Shown one piece after another: positions 1 through 64,000 of a stretch of DNA of 64,000 nt (within the stretch, counting starts at the first letter, position 1; every line of letters starts with the position of its first letter). The notes under the pieces were generated by a model. The model ran no database searches. It was not told where the DNA came from and saw nothing but the letters and a program-made list of their open reading frames with translations. Source of the stretch: Nocardioides aromaticivorans (GTDB lineage: Bacteria > Actinomycetota > Actinomycetes > Propionibacteriales > Nocardioidaceae). Location of the stretch: NCBI RefSeq assembly GCF_013408525.1, contig NZ_JACBZM010000001.1, forward strand, positions 2,480,001 through 2,544,000, read 5' to 3'. A program made the position numbers and the translations under genes.

Positions 1-1797
1 CAGGCCGAGCACGGCAACGACGCGGTCGCGGTCTTCGGCGGCGGCGGCCTGACGAACGAGAAGTCCTACCAGCTCGGCAAGTTCGCCCGGGTCGCACTCG
101 GCACCAGCCAGATCGACTACAACGGCCGCTGGTGCATGAGCTCGGCCGCGAGCGCCGGCAACCAGGCCTTCGGCGTCGACCGCGGGCTGCCCTTCCCGCT
201 GGTGGACATCGAGCAGGCGGACGTGGTCGTGCTCGTGGGCTCCAACCTGGCCGAGACGATGCCGCCCGCCGCCCGCCACCTCGACCGGCTCCGCGAGCGC
301 GGCGGCAAGGTCGTGGTCATCGACCCCCGCCTGACCTCGACGGCCGAGCGTGCCGACCTCTTCCTGCAGCCGGTGCCCGGCACGGACCTGGCCCTCGCGC
401 TCGGCGTCCTGCACCTGCTGGACGCGCGGGGCGCCGTCGACGAGGAGTACGTCGCCCGCCGCACCACCGGCTTCGACGAGGTCCGCCGCTCGGTGGCCGC
501 CTGGTGGCCCGAGCGCGTCGAGCGCACCACCGGGGTGGCGACCGACGAGCTGCGGGCGCTGGTCGACCTGCTCGCCGGCAACGAGAAGGTGATCGTGCTG
601 ACCGCGCGCGGTGCCGAGCAGCACGCCCAGGGCACCGCGACCGTGCTCGGCTGGCTCAACGTGGCGCTCGCGCTGGGCATGCCCGGCAAGCCGTCGTCCG
701 GCTACGGCTGCCTCACCGGCCAGGGCAACGGCCAGGGCGGCCGCGAGCACGGCCAGAAGGCCGACCAGCTGCCGGGCTACCGGATGATCGACGACCCCGC
801 GGCGCGTGCGCACGTGGCCGGTGTCTGGGGCGTGGACCCGGACACCCTCCCCGGCAAGGGGAGGTCCGCCTACGAGTTGCTCGAGTCGCTCGGCGACGGC
901 GGTGGCCCGAGGGCGCTGCTCGTCTTCGGCTCCAACATCGTGGTGTCCGCGCCGCACGCCACCCACGTCACCCAGCGACTGGAGTCCCTCGACCTGCTGG
1001 TCGTCTGCGACATCGTGATGTCCGAGACCGCCGCGCTCGCCGACGTCGTCCTGCCGATCACGCAGTGGGCCGAGGAGAGCGGGACCATGACCAACCTCGA
1101 GGGTCGCGTCATCCTGCGCCGGCGCGCGATCACGCCGCCGGCCGGGGTACGCAGCGACCTCGACGTCATCGCCGGCCTCGCCTCGCGCCTCGGCGCCCCC
1201 ATCGACTTCTCGACCGACCCGGAGGAGATCTTCGAGGAGCTCGGTCGCGCGTCGGCCGGCGGCAAGGCCGACTACTCCGGCATCACCTACGCGCGGATCG
1301 CCGAGGAGAAGGGCGTCTTCTGGCCCTGCCCGGCGACCGATGGCGACGCCGCGCCCCACCCCGGCACGCCGCGGATGTTCACCGAGTCCTTCCCGACCCC
1401 GGACGGCCGGGCACGCTTCCTGGTGCAGGAGTTCGCCGGCGCGGCCGAGCAGCCCGACGCGTCGTACCCGGTGCACCTGACGACGGGCCGCGTGCTGGCG
1501 CAGTACCAGTCCGGCGCGCAGACCCGCCGGATCAAGGGGCTCACCGACGAGGGCGCGTTCGTCGAGATCCACCCGATGCTCGCCGACCGGATCGGCGCGC
1601 ACGACGGCGATCCCGTCCTGGTCCGCACCCGGCGCGGCGAGATGAAGGCGCCGGCGCGGGTCGTGACCACCATCCGACCCGACACGGTCTTCGTGCCCTT
1701 CCACTGGGTCGGCGCCAACCGGCTCACCAATGACGCCCTCGACCCGTCGAGCCGGATGCCGGAGTTCAAGGTCTGCGCGGCCGAGGTCCTCGTCTGA
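1..1797 (+). CDS. nasA: Assimilatory nitrate reductase catalytic subunit (5' truncated by window edge)
   Basis: Open from base 1 with no start codon in view; 598 residues of the C-terminal part are visible. It looks like a cytoplasmic molybdopterin-guanine-dinucleotide oxidoreductase reducing nitrate to nitrite. Visible signs are GSNLAETMPPAARHLDRL and VIDPRLTSTAERAD (cofactor-binding Rossmann segments) and a C-terminal molydop-binding domain with HLTTGRVLAQYQSGAQTR and FVPFHWVGANRLTNDALDP. The N-terminal [4Fe-4S] segment lies outside the window. There is no C-terminal BFD-type [2Fe-2S] domain; that module is on the next gene instead. The neighbours nirB and nirD make nitrate the likely substrate rather than formate. 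It ends with TGA at 1795-1797. Confidence 0.88.
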   Translation, partial: QAEHGNDAVAVFGGGGLTNEKSYQLGKFARVALGTSQIDYNGRWCMSSAASAGNQAFGVDRGLPFPLVDIEQADVVVLVGSNLAETMPPAARHLDRLRERGGKVVVIDPRLTSTAERADLFLQPVPGTDLALALGVLHLLDARGAVDEEYVARRTTGFDEVRRSVAAWWPERVERTTGVATDELRALVDLLAGNEKVIVLTARGAEQHAQGTATVLGWLNVALALGMPGKPSSGYGCLTGQGNGQGGREHGQKADQLPGYRMIDDPAARAHVAGVWGVDPDTLPGKGRSAYELLESLGDGGGPRALLVFGSNIVVSAPHATHVTQRLESLDLLVVCDIVMSETAALADVVLPITQWAEESGTMTNLEGRVILRRRAITPPAGVRSDLDVIAGLASRLGAPIDFSTDPEEIFEELGRASAGGKADYSGITYARIAEEKGVFWPCPATDGDAAPHPGTPRMFTESFPTPDGRARFLVQEFAGAAEQPDASYPVHLTTGRVLAQYQSGAQTRRIKGLTDEGAFVEIHPMLADRIGAHDGDPVLVRTRRGEMKAPARVVTTIRPDTVFVPFHWVGANRLTNDALDPSSRMPEFKVCAAEVLV

Positions 1798-1921
1798 TTA
1801 ACGCCCTCGTGACCGTCGCGACGGCGTGATGCCGTGAGGACGGTGAGGCCGTGAGGACTAGTTGACCTCGGGGTCCATCACGGGCGCGGGACGTGAAATC
1901 TCCGGCCAGCAGCATGGACAC

Positions 1922-3469
1922 ATGACCGAGAGCCACCGCCCCGACCAGCCGCTGCGGCGGCTCGTCGTCGTCGGCTCCGGCATGGCCGCGACCCGGCTCG
2001 TCGAGGAGCTGGTGGCCCGCCGGGCCACCGAGCTGTACGCGATCACCGTCCTCGGCGACGAGCCCGTGGCGCCGTACAACCGGATCCTGCTGTCCGCCGT
2101 CCTCGAGGGCACGCACCGCGCCGAGGCGCTCACGCTCCGCTCACCCGAGTGGTACGACGAGCACGGCATCGACCTCCGTCTCGGTGCCCGCGTGCTGGGG
2201 GTCGACCGCGACCACCGCGACGTGATGCTCGTCGACGGCACCCTCATCGAGTACGACGTCCTGGTGCTCGCCACGGGCAGCATCCCCACGCTCCCGCCGA
2301 TCCGCGGCCTGGTCCGCATGGACGGCTCGCTCCACGACGCGGTGCACGCCTTCCGCAGCCTGGCCGACTGCGAGCGGCTGCTCGACGCGATCACCGCGAC
2401 CGACGAGGACGGCCGTCCGGTCAACCGCCGCGCGGTGGTCGTCGGTGGCGGCCTGCTCGGCCTGCAGGTCGCCCGTGCGCTGGGCGCCCGCGGCCTCGAC
2501 ACGGAGATCGTCGAGGGTGCCGAGCACGTGCTCCACCAGCAGATCGACACCGCCGCGGGGCGCATCCTCGCCCGCGACCTGAAGAAGCTCGGCGTCGCGG
2601 TCTACACCGGCTCGCGGGCGATCCGGCTCGACTCGGAGGACGGTCCGCTGGGCCGGGGACGGGTCCGCGTCCTCGACCCGCTGCCGCGCAACCCCGGCCG
2701 GGTCTCGCTGCGCCTCGACAACGGCTTCACCCTCGACACCGACCTGTTGGTCCTCACCGCCGGCGGTCGCCCGTCGACGGCGCTGGCCCGCGGCGCCGGC
2801 CTCGAGGTCCGTCGCGGCATCGTCGTGGACGACCGGCTCGCCAGTGTCACCGACCCGAGCATCCACGCCCTCGGCGACTGCGTCGAGCACGGTGGTCGCA
2901 CGACGGGCTTCGTCCCGCCGGCATGGGAGCAGGCCGGGGTCCTGGCGGGCATCCTCTGCGACGAGCCCGTGACGTACGACGGCGCCCGCATCGTCGCCCG
3001 TCTGCGGGCCACCGACCTCGACGTCGCCGTCCTGGGTGACGCCGAGCGGGAGATCGCCACCGGCGGCGAGGTCGTCGAGGTCTCCAACCCGATCTCCGGC
3101 TCGCACCGCCGCCTCGTCGTCCGCGACGGCCGGATCGTGGCCGCCACCCTGGTCGGCGACCTCTCGCGCGTCGGCCTGATCACCCAGCACTTCGACCGGC
3201 AGACGGTCCTCGGGCCGCGCGAGCCCGGGAACCTCCTCATGCCGGAGCGCACCGGGGAGGAGCGCAGCGCCGCGCTCACCCTCCCCGACGACGCCGAGGT
3301 GTGCGCCTGCGCCGGCGTCACCGCCGGCCGGATCCGCGGCTGCTCGTCGTACGAGCAGGTCCGCGACACCACCCGCGCGACCACCGGATGCGGTGGCTGC
3401 GCCAGCACCGTCCGCCAGCTCCTGCAGAGCCGCAGCAGTGACCCCGCCCTCGCCACGAAAGGTGCCTGA
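1922..3469 (+). CDS. FAD/NAD(P)-dependent oxidoreductase with C-terminal BFD [2Fe-2S] domain, nitrate reductase electron-transfer partner
   Basis: A 515-residue pyridine nucleotide-disulfide-type flavoprotein. The N-terminal FAD motif is VVVGSGMAATR (about residues 15-25), the NAD(P) motif VVVGGGLLGLQVA lies near 172-184, and GDCVEHGG near 317 closes the FAD site. A BFD-like cluster domain ends the protein, with CAC near 460 and CGGC near 494. This is the arrangement of NasB/NasC-type reductases that pass NAD(P)H electrons to NasA, so I infer that role from position and domains. I chose the ATG at 1922, just before TESHRPDQ; a TTG at 1862 in the same frame would add 20 unlikely residues. NirB starts 3 bases after its stop. 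Confidence 0.85.
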   Translation: MTESHRPDQPLRRLVVVGSGMAATRLVEELVARRATELYAITVLGDEPVAPYNRILLSAVLEGTHRAEALTLRSPEWYDEHGIDLRLGARVLGVDRDHRDVMLVDGTLIEYDVLVLATGSIPTLPPIRGLVRMDGSLHDAVHAFRSLADCERLLDAITATDEDGRPVNRRAVVVGGGLLGLQVARALGARGLDTEIVEGAEHVLHQQIDTAAGRILARDLKKLGVAVYTGSRAIRLDSEDGPLGRGRVRVLDPLPRNPGRVSLRLDNGFTLDTDLLVLTAGGRPSTALARGAGLEVRRGIVVDDRLASVTDPSIHALGDCVEHGGRTTGFVPPAWEQAGVLAGILCDEPVTYDGARIVARLRATDLDVAVLGDAEREIATGGEVVEVSNPISGSHRRLVVRDGRIVAATLVGDLSRVGLITQHFDRQTVLGPREPGNLLMPERTGEERSAALTLPDDAEVCACAGVTAGRIRGCSSYEQVRDTTRATTGCGGCASTVRQLLQSRSSDPALATKGA

Positions 3470-3472
3470 ACC

Positions 3473-6055
3473 ATGGCTCCTCACCTCCGCAAGCAACTCG
3501 TCGTGGTCGGCCACGGCATGGTCGGCCACCGCTTCGTCCAGGCCGCGATCGAGCGCGGGCTGACCGAGACCCACGACATCGTGGTGCTCGGCGAGGAGCC
3601 GCGCCCGGCGTACGACCGCGTCGCCCTGACCTCCTTCTTCGAGGTGGGCGCGGAGGCGCTCTCCTTCCTCCCCGAGGGCGTGTACGACGACCCGCGGGTC
3701 AGGCTGCTGCTCGAGGCCGAGGTCACCCACATCGACCGGGACGCGCAGGTCGTGACCCTCGCCGACGGCGACACGGTCCGCTACGACGAGCTGGTCCTCG
3801 CGACGGGTGCGGCGCCCTTCGTGCCGCCGGTGCCGGGCAAGGACCTCGACAACGTCTTCGTCTACCGCACCATCGAGGACCTCGAGGCGATCCGCGAGGC
3901 GTCGCGGGGCGCGCGGGCCGGTGCGGTGATCGGTGGCGGCCTGCTCGGCCTGGAGGCCGCGAACGCGCTGCACCAGCTGGGCGTCGCGACGCACGTGGTC
4001 GAGATGGCGCCGCGGCTGATGGCCGTGCAGGTCGACGACGCCGGCGGCGCGACCCTCAAGCGGCACGTCGAGGAGCTCGGCCTCACCGTCCACACCGGCG
4101 TGCTGACCGAGCTGATCGACGGGGACGCCGACGGGAAGGTCAGCGGCATCAAGTTCAAGGACGAGGACACGCTGCCCCTCGACATCGTCGTCTTCTCCGC
4201 GGGCATCCGCCCCCGTGACGCGATCGCCCGCGAGGCCGGCCTCGACATCGCCGAGCGCGGCGGCGTCCTGGTCGACGAGCAGTGCCGCACCTCCGACGAG
4301 AACATCTGGGCGATCGGCGAGTGCGCCGCCCCGGGCGGCCGGATGTACGGCCTGGTCGCGCCCGGCTACACGATGGCCGAGGTCGTCGTCGACACGCTGC
4401 TCGGTGGCGAGGCGGGTGCGTTCACCGGCGCCGACATGTCCACCAAGCTCAAGCTGCTCGGTGTCGACGTGGCGTCCTTCGGCGACGCCTTCGGCAGCAC
4501 CGACGACTGCCTGGAGCTGGTCTTCGCCGACGCGGTGGCGGGCATCTACAAGAAGCTCGTCGTCAAGGAGAACGACAAGGGCGGCTTCGAGCTGCTCGGC
4601 GGCATCCTGGTCGGCGACGCCTCGGCGTACGGCGTGCTGCGGCCGATGGTCGGCAGTGGCATGGAGCTGCCGGCCAACCCGGAGGAGCTGATCCTCCCGG
4701 CCGGGCGCGGCGGCGGCGTCGAGCTCGGGCTGCCGGACGAGGCGCAGGTCTGCTCCTGCAACGACGTCACCAAGGCCGAGATCAAGGCGGCCGTCTCCGA
4801 CGGGGCGACCCTCAACGACGGAGGCCCCTGCACCGACGCCGGCTGCGTCACCAAGTGCACGAAGGCCGGCTCGACCTGTGGGTCGTGCAAGACGGTCGTG
4901 AAGAAGATCGTCGAGGACCACTTCGCCGCGACCGGCAAGGTCGTCGACAAGTCGCTGTGCGAGCACTTCGCGATGACCCGGCAGGAGCTCTTCGAGGTGG
5001 TCGCCGTCCACGGCTACAACCGCTTCGACGACATCATCGAGGGCCACGGCAGGGGTCGCGGCTGCGACATCTGCAAGCCCGCGGTCGCCTCGATCCTCGC
5101 CAGCCTGCTCAACCACCACGTGCTCGACGGCGCCAACGCGACGCTGCAGGACACCAACGACGCGTATCTCGCCAACCTGCAGAAGAACGGCACCTACTCG
5201 GTCGTCCCGCGCATCCCCGGCGGCGAGATCACGCCCGACAAGCTGATCGTGATCGGCCAGGTCGCCAAGGAGTTCGGCCTCTACACCAAGATCACCGGTG
5301 GCCAGCGGATCGACCTCTTCGGCGCCCGCATGGAGGACCTTCCGGCGATCTGGAAGAGGCTCGTCGACGCCGGCATGGAGTCCGGGCACGCCTACGGCAA
5401 GTCGCTGCGCACGGTGAAGTCCTGCGTCGGCTCCACCTGGTGCCGCTACGGCGTGCAGGACTCCGTCGGCATGGCGATCGAGCTGGAGCTGCGCTACCGC
5501 GGCCTGCGCTCGCCCCACAAGCTCAAGGGCGGCGTCTCGGGCTGCGCCCGCGAGTGCGCGGAGGCGCGGTCCAAGGACTTCGGCATCATCGCCACCGAGA
5601 AGGGCTGGAACCTCTACGTCTGCGGCAACGGCGGCGCCATCCCGGCCCACGCGCAGCTGCTGGCCGGCGACCTGTCCCGCGAGGAGCTGATCCGCTACCT
5701 CGACCGGTTCCTCATGTACTACATCCGCACCGCCGACCGGCTCCAGCGCACGTCGTACTGGATGGACGCCATCGGCGGGCTGGACCGGATCCGCGAGGTC
5801 GTCGTCGACGACAGCCTCGGCCTCGGCGCCGAGCTGGAGGCCGCCATGGCCCGCCACGTCGACTCCTACTTCGACGAGTGGAAGGCCACGATCGAGGACC
5901 CGGAGAAGCTCGCCCGCTTCGTGTCCTTCGTCAACGCGCCCGGCACGCCCGACCCCAACATCACCTTCCGCGAGGAGCGCGGCCAGATCCAGGCCGCCAA
6001 CAACGACGGGCCGGTCTCGCTCGGCGCCACGATCCCGGTGGGAGGCCCCCGATGA
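3473..6055 (+). CDS. nirB: NAD(P)H-dependent nitrite reductase large subunit NirB
   Basis: An 860-residue cytoplasmic siroheme enzyme reducing nitrite to ammonium. Order of domains: FAD/NAD module (GHGMVGHRF near 14, GGGLLGLEAAN near 154), two BFD [2Fe-2S] domains (CSC near 426 with CGSC near 470; a second ending CDIC near 532), then the ferredoxin-like and siroheme halves. The siroheme-[4Fe-4S] ligands are visible as C651-x5-C657 (CVGSTWC) and C691-x3-C695 (CARECAEA). The first BFD domain carries an insert rich in extra cysteines (GGPCTDAGCVTKC) between its two cysteine pairs. It overlaps nirD by ATGA. Length is typical of the family. Confidence 0.96.
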   Translation: MAPHLRKQLVVVGHGMVGHRFVQAAIERGLTETHDIVVLGEEPRPAYDRVALTSFFEVGAEALSFLPEGVYDDPRVRLLLEAEVTHIDRDAQVVTLADGDTVRYDELVLATGAAPFVPPVPGKDLDNVFVYRTIEDLEAIREASRGARAGAVIGGGLLGLEAANALHQLGVATHVVEMAPRLMAVQVDDAGGATLKRHVEELGLTVHTGVLTELIDGDADGKVSGIKFKDEDTLPLDIVVFSAGIRPRDAIAREAGLDIAERGGVLVDEQCRTSDENIWAIGECAAPGGRMYGLVAPGYTMAEVVVDTLLGGEAGAFTGADMSTKLKLLGVDVASFGDAFGSTDDCLELVFADAVAGIYKKLVVKENDKGGFELLGGILVGDASAYGVLRPMVGSGMELPANPEELILPAGRGGGVELGLPDEAQVCSCNDVTKAEIKAAVSDGATLNDGGPCTDAGCVTKCTKAGSTCGSCKTVVKKIVEDHFAATGKVVDKSLCEHFAMTRQELFEVVAVHGYNRFDDIIEGHGRGRGCDICKPAVASILASLLNHHVLDGANATLQDTNDAYLANLQKNGTYSVVPRIPGGEITPDKLIVIGQVAKEFGLYTKITGGQRIDLFGARMEDLPAIWKRLVDAGMESGHAYGKSLRTVKSCVGSTWCRYGVQDSVGMAIELELRYRGLRSPHKLKGGVSGCARECAEARSKDFGIIATEKGWNLYVCGNGGAIPAHAQLLAGDLSREELIRYLDRFLMYYIRTADRLQRTSYWMDAIGGLDRIREVVVDDSLGLGAELEAAMARHVDSYFDEWKATIEDPEKLARFVSFVNAPGTPDPNITFREERGQIQAANNDGPVSLGATIPVGGPR

Positions 6056-6441
6056 CGCACACCGCCGAGCAGGACGCGACCGCGATGGAGACCGCCGTCT
6101 GCCGCCTCGAGCAGATCCGGCCCGAGTCGGGCGTCACCGCGCTCGTCGACGGCGAGGCCGTCGCCGTCTTCCGGACGTACGACGACCAGGTGTTCGCGCT
6201 CTCGAACTTCGACCCGTTCGGCCGCGCCTCCGTCCTCTCCCGGGGGATCGTGGGCACGAAGACGGTCCGCGCCGGCGATGCGGAGGAGCAGGTGCCCTTC
6301 GTGGCCAGCCCCCTGCTGAAGCAGCCGTTCGACCTCCGCACGGGCGCCTGCATCGACGACCCGGCGGTCGTCGTACCGACCTGGGACGTCCGCGTCGCCG
6401 ACGGGATGGTGCTCGTCGGCGCGCGGCGCGAGACACTGTGA
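6052..6441 (+). CDS. nirD: Nitrite reductase small subunit NirD
   Basis: A 129-residue Rieske-fold accessory subunit of the NirBD nitrite reductase. It has the family pattern of VFALSNFDPFGRASVLSRGI followed by SPLLKQPFDLRTGACIDDP. It contains a single cysteine and no Cys-x-His pair, so it cannot hold a Rieske cluster; this is normal for NirD. It is translationally coupled at both ends, starting inside the nirB stop (ATGA) and ending inside the GTGA of the hemD-like gene, so stoichiometric synthesis with NirB is likely. Confidence 0.95.
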   Translation: MTHTAEQDATAMETAVCRLEQIRPESGVTALVDGEAVAVFRTYDDQVFALSNFDPFGRASVLSRGIVGTKTVRAGDAEEQVPFVASPLLKQPFDLRTGACIDDPAVVVPTWDVRVADGMVLVGARRETL

Positions 6442-7562
6442 CGGTGCCGACCAGCGAGCAGCCCCTCCTCGGATTCCGGATCGGGGTGACGGCTGCCCGC
6501 CGGGCCGACGAGCAGGTCGCGCTGCTGGAGCGCCGTGGCGCGGAGGTCGTGCACGCGCCTGCGCTGTCCGTCGACCCCAACCGGATCGACGAGGTCGGGC
6601 TGCTGGCCGCGACGAAGGACGTGCTGGCCCAGCCGGTCGACATCTTCGTCGCGACGACCGGCATCGGCCTCAAGTCGTGGTTCACCGCTGCCGAGCGGTG
6701 GGGGCTGCTGGACGACCTGACCGCCCACCTCGGCGGCGCCGAGATCCTCGCCCGCGGGCCCAAGAGCGTCGGTGCGCTACGCCGGTTCGGGCTGCGTGAG
6801 CTGTGGGCGCCGGAGTCGGAGGAGTTCGAGGACGTGCTCGCGCACCTGCGCGGGCGCGACCTCCACGGCGTGCGGATCGTGGTGCAGGAGCACGGCCAGT
6901 CGCTGTCGATGGCCGCGCACGCGCTGCGCCGGCTCGGCGCCGAGGTCACCACGGTCGCCGTCTACCGCGTCGAGGGAGCGGCCGACCCGGAGCCGATGTT
7001 CGCGCTGATCGAGCAGATCGCCGAGCGCCGGGTGCACGCGGTGACCTTCACCGCCGCCCCCGCGATCGCCGCGATGATGGAGGCCGCGACGTCCACGGGC
7101 CACCGCGACGAGGTCGTCACCGCCTTCCAGGCCGACGTCGTCGCGTCCTGCGTCGGTCCGGTCACGGCCGCCGCCTTCGAGATGTGGGGCGTGCCCTCGA
7201 TCTACCCCGAGCGCTCGCGTCTCGCCGCGATGGTCAAGCAGCTCGAGACCGAGCTGCCCTCCCGCGCGGCCGGTACGTCGCTCGAGGTCGCCGGCCACAC
7301 CCTGCTGCTCCACGGCGACGACGTGCTGCTCGACGGGGTCGAGGTCAAGCTGTCGCCGGCGCCGTACGCCGTCCTCCAGGCGCTGCTCGTCAACCCCGGC
7401 ACCGTCGTCTCGCGTCGCGACCTGCTCGCCGCGCTCCCGTCCGGCACCGCCGGTTCGGAGCACGCCGTCGAGATGGCCGTCGCCCGGCTGCGGGCGGCGC
7501 TCGGCACCCGCTGCGTCCAGACCGTCGTCAAGCGTGGCTACCGGCTGGCGGTGACGCCATGA
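6438..7562 (+). CDS. hemD: Uroporphyrinogen-III synthase fused to a C-terminal OmpR-type winged helix
   Basis: A 374-residue protein. Residues about 10-255 form a HEM4 domain (GFRIGVTAARRADEQVALL at the start; TGIGLKSWF; FTAAPAIAAMM), which cyclises hydroxymethylbilane to uroporphyrinogen III. Residues about 280-374 look like a Trans_reg_C winged helix (LSPAPYAVLQALLVNPGTVVSR, then VKRGYRLAVTP). The same fusion is known in actinobacteria near nirBD (M. tuberculosis Rv0260c, from memory). Here it sits between nirD and the chelatase, joined by GTGA and ATGA overlaps, so it probably serves siroheme supply. Whether the winged helix binds DNA and senses a tetrapyrrole is inference. It could act mainly as a regulator. 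Confidence 0.88.
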   Translation: MTVPTSEQPLLGFRIGVTAARRADEQVALLERRGAEVVHAPALSVDPNRIDEVGLLAATKDVLAQPVDIFVATTGIGLKSWFTAAERWGLLDDLTAHLGGAEILARGPKSVGALRRFGLRELWAPESEEFEDVLAHLRGRDLHGVRIVVQEHGQSLSMAAHALRRLGAEVTTVAVYRVEGAADPEPMFALIEQIAERRVHAVTFTAAPAIAAMMEAATSTGHRDEVVTAFQADVVASCVGPVTAAAFEMWGVPSIYPERSRLAAMVKQLETELPSRAAGTSLEVAGHTLLLHGDDVLLDGVEVKLSPAPYAVLQALLVNPGTVVSRRDLLAALPSGTAGSEHAVEMAVARLRAALGTRCVQTVVKRGYRLAVTP

Positions 7563-8269
7563 GGCTGGTCACCGTCGCCCACGGCACCCGCACCGCCGCC
7601 GGCAACCTCGTCGCGGCCGAGCTCACCGCGGCCGCCGGCCTGCGGCTCGGCGTCGAGGCCACGACGTCGTACGTCGAGCTGTGCGCGCCGCTCTTCGCCG
7701 ACGTCGCCGCGGCGACGACCACCCCCACGGTGGTCGTCCCGCTGCTGCTGTCGACCGGCTACCACCTGCGCCACGACCTGCCCGCCGCCGTCGAGGCTGC
7801 TCCCCGCGCCGACCTCGTCCACCTCGGCGGCGCGCTCGGCCCGGACCCGTTGCTCGCGTCCGCCCAGGTCGACCGGCTCCGCGAGGCCGGCGCGACGCCC
7901 GGCCAGCCGGTCGTCCTCGTCGCCGCCGGCTCGTCCGACCCGCTCGCGACCGCCGACCTCGAGGGCGCCGCGACCCTGCTCGCCCATGCCTGGGGCGCGC
8001 CGGTCCGGCTCGCGACGCTGTCCGGTCTGGGTCAGCGGCCCGAGGCCGTCGTGCGGGCGGGCGATGCCGTGTCGCCGTACCTGCTGGCGACCGGGCACTT
8101 CCACCGCAAGGCCCGGCACGACGCCCTCGCCGCGGGCGCGAGCGTGGTCGCGGACGTCATCGGCCCGCACCCGCTGCTGGTCGACCTGGTCTGCGCGCGG
8201 GCCGTGACCCGGTGGTCGAGGAGGTTGCGCAGCAACCGTCACGAGACCCCGGCGGCCCTCACGGCGTGA
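7559..8269 (+). CDS. Sirohydrochlorin chelatase, CbiX/SirB type
   Basis: A 236-residue metal chelatase of the CbiX family, with VAHGTRTAAGN at the N-terminus, GYHLRHDLP (metal-binding histidines) near 65 and a second half containing ATGHFHRKARHDA. In this operon it most likely inserts iron into sirohydrochlorin to give siroheme for NirB; cobalt for cobalamin is the alternative. The start overlaps the hemD stop (ATGA). About the last 18 residues (from WSRRLRSNRHETP) are encoded by a dispersed 40-base hairpin repeat rather than by family-conserved sequence, so the native stop was probably replaced by the repeat. Its 3' end overlaps the convergent lipoprotein gene by 11 bases. Confidence 0.88.
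   Translation: MRLVTVAHGTRTAAGNLVAAELTAAAGLRLGVEATTSYVELCAPLFADVAAATTTPTVVVPLLLSTGYHLRHDLPAAVEAAPRADLVHLGGALGPDPLLASAQVDRLREAGATPGQPVVLVAAGSSDPLATADLEGAATLLAHAWGAPVRLATLSGLGQRPEAVVRAGDAVSPYLLATGHFHRKARHDALAAGASVVADVIGPHPLLVDLVCARAVTRWSRRLRSNRHETPAALTA
8211..8250 (+). repeat. Dispersed 40-base hairpin repeat, copy 1 (inside the chelatase gene)
   Basis: This copy begins GGTGGTCGAGGAGG and ends GTCACGAGACCCC, matching the copies at 36849-36885 and 41463-41502. Its central stem is GGTTGC-GCA-GCAACC (8223-8237), where the other copies have GGTCGC-GCA-GCGACC: both arms changed together. It is read in frame as the chelatase C-terminus. Confidence 0.85.
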
Positions 8270-8948
8270 TCGTCGTGGTCGCGTCGATCTGCTGCAGCGC
8301 GGTCACGAGCACGTCGGTCTCCGCGGGCGGCGCGTAGGCGTTGAGCTGGAGCACGTAGAGGTCGTCCCCGTCGGGGATGACCACCGTCTTCTGCGCGATG
8401 GTGAGGTCCTGCCCGCCGTTGGAGTACGCGCCGAAGACCTGGACCGCGTCGTAGGCGCCCAGCGTGCTGGCCTCGCCCTCCTCGGAGGCGGTGAAGCCGT
8501 CGAGGCCGAGCAGCTCGCCGGGCGCGAGCTCCAGGATCCGCGCCGGGTCGGCCGGGCCCTCGACGCGGGCGAGCAGCGACAGGACCCGCGGTGGCTGGGT
8601 CGTGTCGGCCGCGGCGTCGTACACGAGGGCGCCGTACGACGCCTCGCTGCTGTAGTCGTCGCTCTCGCTCCAGCCGTCGAGGACCGGCAGGTCGACGACC
8701 GGGCCGTCGTCGTCGGGGCCGAGCGCGGTCTGGGCGATGCCCTCCTGCTCGAAGTACTCGAGGATCGTGGCCGGTGGGCCGGCCTGCTCGGTGGTGGCGT
8801 CGGAGGGCGTCTCGGTCGGCGTGCCCTCGGTGGCGGACGGGCTGTCGGACGACCTCTCCCGGCGGTCCGGCTCCTCGCCCCCGCAGGCGGCGATGCCGAG
8901 GGCGAGGAGCAGCACGGCGGGTGCGGCGAAGCGGGCAGGGTGGTTCAC
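8259..8948 (-). CDS. Secreted lipoprotein, LpqN/LpqT-like
   Basis: A 229-residue protein with a lipoprotein signal: hydrophobic stretch FAAPAVLLLALGIAACGG with lipobox LGIAAC, so the mature chain would start at the cysteine and be anchored on the outer face of the membrane. A Ser/Thr/Pro/Glu-rich linker follows (about residues 25-55), then a globular domain of about 165 residues containing LPVLDGWSESDDY and ending in LQLNAYAPPAE. This resembles the mycobacterial LpqN family, whose role is poorly defined. It starts with GTG at 8948 after a GGAGGACCTCCC-type purine-rich stretch. It is convergent with, and overlaps, the chelatase gene. Confidence 0.75.
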   Translation of the reverse strand: MNHPARFAAPAVLLLALGIAACGGEEPDRRERSSDSPSATEGTPTETPSDATTEQAGPPATILEYFEQEGIAQTALGPDDDGPVVDLPVLDGWSESDDYSSEASYGALVYDAAADTTQPPRVLSLLARVEGPADPARILELAPGELLGLDGFTASEEGEASTLGAYDAVQVFGAYSNGGQDLTIAQKTVVIPDGDDLYVLQLNAYAPPAETDVLVTALQQIDATTTITP

Positions 8949-9056
8949 GGGAGGTCCTCCACGGATCGGTGACGGTGCGGGGAGGACGCTAGGCAGCGGC
9001 GCTTGGAGTTCGCTTGCGGTCGGCTGGGGCGGCTGGGGTCGGCCGTCGGAGCAGCC

Positions 9057-9503
9057 TCAGTCGACCGCGACCGAGCCCACGAAGCGGGCGAGCGCGGCCA
9101 GCTCGGGGATGTCGCCGGCCTCCTCGAGGGTCGTGCGCAGCACGTCGTCGTGGAGCGGCCGGGCCTTCTCGAGCAGCGCCCGGCCGGCGGGGGTGAGCTC
9201 GGTGTAGATGCCGCGCCGGTCGTCGGCGCACAGGATCCGGGTGAGCAGGCCGCGGTTCTCGAGGCGGGTCACCAGCCGGGTGGTCGCGGAGGCGGAGAGG
9301 GCGGCGGCGCGGGCCAGCTGCTGCATCCGCATGTGCCAGCCGTCCTGGCGGCTGAGCGCGTCGAGCACCGTGAACTCGACGACCGAGAGCTGGTGCTCGG
9401 CCTGCAGCGCCTTCTCCAGCGCGGCCTCGATCAGGCCGTGCACGGCGGCCAGCGTGCGCCAGCCCTGCGCGCGGATCTCGACGGCGTCGTCGGCGATGCC
9501 CAT
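9057..9503 (-). CDS. MarR-family transcriptional regulator
   Basis: A 148-residue winged-helix repressor. The DNA-binding segment reads LARAAALSASATTRLVTRLE followed by the wing region ending in CADDRRGIYTELTPAGRALL. The start at 9503 has a strong ribosome site (GAGGAGGACCC before ATG). It is transcribed away from an MFS transporter gene, with a 25-base inverted repeat in the 154-base gap between them. This is the classical layout of a MarR repressor controlling a divergent efflux pump and itself. The ligand cannot be read from sequence. Confidence 0.9.
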   Translation of the reverse strand: MGIADDAVEIRAQGWRTLAAVHGLIEAALEKALQAEHQLSVVEFTVLDALSRQDGWHMRMQQLARAAALSASATTRLVTRLENRGLLTRILCADDRRGIYTELTPAGRALLEKARPLHDDVLRTTLEEAGDIPELAALARFVGSVAVD

Positions 9504-9577
9504 GGGTCCTCCTCGGTCAGTGACCACCAGCATACCCGGGTTGCGCGGGTAGTGCGCGTGTGCAACTATCAATACGA

Positions 9578-9602
9578 GGCGCGTGCAACTAATGCACGCG
9601 CC
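9578..9602. promoter_or_regulatory. Probable MarR operator (10-base inverted repeat)
   Basis: GGCGCGTGCA (9578-9587) and its exact reverse complement TGCACGCGCC (9593-9602) are separated by five bases. A partial copy, GCGCGTGTGCAACTA, lies just upstream at 9555-9569. The site sits between the divergent MarR and MFS genes. Confidence 0.72.
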
Positions 9603-9657
9603 GACTATCGACAGACGCAACCCGTCTCCGCACCGTCCCCACCCAGGAGCAACTTCC

Positions 9658-10848
9658 ATGCCCGTCGCACTGCTCGCCCTCGCGATCGGAGGGTTCGGCA
9701 TCGGCCTCACCGAGTTCGTGATCATGGGCCTGCTGCCCGAGGTCGCCGACGACTTCTCCGTCACCGAGACCACCGCCGGCTACCTGATCTCCGGCTACGC
9801 CCTCAGCGTCGCGGTCGGCGCCGTCGCGCTCACCCTCGCGCTGACCCGCATCCCCCGCAAGACCGCGCTGCTCGGCCTGATGGTCCTCTTCATCCTCGGC
9901 AACCTGATCTCCGCGATCGCCCCCGACTACGGCACGATGATGGCCGGCCGCGTGGTCGCCGCCCTGTGCCACGGCGCCTTCTTCGGCATCGGCTCGGTCG
10001 TCGCCGCGCAGCTGGTCGCCCCCGACCGCAGGGCGAGCGCCATCGCCTTCATGTTCGGCGGGCTCACCCTCGCCAACGTCCTCGGCGTCCCGCTCGGCAC
10101 CCTGCTCGGCCAGGCCGCCGGCTGGCGCTCGACCTTCTGGGCGATCACCGTCATCGGCGTCGCCGCGTTCGTGGGCATCGCCGCGCTCGTCCCCGCTCGC
10201 ACCGGTTCCGGCGAGGCCGCGTCGGCCGGCGTGCGCGCCGAGCTGTCGGCGTTCGCCAGCCCGCAGGTGTGGCTCTCCATCGCGGTCACCGTGCTCGGCT
10301 ACGGCGGCATGTTCGGCGGCTTCACCTACATCGCGTTCACCCTCACCGAGGTCAGCGGCTTCGCGTCGGGTGCCGTCCCGCTCCTGCTGGTGCTCTTCGG
10401 TGTCGGCCTCTTCGTCGGCAACCTGTACGGCGGCCGCGCCGCCGACCGCGACCTCGTCCGCACCCTGCAGGTCGCCCTCGCCGCGCTGACCGCCGTGCTC
10501 GCCGTGTTCGCCCTCACCGCCGGCAGCCAGGTGCTGACCGTCGTCATGCTGGTCCTCATGGGCGCCGTCGGCTTCGGCACCGTGCCCGGCCTGCAGATGC
10601 GGGTGATGGCGTACGCCGACCGCGCACCCACGCTCGCCTCCGGCGCCAACATCGCCGCCTTCAACGTCGGCAACGCGCTCGGTGCCTGGGTCGGCGGCCT
10701 GACCCTCGCCGCCGGGCTCGGCTACACCTCCCCGCTGTGGGCCGGCGCCGGCGTGACCGCGCTCGGCCTCCTCGTCCTGCTCGTCGCGGTCCGGGCCCCG
10801 GGCGGCGAGCGCCGCGCGGTCCCCGTCCCGGTCGCGGCCGCAGCCTGA
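9658..10848 (+). CDS. MFS transporter, DHA1 (AraJ-like drug/sugar efflux) family
   Basis: A 396-residue membrane protein with about 12 transmembrane segments and no long loops. It starts with VALLALAIGGFGIGLTEFVI, a very typical AraJ/YdhP-type opening, and shows FGGLTLANVLGVPLGTLLG (motif C-like proline/glycine segment) in helix 5. I chose ATG 9658, which follows CAGGAGC; upstream in-frame starts would run through the operator. It probably exports a small molecule sensed by the divergent MarR protein. The aldo/keto reductase 28 bases downstream is likely co-transcribed. Confidence 0.88.
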   Translation: MPVALLALAIGGFGIGLTEFVIMGLLPEVADDFSVTETTAGYLISGYALSVAVGAVALTLALTRIPRKTALLGLMVLFILGNLISAIAPDYGTMMAGRVVAALCHGAFFGIGSVVAAQLVAPDRRASAIAFMFGGLTLANVLGVPLGTLLGQAAGWRSTFWAITVIGVAAFVGIAALVPARTGSGEAASAGVRAELSAFASPQVWLSIAVTVLGYGGMFGGFTYIAFTLTEVSGFASGAVPLLLVLFGVGLFVGNLYGGRAADRDLVRTLQVALAALTAVLAVFALTAGSQVLTVVMLVLMGAVGFGTVPGLQMRVMAYADRAPTLASGANIAAFNVGNALGAWVGGLTLAAGLGYTSPLWAGAGVTALGLLVLLVAVRAPGGERRAVPVPVAAAA

Positions 10849-10876
10849 CCGTCGTACCCCTGAAGGAGAGAAGAAC

Positions 10877-11698
10877 ATGAGCACCATCCCCACCGTCACC
10901 CTCGCCAACGGCGTCGCCATGCCGCAGGTCGGCTTCGGCGTCTTCCAGGTGCCCGACGACGACACCGAGGCGGCCGTGAGCGCCGCGCTCGAGGCCGGCT
11001 ACCGCAGCATCGACACGGCCGCCGTCTACGGCAACGAGCGGGGCGTCGGCCGCGCGATCGCGGCGTCCGGCATCGCGCGCGACGAGCTGTTCGTGACCAC
11101 CAAGCTGTGGAACTCCGACCACGAGCGCCCGCTCGAGGCCTACGAGCGCAGCGTCGAGCTGCTCGGCCTCGACCCCGACCTCTACCTCATCCACTGGCCC
11201 ACCCCCGGCCGCGACCTCTACGTCGCCGCGTGGCAGGGCCTCGAGGAGCTGTACGCCGCCGGCCGCGTCCGCGCGATCGGCGTCAGCAACTTCCTGCCGG
11301 AGCACCTCGACCGGATCGTCGCCCTCGGCGGCACGGTCCCCGCGGTCAACCAGGTGGAGCTCCACCCGGCGCTGCAGCAGCGCTCGGTCCAGGCCGCGGA
11401 CGCTCGCCACGGCATCGTCACCGAGGCCTGGAGCCCGCTCGCGCAGGGCGCCGTCCTCGCCGACCCCGCCATCACCGGTATCGCCTCGAGGCTCGGTCGC
11501 ACGCCCGCCCAGGTCATCCTGCGCTGGCACCTCCAGCAGGGCCGCGTCGTGATCCCGAAGTCGGTCACGCCGTCGCGGATCGCGGAGAACCTGGACCTGT
11601 TCGGCTTCGAGCTCACCGACGCCGACCTCGGCGCGATCGATGCGCTCGAGCGCGACGGCCGCACGGGTCCGCACCCGGCGGAGTTCGACGCGGCGTGA
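10877..11698 (+). CDS. Aldo/keto reductase, 2,5-diketo-D-gluconate reductase-like
   Basis: A 273-residue NADPH-dependent (alpha/beta)8-barrel oxidoreductase. The catalytic tetrad is visible: Asp and Tyr in SIDTAAVYGNERGVG (about residues 44-58), Lys in TTKLWNSDHE and His in LIHWPTPG. IGVSNF and IPKSV are further family signatures, the latter in the cofactor-phosphate loop. It has a good ribosome site (AAGGAGAG). Following the MFS gene under presumed MarR control, it may detoxify a reactive carbonyl, but the substrate is not deducible. Confidence 0.9.
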   Translation: MSTIPTVTLANGVAMPQVGFGVFQVPDDDTEAAVSAALEAGYRSIDTAAVYGNERGVGRAIAASGIARDELFVTTKLWNSDHERPLEAYERSVELLGLDPDLYLIHWPTPGRDLYVAAWQGLEELYAAGRVRAIGVSNFLPEHLDRIVALGGTVPAVNQVELHPALQQRSVQAADARHGIVTEAWSPLAQGAVLADPAITGIASRLGRTPAQVILRWHLQQGRVVIPKSVTPSRIAENLDLFGFELTDADLGAIDALERDGRTGPHPAEFDAA

Positions 11699-11713
11699 CC
11701 GGTCCTGGTTTGC

Positions 11714-11775
11714 CACGCAACTACCGAAATTGTCGTGGATCGGCCCTGAGCACCACGAATTTGGTTGGTGCGTGA
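11714..11775. repeat. Imperfect inverted repeat between convergent genes
   Basis: The left arm (11714-11738, CCACGCAACTACCGAAATT then GTCGTGG) and right arm (11753-11775, CCACGAATTTGGTTGGTGCG then TGA) pair with a few mismatches and a two-base bulge. It lies in the 84-base gap between the convergent aldo/keto reductase and symporter genes, so a bidirectional terminator is plausible. There is no T-tract. It may be another dispersed repeat. Confidence 0.5.
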
Positions 11776-11782
11776 CCCCCCC

Positions 11783-13300
11783 TCAGGAGCCCCCGCGTCC
11801 GGCGCCCAGCGTCTCCGGGGTGTGCAGCCGGACCAGGAACCGCCGGGCGTGCGCAGGTGCGCGCCCGGCGGTGGCCAGCGAGACGACGACCATCACCGCG
11901 AAGGCCAGCGGCACGCTCCACGCCGCGGGCTGGGTGAGCAGGGCTCCGCTCCAGCCGGACGCGTCGACGCCGGCGAGGTTGAGCACCGCGGCGCCGCCGG
12001 CGCCGAAGCCGCCCGCCGCGAGGCCGGCCAGCGCTCCCGCGTCGGTGAGGCCGCGCCACCAGATCCCGAGCACCAGCAAAGGGCAGAAAGTCGACGCGGC
12101 CACGGCGAAAGCGAGCCCGACAGACTGGGCGACGCCGACCTCGCCGACGACCAGCGCCACCAGCAGGGGTACGACGACCGCCACCGCCGCCGCGAGCCGG
12201 AAGGCCGTCGCGACGGAGGCCCGCTCCCCGACCAGCCGGTTGGTCACGTCCTGCGTCACCACGCCGGAGACCGCGATCGCCAGGCCGGACGCGGTCGACA
12301 GGAAGGCCGCGAAGGCGCCGGCGGTCACCAGGCCGGTGAGCAGCTCGCCGCCCCAGCCGTGCAGCATCAGCCGCGGCAGCTCCAGCACGAGGACGTCGGC
12401 GTGGCCCTCGCGGACCAGCCGGTCGCCGTACACGCGGCCCAGGGCGGCGTACACGGGCGGCCAGAGGTAGAAGAGGCCGAGCAGCGCCAGCACGGCGAGG
12501 GTGGTGCGGCGGGCGCCGCGGCCGTCGGGGTTGGTGTAGAAGCGCACGACCACGTGGGGCAGGCCCATCGTGCCGAGGAAGAGCGCGATGACCAGCGAGT
12601 ACGTCGAGTAGAGGCCGACCGCGCCGCCACCGGCGACCGGGTCCGACCACTCGCCGCCGACGCCCGCGCCCGTCGGCCGGCCGTCGCCCCACCACACGAC
12701 GAGCAGCACCATGGCGGGGACGAGGATCGCGGTCAGCTTGAGCCAGTACTGGAAGGCCTGGACGAAGGTGATCGACCGCATCCCGCCGGACATCACGTTG
12801 ACCAGCACCACCAGCCCGACGATCACCGGACCGACCCACTCGGGCGCGCCGATCGCGGACTCCAGCGTGATGCCGGCGCCCTTGAACTGCGGCACGAGGT
12901 AGAGCCAGCCGACACCGACCACGAGCAGCGAGGACGCCGCCCGCACCCAGCGGGAGCCGAGGCGCGCCTCGGCGAAGTCGGGCAGCGTGTAGGCGCCCGA
13001 GCGGCGCAGCGGAGCGGCGACCAGCACGAGCAGGACGAGATAGCCGGCGGTCCAGCCGACGGGGTACCACAGCACGTCGGCGCCGCCGAGGAGCAGCAAT
13101 CCGGCGACGCCGAGGAAGGATGCGGCGGAGAGGTACTCCCCGCCGATGGCCGACGCGTTGAGCCGCGGGCGCACGGTGCGCGAGGCGACGAAGAAGTCGC
13201 TCGTCGTACGGGAGAAGCGCAGTCCCCACGTGCCGATCGCGACCGTCGCGACGGTGACCGCGAGGACCGCGACCAAGCCGGGGACGGCGTCGGTGCTCAC
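11783..13300 (-). CDS. Sodium:solute symporter (SSS family)
   Basis: A 505-residue permease with about 13 membrane segments. Family signs include FFVASRTVRPRLNASAIGGE and YLSAASFLGVAG near the N-terminus, MSGGMRSITFVQAFQYWLK mid-protein and FLSTASGLAIAVSGVVTQD later. It would couple uptake of a small organic solute, such as acetate, pyruvate or an amino acid, to sodium or protons. The start is GTG at 13300, overlapping the stop of the small membrane protein upstream (GTGA). Being downstream of a LytTR two-component pair, its synthesis is probably substrate-induced. The length is usual for ActP/PutP-like members. Confidence 0.88.
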   Translation of the reverse strand: MSTDAVPGLVAVLAVTVATVAIGTWGLRFSRTTSDFFVASRTVRPRLNASAIGGEYLSAASFLGVAGLLLLGGADVLWYPVGWTAGYLVLLVLVAAPLRRSGAYTLPDFAEARLGSRWVRAASSLLVVGVGWLYLVPQFKGAGITLESAIGAPEWVGPVIVGLVVLVNVMSGGMRSITFVQAFQYWLKLTAILVPAMVLLVVWWGDGRPTGAGVGGEWSDPVAGGGAVGLYSTYSLVIALFLGTMGLPHVVVRFYTNPDGRGARRTTLAVLALLGLFYLWPPVYAALGRVYGDRLVREGHADVLVLELPRLMLHGWGGELLTGLVTAGAFAAFLSTASGLAIAVSGVVTQDVTNRLVGERASVATAFRLAAAVAVVVPLLVALVVGEVGVAQSVGLAFAVAASTFCPLLVLGIWWRGLTDAGALAGLAAGGFGAGGAAVLNLAGVDASGWSGALLTQPAAWSVPLAFAVMVVVSLATAGRAPAHARRFLVRLHTPETLGAGRGGS

Positions 13301-13674
13301 GACGACTCCTCCGAGCCGCCCTGGACCAGGTCCGCGAAGTCCTGCTCGTTGCGCTCGACGCTGCGCACGTAGCGCCAGCCGAGCAGCAGCAGGAACGGGT
13401 AGACGACGACGCCCAGCAGCAGCCACGCGAGCGGCGCGCCCGCCACCTCGACGTCCACCAGGCCGGGCCACAGGTGGAAGGCCAGCGGCAGGAGGCCGAG
13501 GGTCAGCCCCAGCGCCGTGAGTACGGCGAGGGCGAGGCCGAGCTGCTCGCGCAGCAGCGAGCGCAGGTAGACGTCGCCCAGCGCGGTCTGCTCGTGGACG
13601 TCGCCGAGCCGGCTGGCCGGCCGGCCGGACGTGGTGTGCCGGGGCGGCCCGGTGACGCGGACCCGCTCGGTCAT
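13297..13674 (-). CDS. Small membrane partner of the symporter (DUF485-like)
   Basis: A 125-residue protein with a cytoplasmic N-terminal part of about 45 residues, two transmembrane helices (LALAVLTALGLTLGLLPLAF and APLAWLLLGVVVYPFLLLLG) and a charged tail RYVRSVERNEQDFADLV. This layout matches the DUF485-type proteins that precede SSS symporters, as YjcH precedes ActP. The overlap with the symporter start supports a joint complex. Family assignment is from topology, size and position rather than clear sequence identity. Confidence 0.7.
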   Translation of the reverse strand: MTERVRVTGPPRHTTSGRPASRLGDVHEQTALGDVYLRSLLREQLGLALAVLTALGLTLGLLPLAFHLWPGLVDVEVAGAPLAWLLLGVVVYPFLLLLGWRYVRSVERNEQDFADLVQGGSEESS

Positions 13675-13687
13675 GGGCCGGCCATCC

Positions 13688-14419
13688 TCAGCCCCCGGCC
13701 CGGGCGCGGCGGACCAACACGTCGCGCAGGGCGCGGGTGTGCCGTCGGCTGACCGGCAGCTCGGTGTCGCCGACCATGACCGACGTGCGCCCCGACTCCG
13801 TGCGGACCTCGGTGACGTGGGCGAGCGCGACCAGCAGGGAGCGGTGGATCCGGTGGAAGCCGGCCTCGGCCCACTGCTCCTCCAGTGTCGTCAGCGGCAC
13901 CCGCACCAGGTAGGCCTCGCCGGCGCTCGTGTGGAGGCGGGCGTAGTCGCCCTGCGCCTCGACGTGGGTGATGTCGCCGCGGTCGACGAAGCGGGTGACC
14001 CCGCCGCGCTCCACCGCGACCTGGGTGTCGGGGGCGGCCGGGGGCGGCGCGCCGGCGGCGAGGACGCGGCGTACCGCCTCGGCGAGCCGCTCCGGGCGCA
14101 CCGGCTTGAGCACGTAGTCGACGGCGTGCAGGTCGAAGGCGTCGACCGCGTGCTTCTCGTGCGCGGTGACGAAGACGACCGGCGGCGGCTGCTTGAACCG
14201 GCCGAGCACCTCGGCCAGCTCGAGCCCGCTGAGGCCGGGCATCTGGATGTCGAGGAAGACGCAGTCGACCTCGCGCTCGCGCAGCAGCCGCAGGCTGTCG
14301 GTCGCCGACTGGCACGCCACCACCTCGCCCACCCGCGGGTCGGCGTCGAGCAGGTAGGTCAGCTCGTCGAGGGCGGGCCGCTCGTCGTCCACGACGAGGA
14401 CCCGCAGGCCCGCGCTCAC
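13688..14419 (-). CDS. LytTR-family response regulator
   Basis: A 243-residue DNA-binding regulator. The receiver domain (about 5-120) has the acidic pair in VVDDERP, the phospho-acceptor Asp in CVFLDIQMPGLSG, and conserved Thr and Lys in FVTAHEKHAVDAF and YVLKPVRPERL. The LytTR DNA-binding domain (about 140-240) shows FVDRGDITHVEAQGDYARLH and FHRIHRSLLVAL. It starts with GTG at 14419 overlapping the kinase stop. It likely controls the symporter genes 14 bases downstream and possibly the divergent RTX gene; matching direct repeats lie at 15601-15634. Confidence 0.92.
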   Translation of the reverse strand: MSAGLRVLVVDDERPALDELTYLLDADPRVGEVVACQSATDSLRLLREREVDCVFLDIQMPGLSGLELAEVLGRFKQPPPVVFVTAHEKHAVDAFDLHAVDYVLKPVRPERLAEAVRRVLAAGAPPPAAPDTQVAVERGGVTRFVDRGDITHVEAQGDYARLHTSAGEAYLVRVPLTTLEEQWAEAGFHRIHRSLLVALAHVTEVRTESGRTSVMVGDTELPVSRRHTRALRDVLVRRARAGG

Positions 14420-15537
14420 ACGGTCACCCCCGCCGCGAACTTCGGCACCCGCACGATCACCTTGGTCCCGGCACCCGGAGCGGTCTCCACGACGAGACCG
14501 TAGTCGTCGCCGAAGGTCGCGCGCAGCCGCGCGTCCACGTTGCCCAGGCCGATGGAGTCGAGCGAGGCGTCGCCGGCGAGCGCGCGGCGTACCCGCTCGG
14601 GGTCCTCTCCGACGCCGTTGTCCTCGACCTCGATCACCGCCTCGTGCCCGCGGTCGTGGGCGTTGATGGTGAGCAGGCCGGTCTGGTCGGCGCCCTCGAG
14701 GCCGTGGCGGACGGCGTTCTCGACGAGCGGCTGGATGCACAGGAACGGTACGACGACCGGCAGCACCTCCGGCGCCACGTTGAGCGTGACCTGGAGCCGG
14801 TCGCCGAAGCGCGCCTGCTCCAGCAGGAGATAGCGCTCGATCGAGTTCAGCTCCTCGGCGAGGGTGGTGAACTCGCCGTGCCGGCGGAAGGAGTAGCGGG
14901 TGAAGTCGGCGAACTCGAGCAGCAGCTCGCGGGCCCGGTCGGGGTCGGTGCGCACGAAGCTGGCGATCGCGTTGAGCGAGTTGTAGACGAAGTGCGGGCT
15001 GATCTGGGCCCGCAGCGCACGCACCTCGGCCTCGATCATCCGGTTGCGGTGGGCGTCGAGCTCGGCGAGCGCGAGCTGTCCCGACACCCACTCGGCGACC
15101 TCCTCGGTCGCCCGCACCAGGCCGGCCGTCGGCGTCGGCGAGAAGGCCTGCACCGTCCCGAGCACCCGGCCCTCCACCACCAGCGGGCTCACCACGCCGG
15201 TGCGCACCGGGCAGCCCGCCTCGGTGCAGCCGAGCTGGGCGCGGTCGACCGTGCGGGTGCTGCCCTTCTCGATCGCGAGCAGCCCGACCGCGGCGGCCTG
15301 GTCGACGTGGTGGCCGCCGACGCCGTCCCACGCGAGCACCGCCTCGGTGTCGGTGATCGCCAGGGCGGGCGTGCCGAGCAGGGTGCGCAGGTGGCGGATC
15401 GCCCGCTCGGCGCTGGTCGTGGTCAGGCCCTCGCGCAGGGCCGGGGAGGCGAGGGAGGCCTGGTGCAGCGCGCGGAACGCGGCCCGGTCGGCATCGCTGC
15501 CGAGGTGCCCGCGTCGCCACAGCCGTCCGCCCCGCAT
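14416..15537 (-). CDS. LytS-type sensor histidine kinase with GAF domain, no membrane segment
   Basis: A protein of 373 residues from the ATG at 15537 (392 if the ATG at 15594 is used; neither has a convincing ribosome site). A GAF-like sensor domain covers about 20-165. Then comes the His_kinase domain with RAQISPHFVYNSLNAIASF (phospho-accepting His) and an ATPase domain with PLVENAVRHGLEG (N box), VEDNGVGED (G1) and IGLGNVDARLRATFGD (G2). No transmembrane helix is visible, so the signal is probably cytosolic, for instance an imported metabolite. The TEAGCPVRTG stretch in the GAF domain has cysteines that might bind metal or sense redox. Confidence 0.9.
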   Translation of the reverse strand: MRGGRLWRRGHLGSDADRAAFRALHQASLASPALREGLTTTSAERAIRHLRTLLGTPALAITDTEAVLAWDGVGGHHVDQAAAVGLLAIEKGSTRTVDRAQLGCTEAGCPVRTGVVSPLVVEGRVLGTVQAFSPTPTAGLVRATEEVAEWVSGQLALAELDAHRNRMIEAEVRALRAQISPHFVYNSLNAIASFVRTDPDRARELLLEFADFTRYSFRRHGEFTTLAEELNSIERYLLLEQARFGDRLQVTLNVAPEVLPVVVPFLCIQPLVENAVRHGLEGADQTGLLTINAHDRGHEAVIEVEDNGVGEDPERVRRALAGDASLDSIGLGNVDARLRATFGDDYGLVVETAPGAGTKVIVRVPKFAAGVTV

Positions 15538-15600
15538 CCCCCCATCCTGCCGCGCGGACGGCGCATTGCTCACGCGCGGCGCGCGATTACTCATCCCGGC

Positions 15601-15634
15601 GCCCGTTGCCTACTCAAACGGCCCGTTGGGTAAT
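15601..15634. promoter_or_regulatory. Candidate LytTR binding site: two direct repeats 20 bases apart
   Basis: GCCCGTTGCCTACT (15601-15614) and GCCCGTTGGGTAAT (15621-15634) are direct repeats with a period of two helical turns. They lie in the divergent gap between the kinase and RTX genes. LytTR proteins are known to bind paired imperfect 9-base direct repeats with this type of spacing around a GTT core. The assignment is inference. Confidence 0.5.
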
Positions 15635-15669
15635 GACGGTGGTCCTCCGGCGCCCCTAGCGTCCCGGGC

Positions 15670-17280
15670 ATGCTCAAGCTCCTGGCCCCGGCGGCCACCC
15701 TCGCCGCCGCCCTCGTCCTCGTCCCGGCGACCGCCGACGCCGCCCCGACCTGCGGTGGCAAGGCGGTGACCATCGACCTCAACGTCACGCCCGGCGCGGC
15801 TGCCACGGCCGGCGACGACGTCATCCTGGGCACGCCGGAGGTCGACACCATCCTGGGACTCGGCGGCAACGACACGATCTGCGCGGGCGAGGGCGACGAC
15901 CACGTGTTCGGCGGCCCCGGCACCGACCTCCTGGCCGGCGGCACCGGCGCGGACCAGGTGAGCGGCGACGAGGGTGACGACCTGCTCGACGGCGGCACCG
16001 GCGGGGACCGGGTGTACGGCGGGAGCGATGCCGGGGCCGACCAGCTGCGCGGCGGCAGCGGCAACGACGTCCTGTGGGGAGGTCTTGGCGACGACACGGT
16101 CGACGGCGGCATCGGCGAGGACGAGGCCAGCTACGAGGGTGCTCCCCAGGGAGTGATCGCGACGCTGGCCGAGGGCCGCGTCGTCGGCGGCCACGGAGTC
16201 GACACCGTGAGCTCGGCCGAGGCCTACCTCGGGACGGGCTACAGCGACACGTTCTACGGCTCGGACCGACCGGAGCGGATCGACGGCGCGGGCGGGGGCG
16301 ACTACCTCTTCTCCTACGGCGGCGACGACGTCGTCGCGGGCGGCACCGGCAACGACCAGATCGGCGGCGGGGACGGGGCCGACGTCCTGATCGGCGGTCC
16401 GGGGGACGACGGGATCTCCGGGGACCAGGGCATCGACCTCGCGTCCTACGAGCGGGCCACGGCCGGGGTCTTCGTCAACCTGGGTGCCGGCACCGCCGCC
16501 GCGGGCGGGGACGGGTCGGACCAGCTGTTCTCCCTCGAGGGCGTGATCGGCTCGGCGTTCGGCGACCAGCTCTACGGCTCCGACAGCGCCGACCGGCTCT
16601 ACGGCCGAGGTGGCGACGACGGGGTCGCCGGGTTCGGCGGGGACGACCTGGTCGACCTCGGTGACGGTGACGACTCCGCCAATGCCGGGGCCGGCGACGA
16701 CACCGTGCGCGGCGGTGCCGGTGACGACAGCGTGTCCGGCTACGAGGGCGCCGACCGGCTCCACGGCGGTGCTGGGCACGACGTCCTCGCCGGCGGCGTC
16801 GGCAACGACGTGCTCGTCGGCGAGGCCGGTGGCGACGAGCTCGCCGGGGCCGACGGCAACGACAGCCTGACCGGCGGATCCGGCGCGGACAGCCTGCTGG
16901 GAGGGCCCGGCGACGACCTCGTGGCACCGGGCGCCGGAGAGGACGACGCGGACGGCGGCAGCGGGACGGACGTGCTGTCCTACGCCGACGCGACCGCTGG
17001 TGTGGCCGTCGACCTGCGCCGGACGAGCCAGGCGACCGGCGGATCCGGCACGGACGCGTTCGTCCGCTTCGAGCGACTCACCGGATCGCGCTACTCCGAC
17101 CGCCTCCACGGGACCAACGCCGCCAACCTGCTGCGTGGCGGCGCCGGCAACGACCGGCTCTACGGGCTCGGCGGCGCCGACCGGCTGTACGGCGAGGCGG
17201 GCAACGACCTCCTCGACGGCAGCACCGGCACCGACACCTGCTCGGGCGGGACGGGGACGAACACGCTGCGCTCGTGCTGA
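15670..17280 (+). CDS. Secreted calcium-binding repeat protein (RTX/hemolysin-type repeats)
   Basis: A 536-residue protein. A Sec signal peptide is clear (MLKLLAPAATLAAALVLVP, with cleavage probably after ATADA). The rest is built from glycine/aspartate nonapeptides of the GGxGxDxhx type in at least four blocks, such as LLAGGTGADQVSGDEGDD near 80, with spacer domains of the DTVSSAEAYLGTGYSDTFYG kind that recur at intervals (ASYERATAGVFVNLGAG; LSYADATAGVAVDLRR). These repeats fold as calcium-loaded beta rolls outside the cell. No enzymatic domain is visible, so the function (surface layer, adhesion or matrix) is unknown. The start is ATG 15670 without an obvious ribosome site. Confidence 0.85.
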   Translation: MLKLLAPAATLAAALVLVPATADAAPTCGGKAVTIDLNVTPGAAATAGDDVILGTPEVDTILGLGGNDTICAGEGDDHVFGGPGTDLLAGGTGADQVSGDEGDDLLDGGTGGDRVYGGSDAGADQLRGGSGNDVLWGGLGDDTVDGGIGEDEASYEGAPQGVIATLAEGRVVGGHGVDTVSSAEAYLGTGYSDTFYGSDRPERIDGAGGGDYLFSYGGDDVVAGGTGNDQIGGGDGADVLIGGPGDDGISGDQGIDLASYERATAGVFVNLGAGTAAAGGDGSDQLFSLEGVIGSAFGDQLYGSDSADRLYGRGGDDGVAGFGGDDLVDLGDGDDSANAGAGDDTVRGGAGDDSVSGYEGADRLHGGAGHDVLAGGVGNDVLVGEAGGDELAGADGNDSLTGGSGADSLLGGPGDDLVAPGAGEDDADGGSGTDVLSYADATAGVAVDLRRTSQATGGSGTDAFVRFERLTGSRYSDRLHGTNAANLLRGGAGNDRLYGLGGADRLYGEAGNDLLDGSTGTDTCSGGTGTNTLRSC

Positions 17281-17294
17281 CCCGGCCGCTGACC

Positions 17295-17378
17295 GGTCAG
17301 TGGGGGCCGGTCAGTGGGGGCCGGTCAGCGGGGGCCGGTCAGCGGGGGCCGGTCAGCGGGGGCCGGTCAGCGGGGTCA
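17295..17378. repeat. Tandem 14-base repeat between convergent genes
   Basis: Five consecutive copies of GGTCAGYGGGGGCC start at 17295, 17309, 17323, 17337 and 17351, followed by a partial sixth. The first two have T and the other three have C at the variable base. It fills the gap between the RTX and methyltransferase genes. It may act as a transcription barrier or be a slippage-prone minisatellite. Confidence 0.9.
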
Positions 17379-18329
17379 TCAGCGGAAGTCGATGAGCAGC
17401 ATGCCCGAGTCGTCGTCGGCCGGCGGCTCGACGGCGGGGGGCATGGCGGGGCCGGCCGCGGCGGTGGGGGCGGCGGTGCCGGCGGTCAGCGGCACGGTGT
17501 CCTCGCCGACGTACTCCGCCGGCAGGGTGGGGGACGCGTCGGCGGCACCGGGCGTCGTACCGGCGTCCTGGCGGATGGTCTTCGGCTGGATGCCGACGAC
17601 GGCGCGGAAGCACTCGGTGACCCAGGGCAGCTGCATGCCGTCCATGCCGCGGCCGAAGTCGTCGTAGAAGGAGACGACCTCGCGGACGCGGGAGTCCTGC
17701 CCGGTGCGCTCGAGCGTCGCGACGTCGGGCAGCGAGCGGACGAGGTCCTGGACCGAGTCGCGGTGGATGACCTGCCACTGCTTGAAGGAGGCGTCCTCGG
17801 CCGGGCCGAAGTAGGGGGAGGCCTCGATCGCCTCGCCCATGCCCTCGCCGGTCGTGTGGTGGCCGATCAGGTTGCCGAGCCGCTTGACCCACGGGATCCG
17901 CTCGTCGCGGACGTTGCGGATGAGGGCGAAGGTGCCGCCGCGCTTGAGGACGCGCGCGATCTCGGGCAGCGCCTTCTCGGCGTCGAAGTGCTCGAAGGCG
18001 TCGGCGACGACCACGAGGTCGTAGGTCGCGTCGGCGGCGGGGATCTCCTCCGCGGCGGTCTGCGACACCCGCATCTCCGGCAGCCGCAGCGCGAGCCGGT
18101 CGAGCATCCGCGGGTCGGGGTCGGTGGCGTGCACGTCGTGGCCCAGCGCGACCAGGTGCTCGGTGAGCTTGCCGGTGCCGGCGCCGAGCTCGAGCACGGT
18201 CAGCGGCTGCTCGCCCGTCAGCCACTCCACGGCCTCGCGCGGGTAGCCGGGGCGACCGCGGTCGTAGGCCTCGGCCACCGCGCCGAAGCAGAGCGCGGCC
18301 GGGGTCGGGGTGGTGTCGTCGGTAGCCAT
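17379..18329 (-). CDS. Class I SAM-dependent methyltransferase with a disordered C-terminal tail
   Basis: A 316-residue protein. The SAM-binding motif I is LELGAGTGKLTEHL (about residues 46-59), followed by HATDPDPRMLDRLALRLP (motif II) and YDLVVVADAFEHFD; this is a Methyltransf_11 domain of the UbiE/SmtA group. Residues about 250-316 are rich in Pro, Ala, Thr and Asp, look disordered, and end with DSGMLLIDFR. That tail is unusual for the family. The substrate is unknown. The gene stands alone, divergent from the Fic-like gene with 82 bases between starts. Confidence 0.82.
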   Translation of the reverse strand: MATDDTTPTPAALCFGAVAEAYDRGRPGYPREAVEWLTGEQPLTVLELGAGTGKLTEHLVALGHDVHATDPDPRMLDRLALRLPEMRVSQTAAEEIPAADATYDLVVVADAFEHFDAEKALPEIARVLKRGGTFALIRNVRDERIPWVKRLGNLIGHHTTGEGMGEAIEASPYFGPAEDASFKQWQVIHRDSVQDLVRSLPDVATLERTGQDSRVREVVSFYDDFGRGMDGMQLPWVTECFRAVVGIQPKTIRQDAGTTPGAADASPTLPAEYVGEDTVPLTAGTAAPTAAAGPAMPPAVEPPADDDSGMLLIDFR

Positions 18330-18411
18330 CGAGCCGAGGGTACGGCGGCAGGCGGTCCGTGCTGCGGAGGCACGCCTGAGCCCGGGCGCACGCCTCAGTA
18401 CCGTTGGGCCG

Positions 18412-19146
18412 GTGAGCACCGATCCCCACGCCTGGCTGATCTCCCTCGAGGGCGTGCCCTCCGGCTTCGCCGGCGCCCGCGACGGGATCGACGTGCTGCT
18501 GCGCGACCGCGGCCTGCGCCGCACCAGCCCCGAGCTGACGGGGGAGTCGCTGCTGCGGGGCGCCCACGCGAGCGCCGTGCTGGAGGGCTCTGCCTCCTCG
18601 CTGGCCGAGGTCCGCGCCGGGGAGGGTGACGAGATCGCGGCCGACGCGGTGCGGGTCTCGACCGAGCTGCTCTCGCTGGTGCCGGTGCTGCGCCGCCAGC
18701 CGCTCCAGGCCTTCGCCCGGATGCACACCCTGGCCGCCCGCGGCGTGCTGCCCGACGAGCTGCTCGGCCGCCCACGCGACGGCGAGGCCGCCGCCTCCCT
18801 GCGCGCCATCGCCACGCTGGTGACCGCCCCGACCGAGGCGCCGGCGCTCGCGGTCGCCGCCGTCGTGCACGCCGAGTTGGTGAGCGCCGCGCCGTTCGGC
18901 TCCCACAACGGCATCGTGGCCCGCGCGACGGAGCGGCTGCTGCTCGCCGCCCGCGGCGTCGACGAGAAGTCGCTCGTCGTACCGGAGGCGGCGCACCTGG
19001 CGCTGCGGCCGCAGTACGAGTCCAACCTGCGCGGCTGGGCCACCGGGGGTGCGGCCGGCCGGCACGCGTGGCTGCTCTACGCGACCGAGGCGTACGCCGC
19101 GGCGGCCGAGGCGAGCCCACTGGTGCGCGACGCGGAAACACCCTGA
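18412..19146 (+). CDS. Degenerate Fic-like protein (Rv3662c-type conserved actinobacterial protein)
   Basis: A 244-residue protein, starting at GTG 18412. The segment AAPFGSHNGIVARATERLLL (about residues 159-178) resembles the Fic core HPFxxGNGRxxR, but the catalytic histidine position is alanine and the glycine/arginine pattern is altered. SAVLEGSASSLAEV near 50 resembles the helical N-terminal part of Fic proteins. AMP-transfer activity is therefore doubtful. Position next to an HAD-IB phosphatase, Ssd and the Tad genes matches M. tuberculosis Rv3662c and its Streptomyces counterpart (annotated only as oxidoreductase or hypothetical, from memory). The function is unknown. Confidence 0.7.
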   Translation: MSTDPHAWLISLEGVPSGFAGARDGIDVLLRDRGLRRTSPELTGESLLRGAHASAVLEGSASSLAEVRAGEGDEIAADAVRVSTELLSLVPVLRRQPLQAFARMHTLAARGVLPDELLGRPRDGEAAASLRAIATLVTAPTEAPALAVAAVVHAELVSAAPFGSHNGIVARATERLLLAARGVDEKSLVVPEAAHLALRPQYESNLRGWATGGAAGRHAWLLYATEAYAAAAEASPLVRDAETP

Positions 19147-19149
19147 ACA

Positions 19150-19326
19150 TGCAGGTGGCACCCGAGCCATCGAGTGTCTCGGGTGCCACCGCTGACACGT
19201 GAACCATTGGCTACCAGGCGTGCACCGTCAATTGCTGCCCCGGATGTGTTCCGAGCGCCAGCGCCCTGTTAGGAAGGGTGGATCGCCGCGTGGGTACCGG
19301 GATCACGTGTTGCTCTTGAGTTCTTG
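19150..19326 (-). ncRNA. Candidate Ms1-like (6S-like) small RNA
   Basis: This gap has no credible ORF and is less GC-rich than its surroundings. In M. tuberculosis the RNAP-core-binding RNA Ms1 (MTS2823) lies between Rv3661 and Rv3662c, and in Streptomyces (scr3559) beside the same genes. Here the same two neighbours flank the gap in the same convergent arrangement, and the RNA would run with the HAD gene. The minus strand shows a promoter-like TTGAAG-17-TACAAA, a long-range 8-base helix (ACACGTGA, from plus 19303-19310, with TCACGTGT, from plus 19195-19202) closing a large internal region, and a strong terminal hairpin. The exact 5' end is uncertain; transcription could begin further upstream, up to about 19438. 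Confidence 0.55.
19154..19190. terminator. Strong hairpin: 13-base perfect stem, 11-base loop
   Basis: GGTGGCACCCGAG (19154-19166) pairs perfectly with CTCGGGTGCCACC (19178-19190). It begins 8 bases after the Fic-like stop. Read on the minus strand it would be the 3' end of the candidate Ms1-like RNA and is followed by TGCATGTT. It can serve both directions. Confidence 0.8.
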
Positions 19327-19332
19327 ATGTCC

Positions 19333-19361
19333 TTTGTACGCCGCCCGGCGGCCACCTTCAA
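19333..19361 (-). promoter_or_regulatory. Candidate promoter of the Ms1-like RNA
   Basis: On the minus strand, TTGAAG (plus 19356-19361) and TACAAA (plus 19333-19338) are separated by 17 bases. Each matches four of six bases of the housekeeping consensus. Predicted transcription starts near 19326. Confidence 0.45.
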
Positions 19362-19438
19362 GGGTTGTCTTTTGGTGCCATCCGGGGAACAGTGGCCGGT
19401 TGGGACGGGCCTTCATCCAGGCCCGGCCGGCAACGGGA

Positions 19439-20248
19439 TCAGGCGCTGAGCGAGCGCTTGCGAGCCCCGATCCAGACCGCCGCACCGACCGCGACGACAC
19501 CGCCCACGGCGAGCGCCGCGAGCGTCGGCTTCGGCGGCGGCAGGTGCAGCCGCGACTGCAGCTCGACCGGCCGGTTGAAGACCAGGACCGGCCAGCCGCG
19601 GGCGGCCGCGACCTTGCGCAGCTCCTTGTCCGGGTTGACCGCGTGCGGGAAGCCGACGGCCTCGAGCATCGGCACGTCGGTGACCGAGTCGGAGTAGCCG
19701 TAGGAGCCCTCGAGGTCGTAGCCGACGGTCTCGGCGAGCGCGCGGATCGCGTTGGCCTTCTCCTCGGCGTAGGCGTAGTAGTCGATCTCGCCGGTGTAGC
19801 GGCCGTCCTCGACCTTGAGGCGCGTGGCGACGACGCGGTCGGCGCCGAGGAGCTGGCCGATCGGCTCGACGACCTCGCTGCCGGACGTGGAGACGATGAC
19901 GACGTCGCGGCCGGCGGCGTGGTGCTCGTCGATGAGGCGGACCGCCTCGTCGTACACGAGGGGGTCGACGACGTTGTGCAGGGTGTCGGCGACGATCTCG
20001 CGGACCGTGGCGACGTCCCAGCCGGCGCACAGCTGCGACATGAACTGGCGCATCTTCTCGACCTGGTCGTGGTCGGCGCCGCCGACCATGAAGACGAACT
20101 GGGCGTACGCCGAGCGCAGCACCGCCCGGCGCGAGATGAGCCCGCCGGCCTGGAAGGGCTTGCTGAACGCCAGCACGCTCGACTTGGCGATGATCGTCTT
20201 GTCGAGGTCGAAGAACGCCGCCGTGGGCGCCCTACCCGGTCGGGCCAT
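19439..20248 (-). CDS. HAD-IB family phosphatase (SerB-like) with C-terminal membrane anchor
   Basis: A 269-residue protein. The nucleophile motif AAFFDLDKTIIAKSS (DxDxT, near residue 15), VIVSTSGSEVVEP (motif II) and GYSDSVTDVPMLEAVG (motif III with DVPM) are all intact, so it should be an active phosphatase. A single hydrophobic segment near the end (ALAVGGVVAVGAAVWIG) followed by ARKRS suggests tail anchoring with the catalytic domain in the cytoplasm. Homologues next to Ssd and Tad genes (Rv3661) are long known, but the substrate is not. Start ATG 20248; divergent from ssd. Confidence 0.88.
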   Translation of the reverse strand: MARPGRAPTAAFFDLDKTIIAKSSVLAFSKPFQAGGLISRRAVLRSAYAQFVFMVGGADHDQVEKMRQFMSQLCAGWDVATVREIVADTLHNVVDPLVYDEAVRLIDEHHAAGRDVVIVSTSGSEVVEPIGQLLGADRVVATRLKVEDGRYTGEIDYYAYAEEKANAIRALAETVGYDLEGSYGYSDSVTDVPMLEAVGFPHAVNPDKELRKVAAARGWPVLVFNRPVELQSRLHLPPPKPTLAALAVGGVVAVGAAVWIGARKRSLSA

Positions 20249-20378
20249 GGAGTCATCGTAGGGAACGCCTGTCACGGGAAGGGCCATCCGTGGTCCACAG
20301 CGGGGTGTCCGGTCGTCTTTGTCCACCGTCGTCGCTGGCCGGGGCGTGGTCCTGTCGGACCGTGGCGACAACCTCGCC

Positions 20379-21467
20379 ATGTCCCGACACACACCCCCGC
20401 CCCCGTCCGCACCCGTCCTGGTGGTGACCGCCGATGAAGCCCTGCTCGCCGCGCTGCTGCCGCTCGCCGCCGCGGCCGACGTCACGCCGACCGTCGCCCG
20501 CGACCCGCTGACCGCGCTCCGGTCCTGGGCGCGCGCACCCGTCGTCCTCGTCGGCGCCGACCTGGCCGACGAGATGCTCCGCTACACCCCCGAGCCGCAT
20601 CCGCGCTCCTATGTCGTCACCCACCTGCCCGCCCCGCACGAGCTGTTCCGGACGACGCTGCGGCTCGGCGCCGAGCAGGTCGTCGAGCTGCCCGTCTCGT
20701 CCGGGTGGCTGGTCGAGCTGCTGGCCGACCTGACCGAGCGGCAGCCCGGCCGGGGGCGGGTGGTCGGCGTCATCGGCGGCACCGGTGGCGCCGGCGCCAC
20801 GACCTTCGCCTGCGCCCTCGGCCAGTGGGCGGCCCGCTCCGCCCCGGCCGTCGTGATCGACTGCGACCCGCAGGGGCCCGGCCTGGACCGGATGCTCGGG
20901 GTCGAGCGGCGCGAGGGCTTCCGCTGGGACGCGCTGTGCCAGACGACGGGCCGGCTCTCGGCGCGGGCGCTGCGCGAGGCGCTGCCGCGCAGCGGGCGGC
21001 TCGGCGTGCTCTCCTGGTACGTCGACGGGCGGGTCCAGAGCCTCCAGGCGTTCGCCGCCCGCGAGGCGCTCTCCGCCGCCCGCCGGGGCCACGCCGTGGT
21101 GGTGGCCGACCTGCCGCGCTCGCCCGACCCGCTGGTCGACGAGATCGCCGCCCGGTGCGACCTGCTGCTGGTGATGACCGTCGCGAGCGTGGTCGGCGTC
21201 GCCGGGGCGGCGCGGATGCGGGCGCGCTTCGCGGAGCACGCCGACGTGGGCGTCGTACTCCGGGGGGAGGCGTTCGGCCCCGAGGAGGTGCAGCGCGCCA
21301 CCGGGCTCCCGGTGGTGGTCCAGATGCGCGACCAGCGTGGGCTGGCCGAGGCCGTCGACCTCGGGCTCGGTCCGCTGCGCACCTCACGCGGTCCGCTCGC
21401 GCGGGCGGTCGCGCAGGTGCTCGGCGAGTCCGTGGACCCGCAGGCCGACAGTCAGGCGGCGGCGTGA
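20379..21467 (+). CDS. ssd: Ssd/CpaE-TadZ-like P-loop protein
   Basis: A 362-residue MinD/ParA-superfamily protein: an N-terminal receiver-like part (VLVVTADEALLAALLPLAAA) and an ATPase-like domain from about 128. The P-loop reads VIGGTGGAGATTFACALG, so the Walker lysine is alanine and the signature lysine is also absent; ATP hydrolysis is questionable. VVIDCDPQGPGLDRML is the Walker A-prime/switch I region. The actinobacterial orthologue, Rv3660c, is called Ssd (septum site determining), while the position ahead of tadA matches TadZ/CpaE, which places the pilus machine at the cell pole. I chose ATG 20379. It overlaps tadA by GTGA. Confidence 0.85.
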   Translation: MSRHTPPPPSAPVLVVTADEALLAALLPLAAAADVTPTVARDPLTALRSWARAPVVLVGADLADEMLRYTPEPHPRSYVVTHLPAPHELFRTTLRLGAEQVVELPVSSGWLVELLADLTERQPGRGRVVGVIGGTGGAGATTFACALGQWAARSAPAVVIDCDPQGPGLDRMLGVERREGFRWDALCQTTGRLSARALREALPRSGRLGVLSWYVDGRVQSLQAFAAREALSAARRGHAVVVADLPRSPDPLVDEIAARCDLLLVMTVASVVGVAGAARMRARFAEHADVGVVLRGEAFGPEEVQRATGLPVVVQMRDQRGLAEAVDLGLGPLRTSRGPLARAVAQVLGESVDPQADSQAAA

Positions 21468-22633
21468 TCCCCGACGACCTGGCCGCGCTGGTCGAGGAGG
21501 TCCGGCGCCGCCTGGCGGCCGAGCCGGGGGCGCTGACGCCGCACCGGGTCGCCGACGCGCTGCGTGCCGCGGGCCGCCCGGTGGGTGACGCGACCGTGCT
21601 CGCCGTCTACGAGTGGCTGCGACGCGAGGTCGTCGGCGCCGGGCCGCTCGAGCCCCTGCTGGACCTGCCGGGCGTCACCGACGTGCTCGTCAACGGCCCG
21701 GGCCCGGTGCGGATCGACCGGGGGAGCGGGCTGGAGGAGACGTCGGTGGTGCTCGGGTCGGAGGAGGAGTGTCGCCGGCTCGCGCAACGCCTGGTCGCGA
21801 GCGGCGGCCGGCGTATCGACGACGCCGCGCCGTGGGCCGACGTACGACTCCCCGACGGCACCCGGTGCCACGCCGTCCTCGCACCGATCGCCCAGCCGGG
21901 CACGGCGATCTCGCTGCGCGTGCCGCGCCGGGGTGGGTTCTCCCTGCCCGACCTGTATGACGCCGGCGCGCTCACCGACGAGGGTCGCGACCTGCTCGGC
22001 CAGGTCGTCGCCCGCCGCCTCGCCTTCCTGGTCTCGGGCGGCACAGGCACGGGCAAGACCACCTTGCTGTCGGCGCTGCTCGGCAGCGTCGACCCGGCCG
22101 AGCGGATCGTCGTCGTCGAGGACGCAGCCGAGCTGCGGCCCGACCACCCGCAGGTCGTGGGCCTCGAGGCGCGACCGCCCAACCTGGAGGGTGCCGGCGC
22201 GGTGGCGCTGCGCGACCTGGTGCGTCAGGCCCTGCGGATGCGGCCGGACCGGCTCGTCGTCGGCGAGGTCCGCGACGCGGCGGTCGTCGACCTGATGGCG
22301 GCGATGAACACCGGCCACGAGGGTGGCTGCGGCACGCTGCACGCCAACTCCGCGGCGGACGTGCCGGCCCGGGTGGAGGCGCTCGCCCTCACCGCAGGGC
22401 TCGGCCGGGCCGCGGCGCACAGCCAGCTGGCGTCCGCGCTCGACCTGGTGCTGCACCTGGCGCGGGACCGGGCGACGGGCCGACGGCGGCTGGCGGAGAT
22501 CGCCGTCCTCGTCCGGGACGACGCGGGCTGGGTCCGCACGGAGGTGGCGGTCGCGTTCGGGGCTGACGGCCTGCTGGTGCCCGGCCCGGGGTCGCGCCGC
22601 CTCTTCGACCTGCTCGACGGCAGGGCGCCGTGA
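21464..22633 (+). CDS. tadA: TadA/CpaF secretion ATPase
   Basis: A 389-residue cytoplasmic hexameric ATPase that powers Flp/Tad pilus assembly. The N-terminal domain carries VTDVLVNGPGPVRIDRGSG. Walker A is VSGGTGTGKTTLL (near 190), the Asp box is RPDRLVVGEVRDAAVVDL and the His box is GHEGGCGTLHANSAADV. All catalytic elements are intact. It starts inside the ssd stop and overlaps tadB. The family is shared with type II and IV secretion ATPases, but the following TadB, TadC and pilin genes settle the assignment. Confidence 0.95.
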   Translation: MIPDDLAALVEEVRRRLAAEPGALTPHRVADALRAAGRPVGDATVLAVYEWLRREVVGAGPLEPLLDLPGVTDVLVNGPGPVRIDRGSGLEETSVVLGSEEECRRLAQRLVASGGRRIDDAAPWADVRLPDGTRCHAVLAPIAQPGTAISLRVPRRGGFSLPDLYDAGALTDEGRDLLGQVVARRLAFLVSGGTGTGKTTLLSALLGSVDPAERIVVVEDAAELRPDHPQVVGLEARPPNLEGAGAVALRDLVRQALRMRPDRLVVGEVRDAAVVDLMAAMNTGHEGGCGTLHANSAADVPARVEALALTAGLGRAAAHSQLASALDLVLHLARDRATGRRRLAEIAVLVRDDAGWVRTEVAVAFGADGLLVPGPGSRRLFDLLDGRAP

Positions 22634-23403
22634 TGGCCGCCGTCCTGCTGGTGGCCGCGGCGGTGGGCCTGCTGGTGCCCGGATCGCGACGGGTCGCGGC
22701 CGGTCCCGGGTCCCGGACCGGCCGGCGGTGGCCGCGGTGGTGGCCGGTGCTGCCGGCCGCAGCCGCCGGGCTGGTCGCCGGCTCGCCGCGGGGTGCGACG
22801 CTCGCCGTCGTCGGTCTGGGGGTCGCCCTCGGGGCCGCGCGGCTGGTCCGCCGTGCCCGGGCCGCACGCGCGGCGTCCGCGAACCGCACCCGGGCGGTCG
22901 AGCTGTGCGACGCCGTGCAGGCCGAGCTCGCCGCCGGCCAGACCGCGGGCCTGGCGCTCGACCGGGCCGCGGCGGACTGGCCGCTCGTCGGGCCCGCCGC
23001 GCGCGCCGCCCTCGCCGGGGGCGACGTCCCCGCGGCCCTGCGCGAGCTGGCCGCCGAGCCGGGGGCGGGCTCGGCGCGGGTCGTCGCGGCCGCCTGGCAG
23101 GTCGCCCACCGCACCGGTCACGGACTCGCCGACGCCCTCGGACGGGTCGCGGACGACCTCCGGGCCGCCGAGCAGACCCGCCGGATCGTGGCCGGCGAGC
23201 TCGCCTCCGCCCGCGCCACCGCCCGCCTCCTCGCCGGCCTCCCGTTCCTCGCGCTGGCGATGGGGGCGGGCGCCGGGGCCGAACCGTGGGCCTTCCTGCT
23301 CGGCGAGCCGGCCGGCCTCGCCTGCCTGGCGACGGGGCTCGGCCTCGCCTACGCGGGACTCGCCTGGGTCGAGGCGCTCGCCCGCGGCGTCGACGGGGGC
23401 TAG
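22630..23403 (+). CDS. tadB: TadB-like inner membrane protein of the Tad pilus
   Basis: A 257-residue T2SSF-family protein. It has N-terminal hydrophobic segments (two before residue 70), a cytoplasmic helical domain (RAVELCDAVQAELAAGQTAG, then LGRVADDLRAAEQTRRIVAG) and two C-terminal membrane helices. It forms the platform with TadC against which TadA works. The GTG at 22630 overlaps the tadA stop; ATG 22633 is an alternative. The sequence is Ala/Gly-rich and diverged, as usual in actinobacterial Tad clusters (Rv3658c). Confidence 0.85.
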   Translation: MMAAVLLVAAAVGLLVPGSRRVAAGPGSRTGRRWPRWWPVLPAAAAGLVAGSPRGATLAVVGLGVALGAARLVRRARAARAASANRTRAVELCDAVQAELAAGQTAGLALDRAAADWPLVGPAARAALAGGDVPAALRELAAEPGAGSARVVAAAWQVAHRTGHGLADALGRVADDLRAAEQTRRIVAGELASARATARLLAGLPFLALAMGAGAGAEPWAFLLGEPAGLACLATGLGLAYAGLAWVEALARGVDGG

Positions 23404-23406
23404 GCC

Positions 23407-24132
23407 GTGACGCTGCTGGTCGTGCTCCTCGCCGCCGGGGTCGCGGAGCTCGTCGTCCCCGCCCGGTCGCAGGTCGTGCCTCCCTCTGCGCCGGTCGCCG
23501 TGCCGGGTCCGACCACGCCGGAGCCGGAGGGACTGCTGCGTCGCGGGCGATGGTGGTGGGCCCTGCTCGCCGGTGCCGGTGCGGCCGCCTTCGTCGGCGG
23601 TCCGCTCGCGCTGCCGGCAGGGCTGGTGACCGGCACCGTCGTCCTCGTGGTCGCGCAGCGGATCGAGCCCGCCGTCGTACGCGCGCGACGGGAGGAGGTA
23701 CGCCGCGACCTGCCCCATGTCGTCACCCTGCTCGCCGCCGCCCTGCGGTCCGGGGCGGCGCCGGCCGACGCCGTCGACCTGGTCTGCCGGTCCCTTCCCG
23801 GGGCGGCTGCCGAGCGGTTGGTCCCGGTCGCCGCCCGGCTCCGGCTCGGTGGCGACCCGGTCGCGATCTGGACCGCCCTCGGCGGCGACCCGGAGCTCGC
23901 CCCGCTGGGCCGCACCCTTGCCCGCGCGCAGCGCACCGGTGCCCCGATCGTCGGCGCGGTCGAGCGCCTCGGCGAGGAGCTCGCCCGGCGGGGGCGCGCG
24001 GAGGTCGAGGACCGCGCCCGGGCGATCGGCGTGCGTGCGGCCGTGCCCCTGGGGCTGTGCCTGCTGCCCTCCTTCCTGGTGCTGGGCATCGTCCCGCTGG
24101 CGGTCTCGCTGGCGACGACGATCACCGGATGA
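23407..24132 (+). CDS. tadC: TadC-like inner membrane protein of the Tad pilus
   Basis: A 241-residue T2SSF-family protein starting with GTG three bases after tadB. It has a first hydrophobic segment, then RRDLPHVVTLLAAALRSGAA, the F-domain pattern RAQRTGAPIVGAVERLGEEL, and a C-terminal pair of helices ending in PLGLCLLPSFLVLGIVPLAV. It is the second platform protein of the secretion machine (compare Rv3657c). A 170-base gap follows before the pilin gene, which may hold a separate promoter for higher pilin output. Confidence 0.85.
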   Translation: MTLLVVLLAAGVAELVVPARSQVVPPSAPVAVPGPTTPEPEGLLRRGRWWWALLAGAGAAAFVGGPLALPAGLVTGTVVLVVAQRIEPAVVRARREEVRRDLPHVVTLLAAALRSGAAPADAVDLVCRSLPGAAAERLVPVAARLRLGGDPVAIWTALGGDPELAPLGRTLARAQRTGAPIVGAVERLGEELARRGRAEVEDRARAIGVRAAVPLGLCLLPSFLVLGIVPLAVSLATTITG

Positions 24133-24302
24133 GGGTCGGGTCGTGTCCCACGGTTCACCGCGCCGGCCACCTGCCGCGCGGGTCCCTGTGGACGACGGGT
24201 GCCCGTCCACAGGCACGACCTGCGCGGGGCCGGGACGTCGTGGGCCGGGCGCAGGCTCCTCGCAGCGGCCGCACCCGGTGGCCACCGATGAAGGGAGACT
24301 CC

Positions 24303-24479
24303 ATGTCCCGACCGACGACCCGTTCCGAGCGCGGGGTCACGACTGCCGAGTACGCCGTCGCCACGGCTGCCGGTGCCGGCTTCGCGGGGTTGCTGTTCAA
24401 GCTGCTCAGCGGCGGGTTCGGCGACCACCTGATCAAGACCCTGTTCGACCACGTGCTGGGTCTGCTCGGGCTCCGATGA
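24303..24479 (+). CDS. DUF4244 Flp-like pilin
   Basis: A 58-residue protein whose start ATG 24303 follows AAGGGAGACTCC. The layout is a short charged leader ending in RSERG, then VTTAEYAVATAAGAGFAGLL, a hydrophobic pilin helix with Glu-Tyr five to six residues into the mature chain, as in Flp prepilins. Cleavage after Gly by a prepilin peptidase is expected, but no peptidase gene is in the window. It corresponds to Rv3656c. It is probably the major subunit of this cluster. Confidence 0.85.
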   Translation: MSRPTTRSERGVTTAEYAVATAAGAGFAGLLFKLLSGGFGDHLIKTLFDHVLGLLGLR

Positions 24480-24859
24480 CGGGCCTGCGCAGGTCGCGGC
24501 GCGGCGAGCGGGGCGCGGTCACCGCGGAGCTGGCCGTGGCCCTCCCCGTCCTGCTCGCCGTGACCGCCGGCCTGGCCTGGCTCCTCGCGGTCGCGATCGG
24601 GCAGGTCCGCACGGTCGACGCCGCCCGCGAGACCGCCCGGGCGCTGGCCCGCGGCGACGACGAGGCGGCTGCCCTCGCCGTGGGCCGCCGGGTCGCGCCC
24701 GAGGGCGTCGCGCTCGTGGTCCGCCGTGACGGCGATCGCGTGGTCGTGCACGCCAGCGGCCGGATGGATGGTCCGGGCGGGTTGTTCTCGGTGATCCCGG
24801 GCGCCCGCCTGGACGCCGAGGCGGTCGCCTTGGCCGAGGGTGAGGGGCCGCCGCCGTGA
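24476..24859 (+). CDS. TadE-like pseudopilin
   Basis: A 127-residue protein starting with ATG inside the pilin stop. GERGAVTAELAVALPVLLAV is a prepilin-type leader and helix (TadE motif), followed by a small periplasm-facing domain with IGQVRTVDAARETARALARG and RLDAEAVALAEG. TadE-type minor pilins are needed for pilus assembly. It matches Rv3655c in position and size. Confidence 0.85.
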   Translation: MTGLRRSRRGERGAVTAELAVALPVLLAVTAGLAWLLAVAIGQVRTVDAARETARALARGDDEAAALAVGRRVAPEGVALVVRRDGDRVVVHASGRMDGPGGLFSVIPGARLDAEAVALAEGEGPPP

Positions 24860-25218
24860 CCGCGGCGGGCGCGGCGGGCGAGCGGGGAGCGGCGACGGTG
24901 CTGGTCGTCGCGATGGCCGGCCTGCTGATGCTCGTCGGTGCCGCCGCGGGCGTGGTCGGCGCGATCGTCGCGGCCCACCGTGCCGCCCAGTCCGCCGCCG
25001 ACCTCACGGCGCTCGCCGGTGCTGCGACGCTCGCCGACCACGCCGGGCGCGACCCCTGTGCAGCCGCTGGCAAGGTCGCCGTCGCCAACGGCGCCACCTT
25101 GGCGAGCTGCACCGTGGAGGGCTCGGACGTGGTCGTGGAGGTGACGGTCGGCGGGCCCCGCTGGCTCGGCCAGGACCAGGACCTGTCGGCTCAGGCCCGG
25201 GCCGGACCGGTCGGGTGA
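24856..25218 (+). CDS. TadE/TadG-like Flp pilus-associated protein (Rv3654c-like)
   Basis: A 120-residue protein starting with GTG inside the TadE stop. It opens with GERGAATVLVVAMAGLLMLV, again a Glu-Arg-Gly leader and hydrophobic helix, then AAHRAAQSAADLTALAGAAT, the hallmark of TadG-like helicase/secretion-neighbourhood proteins. Two cysteines (DPCAAAGK and ASCTVEG) could form a disulfide outside the membrane. It is the last gene of the Tad operon. Confidence 0.85.
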   Translation: MTAAGAAGERGAATVLVVAMAGLLMLVGAAAGVVGAIVAAHRAAQSAADLTALAGAATLADHAGRDPCAAAGKVAVANGATLASCTVEGSDVVVEVTVGGPRWLGQDQDLSAQARAGPVG

Positions 25219-25234
25219 ACGGGCAGGGGCGGGA

Positions 25235-25561
25235 TCAGCTGTCGTCGTCGCGGCCGGACAGGTCCTCGCGCCGCCGCTCCGCCTCGACCTCGTCGAGCTT
25301 CTGGGAGAGCTCGTTGAGCCGCTTCTGCTCCTTGCGCCGCTTCCAGCCCTGCTTGGCGCCGGCCTTCATGAACCACAGGCCCGCGATGACCAGCAGGCCC
25401 GAGACGACGCCGATCAGGAAGAGCACCTCGGGGTCGACGTTGATGCCGATGATCTCGGTCGTGCGGCGGTCCTTGCCATCGACGTCGTAGTCGCTGCCGA
25501 AGACACCCGCGAGGATGGCCAGCACGCCGACGAGGAGCAGGATGAGCCCGATGATCACCAT
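25235..25561 (-). CDS. Small two-helix membrane protein, function unknown
   Basis: A 108-residue protein with an N-terminal membrane helix (MVIIGLILLLVGVLAILAG), a short loop with DYDVDGKDRRTTEIIG, a second helix (VLFLIGVVSGLLVIAGLWF) and a highly charged, probably coiled-coil cytoplasmic tail (KRRKEQKRLNELSQKLDEVE). It is convergent with the Tad operon. I do not recognise a function. Its start lies 12 bases from a MITE-like palindrome that now occupies its upstream region, so its promoter may be within or altered by that element. Confidence 0.75.
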   Translation of the reverse strand: MVIIGLILLLVGVLAILAGVFGSDYDVDGKDRRTTEIIGINVDPEVLFLIGVVSGLLVIAGLWFMKAGAKQGWKRRKEQKRLNELSQKLDEVEAERRREDLSGRDDDS

Positions 25562-25572
25562 GTCGGCACCTT

Positions 25573-25734
25573 AGCCTCAATCCACCGACTTCCCGCTGCT
25601 GCGCGGGCCCCATATGGGCACGCTGGCTGCGTTGCCGACGCTCGACAGACGTCCAGTCTGGCTTCGCGCCGGGCGCCTTGCCATCGCACCCATCTGGTGC
25701 CGCTCGCGACGCGGCAACTCGGTGGATTGAGGCT
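25573..25734. mobile_element. MITE-like 162-base long palindrome with 16-base perfect terminal inverted repeats
   Basis: AGCCTCAATCCACCGA (25573-25588) is the exact reverse complement of TCGGTGGATTGAGGCT (25719-25734). The arms keep pairing imperfectly inward (for example CCCATATGGGCACG against CACCAGATGGGTGCG read in reverse), so the whole element can form one long hairpin. It has no transposase. Its right end contributes the first base of the helicase stop codon. Its translations resemble spurious ORFs that recur in Nocardioides, so it is probably dispersed in the genome. Confidence 0.7.
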
Positions 25735-28118
25735 TAGCCCGGATCGACGGGCGCCCCGGCGAGCAACGCGTCGAGCAGGGCGACCGCCCCGCGCTTGTCG
25801 AGCGGGTCGTTGCCGTTGCCGCACTTGGGGGACTGGATGCAGGACGGGCACCCGGACGCGCACTCGCAGGCAGCGATCGTCGCCCGGGTGGCGCGCAGCC
25901 AGGCGGCAGCCGTGCGGTAGCCGCGCTCGGCGAAGCCGGCGCCGCCGGGGTGGCCGTCGTGGACGAAGACGGTGAGCACGCCGGTGTCGGGGTGGCGGGC
26001 GGTGGAGACGCCGCCGATGTCCCAGCGGTCGCAGGTCGCGAAGAGCGGCAGCAGGCCGATCGAGCAGTGCTCGGCGGCGTGCGCCGCGCCCGGCAGGTCC
26101 GCCACCTCCAGCGCGGCGGACGCGAGCATCGGGGCCAGCACGGCGTCCGGCACCGTCCACCAGACGGCGGTGGTGGCGAGGGTCCGGGGTGGCAGGTCGA
26201 GCGGCGTCTCGTCGATGACCTCGCCGGTGCGTGCCCGCCGCCGGAGGTACGACGTCACCTGGCTGGTCACCTCGACCCGGCCGAGCGAGACCCGGCAGGG
26301 CCCCCAGTCGGCGTACTCCTCCTCGGCGACGATGGTGATGTCGGTGACCTCGCGGGCCGACGTCGTGTGGTCGACCTCGGTCCGGCGCAGGGTCGCGACG
26401 TGCTCGTCGAGGTCGAGCTCCTCGACGAGCCAGGTCTCCCCGCGGTGCAGGTAGATCGCGCCGGTGTGGGCCGTGCCGTGGGCGCGGCCGCCGTCGACGG
26501 TGCCGACGACACGGCCGGTGCCGGCCTCGACCAGGGCCACCTGCCGGTCACCGGTCGAGCGGATGTCGGCGAGGTCGGCCGCGCGGGAGCGGTCGGTCCA
26601 GAACCAGCCGGCCGGCCGTCGCCGCAGCAGCCCGCGCTCGACGAGCGAGGCGAGCACCTCGCGGGTCCGCGGGCCGAACATCGCGAAGTCCGCGGCCGTG
26701 ATCGGCAGCTCCTGCGCGGCGGCGCACAGGTGCGGACCGAGGACGTAGGGGTTGTCGGTGTCGAAGACGGTGCCCTCGACCGGGCGGCCGAGCAGCGCGT
26801 CCGGGTGGTGCACGAGATAGGTGTCGAGCGGGTCGTCACGCGCCACGAACATCCCCAGCGCGCCACCGCCGTCGCGCCCCGCCCGGCCGACCTGCTGCCA
26901 GAACGCGGCGCGGGTGCCGGGGTAGCCGGTCACCAGCACGGCGTCGAGGCCGCTCACGTCGATGCCGAGCTCGAGCGCGTTGGTGGCGGCCATGCCGAGC
27001 AGCCGGCCGCTGCGCAGCGCGTCCTCGAGGTCGCGCCGCTCCTCCGGCAGGTAGCCGCCGCGGTAGGAGTCGATCCGCCCGGCCAGCGACGGGTCGACCT
27101 CCGCCACCAGCTCGCCCGCCCGCCGGGCGACCGTCTCGACGCCGGTGCGGGAGCGGACGAACGCGAGCGTCCGCACGTCCTCGACCACGAGGTCGGCCAG
27201 CAGGTCGGCGGTCTCCGCGGTCGCGGGCCGGCGCACCGGGGCCCCGTTCTCCCCCGTGTACGACGTCAGCGGCGGCTCCCACATCGCGACCGCGACGTCG
27301 CCGCGGGGCGAGCCGTCGGCCGTCACCGTGGTCACGTCGAGCCCGGTCATCCGGCGCGCGGTGACGTCGGGGTCGGCGACCGTCGCGGACGCGAGGATGA
27401 ACGTCGGGGACGCGCCGTATGCGGCGCAGATCCGGCGCAGCCGTCGCAGCACCTGGGCCACGTGGGCGCCGAACACCCCGCGGTAGTGGTGGCACTCGTC
27501 GACGACCACGAACCGCAGCGACCGGAAGAACTGGGTCCACCGCTCGTGGCCGGGCAGCAGCGAGCGGTGCAGCATGTCGGGGTTGGTGAGCACGTACTCC
27601 GCGTGGTCGCGGGTCCACTCCCGCTCCTCGGTCGTGCTGTCGCCGTCGTGGGTGGAGGTGCGCACGTCGAGCCCGAGCGCATGGATCGCCGCCCACTGGT
27701 CGTGCGCCAGCGCCTTGGTGGGCGCGAGGTAGAGCACCAACGCGCCCCGCTGTCCCCGCGGGCCGCGCGCCGCCCTGATCGCCGACAGCGTGGGCAGCAG
27801 GTAGGCGAGCGACTTGCCGGACGCCGTACCGGTGGAGACGACGACGTGCTCTCCACGGTGGGCCGCCTCGGCGACCGCGACCTGGTGCGCCCAGGGGCGC
27901 ACCACCCCCTTCCCCGTGTACGACGCCAGCAGGGTCGGGTCCGTCCAGGCCGGCCAGTCCGCGGTGACCGCGGGGCGGGCCGGCAGCTGCTCGAGGTGGG
28001 TCAGCCGGTCGGCCCGGCCGGGCAGCGCGGTGAGCCGGCCCAGGACCGCCGCGGGGTCGCGCCGCGCACGGGCGGCCGACGGCACGGCCGACGGTGCGGG
28101 GCGGGACTCGACACTCAC
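25734..28118 (-). CDS. DECH-box superfamily 2 helicase with C-terminal zinc-binding (MZB/DUF1998) domain
   Basis: A 794-residue helicase of the Hrq1/MrfA/SftH group (Rv3649 type). Motif I is VVSTGTASGKSLAYLLPT, motif II VVDECHHYRGVFG, motif III ILASATVAD, and motif VI falls in WQQVGRAGRDGGGALG. The C-terminus holds four clustered cysteines (CECASGCPSCIQSPKCGNG) that bind metal in MrfA, a helicase involved in mitomycin-type lesion repair. The start GTG at 28118 gives VSVESRPAPS; further in-frame codons upstream are not conserved-looking. The stop codon lies at the edge of a MITE-like palindrome, so the last residues may have been set by that insertion. Confidence 0.93.
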   Translation of the reverse strand: MSVESRPAPSAVPSAARARRDPAAVLGRLTALPGRADRLTHLEQLPARPAVTADWPAWTDPTLLASYTGKGVVRPWAHQVAVAEAAHRGEHVVVSTGTASGKSLAYLLPTLSAIRAARGPRGQRGALVLYLAPTKALAHDQWAAIHALGLDVRTSTHDGDSTTEEREWTRDHAEYVLTNPDMLHRSLLPGHERWTQFFRSLRFVVVDECHHYRGVFGAHVAQVLRRLRRICAAYGASPTFILASATVADPDVTARRMTGLDVTTVTADGSPRGDVAVAMWEPPLTSYTGENGAPVRRPATAETADLLADLVVEDVRTLAFVRSRTGVETVARRAGELVAEVDPSLAGRIDSYRGGYLPEERRDLEDALRSGRLLGMAATNALELGIDVSGLDAVLVTGYPGTRAAFWQQVGRAGRDGGGALGMFVARDDPLDTYLVHHPDALLGRPVEGTVFDTDNPYVLGPHLCAAAQELPITAADFAMFGPRTREVLASLVERGLLRRRPAGWFWTDRSRAADLADIRSTGDRQVALVEAGTGRVVGTVDGGRAHGTAHTGAIYLHRGETWLVEELDLDEHVATLRRTEVDHTTSAREVTDITIVAEEEYADWGPCRVSLGRVEVTSQVTSYLRRRARTGEVIDETPLDLPPRTLATTAVWWTVPDAVLAPMLASAALEVADLPGAAHAAEHCSIGLLPLFATCDRWDIGGVSTARHPDTGVLTVFVHDGHPGGAGFAERGYRTAAAWLRATRATIAACECASGCPSCIQSPKCGNGNDPLDKRGAVALLDALLAGAPVDPG

Positions 28119-28264
28119 CCCACGATTGTCGCAAGGGGGCCCGACACGAGCGATGCGCGGCACCGGTTCCGATGACGCCGGAGAGCCCTCTCCACCAGTC
28201 TTCGTGCGCGGCCGGGGTCGGCATGGTTTGATGGGCTCCGCAGACGTAGGTATGACATCCCGGG

Positions 28265-28606
28265 GTGAGTTCGTTGAATCTGACACTGTCGACGCGCGAG
28301 GTCGGTGGTCGCACCGTCGTTGCCGTGGGTGGCGAGATCGACGTCTACACCGCGCCCAAGCTGCGCGACACCATCACCGAGCTCGTCGCCGCCGGCACCT
28401 ACCAGCTCGTCATCGACATGCAGGGCGTGGAGTTCCTCGACTCCACGGGCCTCGGTGTCCTCGTGGGCGGACTCAAGAAGGTCCGCGCCCACGACGGCTC
28501 CCTCGAGCTCGTCTGCAACGCCGACCGGCTGCTGAAGATCTTCAAGATCACCGGCCTCGCCAAGGTCTTCGTCATCCACGAGACCCCAGAAGCGGCGCTG
28601 GCCTGA
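28265..28606 (+). CDS. bldG: STAS anti-anti-sigma factor, BldG-like
   Basis: A 113-residue STAS protein. The phospho-acceptor serine is in [18 protein letters not shown] (near residue 57), and [16 protein letters not shown] is the standard N-terminal part. Length and position, divergent from the helicase and before the proton pyrophosphatase, match BldG of Streptomyces (SCO3549), which sequesters anti-sigma factors in development and stress control. In Streptomyces the next gene is the anti-sigma factor apgA; here that gene is missing and hppA follows. The start is GTG 28265; TTG 28274 is possible. Its kinase partner must be elsewhere. Confidence 0.88.
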
Positions 28607-28688
28607 CGTTCCGCGGCGCGCGCGGCGCGCCGTACCCGCGGTCCCTGGCGCGACCGCGCTCCTTCGGCGACCCTTCGCCGGATTGCCC

Positions 28689-28704
28689 TGTGACTCGCGT
28701 CACA
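28689..28704. promoter_or_regulatory. CRP-family binding site, perfect palindrome
   Basis: TGTGACTCGCGTCACA matches the CRP/GlxR consensus TGTGA-N6-TCACA in all ten defined positions. It lies 101 bases upstream of hppA and about 50 bases upstream of the predicted transcription start. Confidence 0.75.
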
Positions 28705-28711
28705 ACCTCCG

Positions 28712-28727
28712 TGTGTTCTGCATCACA
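28712..28727. promoter_or_regulatory. Second CRP-family binding site
   Basis: TGTGTTCTGCATCACA matches nine of ten CRP consensus positions. Its centre is 23 bases from the first site. It is followed by a -10-like TAGACT at 28735-28740. Confidence 0.65.
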
Positions 28728-28804
28728 GGCTGCGTAGACTCCGGGCCACGAACTCAGACCTGGGTCCCTCGACCCGTACCTGAACTCCCCCAGGAGGCAC
28801 TTGC

Positions 28805-31144
<2,340 letters not shown>

Positions 31145-31178
31145 TCCTGGCGACGGGCAGCACCACTACCGTTGACCC

Positions 31179-32672
31179 GTGCTGCCCGTCGCCCTCGCCG
31201 CCCCCCTCCGCGAAGCCCTGCTGACCGCGGACTTCACCTACGACGCCGTCAGCGCGCTGCTCGGCCCGCAGGCGCACGAGGCGCTGTCGCGCAACGAGAC
31301 CACCCCCGGCGTCCGTCGTACGACGGACGGGAGCCCCTTGGCGACGCTGGCCCGGCTGTTCCTCCTCCAGACCGCTGTCCCGGCCACGGACGCCGAGCGA
31401 GCCCTGCCGGGCGGGCTGGTCGACCGGCTGGTCAACGCCGGCGCGCTGGTGCAGAGCATCGGCGAGGTCGCGGCCCGGCTCGACGTGCGGCCCTACGCCA
31501 CCGAGGAGGGCGACCTCTGGGTGGTCAGCGACCTGACGCCCGGCCTCAACGGGATCGCCACCAGCGTCACCGGCGACTACGTGCTGGGCATCAGCCCGGC
31601 CTCGTCCTCCCTCGCCCAGCTGACCCTGCGCCACGACGTCGGGACGTCGCTCGACCTCGGCACCGGCTGCGGCGTGCAGGCGCTGCACCTGGCCACCCAC
31701 AGCGACCGGGTCGTCGCGACCGACGTCAACCAGCGGGCGCTGGCGATCGCCCGCTTCAACGCGGCCCTCAACGACGTCGACGACAAGGTCGACGTGCGCG
31801 ACGGGTCCTTCTTCGCGCCGGTCGCGGGCGAGCGGTTCGACCTGATCGCCACCAACCCGCCGTTCGTCATCTCGCCCGCGACGGGAGAGCGCCTCGTCTA
31901 CCGCGACTCCGGGCTGCCCGGCGACCAGGTCGTCGAGCACATCGTCCGCACGGCCCCCGACCACCTGACCGACGGCGGCTGGTGCCAGGTCCTCGCCAAC
32001 TGGGTCATCGACCGTGACCGCCCTTGGGACGAGCGCCTCGCCACCTGGCTGCCCGACGACTGCGACGCGCTGGTCGTCCAGCGCGAGGTGCTCGACCCGG
32101 CGTCGTACGTCGAGCTCTGGCTCAAGGACGCCGGCCACCACCCCGCCACCGGCGGCGACCCCGCCGCCTACGTCCAGCGCTACGACACCTGGCTGTCGTG
32201 GCTGGAGGAGCAGGGCGTCGGCGGGATCGGCTTCGGCTGGATCAACCTGCACCGCACCGGTGGCTCCACCCACGACCTCCTCGAGTGGCCCTACGACGTC
32301 GAGCAGCCGATCGCGCCGGCGATCGCCGGCTGGGCGGAGTCTGCGGCGGCCGCCCGCGCCGTCGGGCCGGACACGCACCTGGTGCTCCGAGAGGACGTCG
32401 TGCAGGAGACCACCGGCCCGGTCGGTGCGGAGGACCCGGCGGCCATCGTGCTGCGCCAGCAGCGTGGCTTCCGCCGCGCGCGTCAGGTCGACACGGTGAG
32501 CGCGGCCGTCGTGGGCGCCTGCGACGGCGAGCTGCCGCTCGAGCCGCTCGTCGACGCGGTCGGGCAGCTGCTGGAGCGGGACGCCGCGAGCCTGCGCGAG
32601 GTCTACCTGCCCGAGCTCGCCGAGATGGTTGCCGAGGGCTTCCTCGCCCCCGTCGACGCACCAGCGCCCTAG
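31179..32672 (+). CDS. Class I methyltransferase with N-terminal helical domain (N6/N5-type, NPPF motif)
   Basis: A 497-residue protein. The N-terminal 150 residues form a predicted helical domain (DUF7059-like) without known activity. The catalytic domain has SAM motif I LDLGTGCGVQALHLATHS (about 160-177), TDVNQRALAIARFNAALN and the catalytic DLIATNPPFVIS. An NPPF motif is used by enzymes methylating adenine N6, guanine N2 or glutamine N5, as in RlmG, RsmC and PrmC; the target here is unknown. The C-terminal 180 residues are conserved-looking but unassigned. Start is GTG 31179. It lies in the conserved hppA-topA stretch. Confidence 0.82.
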   Translation: MLPVALAAPLREALLTADFTYDAVSALLGPQAHEALSRNETTPGVRRTTDGSPLATLARLFLLQTAVPATDAERALPGGLVDRLVNAGALVQSIGEVAARLDVRPYATEEGDLWVVSDLTPGLNGIATSVTGDYVLGISPASSSLAQLTLRHDVGTSLDLGTGCGVQALHLATHSDRVVATDVNQRALAIARFNAALNDVDDKVDVRDGSFFAPVAGERFDLIATNPPFVISPATGERLVYRDSGLPGDQVVEHIVRTAPDHLTDGGWCQVLANWVIDRDRPWDERLATWLPDDCDALVVQREVLDPASYVELWLKDAGHHPATGGDPAAYVQRYDTWLSWLEEQGVGGIGFGWINLHRTGGSTHDLLEWPYDVEQPIAPAIAGWAESAAAARAVGPDTHLVLREDVVQETTGPVGAEDPAAIVLRQQRGFRRARQVDTVSAAVVGACDGELPLEPLVDAVGQLLERDAASLREVYLPELAEMVAEGFLAPVDAPAP

Positions 32673-32703
32673 ACCACTCGGGTCGTTCGGGCAGACTGTC
32701 CCC

Positions 32704-33783
32704 GTGACGAACGCAGGCTGGTACCCCGACCCCGCTGGCGCGCCGGACACCTACCGGTACTGGGACGGTCAGGCGTGGAGCCAGATGACCACGACCACGC
32801 CGCCGGTCGGCAACGCCCCCCAGGCCCCGCAGCAGCCCCAGCAGCCGGCCCAGCCGCCCCAGCAGCCGCCGGCCCAGCCGCAGACCGTGTACGGCGCCGT
32901 ACCGCCCGTCGCGCAGCCGCCGGCCGGTGGCTACGGCCAGCCCCCGGGCGGCTACGGCCAGCCCCAGCCCGGCGGCTACGGGCAGCAGCCGTGGAGCCCG
33001 GCCCCGCAGCAGGGCGGCGGCGGCAAGGGCAAGGTCGTCGGGATCGTCATCGCGGCCGTGCTCGTGCTCGTCCTGATCGGCGTCGGCGGCTTCTTCGGCA
33101 TCCGCGCCCTCACCGGCGACGACGACAAGGACAAGAAGGCCGACGACGACACGTCGCAGAGCACCGACGAGTCCGGCTCCACCGACGCCACCGACGAGCC
33201 GACCGACGGCACCTCCAGCACGGTCCGCCCGACCGGCATCCAGTGCACCGGCGGCAGCCCCGAGCCGGCGAAGCCGCCTGCCACGAGCGCGACGTCCCTC
33301 ACCGGCGGCGGCCTGACCATCCCGGTGCTGAGCGGCTACACGGTGGAGCCGCGCTCGGCCGCGGCGCACTCCTTCGCCGACAGCGTCCAGGTCGAGTACA
33401 AGGAGGTCATCCCCGACAAGTGGATCTCCGAGTACGCCGTCGGCGGGCTCGCCAAGGCCAACGACTTCACCAGCCCGGAGCAGGCCGCCGAGATCGTCAT
33501 GCAGTGCCTGACCGCGAGCGACCAGTTCTACGAGGGCTTCACCGGCCGCAAGGACCTCAAGCGCGAGGAGGTGACCGTCGACGGCAAGACCGGCTACCGG
33601 ATCACCGCCGAGCTGCGGGTCTCCGACCCGGAGGTCACCTACGGCGGCGACCAGACCACGGTGATCGTCGTCGACACCGGTGACGCCGACAGCTACGGCA
33701 TGTTCCTGGGCGTCGTACCGCTCGGTGAGTCGTCCTACGAGGCCCAGCTCGAGAGCACCATCTCGGGCATCGAGGTCGGCTGA
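32704..33783 (+). CDS. DUF2510 membrane-anchored protein with Pro/Gln-rich linker
   Basis: A 359-residue protein. An N-terminal DUF2510 motif (AGWYPDPAGAPDTYRYWDGQ) is followed by a Pro/Gln/Gly/Tyr-rich linker (about 40-100), one transmembrane helix (VVGIVIAAVLVLVLIGVGGF), a Ser/Thr/Asp-rich stalk (about 140-180) and a C-terminal extracytoplasmic domain of about 170 residues with IPVLSGYTVEPRSAA and TVIVVDTGDADSYGMFLG. This is the usual modular plan of actinobacterial DUF2510 proteins, whose function is unknown. Start is GTG 32704. Confidence 0.8.
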   Translation: MTNAGWYPDPAGAPDTYRYWDGQAWSQMTTTTPPVGNAPQAPQQPQQPAQPPQQPPAQPQTVYGAVPPVAQPPAGGYGQPPGGYGQPQPGGYGQQPWSPAPQQGGGGKGKVVGIVIAAVLVLVLIGVGGFFGIRALTGDDDKDKKADDDTSQSTDESGSTDATDEPTDGTSSTVRPTGIQCTGGSPEPAKPPATSATSLTGGGLTIPVLSGYTVEPRSAAAHSFADSVQVEYKEVIPDKWISEYAVGGLAKANDFTSPEQAAEIVMQCLTASDQFYEGFTGRKDLKREEVTVDGKTGYRITAELRVSDPEVTYGGDQTTVIVVDTGDADSYGMFLGVVPLGESSYEAQLESTISGIEVG

Positions 33784-33830
33784 GGCACACCTCACCGGAC
33801 CGCCCACGCTGGACTCCGGACAGCAAGGGA

Positions 33831-34011
33831 CTGGACAGCACGCGCTACCTCCCGGCAGCGCGTACTGCCCAGCGCCTGCTGCGCGACGCCCAGAGCGTCC
33901 GTCCGCGGCGTTGTCGTCGGTCGTCGGGACTCCGTCCCGCCTCCCTCCTCCGCCTTGCGGGCCGACCACTCTGGACGCCGCTCGCGACGGCGCTGGACAG
34001 CACGCGCTACC
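33831..34011. repeat. Non-coding segment bounded by a 19-base direct repeat
   Basis: CTGGACAGCACGCGCTACC occurs at 33831-33849 and again at 33993-34011, 162 bases apart. The first copy is also the left half of a stem-loop: CAGCACGCGCT (33836-33846) pairs with AGCGCGTACTG (33857-33867) with one mismatch. The whole 284-base gap before topA shows no gene on either strand. It looks like a dispersed repeat or a duplicated insertion site. Confidence 0.65.
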
Positions 34012-34067
34012 GTGATCGGCCGTAAGCCCGGTTCATCCACAAGCTCGTCCAGCAAGAAGGTCCAGAA

Positions 34068-36770
34068 GTGGCACACAAGTTGGTGATCGTCGAGTCGCCG
34101 GCCAAGGCCCGCACCATCGGCGGCTACCTCGGCAGCGGCTATGTCGTCGAGTCCTCCATCGGCCACATCCGTGACCTCCCGAACAACGCCGCGGACACCC
34201 CGGCGAAGATCAAGGACAAGCCGTGGGGCCGGCTCGCGATCGACGTGGACAACGGCTTCGAGCCCTACTACGTCGTCCCGCGCGACAAGAAGAGCCACAT
34301 CTCCAAGCTCAAGCAGCTGCTCAAGGACGCCGACGAGCTCTACCTCGCCACCGATGAGGACCGCGAGGGGGAGGCCATCGCCTGGCACCTGCTCGACGAG
34401 CTGAAGCCGAAGGGCATCCCGGTCCACCGGATGGTCTTCCACGAGATCACCAAGGCCGCCATCCAGGAGGCCGCCGCCAACCCGCGCGAGCTCGACATGG
34501 ACCTCGTCGAGGCCCAGGAGACCCGCCGGATCCTCGACCGCCTCTACGGCTACGAGGTCTCGCCGGTGCTGTGGCGCAAGGTGATGTCCGGGCTGTCCGC
34601 CGGCCGCGTGCAGTCGGTGGCGACCCGGCTCGTGGTCGACCGCGAGAAGGAGCGGATGGCCTTCAAGGTCGCCTCCTACTGGGACCTCGAGGGCACCTTC
34701 GACGCCGGCTCGAAGCACGACCAGCGGATGTTCCCGGCCAAGCTGCACTCGATCGACGGCACCCGCGTCGCGTCGGGCTCCAACTTCGGCCAGGACGGCC
34801 AGCTCAAGGCCAAGGCCGACGTCGTCCACCTGGACAAGCGCCGGGCCGAGGACCTCGTCGCGGCCCTCGCCGACACGTCGTACGACGTCCGGTCGGTCGA
34901 GGCGAAGCCCTACCGCCGCTCGCCGTACGCCCCCTTCCGCACGACCACGCTGCAGCAGGAGGCGAGCCGCAAGCTCGGCATGAGCGCGTCGGTGACGATG
35001 AGCGTCGCCCAACGCCTCTACGAGAACGGTTTCATCACCTACATGCGTACCGACAGCACGACGCTGTCCGGCAACGCGGTCGCGGCGGCCCGCGCCCAGG
35101 TCCAGGAGCTGTACGGCGCCGAGTACCTCCCCGACGCCCCCCGCACCTACGCCAGCAAGGTCAAGAACGCCCAGGAGGCGCACGAGGCGATCCGCCCGGC
35201 GGGCGACTCGTTCCGCACGCCGGCGCAGACCGGGCTCACCGGCGACCAGTTCCGCCTCTACGAGCTGATCTGGATGCGCACCGTCGCCTCGCAGATGAAG
35301 GACGCCGTCGGCCAGTCGGTCACGATCCGGCTCGGCGGCGCGGCCGGCACGGGCGAGGACGTCGTCTTCTCCGCGTCGGGTCGCGTGATCACCTTCCACG
35401 GCTTCCTCAAGGCCTACGTCGAGGGCACCGACGACAACGCCGCGAAGGACGACCAGGAGACCCGGCTGCCCAACCTGCAGGAGGGGGACCCCGTCTCGGC
35501 CGCCTCCCTGTCGGCCAACGGCCACGAGACCAAGCCGCCGGCCCGCTACACCGAGGCCACGCTGATCAAGGAGCTCGAGGACCGCGAGATCGGCCGCCCC
35601 TCGACGTACGCCTCGATCATCGGCACGATCCTCAACCGCGGCTACGTCTACAAGAAGGGCACCGCCCTGGTGCCGGCGTGGATCGCGTTCTCCGTGGTCC
35701 GGCTGCTGACCGAGCACTTCACCCGGCTCATCGACTACGACTTCACGGCGCTGATGGAGACCGTCCTCGACGACATCGCCCGCGGTGAGAAGGACCGGGT
35801 CAGCGAGCTCAGCGAGTTCTACTACGGCTCCGAGCGGCTCGCCGGCCTGCAGCGGCTGGTGACCGAGCTCGGCGACATCGACGCCAAGGAGCTGGCGACC
35901 TTCCCGGTGCTCGACGACGACGGCGCCGAGTCCGGGATCGACCTGCGGGTCGGCAAGTACGGCCCCTACCTCGAGGGCCCCGACGACGGCTCCGGCACGC
36001 GCGTGCGCGCCAACGTGCCCGACGACCTGCCGCCCGACGAGCTCACCGTCGAGAAGGCGAAGGAGCTGCTCGCCAACCCGGCCGGCGAGGAGATCGACCT
36101 CGGCGTGCACCCGGAGACGGGCCTGCAGGTCGTCGCGAAGAACGGCCGCTTCGGCCCCTATGTCACCGAGGTCCTCCCGGAGGACGCGCCCAAGGGAGCC
36201 AAGGCCCGCACCGGCTCGTTGTTCAAGTCGATGTCCCTCGACACGGTCACCCTCGACGACGCGGTCAAGCTGATCTCGCTGCCGCGGATCGTCGGCGTCG
36301 GTGAGGACGGCGAGGAGATCACCGCGCAGAACGGCCGCTACGGTCCCTACCTCAAGAAGGGCACCGACTCCCGCTCGCTCACCAGCGAGGACCAGATCTT
36401 CGGCATCACCCTCGACGAGGCGCTGAAGATCTACAGCCAGCCCAAGCAGCGTGGCCGCGCCGCCGCGGCGCCGCCGCTCAAGGAGCTCGGCAACGACCCG
36501 GTCTCCGGGCAGCCGGTGGTCGTGAAGGCCGGCCGCTTCGGCGAGTACGTCACCGACGGCGAGTACAACGCCACCCTCCGCAAGGACGACTCGGTCGAGT
36601 CGATCACCATCGAGCGGGCGGCCGAGCTGCTCGCCGAGCGGCGCGCGAAGGGCCCGGCGAAGAAGGCCGCCAAGAAGGGCGCGAAGAAGACCGCCGCGAA
36701 GAAGACCACGGCCAAGAAGAGCGCTGCCAAGAAGGCGCCGGCGAAGAAGGCCGCCGCCAAGAAGAGCTGA
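34068..36770 (+). CDS. topA: DNA topoisomerase I
   Basis: A 900-residue type IA topoisomerase that relaxes negative supercoils. The Toprim domain starts at KLVIVESPAKARTIGGYLG and carries DEDREGEAIAWHLLDE (acidic triad). The active-site tyrosine is in GFITYMRTDSTTLSGN (near residue 325). The C-terminal part holds repeated topo-C domains with NGRYGPYLKKG and NGRFGPYVTE elements, and no zinc fingers. The tail of about 40 residues is lysine/alanine repeats (KKAAKKGAKKTAAKK), typical of actinobacterial TopA and needed for processivity. Starts with GTG 34068 after AGAAGGTCC. Confidence 0.97.
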   Translation: MAHKLVIVESPAKARTIGGYLGSGYVVESSIGHIRDLPNNAADTPAKIKDKPWGRLAIDVDNGFEPYYVVPRDKKSHISKLKQLLKDADELYLATDEDREGEAIAWHLLDELKPKGIPVHRMVFHEITKAAIQEAAANPRELDMDLVEAQETRRILDRLYGYEVSPVLWRKVMSGLSAGRVQSVATRLVVDREKERMAFKVASYWDLEGTFDAGSKHDQRMFPAKLHSIDGTRVASGSNFGQDGQLKAKADVVHLDKRRAEDLVAALADTSYDVRSVEAKPYRRSPYAPFRTTTLQQEASRKLGMSASVTMSVAQRLYENGFITYMRTDSTTLSGNAVAAARAQVQELYGAEYLPDAPRTYASKVKNAQEAHEAIRPAGDSFRTPAQTGLTGDQFRLYELIWMRTVASQMKDAVGQSVTIRLGGAAGTGEDVVFSASGRVITFHGFLKAYVEGTDDNAAKDDQETRLPNLQEGDPVSAASLSANGHETKPPARYTEATLIKELEDREIGRPSTYASIIGTILNRGYVYKKGTALVPAWIAFSVVRLLTEHFTRLIDYDFTALMETVLDDIARGEKDRVSELSEFYYGSERLAGLQRLVTELGDIDAKELATFPVLDDDGAESGIDLRVGKYGPYLEGPDDGSGTRVRANVPDDLPPDELTVEKAKELLANPAGEEIDLGVHPETGLQVVAKNGRFGPYVTEVLPEDAPKGAKARTGSLFKSMSLDTVTLDDAVKLISLPRIVGVGEDGEEITAQNGRYGPYLKKGTDSRSLTSEDQIFGITLDEALKIYSQPKQRGRAAAAPPLKELGNDPVSGQPVVVKAGRFGEYVTDGEYNATLRKDDSVESITIERAAELLAERRAKGPAKKAAKKGAKKTAAKKTTAKKSAAKKAPAKKAAAKKS

Positions 36771-36773
36771 CCA

Positions 36774-36885
36774 GGTCGTCGAGGAGGTCGCGCAGCCCGG
36801 TCGTCGAGGAGGTCGCGCAGCCCGGTCGTTGAGGAGGTCGCGCAGCGCGGTCGTCGAGGAGGTCGCGCAGCGACCGTCACGAGAC
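36774..36885 (+). repeat. Hairpin repeat, tandem array: three 25-base partial units plus one full copy
   Basis: Units starting at 36774, 36799, 36824 and 36849 each read GGTCGTCGAGGAGGTCGCGCAG with one T change in the third. The first three end in CCC or CGC; only the last continues into the full element CGACCGTCACGAGAC with the complete GGTCGC-GCA-GCGACC stem (36861-36875). It starts 3 bases after the topA stop. Confidence 0.9.
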
Positions 36886-36897
36886 GCCCGGGGCCCC

Positions 36898-36920
36898 TCT
36901 CACAACCCAACCTTGTGAGA
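36898..36920. promoter_or_regulatory. 8-base perfect inverted repeat upstream of the TDT transporter
   Basis: TCTCACAA (36898-36905) and TTGTGAGA (36913-36920) are separated by CCCAACC. It lies 45 bases before the transporter start and lacks a T-tract, so an operator is more likely than a terminator. The half-sites resemble CRP half-sites in inverted order. The binding protein is unknown. Confidence 0.5.
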
Positions 36921-36964
36921 CCCCAGCGACGACCTCGTTCCGCCGACGGCGCCCAACCGGCACC

Positions 36965-38050
36965 GTGGAGGACGTGATCCCCCACGGACCCAACTGGTAC
37001 GCCGCCGTCATGGGCACCGGCATCCTCGCCGTCGTCCTGACCGACCTCCCCTTCGACCTGCCCGGGGCGTCGTACGCCGCCACGGCGGTATGGCTGCTCG
37101 CGCTGGCCCTGCTGGTCGCGATCACCGTGGTCGGCGCACGATCCGGACGCCCGTTCAGCCACCTCGGGGACCCGGTGCTGGCGCACTTCTACGGCGCGAC
37201 CGCCATGGGCCTGATGACGGCCGGCGCGGCCACCGGGGCCGTCGGTGGCCGATGGCTGGGTCCGCTGGCGCTGCCGCTGGAGACCGGGCTGTGGGTCACC
37301 GGCACCCTGCTCGGCCTGGCCACGGCGGTCGTCGTGCCCTACTGCGCGATCACGCGCCACGAGGTCCGTGACGACAGCGCCTTCGGTGGGTGGCTGATGC
37401 CCGTGGTCCCGCCGATGGTGAGTGCCGCGACCGGCACCGCCCTGCTCGACCACCTGCCGGCGGGCGAGCCGCGGGCCACGCTGTTCGTGCTCCTGTGCGC
37501 GGGCTTCGGGATCGCGCTCATCGGGACCTTCCTGGTGCTGCCCGCGATCTGGCAGCGGGTGCTGCGCCACGGTCCCGGCGCGCCGGCCCTGGTGCCGACG
37601 CTGTGGATCGTGCTGGGGCCGCTCGGCCAGTCGGTGACGGCGGCGTACCACCTGACCGGGGCGGCACCCCTCGCGCTGCCCGGCCAAGACCCGACGGTCC
37701 TCCGGATGCTCTTCCTCGCCTTCGGGTTGCCGGTCTGGGGCTTCGCGCTGCTCTGGCTGGCCCTCGCCGGTGCGCTCACCCTGCGCCAGGTGCGGGCCGG
37801 GCTGCCGTTCGCCCCGACCTGGTGGTCGTTCACCTTCCCGGTCGGCACCCTCGTCACCGGTACGACGGCGCTGGCCCACGCGACCGGGCTGGTCCTCCTC
37901 GCCGCCGCCACGGGTGTCCTGCTGGCGCTGCTCGTGGTCGCGTGGACCGTCGTCGCGGTGGCGACCGCCCGCGCGTTCCTGCCGGCCGGTCCCGTCACGC
38001 GACCCGCCCGCGACAACGGTCGGTCCCGTCTCGTAGGTTCGTCCCCGTGA
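36965..38050 (+). CDS. TDT family transporter (tellurite resistance/dicarboxylate, SLAC1-like)
   Basis: A 361-residue permease with about ten membrane helices. The opening PHGPNWYAAVMGTGILAVVL is the family signature, and TWWSFTFPVGTLVTGT near 280 is the second conserved block. Members move malate, sulfite or other small anions, or confer tellurite resistance; specificity cannot be read here. Start GTG 36965 has a weak ribosome site. It interrupts the otherwise conserved topA-tmk-holB order and overlaps tmk by GTGA, so it is probably read with tmk. Confidence 0.85.
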   Translation: MEDVIPHGPNWYAAVMGTGILAVVLTDLPFDLPGASYAATAVWLLALALLVAITVVGARSGRPFSHLGDPVLAHFYGATAMGLMTAGAATGAVGGRWLGPLALPLETGLWVTGTLLGLATAVVVPYCAITRHEVRDDSAFGGWLMPVVPPMVSAATGTALLDHLPAGEPRATLFVLLCAGFGIALIGTFLVLPAIWQRVLRHGPGAPALVPTLWIVLGPLGQSVTAAYHLTGAAPLALPGQDPTVLRMLFLAFGLPVWGFALLWLALAGALTLRQVRAGLPFAPTWWSFTFPVGTLVTGTTALAHATGLVLLAAATGVLLALLVVAWTVVAVATARAFLPAGPVTRPARDNGRSRLVGSSP

Positions 38051-38709
38051 CCTCCGCCTCCAGCCGGCCCGGCCTGTTCACCGACACCGGCGTCTTCATC
38101 TGCTTCGAGGGCGGCGAGGGTGGCGGCAAGTCGACGCAGTCGCGCCTGCTGCGCGACGCGCTGGCCGCCGAGGGCTACCGGGTACTGCTCACCTTCGAGC
38201 CCGGCGACACCCCCGTCGGCAAGGAGATGCGGCGGATCGTGCTCAGCCCCGAGACGGGCGCGCTGGCGCACAAGACGGAGTTCCTGCTCTACCTCGCCGA
38301 CAAGTCCGAGCACGTCGAGACGCTCGTGCGACCCGCGCTCGACCGCGGCGAGGTCGTGATCACCGACCGCTACGTCGACTCGACGCTGGCCTACCAGGGT
38401 GCCGGCCGCGCGCTCGACGCCGGCGAGCTCGAGGAGGTCGCGGCCTGGGCCACCGGCGGCCTGCGCCCGCACCTGACCGTCGTCCTCGACCTCGAGCCGG
38501 AGGCCGGCCTGGGCCGCTTCGAGGGGCGCGACCGGATCGAGGGCGAGTCGCTGGAGTTCCACCAGCGGGTTCGGCAGTCCTTCCTCGACCTCGCGGCCCG
38601 CGACCCCGAGCACTACCTCGTCCTCGACGCGCGCGACTCGATCGAGGAGATCGCGGCCGCGATCGGCGCCCGCGTCGCCCCGCTGCTCGACCGGGCGGTG
38701 CGCGGATGA
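38047..38709 (+). CDS. tmk: Thymidylate kinase
   Basis: A 220-residue dTMP kinase. The P-loop is CFEGGEGGGKSTQSRLL (near 20-33), the DR(Y/H) motif is VVITDRYVDSTLAYQGAGR and the LID region lies around GRDRIEGESLEFHQRVR. It makes dTDP for DNA synthesis. Start GTG 38047 overlaps the transporter stop and its stop overlaps the holB start (ATGA). The tmk-holB order is standard in bacteria. Confidence 0.96.
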   Translation: MTSASSRPGLFTDTGVFICFEGGEGGGKSTQSRLLRDALAAEGYRVLLTFEPGDTPVGKEMRRIVLSPETGALAHKTEFLLYLADKSEHVETLVRPALDRGEVVITDRYVDSTLAYQGAGRALDAGELEEVAAWATGGLRPHLTVVLDLEPEAGLGRFEGRDRIEGESLEFHQRVRQSFLDLAARDPEHYLVLDARDSIEEIAAAIGARVAPLLDRAVRG

Positions 38710-39863
38710 CCGCTGGCGTCTGGGGCACGCTCGTCGGCCAGCGGCCGACCATCGACCTGCTCCAGCGGGCCGTGTCCGGCCACGGGATGACCCACGCCTG
38801 GCTGTTCACCGGCCCGCCCGGCTCCGGTCGCAGCAACGCCGCGATCGCCTTCGCGGCCGCGCTCCAGTGCCCGCAGCAGGGCGTCGGCCCCGACTGCCCG
38901 GACGGCTGCCACGCCTGCCACACCGTGCTCGCCGGCTCGCACGCCGACGTCTCCGTCATCCGCACCGAGAAGCTCTCGATCGGCGTCGACGAGGTCCGCG
39001 ACCTGGTCCGCCGTGCGTCCCTGAGCCCGATGGGCGACCGCTGGCAGATCATGATCGTGGAGGACGCCGACCGGCTGACCGAGCAGGCGTGCAACGCGCT
39101 GCTCAAGGCGATCGAGGAGCCCAACGGCCGCACCGTGTGGATGCTCTGCGCCCCGACCGTCGAGGACGTGCTGCCCACGATCAGGTCCCGCTGCCGGCTG
39201 GTCACCCTCTCGACGCCGACCACCCCGGAGGTCGCCGGCTTCCTCGTCTCCCGCGGCGTCGAGGAGCGGCTGGCGTCGTACGCCGCCCGCGCGAGCCAGG
39301 GCCACATCGGCCGGGCCCGGGCGCTGGCCTTCGACGAGGCGGTGCGCACCCGCCGGCAGGAGGTCGTCGCCATGCCTGCCCGGCTGACCAACCTGGGCCG
39401 GTGCATGGATGCCGCGACCCGGCTGGCGACGACGGCCAAGGAGGAGGCCGACGCGATCACGGCCGAGCTCGACGCCCGCGAGAAGTCGGACCTCGACACC
39501 GCCTACGGGGTGGTCGAGCGCGGGCGCCGGCCGCGGGAGTACGCCCCCGCGCTGGCCGCGCTCGAGAAAGGGCAGCGCACCCGCGCGAAGCGCCGCCACC
39601 TCGACGTCGTCGACCGTGGCCTGACCGACCTGGTGTCGGTCTACCGCGACGTGATCGCCGTCGCCACGGGGGCGCCGGGCGCGCTGGTCAACGAGGAGAT
39701 CCGCGACCAGGTCGAGGAGATCGCCTCGACCACCTCGCCGGAGCTCAACCTGCGCCGGATCGGGTGGATCTTCGCGGCGCGCGAGCAGATGCTGGAGTTC
39801 AACGTCCCCGTGGCCTTGGCGCTGGAGTCCATGATGGTGGCACTCAAGGCGCCGCAGCGCTGA
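38706..39863 (+). CDS. holB: DNA polymerase III subunit delta prime
   Basis: A 385-residue clamp-loader subunit. The AAA+ domain starts with WGTLVGQRPTIDLLQRAV. The P-loop reads FTGPPGSGRSNAAI, with Arg for the Walker lysine, consistent with delta prime being a non-hydrolysing stator. Cysteines in DCPDGCHACHTVLAG form the zinc module, and EDADRLTEQACNALLKAIEE and RSRCRLVTL are the sensor regions. The gene corresponds to Rv3644c. It is coupled to tmk. Confidence 0.95.
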   Translation: MTAGVWGTLVGQRPTIDLLQRAVSGHGMTHAWLFTGPPGSGRSNAAIAFAAALQCPQQGVGPDCPDGCHACHTVLAGSHADVSVIRTEKLSIGVDEVRDLVRRASLSPMGDRWQIMIVEDADRLTEQACNALLKAIEEPNGRTVWMLCAPTVEDVLPTIRSRCRLVTLSTPTTPEVAGFLVSRGVEERLASYAARASQGHIGRARALAFDEAVRTRRQEVVAMPARLTNLGRCMDAATRLATTAKEEADAITAELDAREKSDLDTAYGVVERGRRPREYAPALAALEKGQRTRAKRRHLDVVDRGLTDLVSVYRDVIAVATGAPGALVNEEIRDQVEEIASTTSPELNLRRIGWIFAAREQMLEFNVPVALALESMMVALKAPQR

Positions 39864-39898
39864 TCGAGGCCGAGGGTTCGACGAAGGGGAGTGCTCGG

Positions 39899-41455
39899 GT
39901 GAGCAAGAAGCTGATCGTGTCGGTGGCCGTGATCTGGGCGCTGGTCGTGGCCGGCGCCATCGGGATCGGCGTCATCGTCCTCACGGGGGACGACGACGGC
40001 GGTGACGACAAGGCGGACCGCGACACCTCCGCCACCGACGGGGCGTCCCGCGAGCCCGACAACCGCACGCTCGAGGACTTCTACGACCAGGACATCTCCT
40101 GGAAGGCGTGCGGCGAGGACGAGTGCGGCACGATCGAGGTGCCCATCGACTACCAGGACCCGGGCGCCGGCTCGATCCAGCTGGCCGTCGAGCGCCGCAA
40201 GGCGAGCGGCGACCGGATCGGCTCCCTCGTCGTCAACCCGGGCGGACCCGGCGCCGGCGGCACCTACCTCGCCGAGCAGGCCGACGGCTACTTCGCCGAG
40301 CCGCTGCTGGCGGCGTACGACATCGTCGGCTTCGACCCGCGCGGCACCGGCGACTCCTCGCCGGTCGACTGCCTGACCGACGACGAGCTGGACGCGTGGG
40401 TCGCCGCCGACCCCGACCCCGACACCCCGGAGGAGGTCGAGGAGGGCAAGGAGAACTCCGAGGAGTTCTGGAGCGGCTGCGAGGCGAAGTCCGCCGATGT
40501 CGCCGGCCACGTGAGCACGGTCGAGGCCGCGCGCGACATGGACGTGCTGCGCGCCGCGCTCGGCGAGGACAAGCTCGACTATCTCGGCTTCTCCTACGGC
40601 ACCCGCCTGGGCGCCACCTACGCCGAGCTCTACCCCGACAAGACCGGACGGCTGGTCCTCGACGGCGCCATCGACCCGTCGCTGTCGGCGCGCGAGGGCT
40701 CGCTCAGCCAGGCCGGCGGCTTCGAGACCGCGTTGCGCTCGTACGTGAAGGACTGCGTCGACGGCGGCGGCTGCTTCCTCGGCGACAGCGTCGACGCGGG
40801 CATCGCCACGATCAAGGACCTGATCGACTCGATCGACAAGAAGCCGCTCCCCACGAAGGACCCGGAGGGCCGCGAGCTCACCGTCGGGCTCGCGTTCTAC
40901 GGCCTGATCACCCCGCTCTACAGCGAGGACAACTGGACCTACCTCGACGACGGCCTGAAGAAGGCCCTCGACGGCGACGGGAGCACGCTGCTCCAGCTCT
41001 CGGACTTCTACGGCTCCCGCGAGGGCGGCAAGTACGTCGACAACAGCCTCGAGGCGATCTCCGTCATCAACTGCCTCGACGACCCGTGGTCGATCACGAC
41101 CGACGAGGTGCCGGACCAGTTCGCCGACTTCGAGAAGGCGTCCCCGACCTTCGGCAAGGTCTTCGCGTGGGGCCTGACCACCTGCCACGGCATCCCGTTC
41201 ACCTCGACAGACGAGCCCGACCTGAAGATCGACGGCTCGGGCGCCGCCCCGATCGTGGTCCTCGGTACGACGCGCGACCCCGCGACGCCGTACGAGGAGG
41301 CCGTGGCGATGGCCGAACAGCTCGAGTCGGGCGTCCTGGTCAGCCGCGACGGTGACGGTCACACCGCCTACAACAAGGGCAACGACTGCGTCGACGACGC
41401 GGTCCACGGCTACCTGATCGACGGGAAGGTGCCGGAGGACGGCCTGAAGTGCTGA
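39899..41455 (+). CDS. Membrane-anchored alpha/beta hydrolase, S33 tripeptidyl aminopeptidase-like
   Basis: A 518-residue protein with one N-terminal membrane helix (LIVSVAVIWALVVAGAIGIG), an acidic linker and an S33-type hydrolase domain. GFDPRGTGDSSPVDC is the oxyanion-side loop, the nucleophile elbow is YLGFSYGTRLGATYAELYP, the acid is expected in VVLGTTRDPATPYEEA and the histidine in DGDGHTAYN. A C-terminal TAP domain closes it. It probably trims short peptides outside the membrane. A peptidase of this type follows holB in Streptomyces (SCO3540). Start GTG 39899 follows AAGGGGAG. Confidence 0.88.
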   Translation: MSKKLIVSVAVIWALVVAGAIGIGVIVLTGDDDGGDDKADRDTSATDGASREPDNRTLEDFYDQDISWKACGEDECGTIEVPIDYQDPGAGSIQLAVERRKASGDRIGSLVVNPGGPGAGGTYLAEQADGYFAEPLLAAYDIVGFDPRGTGDSSPVDCLTDDELDAWVAADPDPDTPEEVEEGKENSEEFWSGCEAKSADVAGHVSTVEAARDMDVLRAALGEDKLDYLGFSYGTRLGATYAELYPDKTGRLVLDGAIDPSLSAREGSLSQAGGFETALRSYVKDCVDGGGCFLGDSVDAGIATIKDLIDSIDKKPLPTKDPEGRELTVGLAFYGLITPLYSEDNWTYLDDGLKKALDGDGSTLLQLSDFYGSREGGKYVDNSLEAISVINCLDDPWSITTDEVPDQFADFEKASPTFGKVFAWGLTTCHGIPFTSTDEPDLKIDGSGAAPIVVLGTTRDPATPYEEAVAMAEQLESGVLVSRDGDGHTAYNKGNDCVDDAVHGYLIDGKVPEDGLKC

Positions 41456-41462
41456 CTCCCCC

Positions 41463-41502
41463 GGTGGTCGAGGAGGTCGCGCAGCGACCGTCACGAGACC
41501 CC
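41463..41502 (+). repeat. Dispersed 40-base hairpin repeat, copy between convergent genes
   Basis: It reads GGTGGTCGAGGAGG, then the stem GGTCGC-GCA-GCGACC (41475-41489), then GTCACGAGACCCC. It fills nearly the whole gap between the convergent hydrolase and LysR genes, so it may act as a terminator in both directions. Confidence 0.88.
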
Positions 41503-41512
41503 GGGCCCTGAG

Positions 41513-42430
41513 TCACACCGGCTCGAGGATCACCTGGATCCGCTGCGTCGCCAGCTCGATCATGAGCCGCGCCGCCGGTGAGAGCGTCGCGCCGGCGCGG
41601 TGCACGATCGCCATCGTGTCGTAGACGCGGGGCCGCAGCGGCACCCAGCCGGCGTTCGGTGCCAGCCGGGGGAGCAGCTGCACCGCCGCGCCCTTGTTGG
41701 TGACCGTGTCGGCGAGCCCGCGGCCCACGAGCTCGACGGCCGTCTCGACGTCCTCGACCTCGATCCGCGTGGTCGGGTTGTAGCCGGCCTCGTGCAGCAT
41801 CCGTCGCAGCACGATCCGCGCTGAGTCGGCGTCGCGGTAGGTGCTCTCGGGCATCACCAGCCGCGCCTCGGCGAGCCGCCTCGCGGTCACGGGGGACCGC
41901 AGCCGGTCGGGGTCGGCGGAGAGGTACACCAGCTCGTCGCGGGCGATCGGCGTGATCGCCATGCCCTCGCTGGAGAGCCCGGCGACGGCGATCATCGCGG
42001 CCTCGAGCCGCCCGCGCCGCAGGTCCTCCTGGACGTCGCGCGAATGCCGCCCGACGAGCTCGACCCGGACCCCGGGGTAGCGGGCGAGCACGTCGGCGAC
42101 GAGCTCCGCGCCGCCGTACAGACGCGCGACGCCGAACATCCCGAACCGGATGGTGCCGGTCTCGAAGGACTTGATCCGGGTGACCGCCTGCTGCGCGTCG
42201 TCGGCCGCGGCCAGCACCTTCTCGGCATGGGGCCGGAAGGTGTCGGCCGCCGTGGTGGGTACGACGCCGCGCCCGACCCGGCGGAACAGCTGCACCCCGA
42301 GCGACCTCTCCAGGTTGCGGATCTGCTCCGAGACCGACGGCTGTGCGTAGCCGAGCTCGTCGGCGGCCCGGGTCAGCGAGCGGTGCTCGTAGGTCGCGAG
42401 GAAGCAGGTCAGCTGGTGGAGCGAGAGCAT
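41513..42430 (-). CDS. LysR-family transcriptional regulator
   Basis: A 305-residue regulator. The N-terminal helix-turn-helix (LHQLTCFLATYEHRSLTRAA, then ELGYAQPSVSEQIRNLERSL) is followed by an LysR substrate-binding domain (GTIRFGMFGVARLYGGAELV; VEDVETAVELVGRGLADTV). The latter resembles the CynR/BenM side of the family. Its start faces the small zinc-ribbon gene, which is the only divergent gene and thus a candidate target; the true regulon cannot be inferred. Start ATG 42430. Confidence 0.92.
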   Translation of the reverse strand: MLSLHQLTCFLATYEHRSLTRAADELGYAQPSVSEQIRNLERSLGVQLFRRVGRGVVPTTAADTFRPHAEKVLAAADDAQQAVTRIKSFETGTIRFGMFGVARLYGGAELVADVLARYPGVRVELVGRHSRDVQEDLRRGRLEAAMIAVAGLSSEGMAITPIARDELVYLSADPDRLRSPVTARRLAEARLVMPESTYRDADSARIVLRRMLHEAGYNPTTRIEVEDVETAVELVGRGLADTVTNKGAAVQLLPRLAPNAGWVPLRPRVYDTMAIVHRAGATLSPAARLMIELATQRIQVILEPV

Positions 42431-42570
42431 CGCGAGACCTCCGTCACAGCCATAGGTCTTCCCTAGGGATCCAACTGGAAAGAGAGGCTACCCCTTGATC
42501 CGTGGCCGGCGCACCATGGAAGCAACCCGATGGCTCCCCGATGGATCCGCCGGTTCGAAGGAGGCCCGCC

Positions 42571-42786
42571 ATGTTCACGCACACCTGCTCCGCCTGCCAC
42601 CGGCGCGAGCTGATCTTCCCCAGCCAGGTCACCGGCATGGAGAACACCGACCACGGCATCGTCGTCACGTTCACCTGCTGGTGCGACGCCGAGCAGACGA
42701 TCGTCACCGGCCTGAAGGCGACCCAGCCCGTCGCCCCCGCCGCCGAGGCCGCTGTCGAGCCGGCCCTCGCCCCCGCCGCTGCCTGA
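42571..42786 (+). CDS. Small zinc-ribbon-like protein, unknown function
   Basis: A 71-residue protein with a good ribosome site (GAAGGAGG) before ATG 42571. It has two cysteine pairs, HTCSACHRRE near residue 5 and FTCWCDAEQT near 33, which could bind one zinc, and a low-complexity Ala/Pro/Glu tail. I do not recognise a family function. It is divergent from the LysR gene and precedes tRNA-Thr. Confidence 0.65.
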   Translation: MFTHTCSACHRRELIFPSQVTGMENTDHGIVVTFTCWCDAEQTIVTGLKATQPVAPAAEAAVEPALAPAAA

Positions 42787-42854
42787 CCCGGATTCGCTCC
42801 GCGGTCACCCCGCTGGGTATGCTTCCGCGGTCGCCGACGCACGCGTCGTCGTAC

Positions 42855-42927
42855 GCCGCCTTAGCTCAGTCGGTAGAGCGAATCACTCGTAATGATTAGG
42901 TCGTCGGTTCGATTCCGACAGGCGGCT
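42855..42927 (+). tRNA. tRNA-Thr (anticodon CGT)
   Basis: A complete cloverleaf of 73 bases: acceptor GCCGCCT with AGGCGGC, D arm GCTC/GAGC, anticodon stem AATCA/TGATT with loop CTCGTAA (anticodon CGT at 42888-42890, reads ACG), and T arm GTCGG-TTCGATT-CCGAC. The discriminator base is T. CCA is not encoded. Confidence 0.97.
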
Positions 42928-42934
42928 CGGACAC

Positions 42935-42972
42935 AGAGGCCCTGACCTGCGCACACGCGGGTCAGGGCCTCT
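42935..42972. terminator. Shared hairpin terminator of tRNA-Thr and the convergent membrane gene
   Basis: AGAGGCCCTGACC (42935-42947) pairs perfectly with GGTCAGGGCCTCT (42960-42972) around a 12-base loop. It begins 8 bases after the tRNA, and its right arm encodes the last codons and stop of the minus-strand gene. Confidence 0.85.
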
Positions 42973-43549
42973 GCCGCGTCCGGGACAGCCGGACCGCGGA
43001 GGCGAGGAAGAAGATCCCGCCGAGCAGCGCGTAGCCGCCGAGGCCGCCGAGCGCGGGATCGCTGCCCGCGGCCGTGGCGACGAAGCCCCCGCCGGCCAGG
43101 ACCGAGATGCCGCCACTGAGGATCATCGGCCACTGTCCGCCCAGGCCGCGGCGACGCAGCGCGACGACGAGCTGGACGGCTCCCGCGGCGATGGCCCAGG
43201 CGCCCCAGGTGCGGAGCACGGCGGGCGCTCCGGACGCCGCTGCCACCGCGAGGCCGGCTGCGGCGAGCCCGCTGAGCGCCATGTTGACCCGCAGCAGGCC
43301 GCCCGCACGGATGCCACCCGAGGCGCGGTGGTCGACGACGGCGGCGGCGAGGTCGAACAGCGGGTAGGCGACGAGGAGCACCGCGACGGTCGTCGTGACG
43401 TCGGAGCCGTCCCGGGTGGCCAGCAGGAGGGCGGCCGCCCAGGCGAGTGCGAAGCCGAAGCGCACGCCGTACAGCGCTCGCAGCGCCTGCCGGGCCCTGC
43501 CGGCCTCGGCTCCGATGGTGGGGGAGGTGGTCGTGGGCGCCGCGGTCAT
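42962..43549 (-). CDS. DUF308-like multi-helix membrane protein
   Basis: A 195-residue protein with about six hydrophobic segments, such as FGFALAWAAALLLA, VAVLLVAYPLFDLAAAVV and WAIAAGAVQLVVAL. Its pairwise helix arrangement resembles HdeD/DUF308 proteins. Function unknown. ATG 43549 follows GAAGGAGATCTCC. It is divergent from a TetR gene, with two TetR-type palindromes in the gap, so it is the likely repressed target. Confidence 0.75.
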   Translation of the reverse strand: MTAAPTTTSPTIGAEAGRARQALRALYGVRFGFALAWAAALLLATRDGSDVTTTVAVLLVAYPLFDLAAAVVDHRASGGIRAGGLLRVNMALSGLAAAGLAVAAASGAPAVLRTWGAWAIAAGAVQLVVALRRRGLGGQWPMILSGGISVLAGGGFVATAAGSDPALGGLGGYALLGGIFFLASAVRLSRTRQRP

Positions 43550-43570
43550 GGAGATCTCCTTCTGGTGGGT

Positions 43571-43638
43571 AGACAGGTCTGTCTCTTTGGGTACGACGGT
43601 CTCCCGGAGAGGGTCGTGTTGTCAAGACAGACCGGTCT
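43571..43638. promoter_or_regulatory. Two TetR-type operators in the divergent gap
   Basis: AGACAGGTCTGTCT (43571-43584) is an inverted repeat AGACAG-GT-CTGTCT, and AGACCGGTCT (43629-43638) is a perfect palindrome. Both share the core AGACnGGTCT flanked by T or C on the left and close to A on the right. They lie 58 bases apart between the membrane protein and TetR genes. Confidence 0.72.
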
Positions 43639-43673
43639 ACCTGCTAGGTTCGCCACGAGCAGGAGGTGGACGG

Positions 43674-44243
43674 ATGTCGGAAGCGCGCAAGCGGCTGGTG
43701 GACACGGCGAGCCGGCTGTTCTACGCCGAGGGTCTCCATGCCGTCGGCATCGACCGCGTCATCGCCGAGGCGGGCGTCACGAAGGCGACGCTGTACCGCC
43801 ACTTCCCCAGCAAGGACGACCTGGTGGTCACCTACCTGAGCGTCGCGGACGACGCGCTCCGGGCGCGTGTCGACGAGGCCCGTGCGCGGGGGCGGGCGGC
43901 CGACGACGTCCTGCGCGAGCTGGCCGAGTCCATCGCGGAGGACATCCGGCGACCGGGCTTCCGTGGGTGCGCGTTCCTCAACGCCGCCGCGGAGTACCCC
44001 GATGCTGCCCACCCGGTGCACGCAGCGGTCCTCCGGCACCGCGACTGGTTCTTCGCGACGACCGCTGAGCTGTTCGCCGAGACCGGCAAGCCGGACGCCG
44101 AGCCGGCCGCACGGCACTTCGTGATGCTGCGCGACGGCGCGATGGCCGCCGGCTGCCTGTCCGACCCCGTGCTCGTCGGGGAGACCTTCCTGCGCGGCGT
44201 CGCGGGCCTGCTGACCTATCGCAGCGGGATGGGCGACGACTAG
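43674..44243 (+). CDS. TetR-family transcriptional regulator
   Basis: A 189-residue repressor. Helix-turn-helix: TASRLFYAEGLHAVGIDRVI followed by AEAGVTKATLYRHFPSKDDL. The C-terminal ligand domain contains FRGCAFLNAAAEYPD, seen in the YcdC/TetR_C_LmrA-like group. ATG 43674 follows AGGAGGTGGACGG. It likely represses itself and the divergent membrane protein through the AGACnGGTCT sites. It is distinct in operator and sequence from the TetR at 62.2 kb. Confidence 0.92.
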   Translation: MSEARKRLVDTASRLFYAEGLHAVGIDRVIAEAGVTKATLYRHFPSKDDLVVTYLSVADDALRARVDEARARGRAADDVLRELAESIAEDIRRPGFRGCAFLNAAAEYPDAAHPVHAAVLRHRDWFFATTAELFAETGKPDAEPAARHFVMLRDGAMAAGCLSDPVLVGETFLRGVAGLLTYRSGMGDD

Positions 44244-44252
44244 CTGCGGGCG

Positions 44253-44657
44253 TCAGTCGGTGAAGCGCACCCTGGGGCTCCGGCAGATCAGGAGGCGTCG
44301 CACCTTCGCGCCGTCCTCGGTGAGCTGCGCGCTCGCGTTGAACGACGCCTCGAAGGCGCCGTCGCGACGTGTCTCGCCGAGCACGATCTCCGTGCCGTCG
44401 ACCGCGGCGCCGCTCAGGATGTGGTGGGTGAGCACGCTGACCTCGCGCTGGGCGAGATAGACCTCGAGCCCGGCGCGGTCGCCCTCGAACTCGGCGGCGC
44501 CGTCGCCCGTGGAGAAGAGGATCGAGAGCCGGAAGTCGTCGGTGATCCGGTCGAGCACCCGCTCGGGCGTCGTCGAGTCCATGATCTCGAACCAGGCCTG
44601 CAGCAGGGGGGTCGTCGTCATCTGAGGGGCCTCCGGGGTGTGGGCGGACGTGCTCAT
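44253..44657 (-). CDS. SnoaL-like (NTF2-fold) small protein
   Basis: A 134-residue protein with the cone-shaped alpha+beta barrel pattern: LLQAWFEIMDSTTPERVLDR, then LSILFSTGDGAAEFEG, then VSVLTHHILSGAAVDGTEIV. The fold is used by polyketide cyclases, ketosteroid isomerases and many non-enzymatic binding proteins; the catalytic residues are not certain here. It is translated with its upstream paralogue (ATGA overlap). It is read from a promoter bearing the cluster palindrome at 45021. Confidence 0.72.
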   Translation of the reverse strand: MSTSAHTPEAPQMTTTPLLQAWFEIMDSTTPERVLDRITDDFRLSILFSTGDGAAEFEGDRAGLEVYLAQREVSVLTHHILSGAAVDGTEIVLGETRRDGAFEASFNASAQLTEDGAKVRRLLICRSPRVRFTD

Positions 44658-45016
44658 GCGTCGGGCAGCAGGGACAGCTCGGTGTCGAAGGCGACCTGGT
44701 AGGCAGCGATCAGGCCCGCCTCGTCGATCCGCACGGAGGCGAGGAAGTAGCCGGTCGTGGTGCCCTCGTCCTCCACGACCTTGCCGTATACGAACTCGAG
44801 ATCGCCGTCGGTGGTCTGTCGCAGCGGGACATGGCGGCGTACGACGTCGCCGCGCCCGGTCAGGTAGTCGCGGAGTGCCTGCCGGTCCTCGCCGCGGACG
44901 GCCCGGCCGGGCAGCAGGATGGCCGAGCGCACGTCGGGCGCGAGGAGGGCCATGGCGCCGTCGAGGTCGCCCGCGTCGACGGCTGCGTAGTAGCGGGTGA
45001 GGGTGACGCTGCTCAT
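44654..45016 (-). CDS. SnoaL-like (NTF2-fold) small protein
   Basis: A 120-residue NTF2-fold protein: RYYAAVDAGDLDGAMALLAP is the classical SnoaL_2 opening, followed by GRAVRGEDRQALRDYLTGR. The pair with the next gene suggests a heterodimer or two steps on related cyclic substrates, such as double-bond isomerisation or hydration. Its start is 4 bases from the perfect TGAACTTAGTTCA palindrome, so control by that site is almost certain if the site is functional. Confidence 0.75.
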   Translation of the reverse strand: MSSVTLTRYYAAVDAGDLDGAMALLAPDVRSAILLPGRAVRGEDRQALRDYLTGRGDVVRRHVPLRQTTDGDLEFVYGKVVEDEGTTTGYFLASVRIDEAGLIAAYQVAFDTELSLLPDA

Positions 45017-45020
45017 GAGT

Positions 45021-45033
45021 TGAACTTAGTTCA
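45021..45033. promoter_or_regulatory. Cluster operator 1: perfect TGAACTTAGTTCA
   Basis: A 13-base perfect palindrome immediately upstream of the SnoaL pair (minus strand), in the gap shared with the acyl-CoA dehydrogenase at 45120. Confidence 0.75.
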
Positions 45034-45086
45034 GTTGAGAGACGGCTGTCCAGCGTTCTTGCCCGGATGCGGCCACGGACTTAAAC

Positions 45087-45099
45087 TGAACTCACTTCA
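45087..45099. promoter_or_regulatory. Cluster operator 2: TGAACTCACTTCA
   Basis: One base away from the palindrome (G to C at position 9). It lies 21 bases before the GTG start of the acyl-CoA dehydrogenase and 66 bases from operator 1. Confidence 0.7.
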
Positions 45100-45119
45100 A
45101 TACGATTCGGAGGATCCCC

Positions 45120-46232
45120 GTGAACCCGTGGCCCGAGCTCGATCCCGCACTGATGGCGCCCGTCGCGGAGCGTGAGGAGCTGCGCCAGGTCGTCCGCGCC
45201 CTGCTCGAGAAGGAGGCCGGCCACGAGGCCGTCCGGGCGGCGGCGGACTCCTCCGGAGGCTGGTCGCCGGACCTGTGGCAGCGCCTGAACGCAGAGCTCG
45301 AGATCGGCAGGCTCGCCGTGCCGGAGGACCTCGGCGGGCATGGCTACGGGTTCGCCGAGCTGGGCGTCGTCCTGGAGGAGTGCGGCGCTGCGCTGCTGCC
45401 CGAGCCGGTGCTGGGGTCGGCGGTGCTCGGCTGCCAGGCGCTCGCCGCCGCCGACGACCCCGCGTCCGTGGCGGACCTCCGCGAGCCTGCGCTCGCAGGT
45501 GACCTCGTCGTCGCCGTGTCGGTCGGCGGCGAGGAGGTCGTCGCGGACCGGACGGCCGACGGCGGCTGGACCGTCTCGGGCCTGCGGACCCGCGTCCTGG
45601 ACGGCGCCGCGGCCGACGTCCTCGTCATCGACGCCGCGGCGGCGGACGGTCCCCTGCTCCTGGGGGTCCGGCGCGAGGACCTCGAGGTGACGAGCCGTAC
45701 GACGATGGACCTGACCCGCCGACAGGCGGACGTCCGGAGCGCGTCGGCCCCCGCCCGGCTCGTGGTCGGGCCCGCGCGCTTCGCGGAGGTGGCCGAGCGA
45801 CTTCGCCTGGTCGCCGACGCGGCCGTCGCGGCCGAGCACGCCGGCATCGTCGGGGAGCTCCTCGACCAGGTCGTGGGCCACGTGACCCAGCGCGAGCAGT
45901 TCGGACGTCCCATCGGCTCCTTCCAGGCGATCAAGCACCGCCTCGCCGACGTGCTGGTCGATCGCGAGCGCGCGCGCTCCGCGTCGCGGTACGCGATGGC
46001 AGCGCTCGACGCAGGGGGCGCGGATGCCGCCCTCGCGGTGGCGGTCGCCTCCGCGGTGTGCGCCGACGCGGTCGTGCGCACGGCGCACGAGACCGTGCAG
46101 CTGCACGGGGGGATCGGGTTCACCTGGGAGCACCGCGCGCACTACTACCTCCGCCGTGCCCTGGGCGACGAGGGCCTCTTCGGTGGCAGCCGCGGGCAGC
46201 GGGCGCGGGTCGCCGACCTCGTCGGCGTCTGA
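45120..46232 (+). CDS. Acyl-CoA dehydrogenase family protein (short, FadE28/29-like)
   Basis: A 370-residue flavoprotein that would desaturate an acyl-CoA at the alpha-beta bond. The C-terminal domain is well conserved (TQREQFGRPIGSFQAIKHRL; HETVQLHGGIGFTWEHRAHY), but the middle beta domain is weakly conserved. Such short forms often work as one half of alpha2beta2 heterotetramers for bulky substrates, as in steroid side-chain degradation; a partner could be one of the other two dehydrogenases in the cluster. Start GTG 45120 follows CGGAGGA. Own promoter with the cluster palindrome. Confidence 0.85.
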   Translation: MNPWPELDPALMAPVAEREELRQVVRALLEKEAGHEAVRAAADSSGGWSPDLWQRLNAELEIGRLAVPEDLGGHGYGFAELGVVLEECGAALLPEPVLGSAVLGCQALAAADDPASVADLREPALAGDLVVAVSVGGEEVVADRTADGGWTVSGLRTRVLDGAAADVLVIDAAAADGPLLLGVRREDLEVTSRTTMDLTRRQADVRSASAPARLVVGPARFAEVAERLRLVADAAVAAEHAGIVGELLDQVVGHVTQREQFGRPIGSFQAIKHRLADVLVDRERARSASRYAMAALDAGGADAALAVAVASAVCADAVVRTAHETVQLHGGIGFTWEHRAHYYLRRALGDEGLFGGSRGQRARVADLVGV

Positions 46233-46278
46233 CCCGGACCCGCCGCGCGGGCCACGCCGGGCCGCGCCGGGCCACGCC

Positions 46279-47607
46279 TCAGGCGGTGACCCGCGCGGCC
46301 GCGGTCGCTGCGGCGGCCAGCCCGAACACGAGGGCGGGGGCGAGCCCGCCGGCGTAGGCGCGGTGGTAGAGCCCGCCGCTGTCGGAACCGGCGCAGAGCA
46401 GCCCGAGGAGGGGAAGGCCGTCGGTGCCGAGGACCCGGGCCCGGTCGTCGGTCCGGATGCCGTGGAAGGTGAAGGTCACCGCCGGCTCGCACTCGATGAC
46501 GTACCACGGGCCCTCATCGATCGGCGCTGCGTCGTTGCGCCGGGCCGGCTCGAGGGGCTCGCCGGCGGCGGCCGCGCGGTTGAACTCCTCGATCGCCTTC
46601 GCGATCGCGGCGCCGTCGTACCCCCACTCCTCGGGCAGGTACTCGAGCTCGTCGAGGGTCTCGGCCAGGCCCACGCGCCCGCCGCGGCGGCTGGCGATCG
46701 CGAACTTGTCGACGGCGACGGCGCCCTCGACGTACGACGCGACGATCCAGTCGCGGTGCACGCGGGCGTCGCAGACCAGCAGGCCGCGGGCCTCCGGCTG
46801 CTCGAGCAGGGCCATGGTGGTGAGGTGGTCGCCGAGGGTCTCGTCGGTGAAGCGCCGGCCCTCGACGTTGAGCAGGAGGGCGTGCTCGCTGTAGTAGAGC
46901 GACAGGTCCACGAAGTCGGACGGGTCCGCGAACGGCACACCGCTCGGCACGAGGTGGCCGTAGAAGCCGGCGTCCTCCGGCCCCGTGGCGGCACCGACCG
47001 CGGTCGCCAGCCGGTAGCCGGCACCTGAGCTGTGCGGGTTGGCGCGCAGCTGCAGGTCGCCGGCGCGGGGGTGGACCTTCTCGCGCAGCATCTCGGGGTC
47101 GCCCTGGAGGCCGCCCGTCGCCAGCAGTGTCCACGTCGCCCGCACTTCCGCGGGTCCGTCCGGACCGGTCAGCTCCGCTCCGACGACCCGGCCGTCCTGC
47201 GTGAGCAGCCGGGAGGTCTGTGTCCGCAGGCGGACCTCGCCGCCGGAGCGGACCACGAGCTGGCGGCACAGGTCGACGTACTGGTTGGTGTCGAACTGGT
47301 GGCCGCGCCCGAAGCCGAGGAGCGGGACGGGGTCCTTCGCCTCCACGCCGAGCGAGCGGATCCACTCGATGCCGTCGGCGAACCGGTCGACCAGCGCGTG
47401 CCGGAGCGCCCGGTCGCCGCGGGGGTTCACGGCGTCCATCACCTCGTGCGAGGGCGCCGTCCAGGCATAGCCCGCGAAGCGGGCGGATCCGCCGACGTCG
47501 TCGCCGATCTCCACGACGACGACCCGGAGGCCGTCCTTCGCCGCTCGGGCGGCCGCGGTCAGGCCGGCCATCCCTCCGCCGATCACCAGCAGGTCCGTGT
47601 CGACCAT
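46279..47607 (-). CDS. FAD-binding dehydrogenase, fumarate reductase/3-ketosteroid dehydrogenase-like
   Basis: A 442-residue FAD_binding_2 flavoprotein. The FAD motif is LLVIGGGMAGLTAAARAAKD, with EIGDDVGGSARFAG after it. The C-terminal FAD segment (LLCAGSDSGGLYHRAYAGGL) and TFTFHGIRTDD substrate-domain part are intact. Relatives include KstD, which introduces a double bond next to a ring ketone, and fumarate or urocanate reductases. In this CoA-catabolic setting, ring desaturation or reduction is the best guess. It is divergent from the MFS gene, sharing a promoter region with a cluster operator. Confidence 0.82.
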   Translation of the reverse strand: MVDTDLLVIGGGMAGLTAAARAAKDGLRVVVVEIGDDVGGSARFAGYAWTAPSHEVMDAVNPRGDRALRHALVDRFADGIEWIRSLGVEAKDPVPLLGFGRGHQFDTNQYVDLCRQLVVRSGGEVRLRTQTSRLLTQDGRVVGAELTGPDGPAEVRATWTLLATGGLQGDPEMLREKVHPRAGDLQLRANPHSSGAGYRLATAVGAATGPEDAGFYGHLVPSGVPFADPSDFVDLSLYYSEHALLLNVEGRRFTDETLGDHLTTMALLEQPEARGLLVCDARVHRDWIVASYVEGAVAVDKFAIASRRGGRVGLAETLDELEYLPEEWGYDGAAIAKAIEEFNRAAAAGEPLEPARRNDAAPIDEGPWYVIECEPAVTFTFHGIRTDDRARVLGTDGLPLLGLLCAGSDSGGLYHRAYAGGLAPALVFGLAAAATAAARVTA

Positions 47608-47649
47608 GTCCGCCTCTCCCGTCGTCCTGTGATGTGCGTTACCCTAAAC

Positions 47650-47667
47650 CAAACTCACTTCAGTTCA
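47650..47667. promoter_or_regulatory. Cluster operator 3 (two overlapping degenerate copies)
   Basis: CAAACTCACTTCA (47650-47662) and TCACTTCAGTTCA (47655-47667) each match TGAACTCAGTTCA in 10 of 13 bases. They lie between the divergent flavoprotein and MFS genes. Confidence 0.6.
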
Positions 47668-47678
47668 AAGGAGATGGC

Positions 47679-49313
47679 GTGGCCGAGGCAGGTGCGGACC
47701 GGCCGGGCGCGGGCGCCGCCCTGCGCGTGCGCGCCTTCCGCCTGCTGCTGTCGGTGCAGCTGGTCAACGCGGTCGCGGTCTGGGTCCACGTGGTCGGCGT
47801 CCAGTGGCTGCTGACCGAGCGCGGCGAGCCGGCGACCGTGGTCGCGCTCGCCCCGGCCGCGATGGCGCTGCCCTTCATCCTGCTGGCCCTCCCCGTCGGC
47901 GTCGTGGTCAGCCATGCGGCGAGGGAGCGGCTCCTCGTGCGGGCCGCGGTCGCCTCGACGCTCGCGTCCCTCGCGGCTGCGGGACTGGTGGCGACCGGCG
48001 CCGACGGTGCCGTCCCGCTCCTCCTCACCGTGCTCGTCGTCGGCGGCGCCCTGGTCGTGGTCGGCGTCTCCTGGCAGTCGATGGTGCCGGAGCTGGTGGA
48101 GCGTGCGCTGGTCCCGGCGGCCGTCCTGCTCGACGGGGCGGTCTTCAACATGGCCCGCGCCGTCGGGCCGCTGCTGGCCGGCATCGTGCTCGGGCTGGCC
48201 GGGCCGCTGCAGCTGTTCGCGGCGATCTCCGCGATGTTCGCCGCGTGCGTCGCCCTCCTCCTCCTCGCGGGGACGCCGACGGCGACCCGACCGGGACGGA
48301 CGGAGTCGGTGCCGGCCGCGATGCGCGGTGCCCTCTGGTTCGTCCGCCACTCGCCGTGGACGACCGGGCTGCTGGTCCGGATGATCGCGTTCGGCCTGCC
48401 GGCGAGCGCCCTCTGGGCGCTGGTGTCGCTCGCCGTGCACGACCGTCTGGAGCTCGGCTCCGCCGGCTTCGGCGCGACGATGGCCGTCCTCGGTGCCGGA
48501 TCGGTCGCCGCGGCGCTGACGCTCGGCCCGGTCCGCGAGCGGGTGCGCGTCCACACCTTCGTCGCGGTCCTCGCCGGCGGCTACGCGCTCACCCTCGCTG
48601 CGCTCGGCTCCCTGGACGCCCTGGGCGTCCTGGTGCCCTTCCTCGTCCTCGGCGGCGTCGGCTGGGTCGCCGTGCAGAGCACCTGGATGATGCTCGCCCA
48701 CCAGGCGCTGCCCGAGTGGGTCCGCCCGCGGGTCGTCGCGCTCCTGCTGATGCTCTTCCAGGGCACCCAGGCGGTCGGCGCCCTCCTGTGGGGCGCCGTC
48801 GCCGACGTCCTCGGCGTCGGACCCGCCCTGCTCGTGGCGGCCGCCGTCCTGGCCGCCTACTCCGTCGTCCTGCTCGGCGTGGGGATGCGGTCCAGCGCCG
48901 GCATCGAGCCGCTGCTCGCGACCCCCGACCCGGCGGTCGAGGCCCTCGTCGGCGAGGCCGGCGAGGGCGAGCTCCTCGTCCGCCACGAGTACGTCGTGGC
49001 CGCCGCCGCGCGCGACGACTTCCGGCGCGCGATCGACGCCCTCCGGCTCTCGCGCCTGCGCACGGGCGCCCGCTCGTGGGAGGTCGTGCCCGACCCGGAG
49101 CGCCCGGGCACCTGGCTCGAGACCTACCTCGTCCGCGACCGTGACCTCCTGCGCGAGCAGGAGACCTCGCGCCTGACGGTTCCCGAGCTGCGGCTGCGGG
49201 ACGCCGTCCGGTCCACCACCACTCGATCCGCGGGTCCGACGCTGATCCTGGCGCCGCCCGCGGAGCCCCACCGCAGGCCGGCGTCACGCCGGCGCAGAGG
49301 AGGACGCGCATGA
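47679..49313 (+). CDS. MFS transporter (MFS_3/EntS-like) with C-terminal cytosolic ferredoxin-fold domain
   Basis: A 544-residue protein. Residues about 15-410 hold twelve membrane helices of the MFS_3 type (FRLLLSVQLVNAVAVWVHVV at the start; FNMARAVGPLLAGIVLGLAG). Residues about 430-515 form a soluble domain with EYVVAAAARDDFRRAIDALR and TWLETYLVRDRDLLREQE, similar to antibiotic-biosynthesis-monooxygenase folds that often end this family. Export or import of the catabolic substrate is inferred. GTG 47679 follows AAAGGAGA. Its stop overlaps the SDR start, so it heads an MFS-SDR-OYE operon. Confidence 0.85.
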   Translation: MAEAGADRPGAGAALRVRAFRLLLSVQLVNAVAVWVHVVGVQWLLTERGEPATVVALAPAAMALPFILLALPVGVVVSHAARERLLVRAAVASTLASLAAAGLVATGADGAVPLLLTVLVVGGALVVVGVSWQSMVPELVERALVPAAVLLDGAVFNMARAVGPLLAGIVLGLAGPLQLFAAISAMFAACVALLLLAGTPTATRPGRTESVPAAMRGALWFVRHSPWTTGLLVRMIAFGLPASALWALVSLAVHDRLELGSAGFGATMAVLGAGSVAAALTLGPVRERVRVHTFVAVLAGGYALTLAALGSLDALGVLVPFLVLGGVGWVAVQSTWMMLAHQALPEWVRPRVVALLLMLFQGTQAVGALLWGAVADVLGVGPALLVAAAVLAAYSVVLLGVGMRSSAGIEPLLATPDPAVEALVGEAGEGELLVRHEYVVAAAARDDFRRAIDALRLSRLRTGARSWEVVPDPERPGTWLETYLVRDRDLLREQETSRLTVPELRLRDAVRSTTTRSAGPTLILAPPAEPHRRPASRRRRGGRA

Positions 49314-50110
49314 ATCACCACGCCCCCGACCCACGCCGGTTCGCCGGGTGCACGGCACTCGTCACCGGTGGCGGCTCCGGCATCGGAGCGGCCGTCGTAC
49401 GACGCCTGGCGGCCGAGGGTGCGCGCGTGCACGTGGCGGACGTGGTCGCCGACAACGCGACCCGTGTCGCAGAGTCCGTCGGAGGTGCGGCGTACCCGGT
49501 CGACGTCACGGACGGGGCCGCCGTCGACGCGGTCGTCGACGCGGTGGTCGCGACCGCGGGGAGCCTGGACGTCGTCGTGCACACGGCCGGGGTCGACGAC
49601 CCCGTGGCGAAGGGGTGGCTCCAGGAGGCCCGTGAGGCGGGCGCCCGCGTGGATGTCGTCTCGCGGCTCGCCGACGACCAGTGGCGCCGGGTGGTGGCGG
49701 TCAACCTCGACGGCACCTTCCACGTGCTGCGCGCCGCTGTGCGGGTGATGAAGCAGCAGGGGAGCGGCTCGATCGTGACCGTCGGTTCGTCGGCGTCCTT
49801 CGACACGCTCGTGGGCTACCCGCACTACGCCGCCTCGAAGGCCGGCGTGCACGCGCTGACGCAGTCGGTGGCCAAGGAGGCGATCGCGTACGGGGTCCGG
49901 GTCAACACCGTGGCGCCGGGACCCGTCGACACGCCGATGGCCGGTCGCACCCCGGCGTCGGTGCGGGCCGCGATGGAGGCGACCGGCGCCGTCGGCTACG
50001 CCAGCCCCGAGGAGCTCGCCGACAACATCTGCTACCTCGCCTCCCCGGGGGCGAGCAATGTCGTGGGCGCGGTCCTGCTGAGCAATGGCGGAAGGTTCAC
50101 GGTCTCGTGA
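49310..50110 (+). CDS. Short-chain dehydrogenase/reductase
   Basis: A 266-residue classical SDR: cofactor motif VTGGGSGIGAAVV (near 19-31), HTAG in place of NNAG, and the catalytic Ser-Tyr-Lys in VGSSASFD and YPHYAASKAG. DVVADN after beta-strand 2 suggests NAD. An insertion of about 12 residues after HTAGVDDP (WLQEAREAGARVD) may shape the substrate pocket. It probably oxidises a hydroxyl of a cluster intermediate. Coupled to both neighbours by ATGA and GTGA overlaps. Confidence 0.88.
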   Translation: MNHHAPDPRRFAGCTALVTGGGSGIGAAVVRRLAAEGARVHVADVVADNATRVAESVGGAAYPVDVTDGAAVDAVVDAVVATAGSLDVVVHTAGVDDPVAKGWLQEAREAGARVDVVSRLADDQWRRVVAVNLDGTFHVLRAAVRVMKQQGSGSIVTVGSSASFDTLVGYPHYAASKAGVHALTQSVAKEAIAYGVRVNTVAPGPVDTPMAGRTPASVRAAMEATGAVGYASPEELADNICYLASPGASNVVGAVLLSNGGRFTVS

Positions 50111-52098
50111 CCGGGCAGGCGGGCCGCGACGCGCTGAGCGGCAACGAGACCTTCCCGTACGCCTTCTCGCCCTTCACCATCGGCCCGATGACGGTGCGCA
50201 ACCGGCTGGTCGCCCTGCCGGCCGGCACCAGCATGGTCGAGCGCGGCGTGCCGACCCACGGCGACGTGGAGCACTTCGAGCGGCTCGCCGCCGGCGGCGT
50301 CGGGATGATCGTCGGCGGGGCGATCGTGGTCCACCCGACCACGACCCTCCGTTCGCGCAAGCTCGTCGAGGCGTACGCCGACGAGGTCGTCCCCGCCCTC
50401 CGGGACAAGGTCGAGGTGGTCCACCGCCACGGCGCGAAGTTCGTCGGGCAGCTCGTGCACCTGGGGCGCGAGTTCATCGGCGGCGAGTCCGACCGGCCCC
50501 CGGTGGCGCCGTCGGCGATCAAGACGCCCCGGGACGCCTACCCGCCGCACGAGCTCACCGTCCGCGAGATCGACGACATCGTCGAGGGCTGGCGGGTGTC
50601 CACGGCGAACCTCGTCAAGGCCGGGCTCGACGGTGTCGAGATCCACGCCGCCCACGGCTACCTCGTCGCGCAGTTCTTCTCGCCGCTGACCAACCACCGC
50701 ACCGATGCCTTCGGCGGCAGCTTCGACAACCGGATGCGCTTCGCCCACCTGGTGGTCGAGGCGATGCGCTCGGTCATGCCCGACGACTTCGTGCTCGGCG
50801 TCAGGCTGAGCGGCGAGGAGGAGATCCCCGGGGGGATGGGGATCGACGACTGCGTGCGGATCGCCGAGGACCTCGCCGGTCTCGGGGTCGACTACTTCAG
50901 CATCACCCACGGGACCCGCGGGAAGTACGTCAAGGACTCGAGCAACGCCGACGCGGTCGCCGTACCGTCGGCAGCACGGGTGCGGGCCGCGACCGGGGTG
51001 CCAACGCTCGTCGGCCAGCGGATCCGTGACGTGGCCACCGCCGACGCCGTCGTACGGGCGGGCCACGCGGACCTCGTCGGCATGGCCCGGGCCCTGATCG
51101 CCGACCCCGAGCTCCCGCTGAAGTCGGCGACGGGACGCCTGGACGAGGTGCGCGGCTGCCTGGGCATCAACCAGGACTGCCGGGCCTTCGACCCGCACCT
51201 GCACTGCGCGGTCAACGCCGAGATCGGCCGCGGACGCCACCCCGCCGTGGGAGTCCGGGTGGCGACCCCGAAGCAGGTCTACGTGATCGGGGGCGGGCCG
51301 GCGGGGCTCGAGGCGGCGCGGGTCGCCGCGGGTCGTGGGCACGCCGTGACCCTCTTCGAGGGGGCGGGGCAGCTCGGCGGCGCGGTCCGGGTCGCGGCCG
51401 CGGCGCCCCACCGCGCCACCCTCATCGACGTGGTCGACCACCTCGAGCGGGAGCTCAAGCGGCTGCGCGTCGACGTCAACCTCGGCGCGTCCATCGATGC
51501 GGAGGACCTCGCCGAGATCCGGACGATGGCCGACCACGTGGTCGTGGCGACCGGCTCCCGACCGGCCGACCTGCCTTCGCCCTCGCCCGGCTCGACGGTC
51601 GTGACGGTCGACGACGTCCTGCTCGGCCGCCTGCCCGACCTGCCCGACCCCGCCGGCCGCCACGCGCTCGTGTACGACGAGGACGACGGCTTCTGGCCGG
51701 CGTACAGCGCGGCCGAGGCACTCGCCCGCGCGGGCTGGCGGACCCGGCTGGTCACGCCCCTGACGGCCCTCGCGTCGCGGATCCCGGCCGAGAGCGTCGG
51801 ACCGCTGCTCGGCCGGCTCGCGACCGCGGACGTCGACCTCGTCGTCGGGCACCGGCTGCACATGGCACCGGACGGTCCCCTCCTCCTGAGTGGCGCGTTC
51901 GGCGGCGAGCCGGAGGAGATCGCGCCGGCCCTCGTCGTGTGGCACCAGCCGCGGGTGCCGGTCCTGCCCGGCGGCCTGACCGACCCTGCGGCGGCGGAGG
52001 GCGAGCCGGCACCGGTCAGCGTGATCGGCGACAGCCTGGCGCCGCGCCGGACCGGCCACGCCATCGCGGAGGGCTACCGCCTCGGCGCCGAGATCTGA
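50107..52098 (+). CDS. Old Yellow Enzyme-type NADH:flavin oxidoreductase (2,4-dienoyl-CoA reductase/BaiCD-like)
   Basis: A 663-residue multidomain reductase. The N-terminal FMN barrel (about 15-340) has HAAHGYLVAQFFSPLTNHR (substrate-binding histidines) and LVGMARALIADPELP; the C-terminal FAD/NAD module begins at YVIGGGPAGLEAARVAAGRG (near 393). The family normally binds a [4Fe-4S] cluster through four cysteines. Here C351, C358 and C367 are present, but the second position is Ile354 (CLGINQDC). A weakened, three-cysteine or absent cluster is possible. Relatives reduce dienoyl-CoAs, enones and bile-acid enoyl groups. Confidence 0.88.
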   Translation: MTGQAGRDALSGNETFPYAFSPFTIGPMTVRNRLVALPAGTSMVERGVPTHGDVEHFERLAAGGVGMIVGGAIVVHPTTTLRSRKLVEAYADEVVPALRDKVEVVHRHGAKFVGQLVHLGREFIGGESDRPPVAPSAIKTPRDAYPPHELTVREIDDIVEGWRVSTANLVKAGLDGVEIHAAHGYLVAQFFSPLTNHRTDAFGGSFDNRMRFAHLVVEAMRSVMPDDFVLGVRLSGEEEIPGGMGIDDCVRIAEDLAGLGVDYFSITHGTRGKYVKDSSNADAVAVPSAARVRAATGVPTLVGQRIRDVATADAVVRAGHADLVGMARALIADPELPLKSATGRLDEVRGCLGINQDCRAFDPHLHCAVNAEIGRGRHPAVGVRVATPKQVYVIGGGPAGLEAARVAAGRGHAVTLFEGAGQLGGAVRVAAAAPHRATLIDVVDHLERELKRLRVDVNLGASIDAEDLAEIRTMADHVVVATGSRPADLPSPSPGSTVVTVDDVLLGRLPDLPDPAGRHALVYDEDDGFWPAYSAAEALARAGWRTRLVTPLTALASRIPAESVGPLLGRLATADVDLVVGHRLHMAPDGPLLLSGAFGGEPEEIAPALVVWHQPRVPVLPGGLTDPAAAEGEPAPVSVIGDSLAPRRTGHAIAEGYRLGAEI

Positions 52099-52138
52099 GC
52101 TCCCGGGCGGCGTGCCGGACGAGATTCCCGCACATCCC

Positions 52139-52168
52139 TTGACAGGTGTACTGAACTCAGTTCAAACT
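52139..52168 (+). promoter_or_regulatory. Promoter of the main catabolic operon
   Basis: A perfect -35 TTGACA (52139-52144) and a -10-like CAAACT (52163-52168) are separated by 18 bases. The spacer and -10 overlap cluster operator 4, as expected for repression by steric block. Confidence 0.6.
52152..52164. promoter_or_regulatory. Cluster operator 4: perfect TGAACTCAGTTCA
   Basis: A 13-base perfect palindrome lying between the -35 and -10 elements of the operon starting at 52206. Confidence 0.78.
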
Positions 52169-52172
52169 AAAC

Positions 52173-52185
52173 TGAATCCAGTTCG
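52173..52185. promoter_or_regulatory. Cluster operator 5: TGAATCCAGTTCG
   Basis: Matches operator 4 in 10 of 13 bases and is exactly 21 bases from it, so both would sit on the same DNA face. Confidence 0.7.
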
Positions 52186-52205
52186 GTTCTGAAAGGACAA
52201 CGACC

Positions 52206-52994
52206 ATGGTGGACACCGACCACGTTCTTCTCGAGAAGGACGGCGACGTCGCCCGGGTGTGGCTCAACCGCCCCCACAAGAAGAACGCCGTCACGGTGGA
52301 GCTGCTGCACCGCCTCGACGAGATCATCAAGGAGGTCGACGCCGACCCCGACCTGAAGGTCCTCGTCCTGCGCGGCGTGCAGAACCAGTTCTGCTCCGGC
52401 TTCGACCTCGACGAGCTGCTCTCCGACTTCATCGGCACCACCACCGCCATGGACGTCGCCGTGCTGAGCGCGCAGGTCTGTGACCGGCTCTACTCGATGA
52501 ACACCCCGTCGGTCGCGGTGCTCGAGGGCTATGTCACCGCCGGTGGCTTCGAGCTGATGATCTCGTGCGACTTCGCCATCGCCTCCGACGACGCGAAGAT
52601 CGGCGACTTCCACATCCGCCGCGCGCTCTTCGGCGGCGCCGGCCCGATCTACCGCCTGCCGCGGATGATCGGCCTGCGCAAGACCAAGGAGCTCATGCTC
52701 ACCGGCAAGCTCCTGTCCGGCCAGGAGGCCAAGGACTTCGACCTGATCAACGACTCGGCGCCGGCCGACCAGCTCGACCAGCGCGTCGACGAGTTCATCG
52801 GCACCCTCACCGACAAGTCCCCCTTCATGATGAAGCTGACGAAGATGGCCATCAACCAGGGCCTCGACGCCGACGTGAAGTCGCTGATGATCATGGAGCA
52901 CCTCGCCGTCGGCAACGCGCTGCAGTCCGAGGACGGCAAGGAGGGCGTCCAGGCCTTCCTCCAGAAGCGCGAGCCCAAGTGGGTCGGTCGCTGA
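52206..52994 (+). CDS. Crotonase-family protein (enoyl-CoA hydratase-like, altered active site)
   Basis: A 262-residue crotonase-fold protein. The oxyanion hole segments are QFCSGFDLDELL and YVTAGGFELMISCDFAIA. The first catalytic glutamate is present (E116 in GGFEL), but the residue at the second catalytic position, 20 residues on, is His136 (IGDFHIRRALFGG) instead of glutamate. This argues against a simple hydratase and suits a C-C hydrolase, isomerase or other crotonase chemistry. It heads an operon from the operator-bearing promoter. ATG 52206 follows GAAAGGACAACG. Confidence 0.88.
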   Translation: MVDTDHVLLEKDGDVARVWLNRPHKKNAVTVELLHRLDEIIKEVDADPDLKVLVLRGVQNQFCSGFDLDELLSDFIGTTTAMDVAVLSAQVCDRLYSMNTPSVAVLEGYVTAGGFELMISCDFAIASDDAKIGDFHIRRALFGGAGPIYRLPRMIGLRKTKELMLTGKLLSGQEAKDFDLINDSAPADQLDQRVDEFIGTLTDKSPFMMKLTKMAINQGLDADVKSLMIMEHLAVGNALQSEDGKEGVQAFLQKREPKWVGR

Positions 52995-53008
52995 CCTGAT
53001 GCCCGTCC

Positions 53009-53028
53009 GCCGGATCGACCGATCCGGC
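53009..53028. promoter_or_regulatory. 20-base near-perfect palindrome between the crotonase and DUF35 genes
   Basis: GCCGGATCG (53009-53017) and CGATCCGGC (53020-53028) are exact reverse complements around AC. It lies in a 66-base gap inside the operon. It may be an internal operator, an RNA processing hairpin or an attenuator. Confidence 0.55.
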
Positions 53029-53060
53029 AACTGCGCTGGATCCTGCGAGGAGCTGTAGCC

Positions 53061-53477
53061 ATGACCGTCGACACGACCGTGCCCGAAGCACCCACGCTGA
53101 GGGGCAGCCGATGCACCGAGTGCGGCAACGTCGCCTTCCCCGAGGCGACGGGCTGCCAGCGGTGCGGAGGGACCCGACTGTCCTCCGTCGACCTGGCCGG
53201 GCGCGGCACCGTCTGGGCCCACACCGTCCAGCGGTTCGCGCCCAAGTCTCCTCCGTACGTGCCGCCGGCGGAGGGCTTCACGCCCTTCGCCGTCGGGTAC
53301 GTCGAGCTGCCGGACGGCGTGAAGGTCGAAGCCGTCCTCGAGGCCACCACGGTCGACGACCCGGCCGAGCTCGCCGGGGCCGAGGTCACCCTCGTCGCGG
53401 TCGACCCCGTCCCGCGCTTCGCCACCGACCCGTGGCTGCGGAGCTCGGGGCGCACGGCCGAGGGGGCCGGCCGATGA
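53061..53477 (+). CDS. Zn-ribbon/OB-fold DUF35 protein (thiolase partner)
   Basis: A 138-residue protein. A rubredoxin-like zinc ribbon (CTECGNVAFPEATGCQRCGG, residues about 18-37) is followed by an OB-fold domain (GTVWAHTVQRFAPKSPPYVP; FAVGYVELPDGVKVEAVLE). Such proteins form obligate complexes with thiolase-like subunits; the DUF35 domain of ChsH2 with the Ltp2 aldolase is the best-known case. The ATGA overlap with the thiolase-like gene supports a one-to-one complex. Confidence 0.92.
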   Translation: MTVDTTVPEAPTLRGSRCTECGNVAFPEATGCQRCGGTRLSSVDLAGRGTVWAHTVQRFAPKSPPYVPPAEGFTPFAVGYVELPDGVKVEAVLEATTVDDPAELAGAEVTLVAVDPVPRFATDPWLRSSGRTAEGAGR

Positions 53478-54628
53478 GCGGCGAGGTCTCCATCATCGGG
53501 GCCGGCCTCTCCAGGTTCGGTCGCCAGCCCGGTGTCACCGGCCGCCAGATGGCGGTCCAGGCCGTCCACGCCGCCCTGGCCGACGCCGGCATCGCCTGGC
53601 CCGACGTGCAGGTCGCCTTCGGCGGCAGCGACGGCGCCGGGCTCGCCGACACCCTGGTGGCGGAGCTCGGCCTCACCGGCATCCCGTTCACCAACGTCAA
53701 GAACGGGTGCGCCACCGGCGGCAGCGCACTCGTCGCCGCCGTCAACGCGATCCGATCCGGCGCAGCGGAGATCGCGCTCGCCGTCGGCTTCGACAAGCAC
53801 CCCCGGGGCGCCTTCGACCCCCGCCCCGAGGACTGGGGCCTGCCCGTGGGCTACGGCGAGGCCGGCCTGATGGTCACCACCCAGTTCTTCGCCGTGAAGA
53901 TCGCGCGCTACCTCCGGCAGCACGACCTGCCGGAGAGCCTGCTCGCGTCGATCGCGGCCAAGGCCTACCGCAACGGGGCGCTCAACCCCAACGCGTGGCG
54001 CCGCGAGCCGATGACCGAGGAGCAGGTGGCCGGCGCCGCGATGGTCAACGACCCGCTCACGCAGTACATGTTCTGCTCCCCGGGCGAGGGCGGGGCGGCG
54101 ATCGTCGTCGCGACGCCCGCGGTCGCGAAGCGGCTCGGCGCGCGGGCGGTGAAGCTGCTCGCGGTCGCTCCCCGCACCCGCGGCTTCGGCACCTTCGAGG
54201 TCTTCAGCCCGGCGATCCAGGGCGAGGGCGCGCCGACGAGCGTCAGCACCGTCGCCGCGCAGGCCGCGTTCGAGATGGCCGGTGTGGGACCCGAGGACAT
54301 CGACGTCGCCCAGCTCCAGGACACCGAGGCCGGTGCCGAGCTCATGCACCTGGCCGAGACCGGCTTCTGCGCCCACGGCGAGCAGGAGAAGTGGATCGCC
54401 AACGGCGACACCGAGATCGGCGGCCGGCTCCCGGTCAACACCGATGGCGGCTGCATCGCCAACGGCGAGCCCATCGGTGCCTCCGGCCTGCGGCAGGTCC
54501 ACGAGATCGTCACCCAGCTCCGCGGGGAGGCCGGGGCCCGCCAGGTCCCCGGCGACCCGCGCCTCGGCTTCACCCACGTCTACGGCGCGCCGGGCATCAG
54601 CGCCTGCGCGGTCCTGGAGGCGTCATGA
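53474..54628 (+). CDS. Thiolase-superfamily protein (SCP2/Ltp2-like, probable aldolase)
   Basis: A 384-residue thiolase-fold protein. The nucleophile cysteine position is filled (C79 in VKNGCATGGSA) and a C-terminal cysteine, C378, occurs in GAPGISACAVLE. The usual GHP histidine is replaced by Glu332 in IANGEPIGASGL. True thiolysis is therefore doubtful; Ltp2-type proteins with a DUF35 partner do retro-aldol cleavage instead. Here it may release a short acid or ketone unit from a beta-hydroxyacyl-CoA. Coupled to DUF35 and to the acyl-CoA dehydrogenase by ATGA overlaps. Confidence 0.88.
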   Translation: MSGEVSIIGAGLSRFGRQPGVTGRQMAVQAVHAALADAGIAWPDVQVAFGGSDGAGLADTLVAELGLTGIPFTNVKNGCATGGSALVAAVNAIRSGAAEIALAVGFDKHPRGAFDPRPEDWGLPVGYGEAGLMVTTQFFAVKIARYLRQHDLPESLLASIAAKAYRNGALNPNAWRREPMTEEQVAGAAMVNDPLTQYMFCSPGEGGAAIVVATPAVAKRLGARAVKLLAVAPRTRGFGTFEVFSPAIQGEGAPTSVSTVAAQAAFEMAGVGPEDIDVAQLQDTEAGAELMHLAETGFCAHGEQEKWIANGDTEIGGRLPVNTDGGCIANGEPIGASGLRQVHEIVTQLRGEAGARQVPGDPRLGFTHVYGAPGISACAVLEAS

Positions 54629-55818
54629 CCACCCCCGAGCTCGACGCGTTCGTCGCCGACGCCCGCGCGTGGCTCTCCTCCGTCGCGGCTCCCCGCACCC
54701 AGCGCCCCTGGGGCGAGGGCAGCGACGCCGTCGCGGTCTTCGAGAACTGGACCGAGGACGAGGAGCGCGCGGAGACCGATCGCATCCGCGCCTACGAGCA
54801 GGCCAAGTACGACGCCGGCTTCGGGGCCATCACCTGGGGCCCGGAGTACGGCGGCCGAGGCCTCCCGGTGTCGTACCTGCTGGCCTTCCGGCGCGCCGAG
54901 GCCGAGTACGACGTCCCGCGGCGCACCGAGATGTTCCCCGTCACCCAGCAGCTGATCGCGCCGACGATCGCGCAGTGGGGGACCGAGGAGCAGCGCTCGA
55001 CGTACGTCCGGGCGATGCTGCGCACCGACGTGATCGCCTGCCAGCTGTTCTCCGAGACCGAGGCCGGCTCCGACCTGGCGGCGGTCCGCACCCGTGCCGT
55101 CCGCGACGGCGACGGCTGGCGGCTGGACGGCCACAAGGTCTGGACGTCCGGTGCCCGCGTCGCCGACTACGGCGTCGCGATCACCCGCACCGACCCGGGG
55201 AGTGCGAAGCACGCCGGCCTGACGGCCTTCATCGTCCCGATGGACGCGCCGGGCGTGACGGTCCGCCCGATCCGCCAGATGACCGGGGGCTGCTCGTTCA
55301 ACGAGGTCTACCTCGACGGCGTGCACCTCGACGACGCGCATCGGCTCGGTCCCGAGGGCGCGGGCTGGAAGGTCGCGCTGACCGTGCTCGCGTCCGAGCG
55401 CCTGGACTCCGGCAGCCTGGGCCTCGAGAACGCGGACCAGGCCGTCGAGCTCGCTCGCCATCTCGGCCGGCCGCTGACCGAGCTCGAGCGGGACGCGGTC
55501 GCCGACCTGGTCACCCGCAGCTACGTCCAGCGGCTCACCGGCATGCGCGTGGCCGCCGCGGTCGTCGCCGGCGCCGACGCCGGGCCGGAGGCCTCCGTCG
55601 GCAAGCTGCTCGCGACCGACACGATGGCGCGCACCTCCGAGGTCGTGCGCCTGCTGCTCGGCCCGGACCTCACCGTCCAGGGCGACCGCTGGGGCAGCTG
55701 GGCGTGGACCGAGCACGTGCTCGGCGCGCCGGGCTACCGGATCGCCGGCGGCACCGACGAGATCCAGCACAACATCCTCGCCGAGCGCGTGCTCGGCCTC
55801 CCGAGGGAGCCCCGCTGA
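54625..55818 (+). CDS. Acyl-CoA dehydrogenase
   Basis: A 397-residue acyl-CoA dehydrogenase. Signs: AITWGPEYGGRGLPVSYLLA near the N-terminus, CQLFSETEAGSDLAAVRTRA and WTSGARVADYGVAITRTDP in the FAD-binding middle domain, and GGTDEIQHNILAERVLGLP at the C-terminus. It would introduce a double bond into a CoA-activated substrate and pass electrons to ETF. It belongs to the fadE17/caiA-like set common in cyclic-acid and terpenoid catabolism. Its stop overlaps the phosphotransferase start. Confidence 0.92.
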   Translation: MTTPELDAFVADARAWLSSVAAPRTQRPWGEGSDAVAVFENWTEDEERAETDRIRAYEQAKYDAGFGAITWGPEYGGRGLPVSYLLAFRRAEAEYDVPRRTEMFPVTQQLIAPTIAQWGTEEQRSTYVRAMLRTDVIACQLFSETEAGSDLAAVRTRAVRDGDGWRLDGHKVWTSGARVADYGVAITRTDPGSAKHAGLTAFIVPMDAPGVTVRPIRQMTGGCSFNEVYLDGVHLDDAHRLGPEGAGWKVALTVLASERLDSGSLGLENADQAVELARHLGRPLTELERDAVADLVTRSYVQRLTGMRVAAAVVAGADAGPEASVGKLLATDTMARTSEVVRLLLGPDLTVQGDRWGSWAWTEHVLGAPGYRIAGGTDEIQHNILAERVLGLPREPR

Positions 55819-56810
55819 TGGCCACCGACACGCGGCCCACCCCGGCCGAGCTGCACGCCCTCGACCTCCAGGAGCGGGTCGTCGCCGGCCTCCGGGCCAG
55901 CGGGTACGACGGCGTCGCGACCGCGCTGGAGCCGATGCTCGGCGGGCACTCGGGCCTCACCTACAAGCTCGCCGTCGACGACCAGTGGTTCGTCGTCAAG
56001 GCGGTGCCGCCCGGCCAGCGCTCGATTGGCCGCCACGACATGCTGCGCCAGGCGCGGATCATGGCCGCGCTCGCCGGCACCGACGTCCCGGTTCCGCGGA
56101 TCTGCGCCACCGACGAGGTCGAGCCGGCGTGGTTCGCGATGGAGCTGGTCGCCGGCGAGTCCCTCGAGCCGGTGCTGGACGACCCCGCGGTCGAGCCCGC
56201 CCTCGCCGCGGCCCGGATGCTGCGCGCCGCCGAGATCCTGCCGCGGCTGCACCGGCTGCCCCTCGACGGGCTGCCCGTCGACGGCGAGCCGCTGTCGCCG
56301 GGTGACGAGCTCGCCCGCTGGAGCCGCACGATGGGCGCCGTACCGCCCGAGCTGGTGCCGGGTGCCGCCGAGCTCGAGCGATTGCTCGCCGCGTCGGTCC
56401 CCGAGGCCGTCGCGCCGGTGCTGGTGCACGGTGACTACCGCCTCGGCAACATCCTGTCCCGCGGCACCGAGCCCGCGGCGCTGATCGATTGGGAGATCTG
56501 GAGCCCCGGCGACCCGCGGGTCGAGCTGGGCTGGTTCCTGGTCTTCGCCGACGGCGACAACTTCCCGGGCGTCGGCCGCCACGTCCCCGGCCTGCCCTCC
56601 GTCGAGGAGCTGGTGAGCCGGTACGCCGCCGGGGGACCCGCGCCGCGCGAGCTCACCTGGTTCGACGCACTGGGCCGCTTCAAGATGGCGGCGATCATGG
56701 GCCACAACCTGCGTCGCCACCGCGAGGGCCGGCACCACGACCCGGACCAGGAGAGGCTGCCGGCCACCATCGCCCGGCTCATCGAGACCGGCACCGCCCG
56801 GCTCGGCTGA
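55818..56810 (+). CDS. Phosphotransferase (APH family), ACAD10/11- and LvaA-like
   Basis: A 330-residue APH-fold kinase. The nucleotide-binding segment is GGHSGLTYKLAVDD with KAVPP, the catalytic loop HGDYRLGNIL (near 204) and the metal-binding IDWEIWSPGDPRVELGWFL. In mammals ACAD10/ACAD11 fuse this kinase domain to an acyl-CoA dehydrogenase, and in Pseudomonas LvaA works with LvaC; both phosphorylate 4-hydroxyacyl-CoA before phosphate elimination. The next gene, 43 bases on, is the matching ACAD10/11-type dehydrogenase, so I infer the same role and not antibiotic resistance. Confidence 0.85.
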   Translation: MATDTRPTPAELHALDLQERVVAGLRASGYDGVATALEPMLGGHSGLTYKLAVDDQWFVVKAVPPGQRSIGRHDMLRQARIMAALAGTDVPVPRICATDEVEPAWFAMELVAGESLEPVLDDPAVEPALAAARMLRAAEILPRLHRLPLDGLPVDGEPLSPGDELARWSRTMGAVPPELVPGAAELERLLAASVPEAVAPVLVHGDYRLGNILSRGTEPAALIDWEIWSPGDPRVELGWFLVFADGDNFPGVGRHVPGLPSVEELVSRYAAGGPAPRELTWFDALGRFKMAAIMGHNLRRHREGRHHDPDQERLPATIARLIETGTARLG

Positions 56811-56853
56811 GCCTCGATCGACTCCACCGCAACGACGCGAGAAGGAACCCCCT

Positions 56854-58077
56854 GTGGACTTCGAATTCACCGCCCGCACCGCCGACCTCGCGGCGAGGCT
56901 CGAGACGTTCATGGCCGAGCACGTGCTCCCCGCCGAGGCCGTGTACGACGCCCAGGTCGCCGCGAACGCCAACCCCCACGAGCAGCCGCAGGTCATGCGC
57001 GACCTGCAGCGGGTGGCGCGCGAGCAGGGCCTGTGGAACCTCTTCATGACCCACGGCGACCGCGGCGCGGGGCTCACCAACCTCGAGTACGCGCCGCTCG
57101 CCGAGATCGTCGGACGCTCGATCATCGGCAACGAGGCGATCAACTGCTCGGCGCCCGACACCGGCAACATGGAGATCCTCGCCATGTACGGCACCGAGCA
57201 GCAGCAGAAGGAGTGGCTGGACCCGCTGCTCGCCTGCGAGATCCGCTCCGCCTTCGCGATGACCGAGCCGGCGGTCGCGAGCTCGGACGCCCGCAACATC
57301 ACCTCCACGATCCGCCGCGACGGCGACCACTACGTCATCAACGGCCGCAAGTGGTACACCTCCGGCATCCTCGACCCGGACTGCCGGCTCATCATCTTCA
57401 TGGGCAAGTCCGACCCCGAGGCGCCGACGTACCGCCAGCAGAGCATGATCCTGGTCCCGGCCGACGCCGACGGCGTCGAGGTGGTCCGCGACCTCCCGAT
57501 GTTCGGCTACCACGACCGCCTCGGCCACGGCGAGGTCACCTTCACCGACGTGCGGGTGCCCGCCGAGAACATCCTCGGCGAGGAGGGCGGCGGCTTCGCC
57601 ATCGCCCAGGGCCGGCTGGGCCCGGGCCGGATGCACTACGCCATGCGCGCGATCGGGATGGCCGAGCGCGCGCTGCAGCTGATGTGCCAGCGGGCCGCGA
57701 GCCGGGAGGCCTTCGGCGGGCCGCTCGCCGAGCAGGGCGTCGTGCGGGAGTGGATCGGGCGCAGCCGGATGGAGATCGACCAGATCCGCCTGCACACCTT
57801 CAAGGCCGCCTGGCTGATGGACACCCGTGGCAACGCCGCCGCCCGGACCGAGGCCGCGGCCATCAAGGTCGCCGCGATGGAGGTCGCCCACCAGGTCGTC
57901 AACCGCGCCGTCCAGACCTGGGGCGCCGCCGGGGTCAGCGACGACACCGTGCTCGCCCGCCTCTACGCCCTCACCCGGGCCCTGCAGGTCGCCGACGGTC
58001 CGACCGAGGTGCACCTGCGCAGCATCGCGCTGCAGGAGCTCAAGAAGTACGACGCACCGAAGGAGGCGCGCGCGTGA
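56854..58077 (+). CDS. ACAD10/11-type acyl-CoA dehydrogenase (LvaC-like)
   Basis: A 407-residue acyl-CoA dehydrogenase homologue with the subfamily's very conserved blocks: NCSAPDTGNMEILAMYGTE, FAMTEPAVASSDARNITST, RKWYTSGILDPDC, RQQSMILVPADADGVEVV and AQGRLGPGRMHYAMRAIGMA. In ACAD10/11 and LvaC this protein acts on the 4-phosphoacyl-CoA made by the kinase, yielding an enoyl-CoA that re-enters beta-oxidation. Start GTG 56854 after GAAGGAACC. Paired with the upstream kinase and overlapping the next SDR. Confidence 0.92.
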   Translation: MDFEFTARTADLAARLETFMAEHVLPAEAVYDAQVAANANPHEQPQVMRDLQRVAREQGLWNLFMTHGDRGAGLTNLEYAPLAEIVGRSIIGNEAINCSAPDTGNMEILAMYGTEQQQKEWLDPLLACEIRSAFAMTEPAVASSDARNITSTIRRDGDHYVINGRKWYTSGILDPDCRLIIFMGKSDPEAPTYRQQSMILVPADADGVEVVRDLPMFGYHDRLGHGEVTFTDVRVPAENILGEEGGGFAIAQGRLGPGRMHYAMRAIGMAERALQLMCQRAASREAFGGPLAEQGVVREWIGRSRMEIDQIRLHTFKAAWLMDTRGNAAARTEAAAIKVAAMEVAHQVVNRAVQTWGAAGVSDDTVLARLYALTRALQVADGPTEVHLRSIALQELKKYDAPKEARA

Positions 58078-58829
58078 GCGGGCAGCTCGACGGCAGGGTC
58101 GCGCTGGTCACCGGAGCCACCCGCGGCCTCGGCCGCGCGATCGCCGAGGCGATGGCGGTGGCCGGGGCGACCGTGGTCGTGTCCAGCCGCAAGGCCGACG
58201 CGTGCGAGCGGGTCGCCGCCGAGATCACCGCGTCGACCGGCGTCAAGGCCTTCCCCCTGCCGCTGCACGTCGGCGACTGGGACGCGATCGAGCCCGCCGT
58301 CGACGCCGTCGTGGCCGAGCACGGCCGGATCGACGTCCTCGTCAACAACGCCGGCATCGCCCCGCTCGCCCCGTCGGCGAAGGACGTGACCGAGGCGCTC
58401 TTCGACAAGACGATCGACGTCAACCTCAAGGGCCCCTTCCGCCTGATGGCGGTGGCCGGTGCCCACATGTACGCCGCGGGTCGCGGCTCGATCATCAACA
58501 TCTCGAGCATCGGCGCGGAGCGTCCCAGCCCGCCCGAGGCGACGTACGCCGCCTCGAAGAACGGGCTCAACGCACTCACCCGTGCCTTCGCCCAGGAGTA
58601 CGCACCGCACGTGCGGGTCAACTGCGTGATGCCCGGCGCGTTCGCGACCGACATGGCCGGCGACTGGGACGACGAGTTCATCGGCCTGGTCACCGACCGG
58701 CTCCCGGCGGAGCGCCTCGGCGACCCGAGGGAGCTCGCCGGCATGGTCGTGCACCTCGCCTCGGACGTCGCGGGCTACACGACCGGCGCGCTGATCCCGG
58801 TGGACGGTGGCCGGACGGCGGTCTACTGA
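58074..58829 (+). CDS. Short-chain dehydrogenase/reductase
   Basis: A 251-residue classical SDR: VTGATRGLGRAIAEAMAVAG at the cofactor site, VLVNNAGIAPLAPSAKD, catalytic ISSIGAERPSPPEATYAASK and a C-terminal YTTGALIPVDGGRTAVY. SRKADACERV after beta-strand 2 suggests preference for NADP(H). FabG-like members oxidise or reduce beta-hydroxyacyl-CoAs. GTG start overlaps the dehydrogenase stop and its stop overlaps the next SDR. Confidence 0.9.
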   Translation: MSGQLDGRVALVTGATRGLGRAIAEAMAVAGATVVVSSRKADACERVAAEITASTGVKAFPLPLHVGDWDAIEPAVDAVVAEHGRIDVLVNNAGIAPLAPSAKDVTEALFDKTIDVNLKGPFRLMAVAGAHMYAAGRGSIINISSIGAERPSPPEATYAASKNGLNALTRAFAQEYAPHVRVNCVMPGAFATDMAGDWDDEFIGLVTDRLPAERLGDPRELAGMVVHLASDVAGYTTGALIPVDGGRTAVY

Positions 58830-59596
58830 TGGCCACCTCGCCCCTGTCCATGTTCGACCTGAGCGGGCGGGTCGCCGTCGTCACCGGCGCCTCCTCGGGC
58901 CTGGGCGACGGCTTCGCGCGGGCGTTGGCCGCGGCCGGTGCCACCGTCGTCGCCGCCGCCCGGCGGGTCGAGCGCCTCGAGGCGCTGGCCGCCGACGTAC
59001 CGGGTCTGGTGCCGGTGGCCTGCGACGTCACCGATGCCGGCGACCGCGAGCGCCTGGTGGCGACGGCCGCCTCGATCAACGGCGGGATCGACGTCCTCGT
59101 CAACAACGCCGGCATGCCCGGACCGCCGGACGCGCTGACCGAGACGCCCGAGGAGCTGGACGCGATCCTCGCCCTCAACCTCACGGCCGGCATCCGGCTG
59201 GCGGTCGAGACCGTGCGCGCCCTCCCCGAGGACCGCGGTGCCTCGATCATCAACATCTCCTCCGTGGTCGGCCTGGTCTCCACCGCCCCGATCGGCGGCG
59301 CGGGGTACGCCGCGTCGAAGGCCGCGGTCATCGGCGTCACCCGGGAGCTGGCGGGCCAGTGGGGACGGCGCGGGGTTCGTGTCAACGCGCTGGTGCCGGG
59401 CTGGTTCGATACCGAGATGACCGACGGCCTGTTCACCAACGAGAAGTCGGCCGGCTGGGTGCGCCGCAACACCATGCTCGGACGCGGCGGCCGGACCGGC
59501 GAGGTCGACGGCGCGCTGCTCTTCCTCGCCTCGGACGCCGCGAGCTACGTGACCGGGCACGTCCTGGCTGTCGACGGCGGATGGACCGCACGGTGA
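58829..59596 (+). CDS. Short-chain dehydrogenase/reductase
   Basis: A 255-residue SDR: VTGASSGLGDGFARALAAAG, ARRVERLEAL (NADP-type), VLVNNAGMPGPPDALTE, then IINISSVVGLVSTAPIGGAG with YAASKAAVIGVTRELAG and a C-terminal YVTGHVLAVDGGWTAR. It resembles gluconate 5-dehydrogenase-like and glucose-dehydrogenase-like SDRs. A second hydroxyl oxidation in the same pathway is likely. It overlaps the upstream SDR (one base) and the downstream alcohol dehydrogenase (GTGA). Confidence 0.9.
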   Translation: MATSPLSMFDLSGRVAVVTGASSGLGDGFARALAAAGATVVAAARRVERLEALAADVPGLVPVACDVTDAGDRERLVATAASINGGIDVLVNNAGMPGPPDALTETPEELDAILALNLTAGIRLAVETVRALPEDRGASIINISSVVGLVSTAPIGGAGYAASKAAVIGVTRELAGQWGRRGVRVNALVPGWFDTEMTDGLFTNEKSAGWVRRNTMLGRGGRTGEVDGALLFLASDAASYVTGHVLAVDGGWTAR

Positions 59597-60675
59597 GCGC
59601 GCTGCCGGAGACGATGCGCGCGCTGCGCCTCCACGCCTGGGGCGCCGCTCCGGAGCTGGTCGAGGTGCCGGTCCCGGTGCCGGTCGGTGCCCAGCTCCTG
59701 GTCCGCGTCGAGGCGGCCGGCCTGTGCCACTCGGACCTCCACATCATGGATGCCGCTCCGGGGCAGCTGCCCTACGAGCTCCCGTTCACCCTCGGCCACG
59801 AGGTCGTCGGCACGGTCGTCGCGGCGGGCGACGCCGTCGACCCGGCGTGGCTCGGGCGCCGGGCCGCCGTGCACGGCATCTGGTCGTGCGGGCGCTGCCG
59901 GCAGTGCCGGCGAGGCCGGGACAACTACTGCTTCGAGCTCACCGGGCCCATCGGCAACGGCATCGGGTACGACGGCGGGCTGGCCGACTACATGCTCGTC
60001 CCCGGCGTGCGCCAGCTCGTGCCGGCCGACGGCGTGGACCCGGTGGCGCTCGCGCCGCTGACCGACGCCGGCCTGACCGCGCAGCACGCGCTGCGGACCG
60101 TCGGCGCCGACCTGGCGGGGGCCACGGTCCTCGTCATCGGGATCGGCGGCCTGGGCCACCTCGCGCTGCAGCTGCTCGCGCGCCACGACCCCGTGTGCGT
60201 GGTCGCGGTCGACCCGCGTGCCGAGGCGCGCGCCCTCGGGCTCCGGCTCGGCGCCGACGCGGTCGTGGCGAGCACGATCGACGCCGCCGAGTGGCTCGAG
60301 GGCGGCCACCACGGGTCCGGGGCCGACGTGGTCCTCGACTTCGTCGGCTCGCAGGACACCATGGACGCGGCCACGCAGGTGCTCGCGCCCGGCGGCCGCA
60401 TCGCCGTCGTCGGGTCCGCCGGCGGTCGCCTCGAGGTCGCCAAGGGCGGTGACCTGCCGCGCGGCTGGGGAGTCGCCGCGCCGTTCTGGGGCTCGGCCGG
60501 CGACCTCGCCGACGTGGTCGGCCTCGCGGGCGCGGGTGTCCACGCCCGCACCGAGACCCATGCGCTGTCGGGCGCGCTGACCGCCTACGACCGGCTGCGC
60601 CGCGGCCTGGTCCAGGGCAGGGCCGTCGTGGTGCCGACCGCGAGGACAATCGACGTGGAGGAGACGAAGGCATGA
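59593..60675 (+). CDS. Zinc-dependent alcohol dehydrogenase (MDR family)
   Basis: A 360-residue medium-chain dehydrogenase. Catalytic zinc ligands lie in AAGLCHSDLHIMD and LGHEVVGTVVAAG; the structural zinc cysteines are CGRCRQCRRGRDNYC; the NAD site is VLVIGIGGLGHLALQLLA. It resembles AdhA/Had-type dehydrogenases that act on cyclic or branched alcohols, such as 6-hydroxycyclohex-1-ene-1-carboxyl-CoA dehydrogenase. I prefer GTG 59593 (GTGA overlap with the SDR), though ATG 59581 in frame would add four residues. Confidence 0.9.
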   Translation: MSALPETMRALRLHAWGAAPELVEVPVPVPVGAQLLVRVEAAGLCHSDLHIMDAAPGQLPYELPFTLGHEVVGTVVAAGDAVDPAWLGRRAAVHGIWSCGRCRQCRRGRDNYCFELTGPIGNGIGYDGGLADYMLVPGVRQLVPADGVDPVALAPLTDAGLTAQHALRTVGADLAGATVLVIGIGGLGHLALQLLARHDPVCVVAVDPRAEARALGLRLGADAVVASTIDAAEWLEGGHHGSGADVVLDFVGSQDTMDAATQVLAPGGRIAVVGSAGGRLEVAKGGDLPRGWGVAAPFWGSAGDLADVVGLAGAGVHARTETHALSGALTAYDRLRRGLVQGRAVVVPTARTIDVEETKA

Positions 60676-62186
60676 GGAAGCTGGCACAGGAGCTGGTCGA
60701 GCGGGCCGGGCAGAGCCCCGACGACGTCGCCGTCATCGACGCGGAGGGAGCCCACACCCTCGGTGAGGTCGTCGCCCGGGCCGGCGAGATCGCGGACCTC
60801 CTGGACCGGTCGCTGGCGGGCGCGCCCACGGTGCTCGTCCAGGCCGACAACACCTGGCGCACCCTCGCCGCCGCGATCGCGGTCGGGCTGCGGGGCGGGC
60901 TGGTCGCGGTCATCAGCGGGCACGCCGCCCGCTCGGAGTACGACCTCGCCCTCGAGGACATCCAGCCGGACGCCGTCATCGCCTCGCCCCACGCGGTCGA
61001 GACCTGGCAGGTCGACGACGCCGGGCTGCCGGTGGTGGGGGAGGCCTTCCCGGGCTGGTCGCTGCGCGCGGCCGCCTCCCGTCGTACCCGCGGTGTCGAG
61101 CGGTGGCGCGGCGGCGTGGCCATCGCGATGACCTCGGGGTCGACGGGTCGTCCGAAGTGCGTCGTGCAGTCCGAGGAGTCGATCCGGTACGCCGGCGAGG
61201 CCACGATCGCCGCCGTCGGCCTCCGGCCGGGGGACCCGGTCGGCGCCTTCGTCCCGTTCTCGAGCGTCGCCGCGTTCTGCTTCGGGCTCTACCTCCCGGC
61301 GCTCCTGGGCGGCCCGGTGGTGTGCCTGGACAAGTGGAGCCCCGAGGACGCGGTCGTGCTGCTGCGCGACGAGAAGGTCGCCTGGACGATGCTGGTGCCG
61401 ACGATGGCCATGCAGCTCTCGCTGGTGCCCGGGTCGTCGGGAGCGCTCACGTCGCTGCGCGCGATGACGGTCGGCGGTGGACCCATGAACGCCCGCTCGC
61501 TGGAGTCCGCCGAGCGTCATCTCGGGACCCGCTTCCTGCGGGTGTTCGGCATGTCCGAGTGCCTGGGCCACACCACCCCGCTGCCCTCCGAGCCGCCCGA
61601 GGTCCGCCTCGGCCGCGACGGACGTCCCTTCCCCGGCACGGAGCTGCGCGTGGTCGGCGACGACGGCGCCGCCCTGCCCCTCGGGGAGGTCGGCAACGTC
61701 CAGGTGCGCGGCCCCTCGCTGTTCGTCGGCTACGCCCGCAACGGCGCGCCGGTCCCGCCGGAGCTCACGCCCGACGGCTTCCTGCCGACCGGCGACCGGG
61801 CCCGCATCAACGACGACGGCACCCTCAACATCCTCGGCCGTGAGAAGCAGGTCATCATCCGGGGAGGCCGCAACATCGACATCAACGAGGTCGAGGCCGC
61901 CGTCGCCGCCATCCCGGGCGTGGCCCAGGTGTGCGTCGTACCGGTCTCCGACGACCTGCTCGGTGAGCGGGCGGCGGCGCTCGTGGTCTGGTCGGGCGAC
62001 CCCCTGGACATCGACGGGGTACGACGGGAGCTCGCCGCCGCCGACTTCCCCAAGTTCAAGTGGCCCGAGTTCGTCTACCCGGTCCCGCACCTGCCACAGA
62101 ACCGGGTGGGCAAGCTCGACCGGTCCGGTGCCGTGTCGCTCGCGTCGTCGCTCGTGGGCGGCGATGCGGCCGCGGAAGCCCGATGA
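60672..62186 (+). CDS. AMP-forming acyl-CoA ligase
   Basis: A 504-residue class I adenylate-forming enzyme. The phosphate loop is AMTSGSTGRPKCVVQSEES, the A5-type motif is VFGMSECLGHTTPLPSE, the A7 region is LPTGDRARINDDGTLN with GREKQVIIRGGRNIDINEVE, and the catalytic lysine is in NRVGKLDRSGA. It likely starts the pathway by making the CoA ester of the substrate acid. VFGMSEC departs slightly from the usual YGxTE. It is the last gene of the operon that begins at 52206 and is followed by the regulator. Confidence 0.93.
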   Translation: MRKLAQELVERAGQSPDDVAVIDAEGAHTLGEVVARAGEIADLLDRSLAGAPTVLVQADNTWRTLAAAIAVGLRGGLVAVISGHAARSEYDLALEDIQPDAVIASPHAVETWQVDDAGLPVVGEAFPGWSLRAAASRRTRGVERWRGGVAIAMTSGSTGRPKCVVQSEESIRYAGEATIAAVGLRPGDPVGAFVPFSSVAAFCFGLYLPALLGGPVVCLDKWSPEDAVVLLRDEKVAWTMLVPTMAMQLSLVPGSSGALTSLRAMTVGGGPMNARSLESAERHLGTRFLRVFGMSECLGHTTPLPSEPPEVRLGRDGRPFPGTELRVVGDDGAALPLGEVGNVQVRGPSLFVGYARNGAPVPPELTPDGFLPTGDRARINDDGTLNILGREKQVIIRGGRNIDINEVEAAVAAIPGVAQVCVVPVSDDLLGERAAALVVWSGDPLDIDGVRRELAAADFPKFKWPEFVYPVPHLPQNRVGKLDRSGAVSLASSLVGGDAAAEAR

Positions 62187-62212
62187 ACCACGGTTCCGGC
62201 GCTACGCTGATC

Positions 62213-62225
62213 TGAATTCACTTGG
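62213..62225. promoter_or_regulatory. Cluster operator 6: TGAATTCACTTGG
   Basis: A degenerate copy matching 9 of 13 bases of TGAACTCAGTTCA, 17 bases before the TetR start, as expected for autoregulation. Confidence 0.55.
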
Positions 62226-62242
62226 CGACAAGGACGGCTCCC

Positions 62243-62863
62243 ATGACAGTTGACGAGCAGACCCGTACCGAAGGCCCGCGCTCCAAGCGGCGCAGGATCC
62301 TCGACGCCGCCATCGACAACTTCGGCGGGGTGGGCTTCGAGCACACCAAGTGGGCGACCATCGCCGACGAGGTGGGGATCGGGCAGACCGCCCTCTACCA
62401 CTACTTCGAGTCGAAGGTGCACTGCCTGCTGACCATCATGAGCAACGAGCTGGAGCGCTCCCTCGAGCGGACCCGCGCGGTCACCGCCGAGGTGAGCGAG
62501 CCGGACGACAAGATCCGCGTCGCCGTGGCGGCGGCCTTCGACGTCACCGCGCGCGAGGCGCTCCAGGAGCGGATCCTGATGAGCCACCAGGACCTGCTGG
62601 TCGGCGAGCGCTCGTCTCAGCGCGAGGAGGCCGAGCGCCAGCGGGCGCGCGAGCTGGTGCGCGAGATCGAGCACGAGTGGGCCGCGCTGCTGAAGGCCGG
62701 CATGGACGCCGGCGTGTTCGCGAAGCAGGACGAGGTCGTCCTCGCCCGGCTGATGCTCGGCCTGATCAACGGCGTGTGGCGTTGGTACCGCCCGAAGGGC
62801 GCCCACACCCTCGCCGAGATCTCCGACCAGGTCGTCGCGGCCTGCGTGCGCCTGGTCCACTGA
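62243..62863 (+). CDS. TetR-family regulator, probable repressor of the catabolic cluster
   Basis: A 206-residue TetR protein. The DNA-binding part reads RRILDAAIDNFGGVGFEHTK, then IADEVGIGQTALYHYFESKV. The C-terminal part contains LGLINGVWRWYRPKGAHTLA, like the KstR2/acyl-CoA-sensing branch. It lies directly after the ligase gene. Copies of one palindrome before it and before five other transcription units of the cluster make it the best candidate for the cluster repressor; a CoA thioester is the likely inducer. ATG 62243. Confidence 0.9.
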   Translation: MTVDEQTRTEGPRSKRRRILDAAIDNFGGVGFEHTKWATIADEVGIGQTALYHYFESKVHCLLTIMSNELERSLERTRAVTAEVSEPDDKIRVAVAAAFDVTAREALQERILMSHQDLLVGERSSQREEAERQRARELVREIEHEWAALLKAGMDAGVFAKQDEVVLARLMLGLINGVWRWYRPKGAHTLAEISDQVVAACVRLVH

Positions 62864-62919
62864 CCGAACCCCGACTCCCGGGCGGGAGCGCCGGACCGGC
62901 ATGTCCGCCACCCATGAAC

Positions 62920-62932
62920 CAAATTCAACTCA
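62920..62932. promoter_or_regulatory. Cluster operator 7: CAAATTCAACTCA (weak)
   Basis: It keeps the central and right-hand bases of the motif (8 of 13 match) and sits 10 bases before the EthD start, where it overlaps the ribosome site. Confidence 0.4.
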
Positions 62933-62942
62933 GGAGCGTGTG

Positions 62943-63269
62943 ATGTACAACCTGATCGTGCTGGCGTCGAAGCCGAGCGGCTGGACCCACGAGCAGTTCA
63001 TCGACTGGTGGCGCGGCGAGCACGCCGACGTGACCTACCCGCTGCCCGGGCTGCGCCGGTGGCTGCACACCGAGGTCCTGGAGGGGATGGACGACAAGCG
63101 CTCGGCGGGCTGGGACGGCATGTCGGTCCTCAGCTTCGACAGCAAGGAGGCACTCGACGCGGCCCTCGCCAGCGACGAGTGGAAGGCCGCCGTCGCCCAC
63201 GTGGGCACGATGGGTGGCCGCAGCATCATCGTCACCGGCGACGAGCGGGTGATGGTGCCCCAGGCCTGA
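62943..63269 (+). CDS. EthD-domain small protein
   Basis: A 108-residue dimeric alpha+beta barrel protein of the EthD family: PSGWTHEQFIDWWRGEHADV is the typical opening (conserved Trp-Trp-His), then GWDGMSVLSFDSKEALDAAL. Relatives include EthD of ether degradation, methylmuconolactone isomerase and olivetolic-acid-cyclase-like DABB proteins. In this cluster it may isomerise or cyclise a lactone or enone, or simply bind it. ATG 62943 follows CAGGAG. Confidence 0.85.
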   Translation: MYNLIVLASKPSGWTHEQFIDWWRGEHADVTYPLPGLRRWLHTEVLEGMDDKRSAGWDGMSVLSFDSKEALDAALASDEWKAAVAHVGTMGGRSIIVTGDERVMVPQA

Positions 63270-63283
63270 GGTACCACGAGGCG

Positions 63284-64000
63284 CTAGCGCGCGGTCCAGC
63301 CGCCGTCGGCGTACAGCTCGGTGCCGGTCAGGTAGCCGGCGTCGTCGCTGCCCAGGAAGGCCACGGCGCCCGCGATCTCCTCGGGCCGGCCGAGCCGGCC
63401 CATCGGGGTGTTCGCGAGCATCGCCCGGTGGCGCTCTGAGCCGGCGTAGCGCTCCAGCAGCTGCGGGGTCTCGATGAAGCCGGGGTGCAGCGAGTTGACG
63501 CGGACGCCCCGGGTGGCCCAGTGGATCGCGGCGTTCTTCGTCATGGTGCGCACCGCGCCCTTCGCGGCGTGGTAGGCGACGCTGTTGCCGAGGCCGCCCG
63601 TGCTCCCGAGGATCGAGGCGACGTTGACGATCGCGCCGCCGCCCGTGCGCTCGATGAGCGGGCCGGCGTGCTTCATCCCGAGCCACACCCCGGTGGCGTC
63701 CACCGACATCACCCGGTCCCAGTGCTCGCGCTCCTCGTCCTCGACCGTCCCGATGCTGCCGATGGCCGCGTTGTTGACGAGGACGTCGAGCCCGCCGAGC
63801 TTCTGGTCGACCCGGGCGACCGCGGCGCGCCACTGCTCCTCGTCGCTGACGTCCAGGTCGAGCGCGACGTGCCCGCTCCCGGGCAGGGCTGCGCGTGTCT
63901 CCTCGAGGGCGGGCGAGGGGAGGTCGGCCAGGGCGAGCACGGCGCCCTCGGCGGTGAGCCGGCGGCAGATCTCGGCCCCGAGCCCTCCGGTCGCGCCGGT
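63284..64000 (-). CDS. Short-chain dehydrogenase/reductase (5' truncated by window edge)
   Basis: The frame stays open to base 64000 on the minus strand; 238 residues are visible and only the first few are missing, because TGATGGLGAEICRRLTAEGA, the cofactor motif, starts at the edge. Other signs are VLVNNAAIGSIGTVEDE (NNAA instead of NNAG), NVASILGSTGGLGNSVAYHA with AAKGAVRTM, and YLTGTELYADGGWTAR. ALADLPSP after strand 2 suggests NAD. It is convergent with the EthD gene (14 bases apart). Its promoter, and any cluster operator, lie outside the window. Confidence 0.9.
   Translation of the reverse strand, partial: TGATGGLGAEICRRLTAEGAVLALADLPSPALEETRAALPGSGHVALDLDVSDEEQWRAAVARVDQKLGGLDVLVNNAAIGSIGTVEDEEREHWDRVMSVDATGVWLGMKHAGPLIERTGGGAIVNVASILGSTGGLGNSVAYHAAKGAVRTMTKNAAIHWATRGVRVNSLHPGFIETPQLLERYAGSERHRAMLANTPMGRLGRPEEIAGAVAFLGSDDAGYLTGTELYADGGWTAR

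Follow-up and report, generated by a model that had tools for sequence, protein, structure and literature searches.

The window analyzed here, a stretch of 64,000 nucleotides from the soil bacterium Nocardioides aromaticivorans, contains a catabolic gene cluster in which one short palindrome recurs in the gaps between genes. Which protein reads this palindrome, and which genes are controlled by it? A first-pass annotation had suggested that the sites define a self-contained regulon of a TetR-type regulator encoded within the cluster.

The palindrome is real and far above chance. Allowing up to three mismatches, TGAACTnAGTTCA has 12 matches in the window, while shuffled sequences have a mean of 3.1 and a maximum of 7, and 0/100 shuffles reach 12. 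The operator consensus spans ~19 bp (AACTGAACTnAGTTCAGTT) with the strongest positions being TGAAnTnAnTTCA. The genes and predicted elements are as follows, with matrix scores in bits.

44253..45016, minus strand: SnoaL-like pair (44654-45016 matches SnoaL_2; 44253-44657 is without a Pfam match)
45021..45033: predicted operator, perfect 13-bp palindrome TGAACTTAGTTCA, 30.7 bits
45087..45099: predicted operator TGAACTCACTTCA, 34.2 bits, one mismatch to the 13-mer; also seen in the promoter alignment
45120..46232, plus strand: acyl-CoA dehydrogenase (Pfam; the best NCBIfam model, IpdE2, is below cut-off)
46279..47607, minus strand: FAD_binding_2 oxidoreductase, 442 aa (Pfam, NCBIfam)
47650..47662: predicted operator CAAACTCACTTCA, 29.8 bits with strong arms despite three mismatches to the bare 13-mer
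47679..52098, plus strand: MFS_3 transporter, SDR and Old Yellow Enzyme (OYE)-type reductase (Pfam, NCBIfam)
52139..52144, plus strand: -35-like TTGACA (TTGAC in 10/10 and TTGACA in 9/10 aligned promoters)
52152..52164: predicted operator 1 of the main operon, perfect palindrome TGAACTCAGTTCA, 28.0 bits, immediately 3' of TTGACA
52163..52168, plus strand: inferred -10-like CAAACT, 18 bp after TTGACA
52168..52180 (alternative register 52173-52185): predicted operator 2 of the main operon, 30.9 bits, covering the predicted transcription start
52206..62186, plus strand: main operon (Pfam, NCBIfam), in the order enoyl-CoA hydratase, DUF35/OB, thiolase-like, acyl-CoA dehydrogenase, APH, acyl-CoA dehydrogenase, SDR, SDR, MDR and acyl-CoA ligase (60672-62186)
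62208..62220 (alternative register 62213-62225): weak predicted operator 5' of the TetR gene, 20.0 bits
62243..62863, plus strand: TetR/AcrR-type regulator, 206 aa (Pfam TetR_N, TetR_C_24)
62915..62927 (alternative register 62920-62932): weak predicted operator 5' of the EthD gene, 17.9 bits
62943..63269, plus strand: EthD-family protein (Pfam, NCBIfam)
63284..64000, continuing to 64033 past the window end, minus strand: SDR gene with a predicted operator centred at 64062

The palindrome had been said to precede nearly every transcription unit, and all 12 units, whose boundaries are inferred and five of which start past the window end, begin 11-49 bp from a site centre. The SnoaL-like pair begins 11 bp from the centre of the 45021 site, which is kept in 6/6 aligned promoters; the acyl-CoA dehydrogenase gene begins 27 bp from the centre of the 45087 site; and the 47650 site is in the gap from which the FAD oxidoreductase and MFS-SDR-OYE units diverge. 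These three positions from the first-pass annotation stand, as do its two perfect 13-base palindromes at 45021 and 52152, while its sites at 52173, 62213 and 62920 are ambiguous registers. The motif is self-similar at a 5-bp shift, and the register of weak sites is therefore ambiguous: shifting the bare 13-mer upstream by 5 bp from 62213 and 62920 improves its fit (to two mismatches each, at 62208 and 62915), the 25-bp matrix favors 62213 and the 21-bp matrix 62208, and for the site 5' of the EthD gene the 25-bp matrix gives a tie and the 21-bp matrix favors 62920. A site does precede the TetR gene, as proposed, but only a weak one; a near-identical copy is present in L030, L031, L032 and L017. 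The proposed extent of the regulon was correct for the units listed, but the regulon continues for ~10 kb past the window, where four sites are centred at 64062, 64571, 64638 and 72996 (window numbering), and the sites 5' of the TetR and EthD genes, which are weak, are both missed at E<=10 by R1, a model built from the genome's own sites and their orthologues.

At the main operon, TTGACA ends 7 bp 5' of the first 13-bp site. In other words, the site pair is in the promoter region, as had been claimed, but its first member is 3' of TTGACA and not on it. The centre of operator 2 is at 52174 according to the 21-bp matrix, 16 bp from operator 1, or at 52179 according to a slight preference of the 25-bp matrix, which gives the 21-base spacing reported earlier; in the 52173 register, there are three mismatches to the bare 13-mer. 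The 16-bp centre spacing is common to nine genomes. The -35 and -10 assignments are based on conservation and spacing, and a consensus promoter scan of 44900-63400 returned no sigma-70 site. A TTGACA promoter that is conserved and carries two sites at a 16-bp distance fits repression by blocking of RNA polymerase.

Genome-wide, the sites cluster at this locus. In the 5.26-Mb genome, R1 finds nine places at E<=10, every one inside a single 28-kb stretch, with modest E-values (best 0.07). A matrix from the sites of other genomes, trained without this genome and its three nearest relatives, recovered the same 11 sites. With at most one mismatch to the 13-mer there are seven places, six within 2525021-2553002 and one at 2170909; the latter is just 5' of a DUF932 gene adjoining a gene whose ParB_N match is below cut-off, is absent from the R1 list, and was treated as a chance match and not as a regulon member. 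The first-pass annotation had taken random scatter of the motif through the genome as the observation that would speak against it; instead, the matches cluster at one locus. In an unmasked reversed-sequence control, in which the palindromes themselves yield partial matches, there were 52 matches at >=14 bits and 32 at >=16 bits versus 157 and 156 real ones; in the plasmid analysis, L087 and L088 likewise gave six and three reversed matches at >=16 bits. When each real site was masked together with 30 bp of flank at either end, the reversed control gave 0 at >=14 bits, 1 at 12 and 15 at 8, the forward zero after masking being by construction and uninformative.

The sites also follow the TetR gene across genomes. 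The 17 congeneric genomes with a close TetR homologue have on average 4.2 near-perfect sites versus 0.48 in the 198 without, in a comparison that counts related genomes as independent and judges homologue presence on at most 14 candidates per genome, such that a homologue could be missed. Ten thiolase/DUF35 operons lacking the TetR gene have no sites; these operons are more distant (thiolase 60-68% identity, without a close enoyl-CoA hydratase), and the matrix in this comparison, which counted 11/15 congeneric genomes with both genes, was trained on positive loci. Sites are also present around TetR homologues on a Rhodococcus plasmid and a Streptomyces plasmid, the Rhodococcus locus having 15 sites at >=12 bits, of which three are intragenic (12.6, 16.4 and 18.1 bits). 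For the homologues in L020 (50% identity), L038 (61%) and L076 (40%), no site at >=12 bits was found within +-1.5 kb, L038 having seven sites across its 40 kb; G080 (47%) has no site with <=1 mismatch genome-wide and two matrix sites near its TetR homologue. Thus, clustering in the genome, conservation in orthologous promoters, co-occurrence with the TetR gene, the site-free TetR-less operons and the plasmid sites all support the view that the local TetR protein has a self-contained regulon.

This protein has the features of TetR/AcrR regulators. The N-terminal TetR_N helix-turn-helix (HTH; PF00440) scores 39.5 bits (cut-off 24) and TetR_C_24, for the C-terminal ligand/dimer domain, 68.7 bits, and the HTH is almost invariant in an alignment of 55, one row of which is spurious. 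The predicted structure has the all-helical TetR fold (mean pLDDT 92.6), and TetR structures are matched over residues 10-206; the fold of KstR2 is near the model but tied with other TetR proteins. A literature search returned no report of DNA binding by the protein. We suggest that the palindrome is probably its operator.

Could the sites be read by a different protein? Their core, TGAA-N5-TTCA, is identical to the consensus published for MetR, and the cluster has a LysR gene (41513-42430) nearby, yet it is very improbable that they belong to a LysR regulator of the MetR kind. MetR, a protein unrelated to TetR regulators, controls methionine genes, and the consensus as quoted, TGAANNNNNTTCA (PMC13393422; the identical string is in PMC3353975, on MetR), has neither the AAC/GTT arms nor the inner T-n-A that most of our sites have. 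Moreover, the nearby LysR protein has CynR as its best NCBIfam family (126.5 bits, cut-off 277), MetR being absent among the best 25 of 53, and it is not conserved with the cluster: there is no homologue in the 11 SnoaL-bearing stretches and its sole match among 19 stretches, at 29%, is in G234. We therefore rejected a MetR-type LysR encoded with the regulated genes; the co-occurrence data also place the sites with the TetR gene. A second TetR-type protein (43395-44243), encoded convergently with the SnoaL-like pair, has a TetR_N domain and a position at the cluster edge. That it binds the sites is no more credible than the LysR scenario, because it has no homologue at >=50% coverage in the 19 stretches, including all 11 with the SnoaL gene, while these stretches, retrieved via the 62243-62863 protein, carry sites; in addition, there is no matrix site 5' of its own gene.

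Two further alternatives concern what the sites do. The 62243-62863 protein might bind them and activate, or have a mixed role at some promoters, and its weak NCBIfam matches include FasR (38.4 bits, cut-off 330), which is an activator by name. By contrast, the sites are just 3' of the -35, at the predicted start itself or at a distance of 11 bp to start codons, positions that suit polymerase blocking, and we consider activation unlikely, if slightly less so than binding by another protein. Finally, 28 places genome-wide have <=2 mismatches to the 13-mer and weak matches alone are, therefore, uninformative; nevertheless, the shuffles, the confinement of the R1 places to one stretch, and the recurrence of sites in intergenic gaps around the homologue in another genus leave next to no probability for chance or a non-regulatory repeat.

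The proposed repression by the 62243-62863 protein has familiar parallels. Bacillus FadR and AibR, acyl-CoA-responsive TetR repressors, have other operators, and the FadR NCBIfam score here is 47.6 (cut-off 200). In line with the first-pass annotation, neither KstR nor KstR2 has this motif. KstR2, a TetR repressor from Mycobacterium with a regulon for cholesterol catabolism, has the operator AnCAAGnnCTTGnT versus TGAAnTnAnTTCA here and controls different genes, and its CAAG-N2-CTTG is in 0/11 of our sites; its effector is known to be a CoA-thioester (PMC7807495). KstR, also a TetR repressor of cholesterol breakdown, shares the half-site GAAC, but its site TAGAAC-N2-GTTCTA (TnnAACnnGTTnnA) has a 2-bp centre while the present consensus is GAAC-N3-GTTC, and the KstR NCBIfam score is 45.7 bits (cut-off 280). 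KstR binds a 14-bp palindrome overlapping the -10 as a dimer, is autoregulated, and controls far more genes, with 83 predicted in M. smegmatis (PMC1995591). SRTF1 (KR76_27130), a TetR steroid sensor with a palindromic operator (PMC7062782, PMC7807495), is from a close relative, Pimelobacter/Nocardioides simplex. However, SRTF1 is encoded divergently from kstD2 (ketosteroid dehydrogenase) and has a 22-bp palindrome, whereas here the TetR gene is co-directional between the ligase and EthD genes, an arrangement also found in P. simplex ATCC 6946 (G142), whose orthologue of the TetR protein is 93% identical; SRTF1 as the regulator here was rejected by gene context alone.

Overall, we consider it highly likely that the 62243-62863 protein represses the 12 units through the palindrome. 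In this model, the TetR protein would bind the palindrome as a dimer, thereby occupying the promoter or start regions of the cluster and excluding RNA polymerase. The main operon would be kept off by two operators 16 bp apart, and the weak site 5' of the TetR gene suggests autoregulation. The ligase (60672-62186) would make the CoA-thioester of the pathway substrate, which probably frees the repressor; as a result, all 12 units would be turned on jointly. The proposal of an acyl-CoA as the probable inducer derives from fold and gene company alone. The control scheme is familiar, while the switch and the pathway are apparently undescribed.

As for the pathway, our guess is that its substrate is a bulky alicyclic or steroid/terpenoid-like carboxylate. 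The DUF35/thiolase-like pair is of a subfamily with the catalytic motifs QDTE for HDCF or YDHF and GEP for GHP, and these motifs have no counterpart in the thiolase and steroid-aldolase sets compared; they are not cluster-specific, because ten related operons have the same motifs. PDB sequence searches returned general relatives for the hydratase, thiolase, DUF35, one acyl-CoA dehydrogenase and the FAD protein, and no match for OYE (E<=1e-60), SnoaL (E<=0.01) or the ligase (E<=1e-50). A literature search on this combination of genes returned no paper, and among the matches listed by looser searches none evidently dealt with the cluster; the operator strings, in the body of open-licence PMC papers, gave only mammalian, herpesvirus and MetR TGAANNNNNTTCA matches. 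We speculate, tentatively and with considerable doubt, that an undescribed actinobacterial pathway of at least 28 genes degrades an acid that is bulky and alicyclic, steroid-like or terpenoid-like, that the DUF35/thiolase-like pair at its core may carry out a different C-C bond reaction, and that the repressor senses the first CoA-thioester; if true, the repressor would be usable as a biosensor.

The sites provide a precise boundary for a catabolic regulon that is seen in several genera of actinobacteria, also on large plasmids, and to which we found no substrate assigned. The operator offers a handle for locating the pathway in other genomes and for identifying the inducer by reporter, and may perhaps be useful for an acyl-CoA or steroid-like biosensor, as has been done with SRTF1.

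Based on the comparisons reported here, the TetR protein encoded at 62243-62863 (+ strand) and the palindrome TGAACTnAGTTCA are a new predicted regulator-operator pair, the general scheme of which is well known. The motif is present where the first-pass annotation had placed it, including at 45021 and 52152, where the 13-bp palindrome is perfect, and at up to three mismatches it has 12 matches in the window versus a mean of 3.1 in shuffles, with none of 100 shuffles attaining 12. The genome scan proposed with that annotation bears out the predicted clustering of near-perfect copies, since six of the seven places with at most one mismatch in the 5.26-Mb genome lie within 2525021-2553002. The outlying copy, at 2.17 Mb, is flanked on one side by a DUF932 gene and on the other by a gene whose ParB_N match is below cut-off (locus L025:5863-8663); this region may represent an integrated plasmid or mobile element. 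The exact form TGAA-N5-TTCA occurs at 13 places genome-wide, of which eight are in the cluster; T and A flank the centre in six of these eight and only the A in two, and none of the five outside the cluster has both.

The sequence-only model R1, used for the genome-wide search (40 input 21-mers, among them ten sites from this genome and the reverse complements of three), returned 16 matches at E<=10. They correspond to nine places, all inside 2525018-2553004, with modest E-values, 0.07 at best; the sites upstream of TetR and EthD were not recovered from the 5.26-Mb genome at this threshold. These two sites are present, as first described, and weak, and their coordinates may shift, the bare 13-mer fitting better 5 bp upstream, at 62208 and 62915. 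Because AACT occurs twice in the motif, 5 bp apart, the motif matches itself at a 5-bp shift, and the register of these sites is left undecided between the two matrices built.

A 21-bp symmetrical matrix was built from 20 loci, i.e. this one and 19 around TetR homologues. Its consensus, GAACTGAACTCAGTTCAGTTC, has AAC/GTT arms and carries most of its information in TGAA, TTCA and the inner T and A. Sites of >=16 bits number 156 in the 20 loci (649 kb) versus one in 5.3 Mb of first-order Markov sequence. Reversed sequence gave 32 matches at >=16 bits when unmasked, because reversed palindromes partly match, and none at >=14 bits with the sites masked. With a matrix from 113 training sites that left out this genome, Pimelobacter simplex ATCC 6946 (G142) and two further compared genomes (G107 and G119), 11 sites here score 17.7-35.2 bits and the rest of the 80 kb never exceeds 8.1; the training sites were gathered by a matrix first seeded on the sites of this genome and, therefore, the test is held-out yet not wholly independent.

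Gene direction and gaps suggest 12 transcription units, each starting 11-49 bp from a site centre, and two of the sites serve divergent gene pairs:

Unit 1: SnoaL pair
Unit 2: acyl-CoA dehydrogenase
Unit 3: FAD oxidoreductase
Unit 4: MFS-SDR-OYE
Unit 5: main operon, 52206-62186 (+), with operator 1 (52152-52164) and operator 2 (52168-52180) upstream
Unit 6: TetR, 62243-62863 (+)
Unit 7: EthD
Unit 8: SDR
Unit 9: MaoC
Unit 10: ABC uptake system and two DUF1254/DUF1214 genes
Units 11 and 12: two divergent MDR genes
Further matrix sites past the window end: centres 64062, 64571, 64638 and 72996 (window numbering)

Units 8-12 start beyond the window end. The regulon first proposed is right in substance, and it is both wider and better conserved than first described. 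Of the 28 genes scanned, only the TetR gene encodes a regulator (one SnoaL-pair member has no Pfam match). Outside the cluster, a flanking LysR gene (41513-42430; best score, CynR) and a second TetR-type gene (43395-44243) are not conserved with it. The two DUF1254/DUF1214 proteins are in tandem after the ABC uptake genes (L024:8682-11350; 68682-71350 in window numbering).

At the main operon, all ten aligned genomes have TTGAC in the predicted promoter, and nine share a nearly invariant operator block from TTCAAACTAAACTGAATCCAGTT onward, the first operator differing in the compared genome G232; the 16-bp operator pair is found in nine genomes. If CAAACT is read as the -10 (17-18 bp spacing), most of operator 1 would fall within the spacer, and operator 2 would cover the likely start. 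Between the SnoaL and acyl-CoA dehydrogenase genes, all six aligned loci keep the two operators together with TGTCCAG, readable as a minus-strand -35, and a -10 at 45028-45023 would place the SnoaL start at its own ATG, giving a leaderless transcript. A consensus promoter scan gave no promoter anywhere in 44900-63400.

The sites co-occur with the TetR gene. Scoring up to 14 candidates per genome, at least 17 of 215 congeneric genomes, this one counted, have a homologue at E<=1e-40. Sites with at most one mismatch average 4.18 in these 17 versus 0.48 in the other 198 (Mann-Whitney p 4e-11), or 4.0 in the remaining 16 with this genome excluded (p 2e-10), p-values that overstate independence because the genomes are related; three or more such sites are present in 13/17 versus 3/198. 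The thiolase-like protein is found in 25/215 genomes at E<=1e-130. Among the ten of these that lack the TetR gene, no thiolase locus (186 kb in total) contains any site of >=12 bits, and 20-kb stretches around the thiolase at 11 loci with TetR (four more genomes with both genes were left out) have 5-8 sites of >=16 bits each, a comparison that is supportive but not clean because the matrix learned from positive loci and the ten operons are less closely related (thiolase 60-68% identity). A class-wide sample of 394 genomes yielded seven with a homologue, four of them outside the genus; sites are beside the homologue in three of these four and absent from one (40% identity). Counting against the link, no sites were found within +-1.5 kb of the distant homologues at L020, L038 and L076, and G080, likewise with a distant homologue, has no site with at most one mismatch genome-wide. 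Across the 55 rows of a TetR alignment, the helix-turn-helix is almost invariant; 53 of the 54 other rows show 47-93% identity to the first, and one (23%) is a spurious wrong-strand translation. One genome, G025 (L026-L028), has four homologues (78, 60, 55 and 50% identity) with matrix sites in the surrounding stretches, which raises the question of cross-talk.

Homologues 55-56% identical are on Rhodococcus qingshengii plasmid NZ_CP089607.1 and Streptomyces plasmid NZ_CP109481.1, with 15 sites of >=12 bits around the former and 9 around the latter. In the Rhodococcus locus, 12/15 are intergenic, a count covering this annotated locus alone; the Streptomyces record is unannotated around the homologue. 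The former, 0.6-Mb plasmid carries the core operon, TetR gene and operator sites (L087, 321675-362289), the latter (2.35 Mb; L088) the hydratase, thiolase, TetR homologue and sites, and a second Rhodococcus plasmid (NZ_CP014942.1) TetR and hydratase. The pathway seems to be mobile.

DUF35, the thiolase-like protein, two acyl-CoA dehydrogenases, APH, two SDRs, the ligase, TetR and EthD are kept in 15/19 homologous stretches, with identities of 75-95% for the thiolase and 70-92% for EthD. The enoyl-CoA hydratase (52206-52994) is unusually conserved (83-99% in 14/19 stretches; 87.8% on Rhodococcus plasmids), at a level equal to or above that of its operon neighbours. For the acyl-CoA dehydrogenase at 54625, the nearest relatives are Tcur3483 and 4x28, both steroid side-chain enzymes; those of the thiolase-like protein are SCP2-thiolase and benzoylsuccinyl-CoA thiolase; because of these relatives, our guess at the substrate is a bulky alicyclic or steroid/terpenoid-like acid. 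In the thiolase-like protein (53474-54628, with the DUF35 gene at 53061-53477), the first Cys is kept (NGCATGG), QDTE replaces HDCF/YDHF and GEP replaces GHP. QDTE/GEP is present at 17/17 loci with or near the TetR gene and in 10/10 related operons without it and, therefore, marks a wider subfamily. The protein may catalyse something other than thiolysis or the reaction of the Ltp2/Sal aldolases (PMC12329534), with which it was compared by alignment.

The view that the motif is not that of KstR or KstR2 holds: neither the KstR operator TnnAACnnGTTnnA (PMC1995591) nor the KstR2 operator AnCAAGnnCTTGnT (PMC3068626) matches the palindrome. The gene for SRTF1 of P. simplex is divergent from kstD2 (PMC7062782, PMC7807495), an arrangement that differs from that of the TetR gene. 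MetR (PMC13393422) has the bare core in common with the palindrome, but arms, protein family and context differ. The N. simplex motifs listed in PMC7593942, including Lcin1 TCCCGGT[C/G]ACCGGGA, are likewise different. The palindrome was not found in bacterial-regulation papers within the open-licence PMC literature. The novelty lies in a pathway without an assigned substrate rather than in the mode of regulation.
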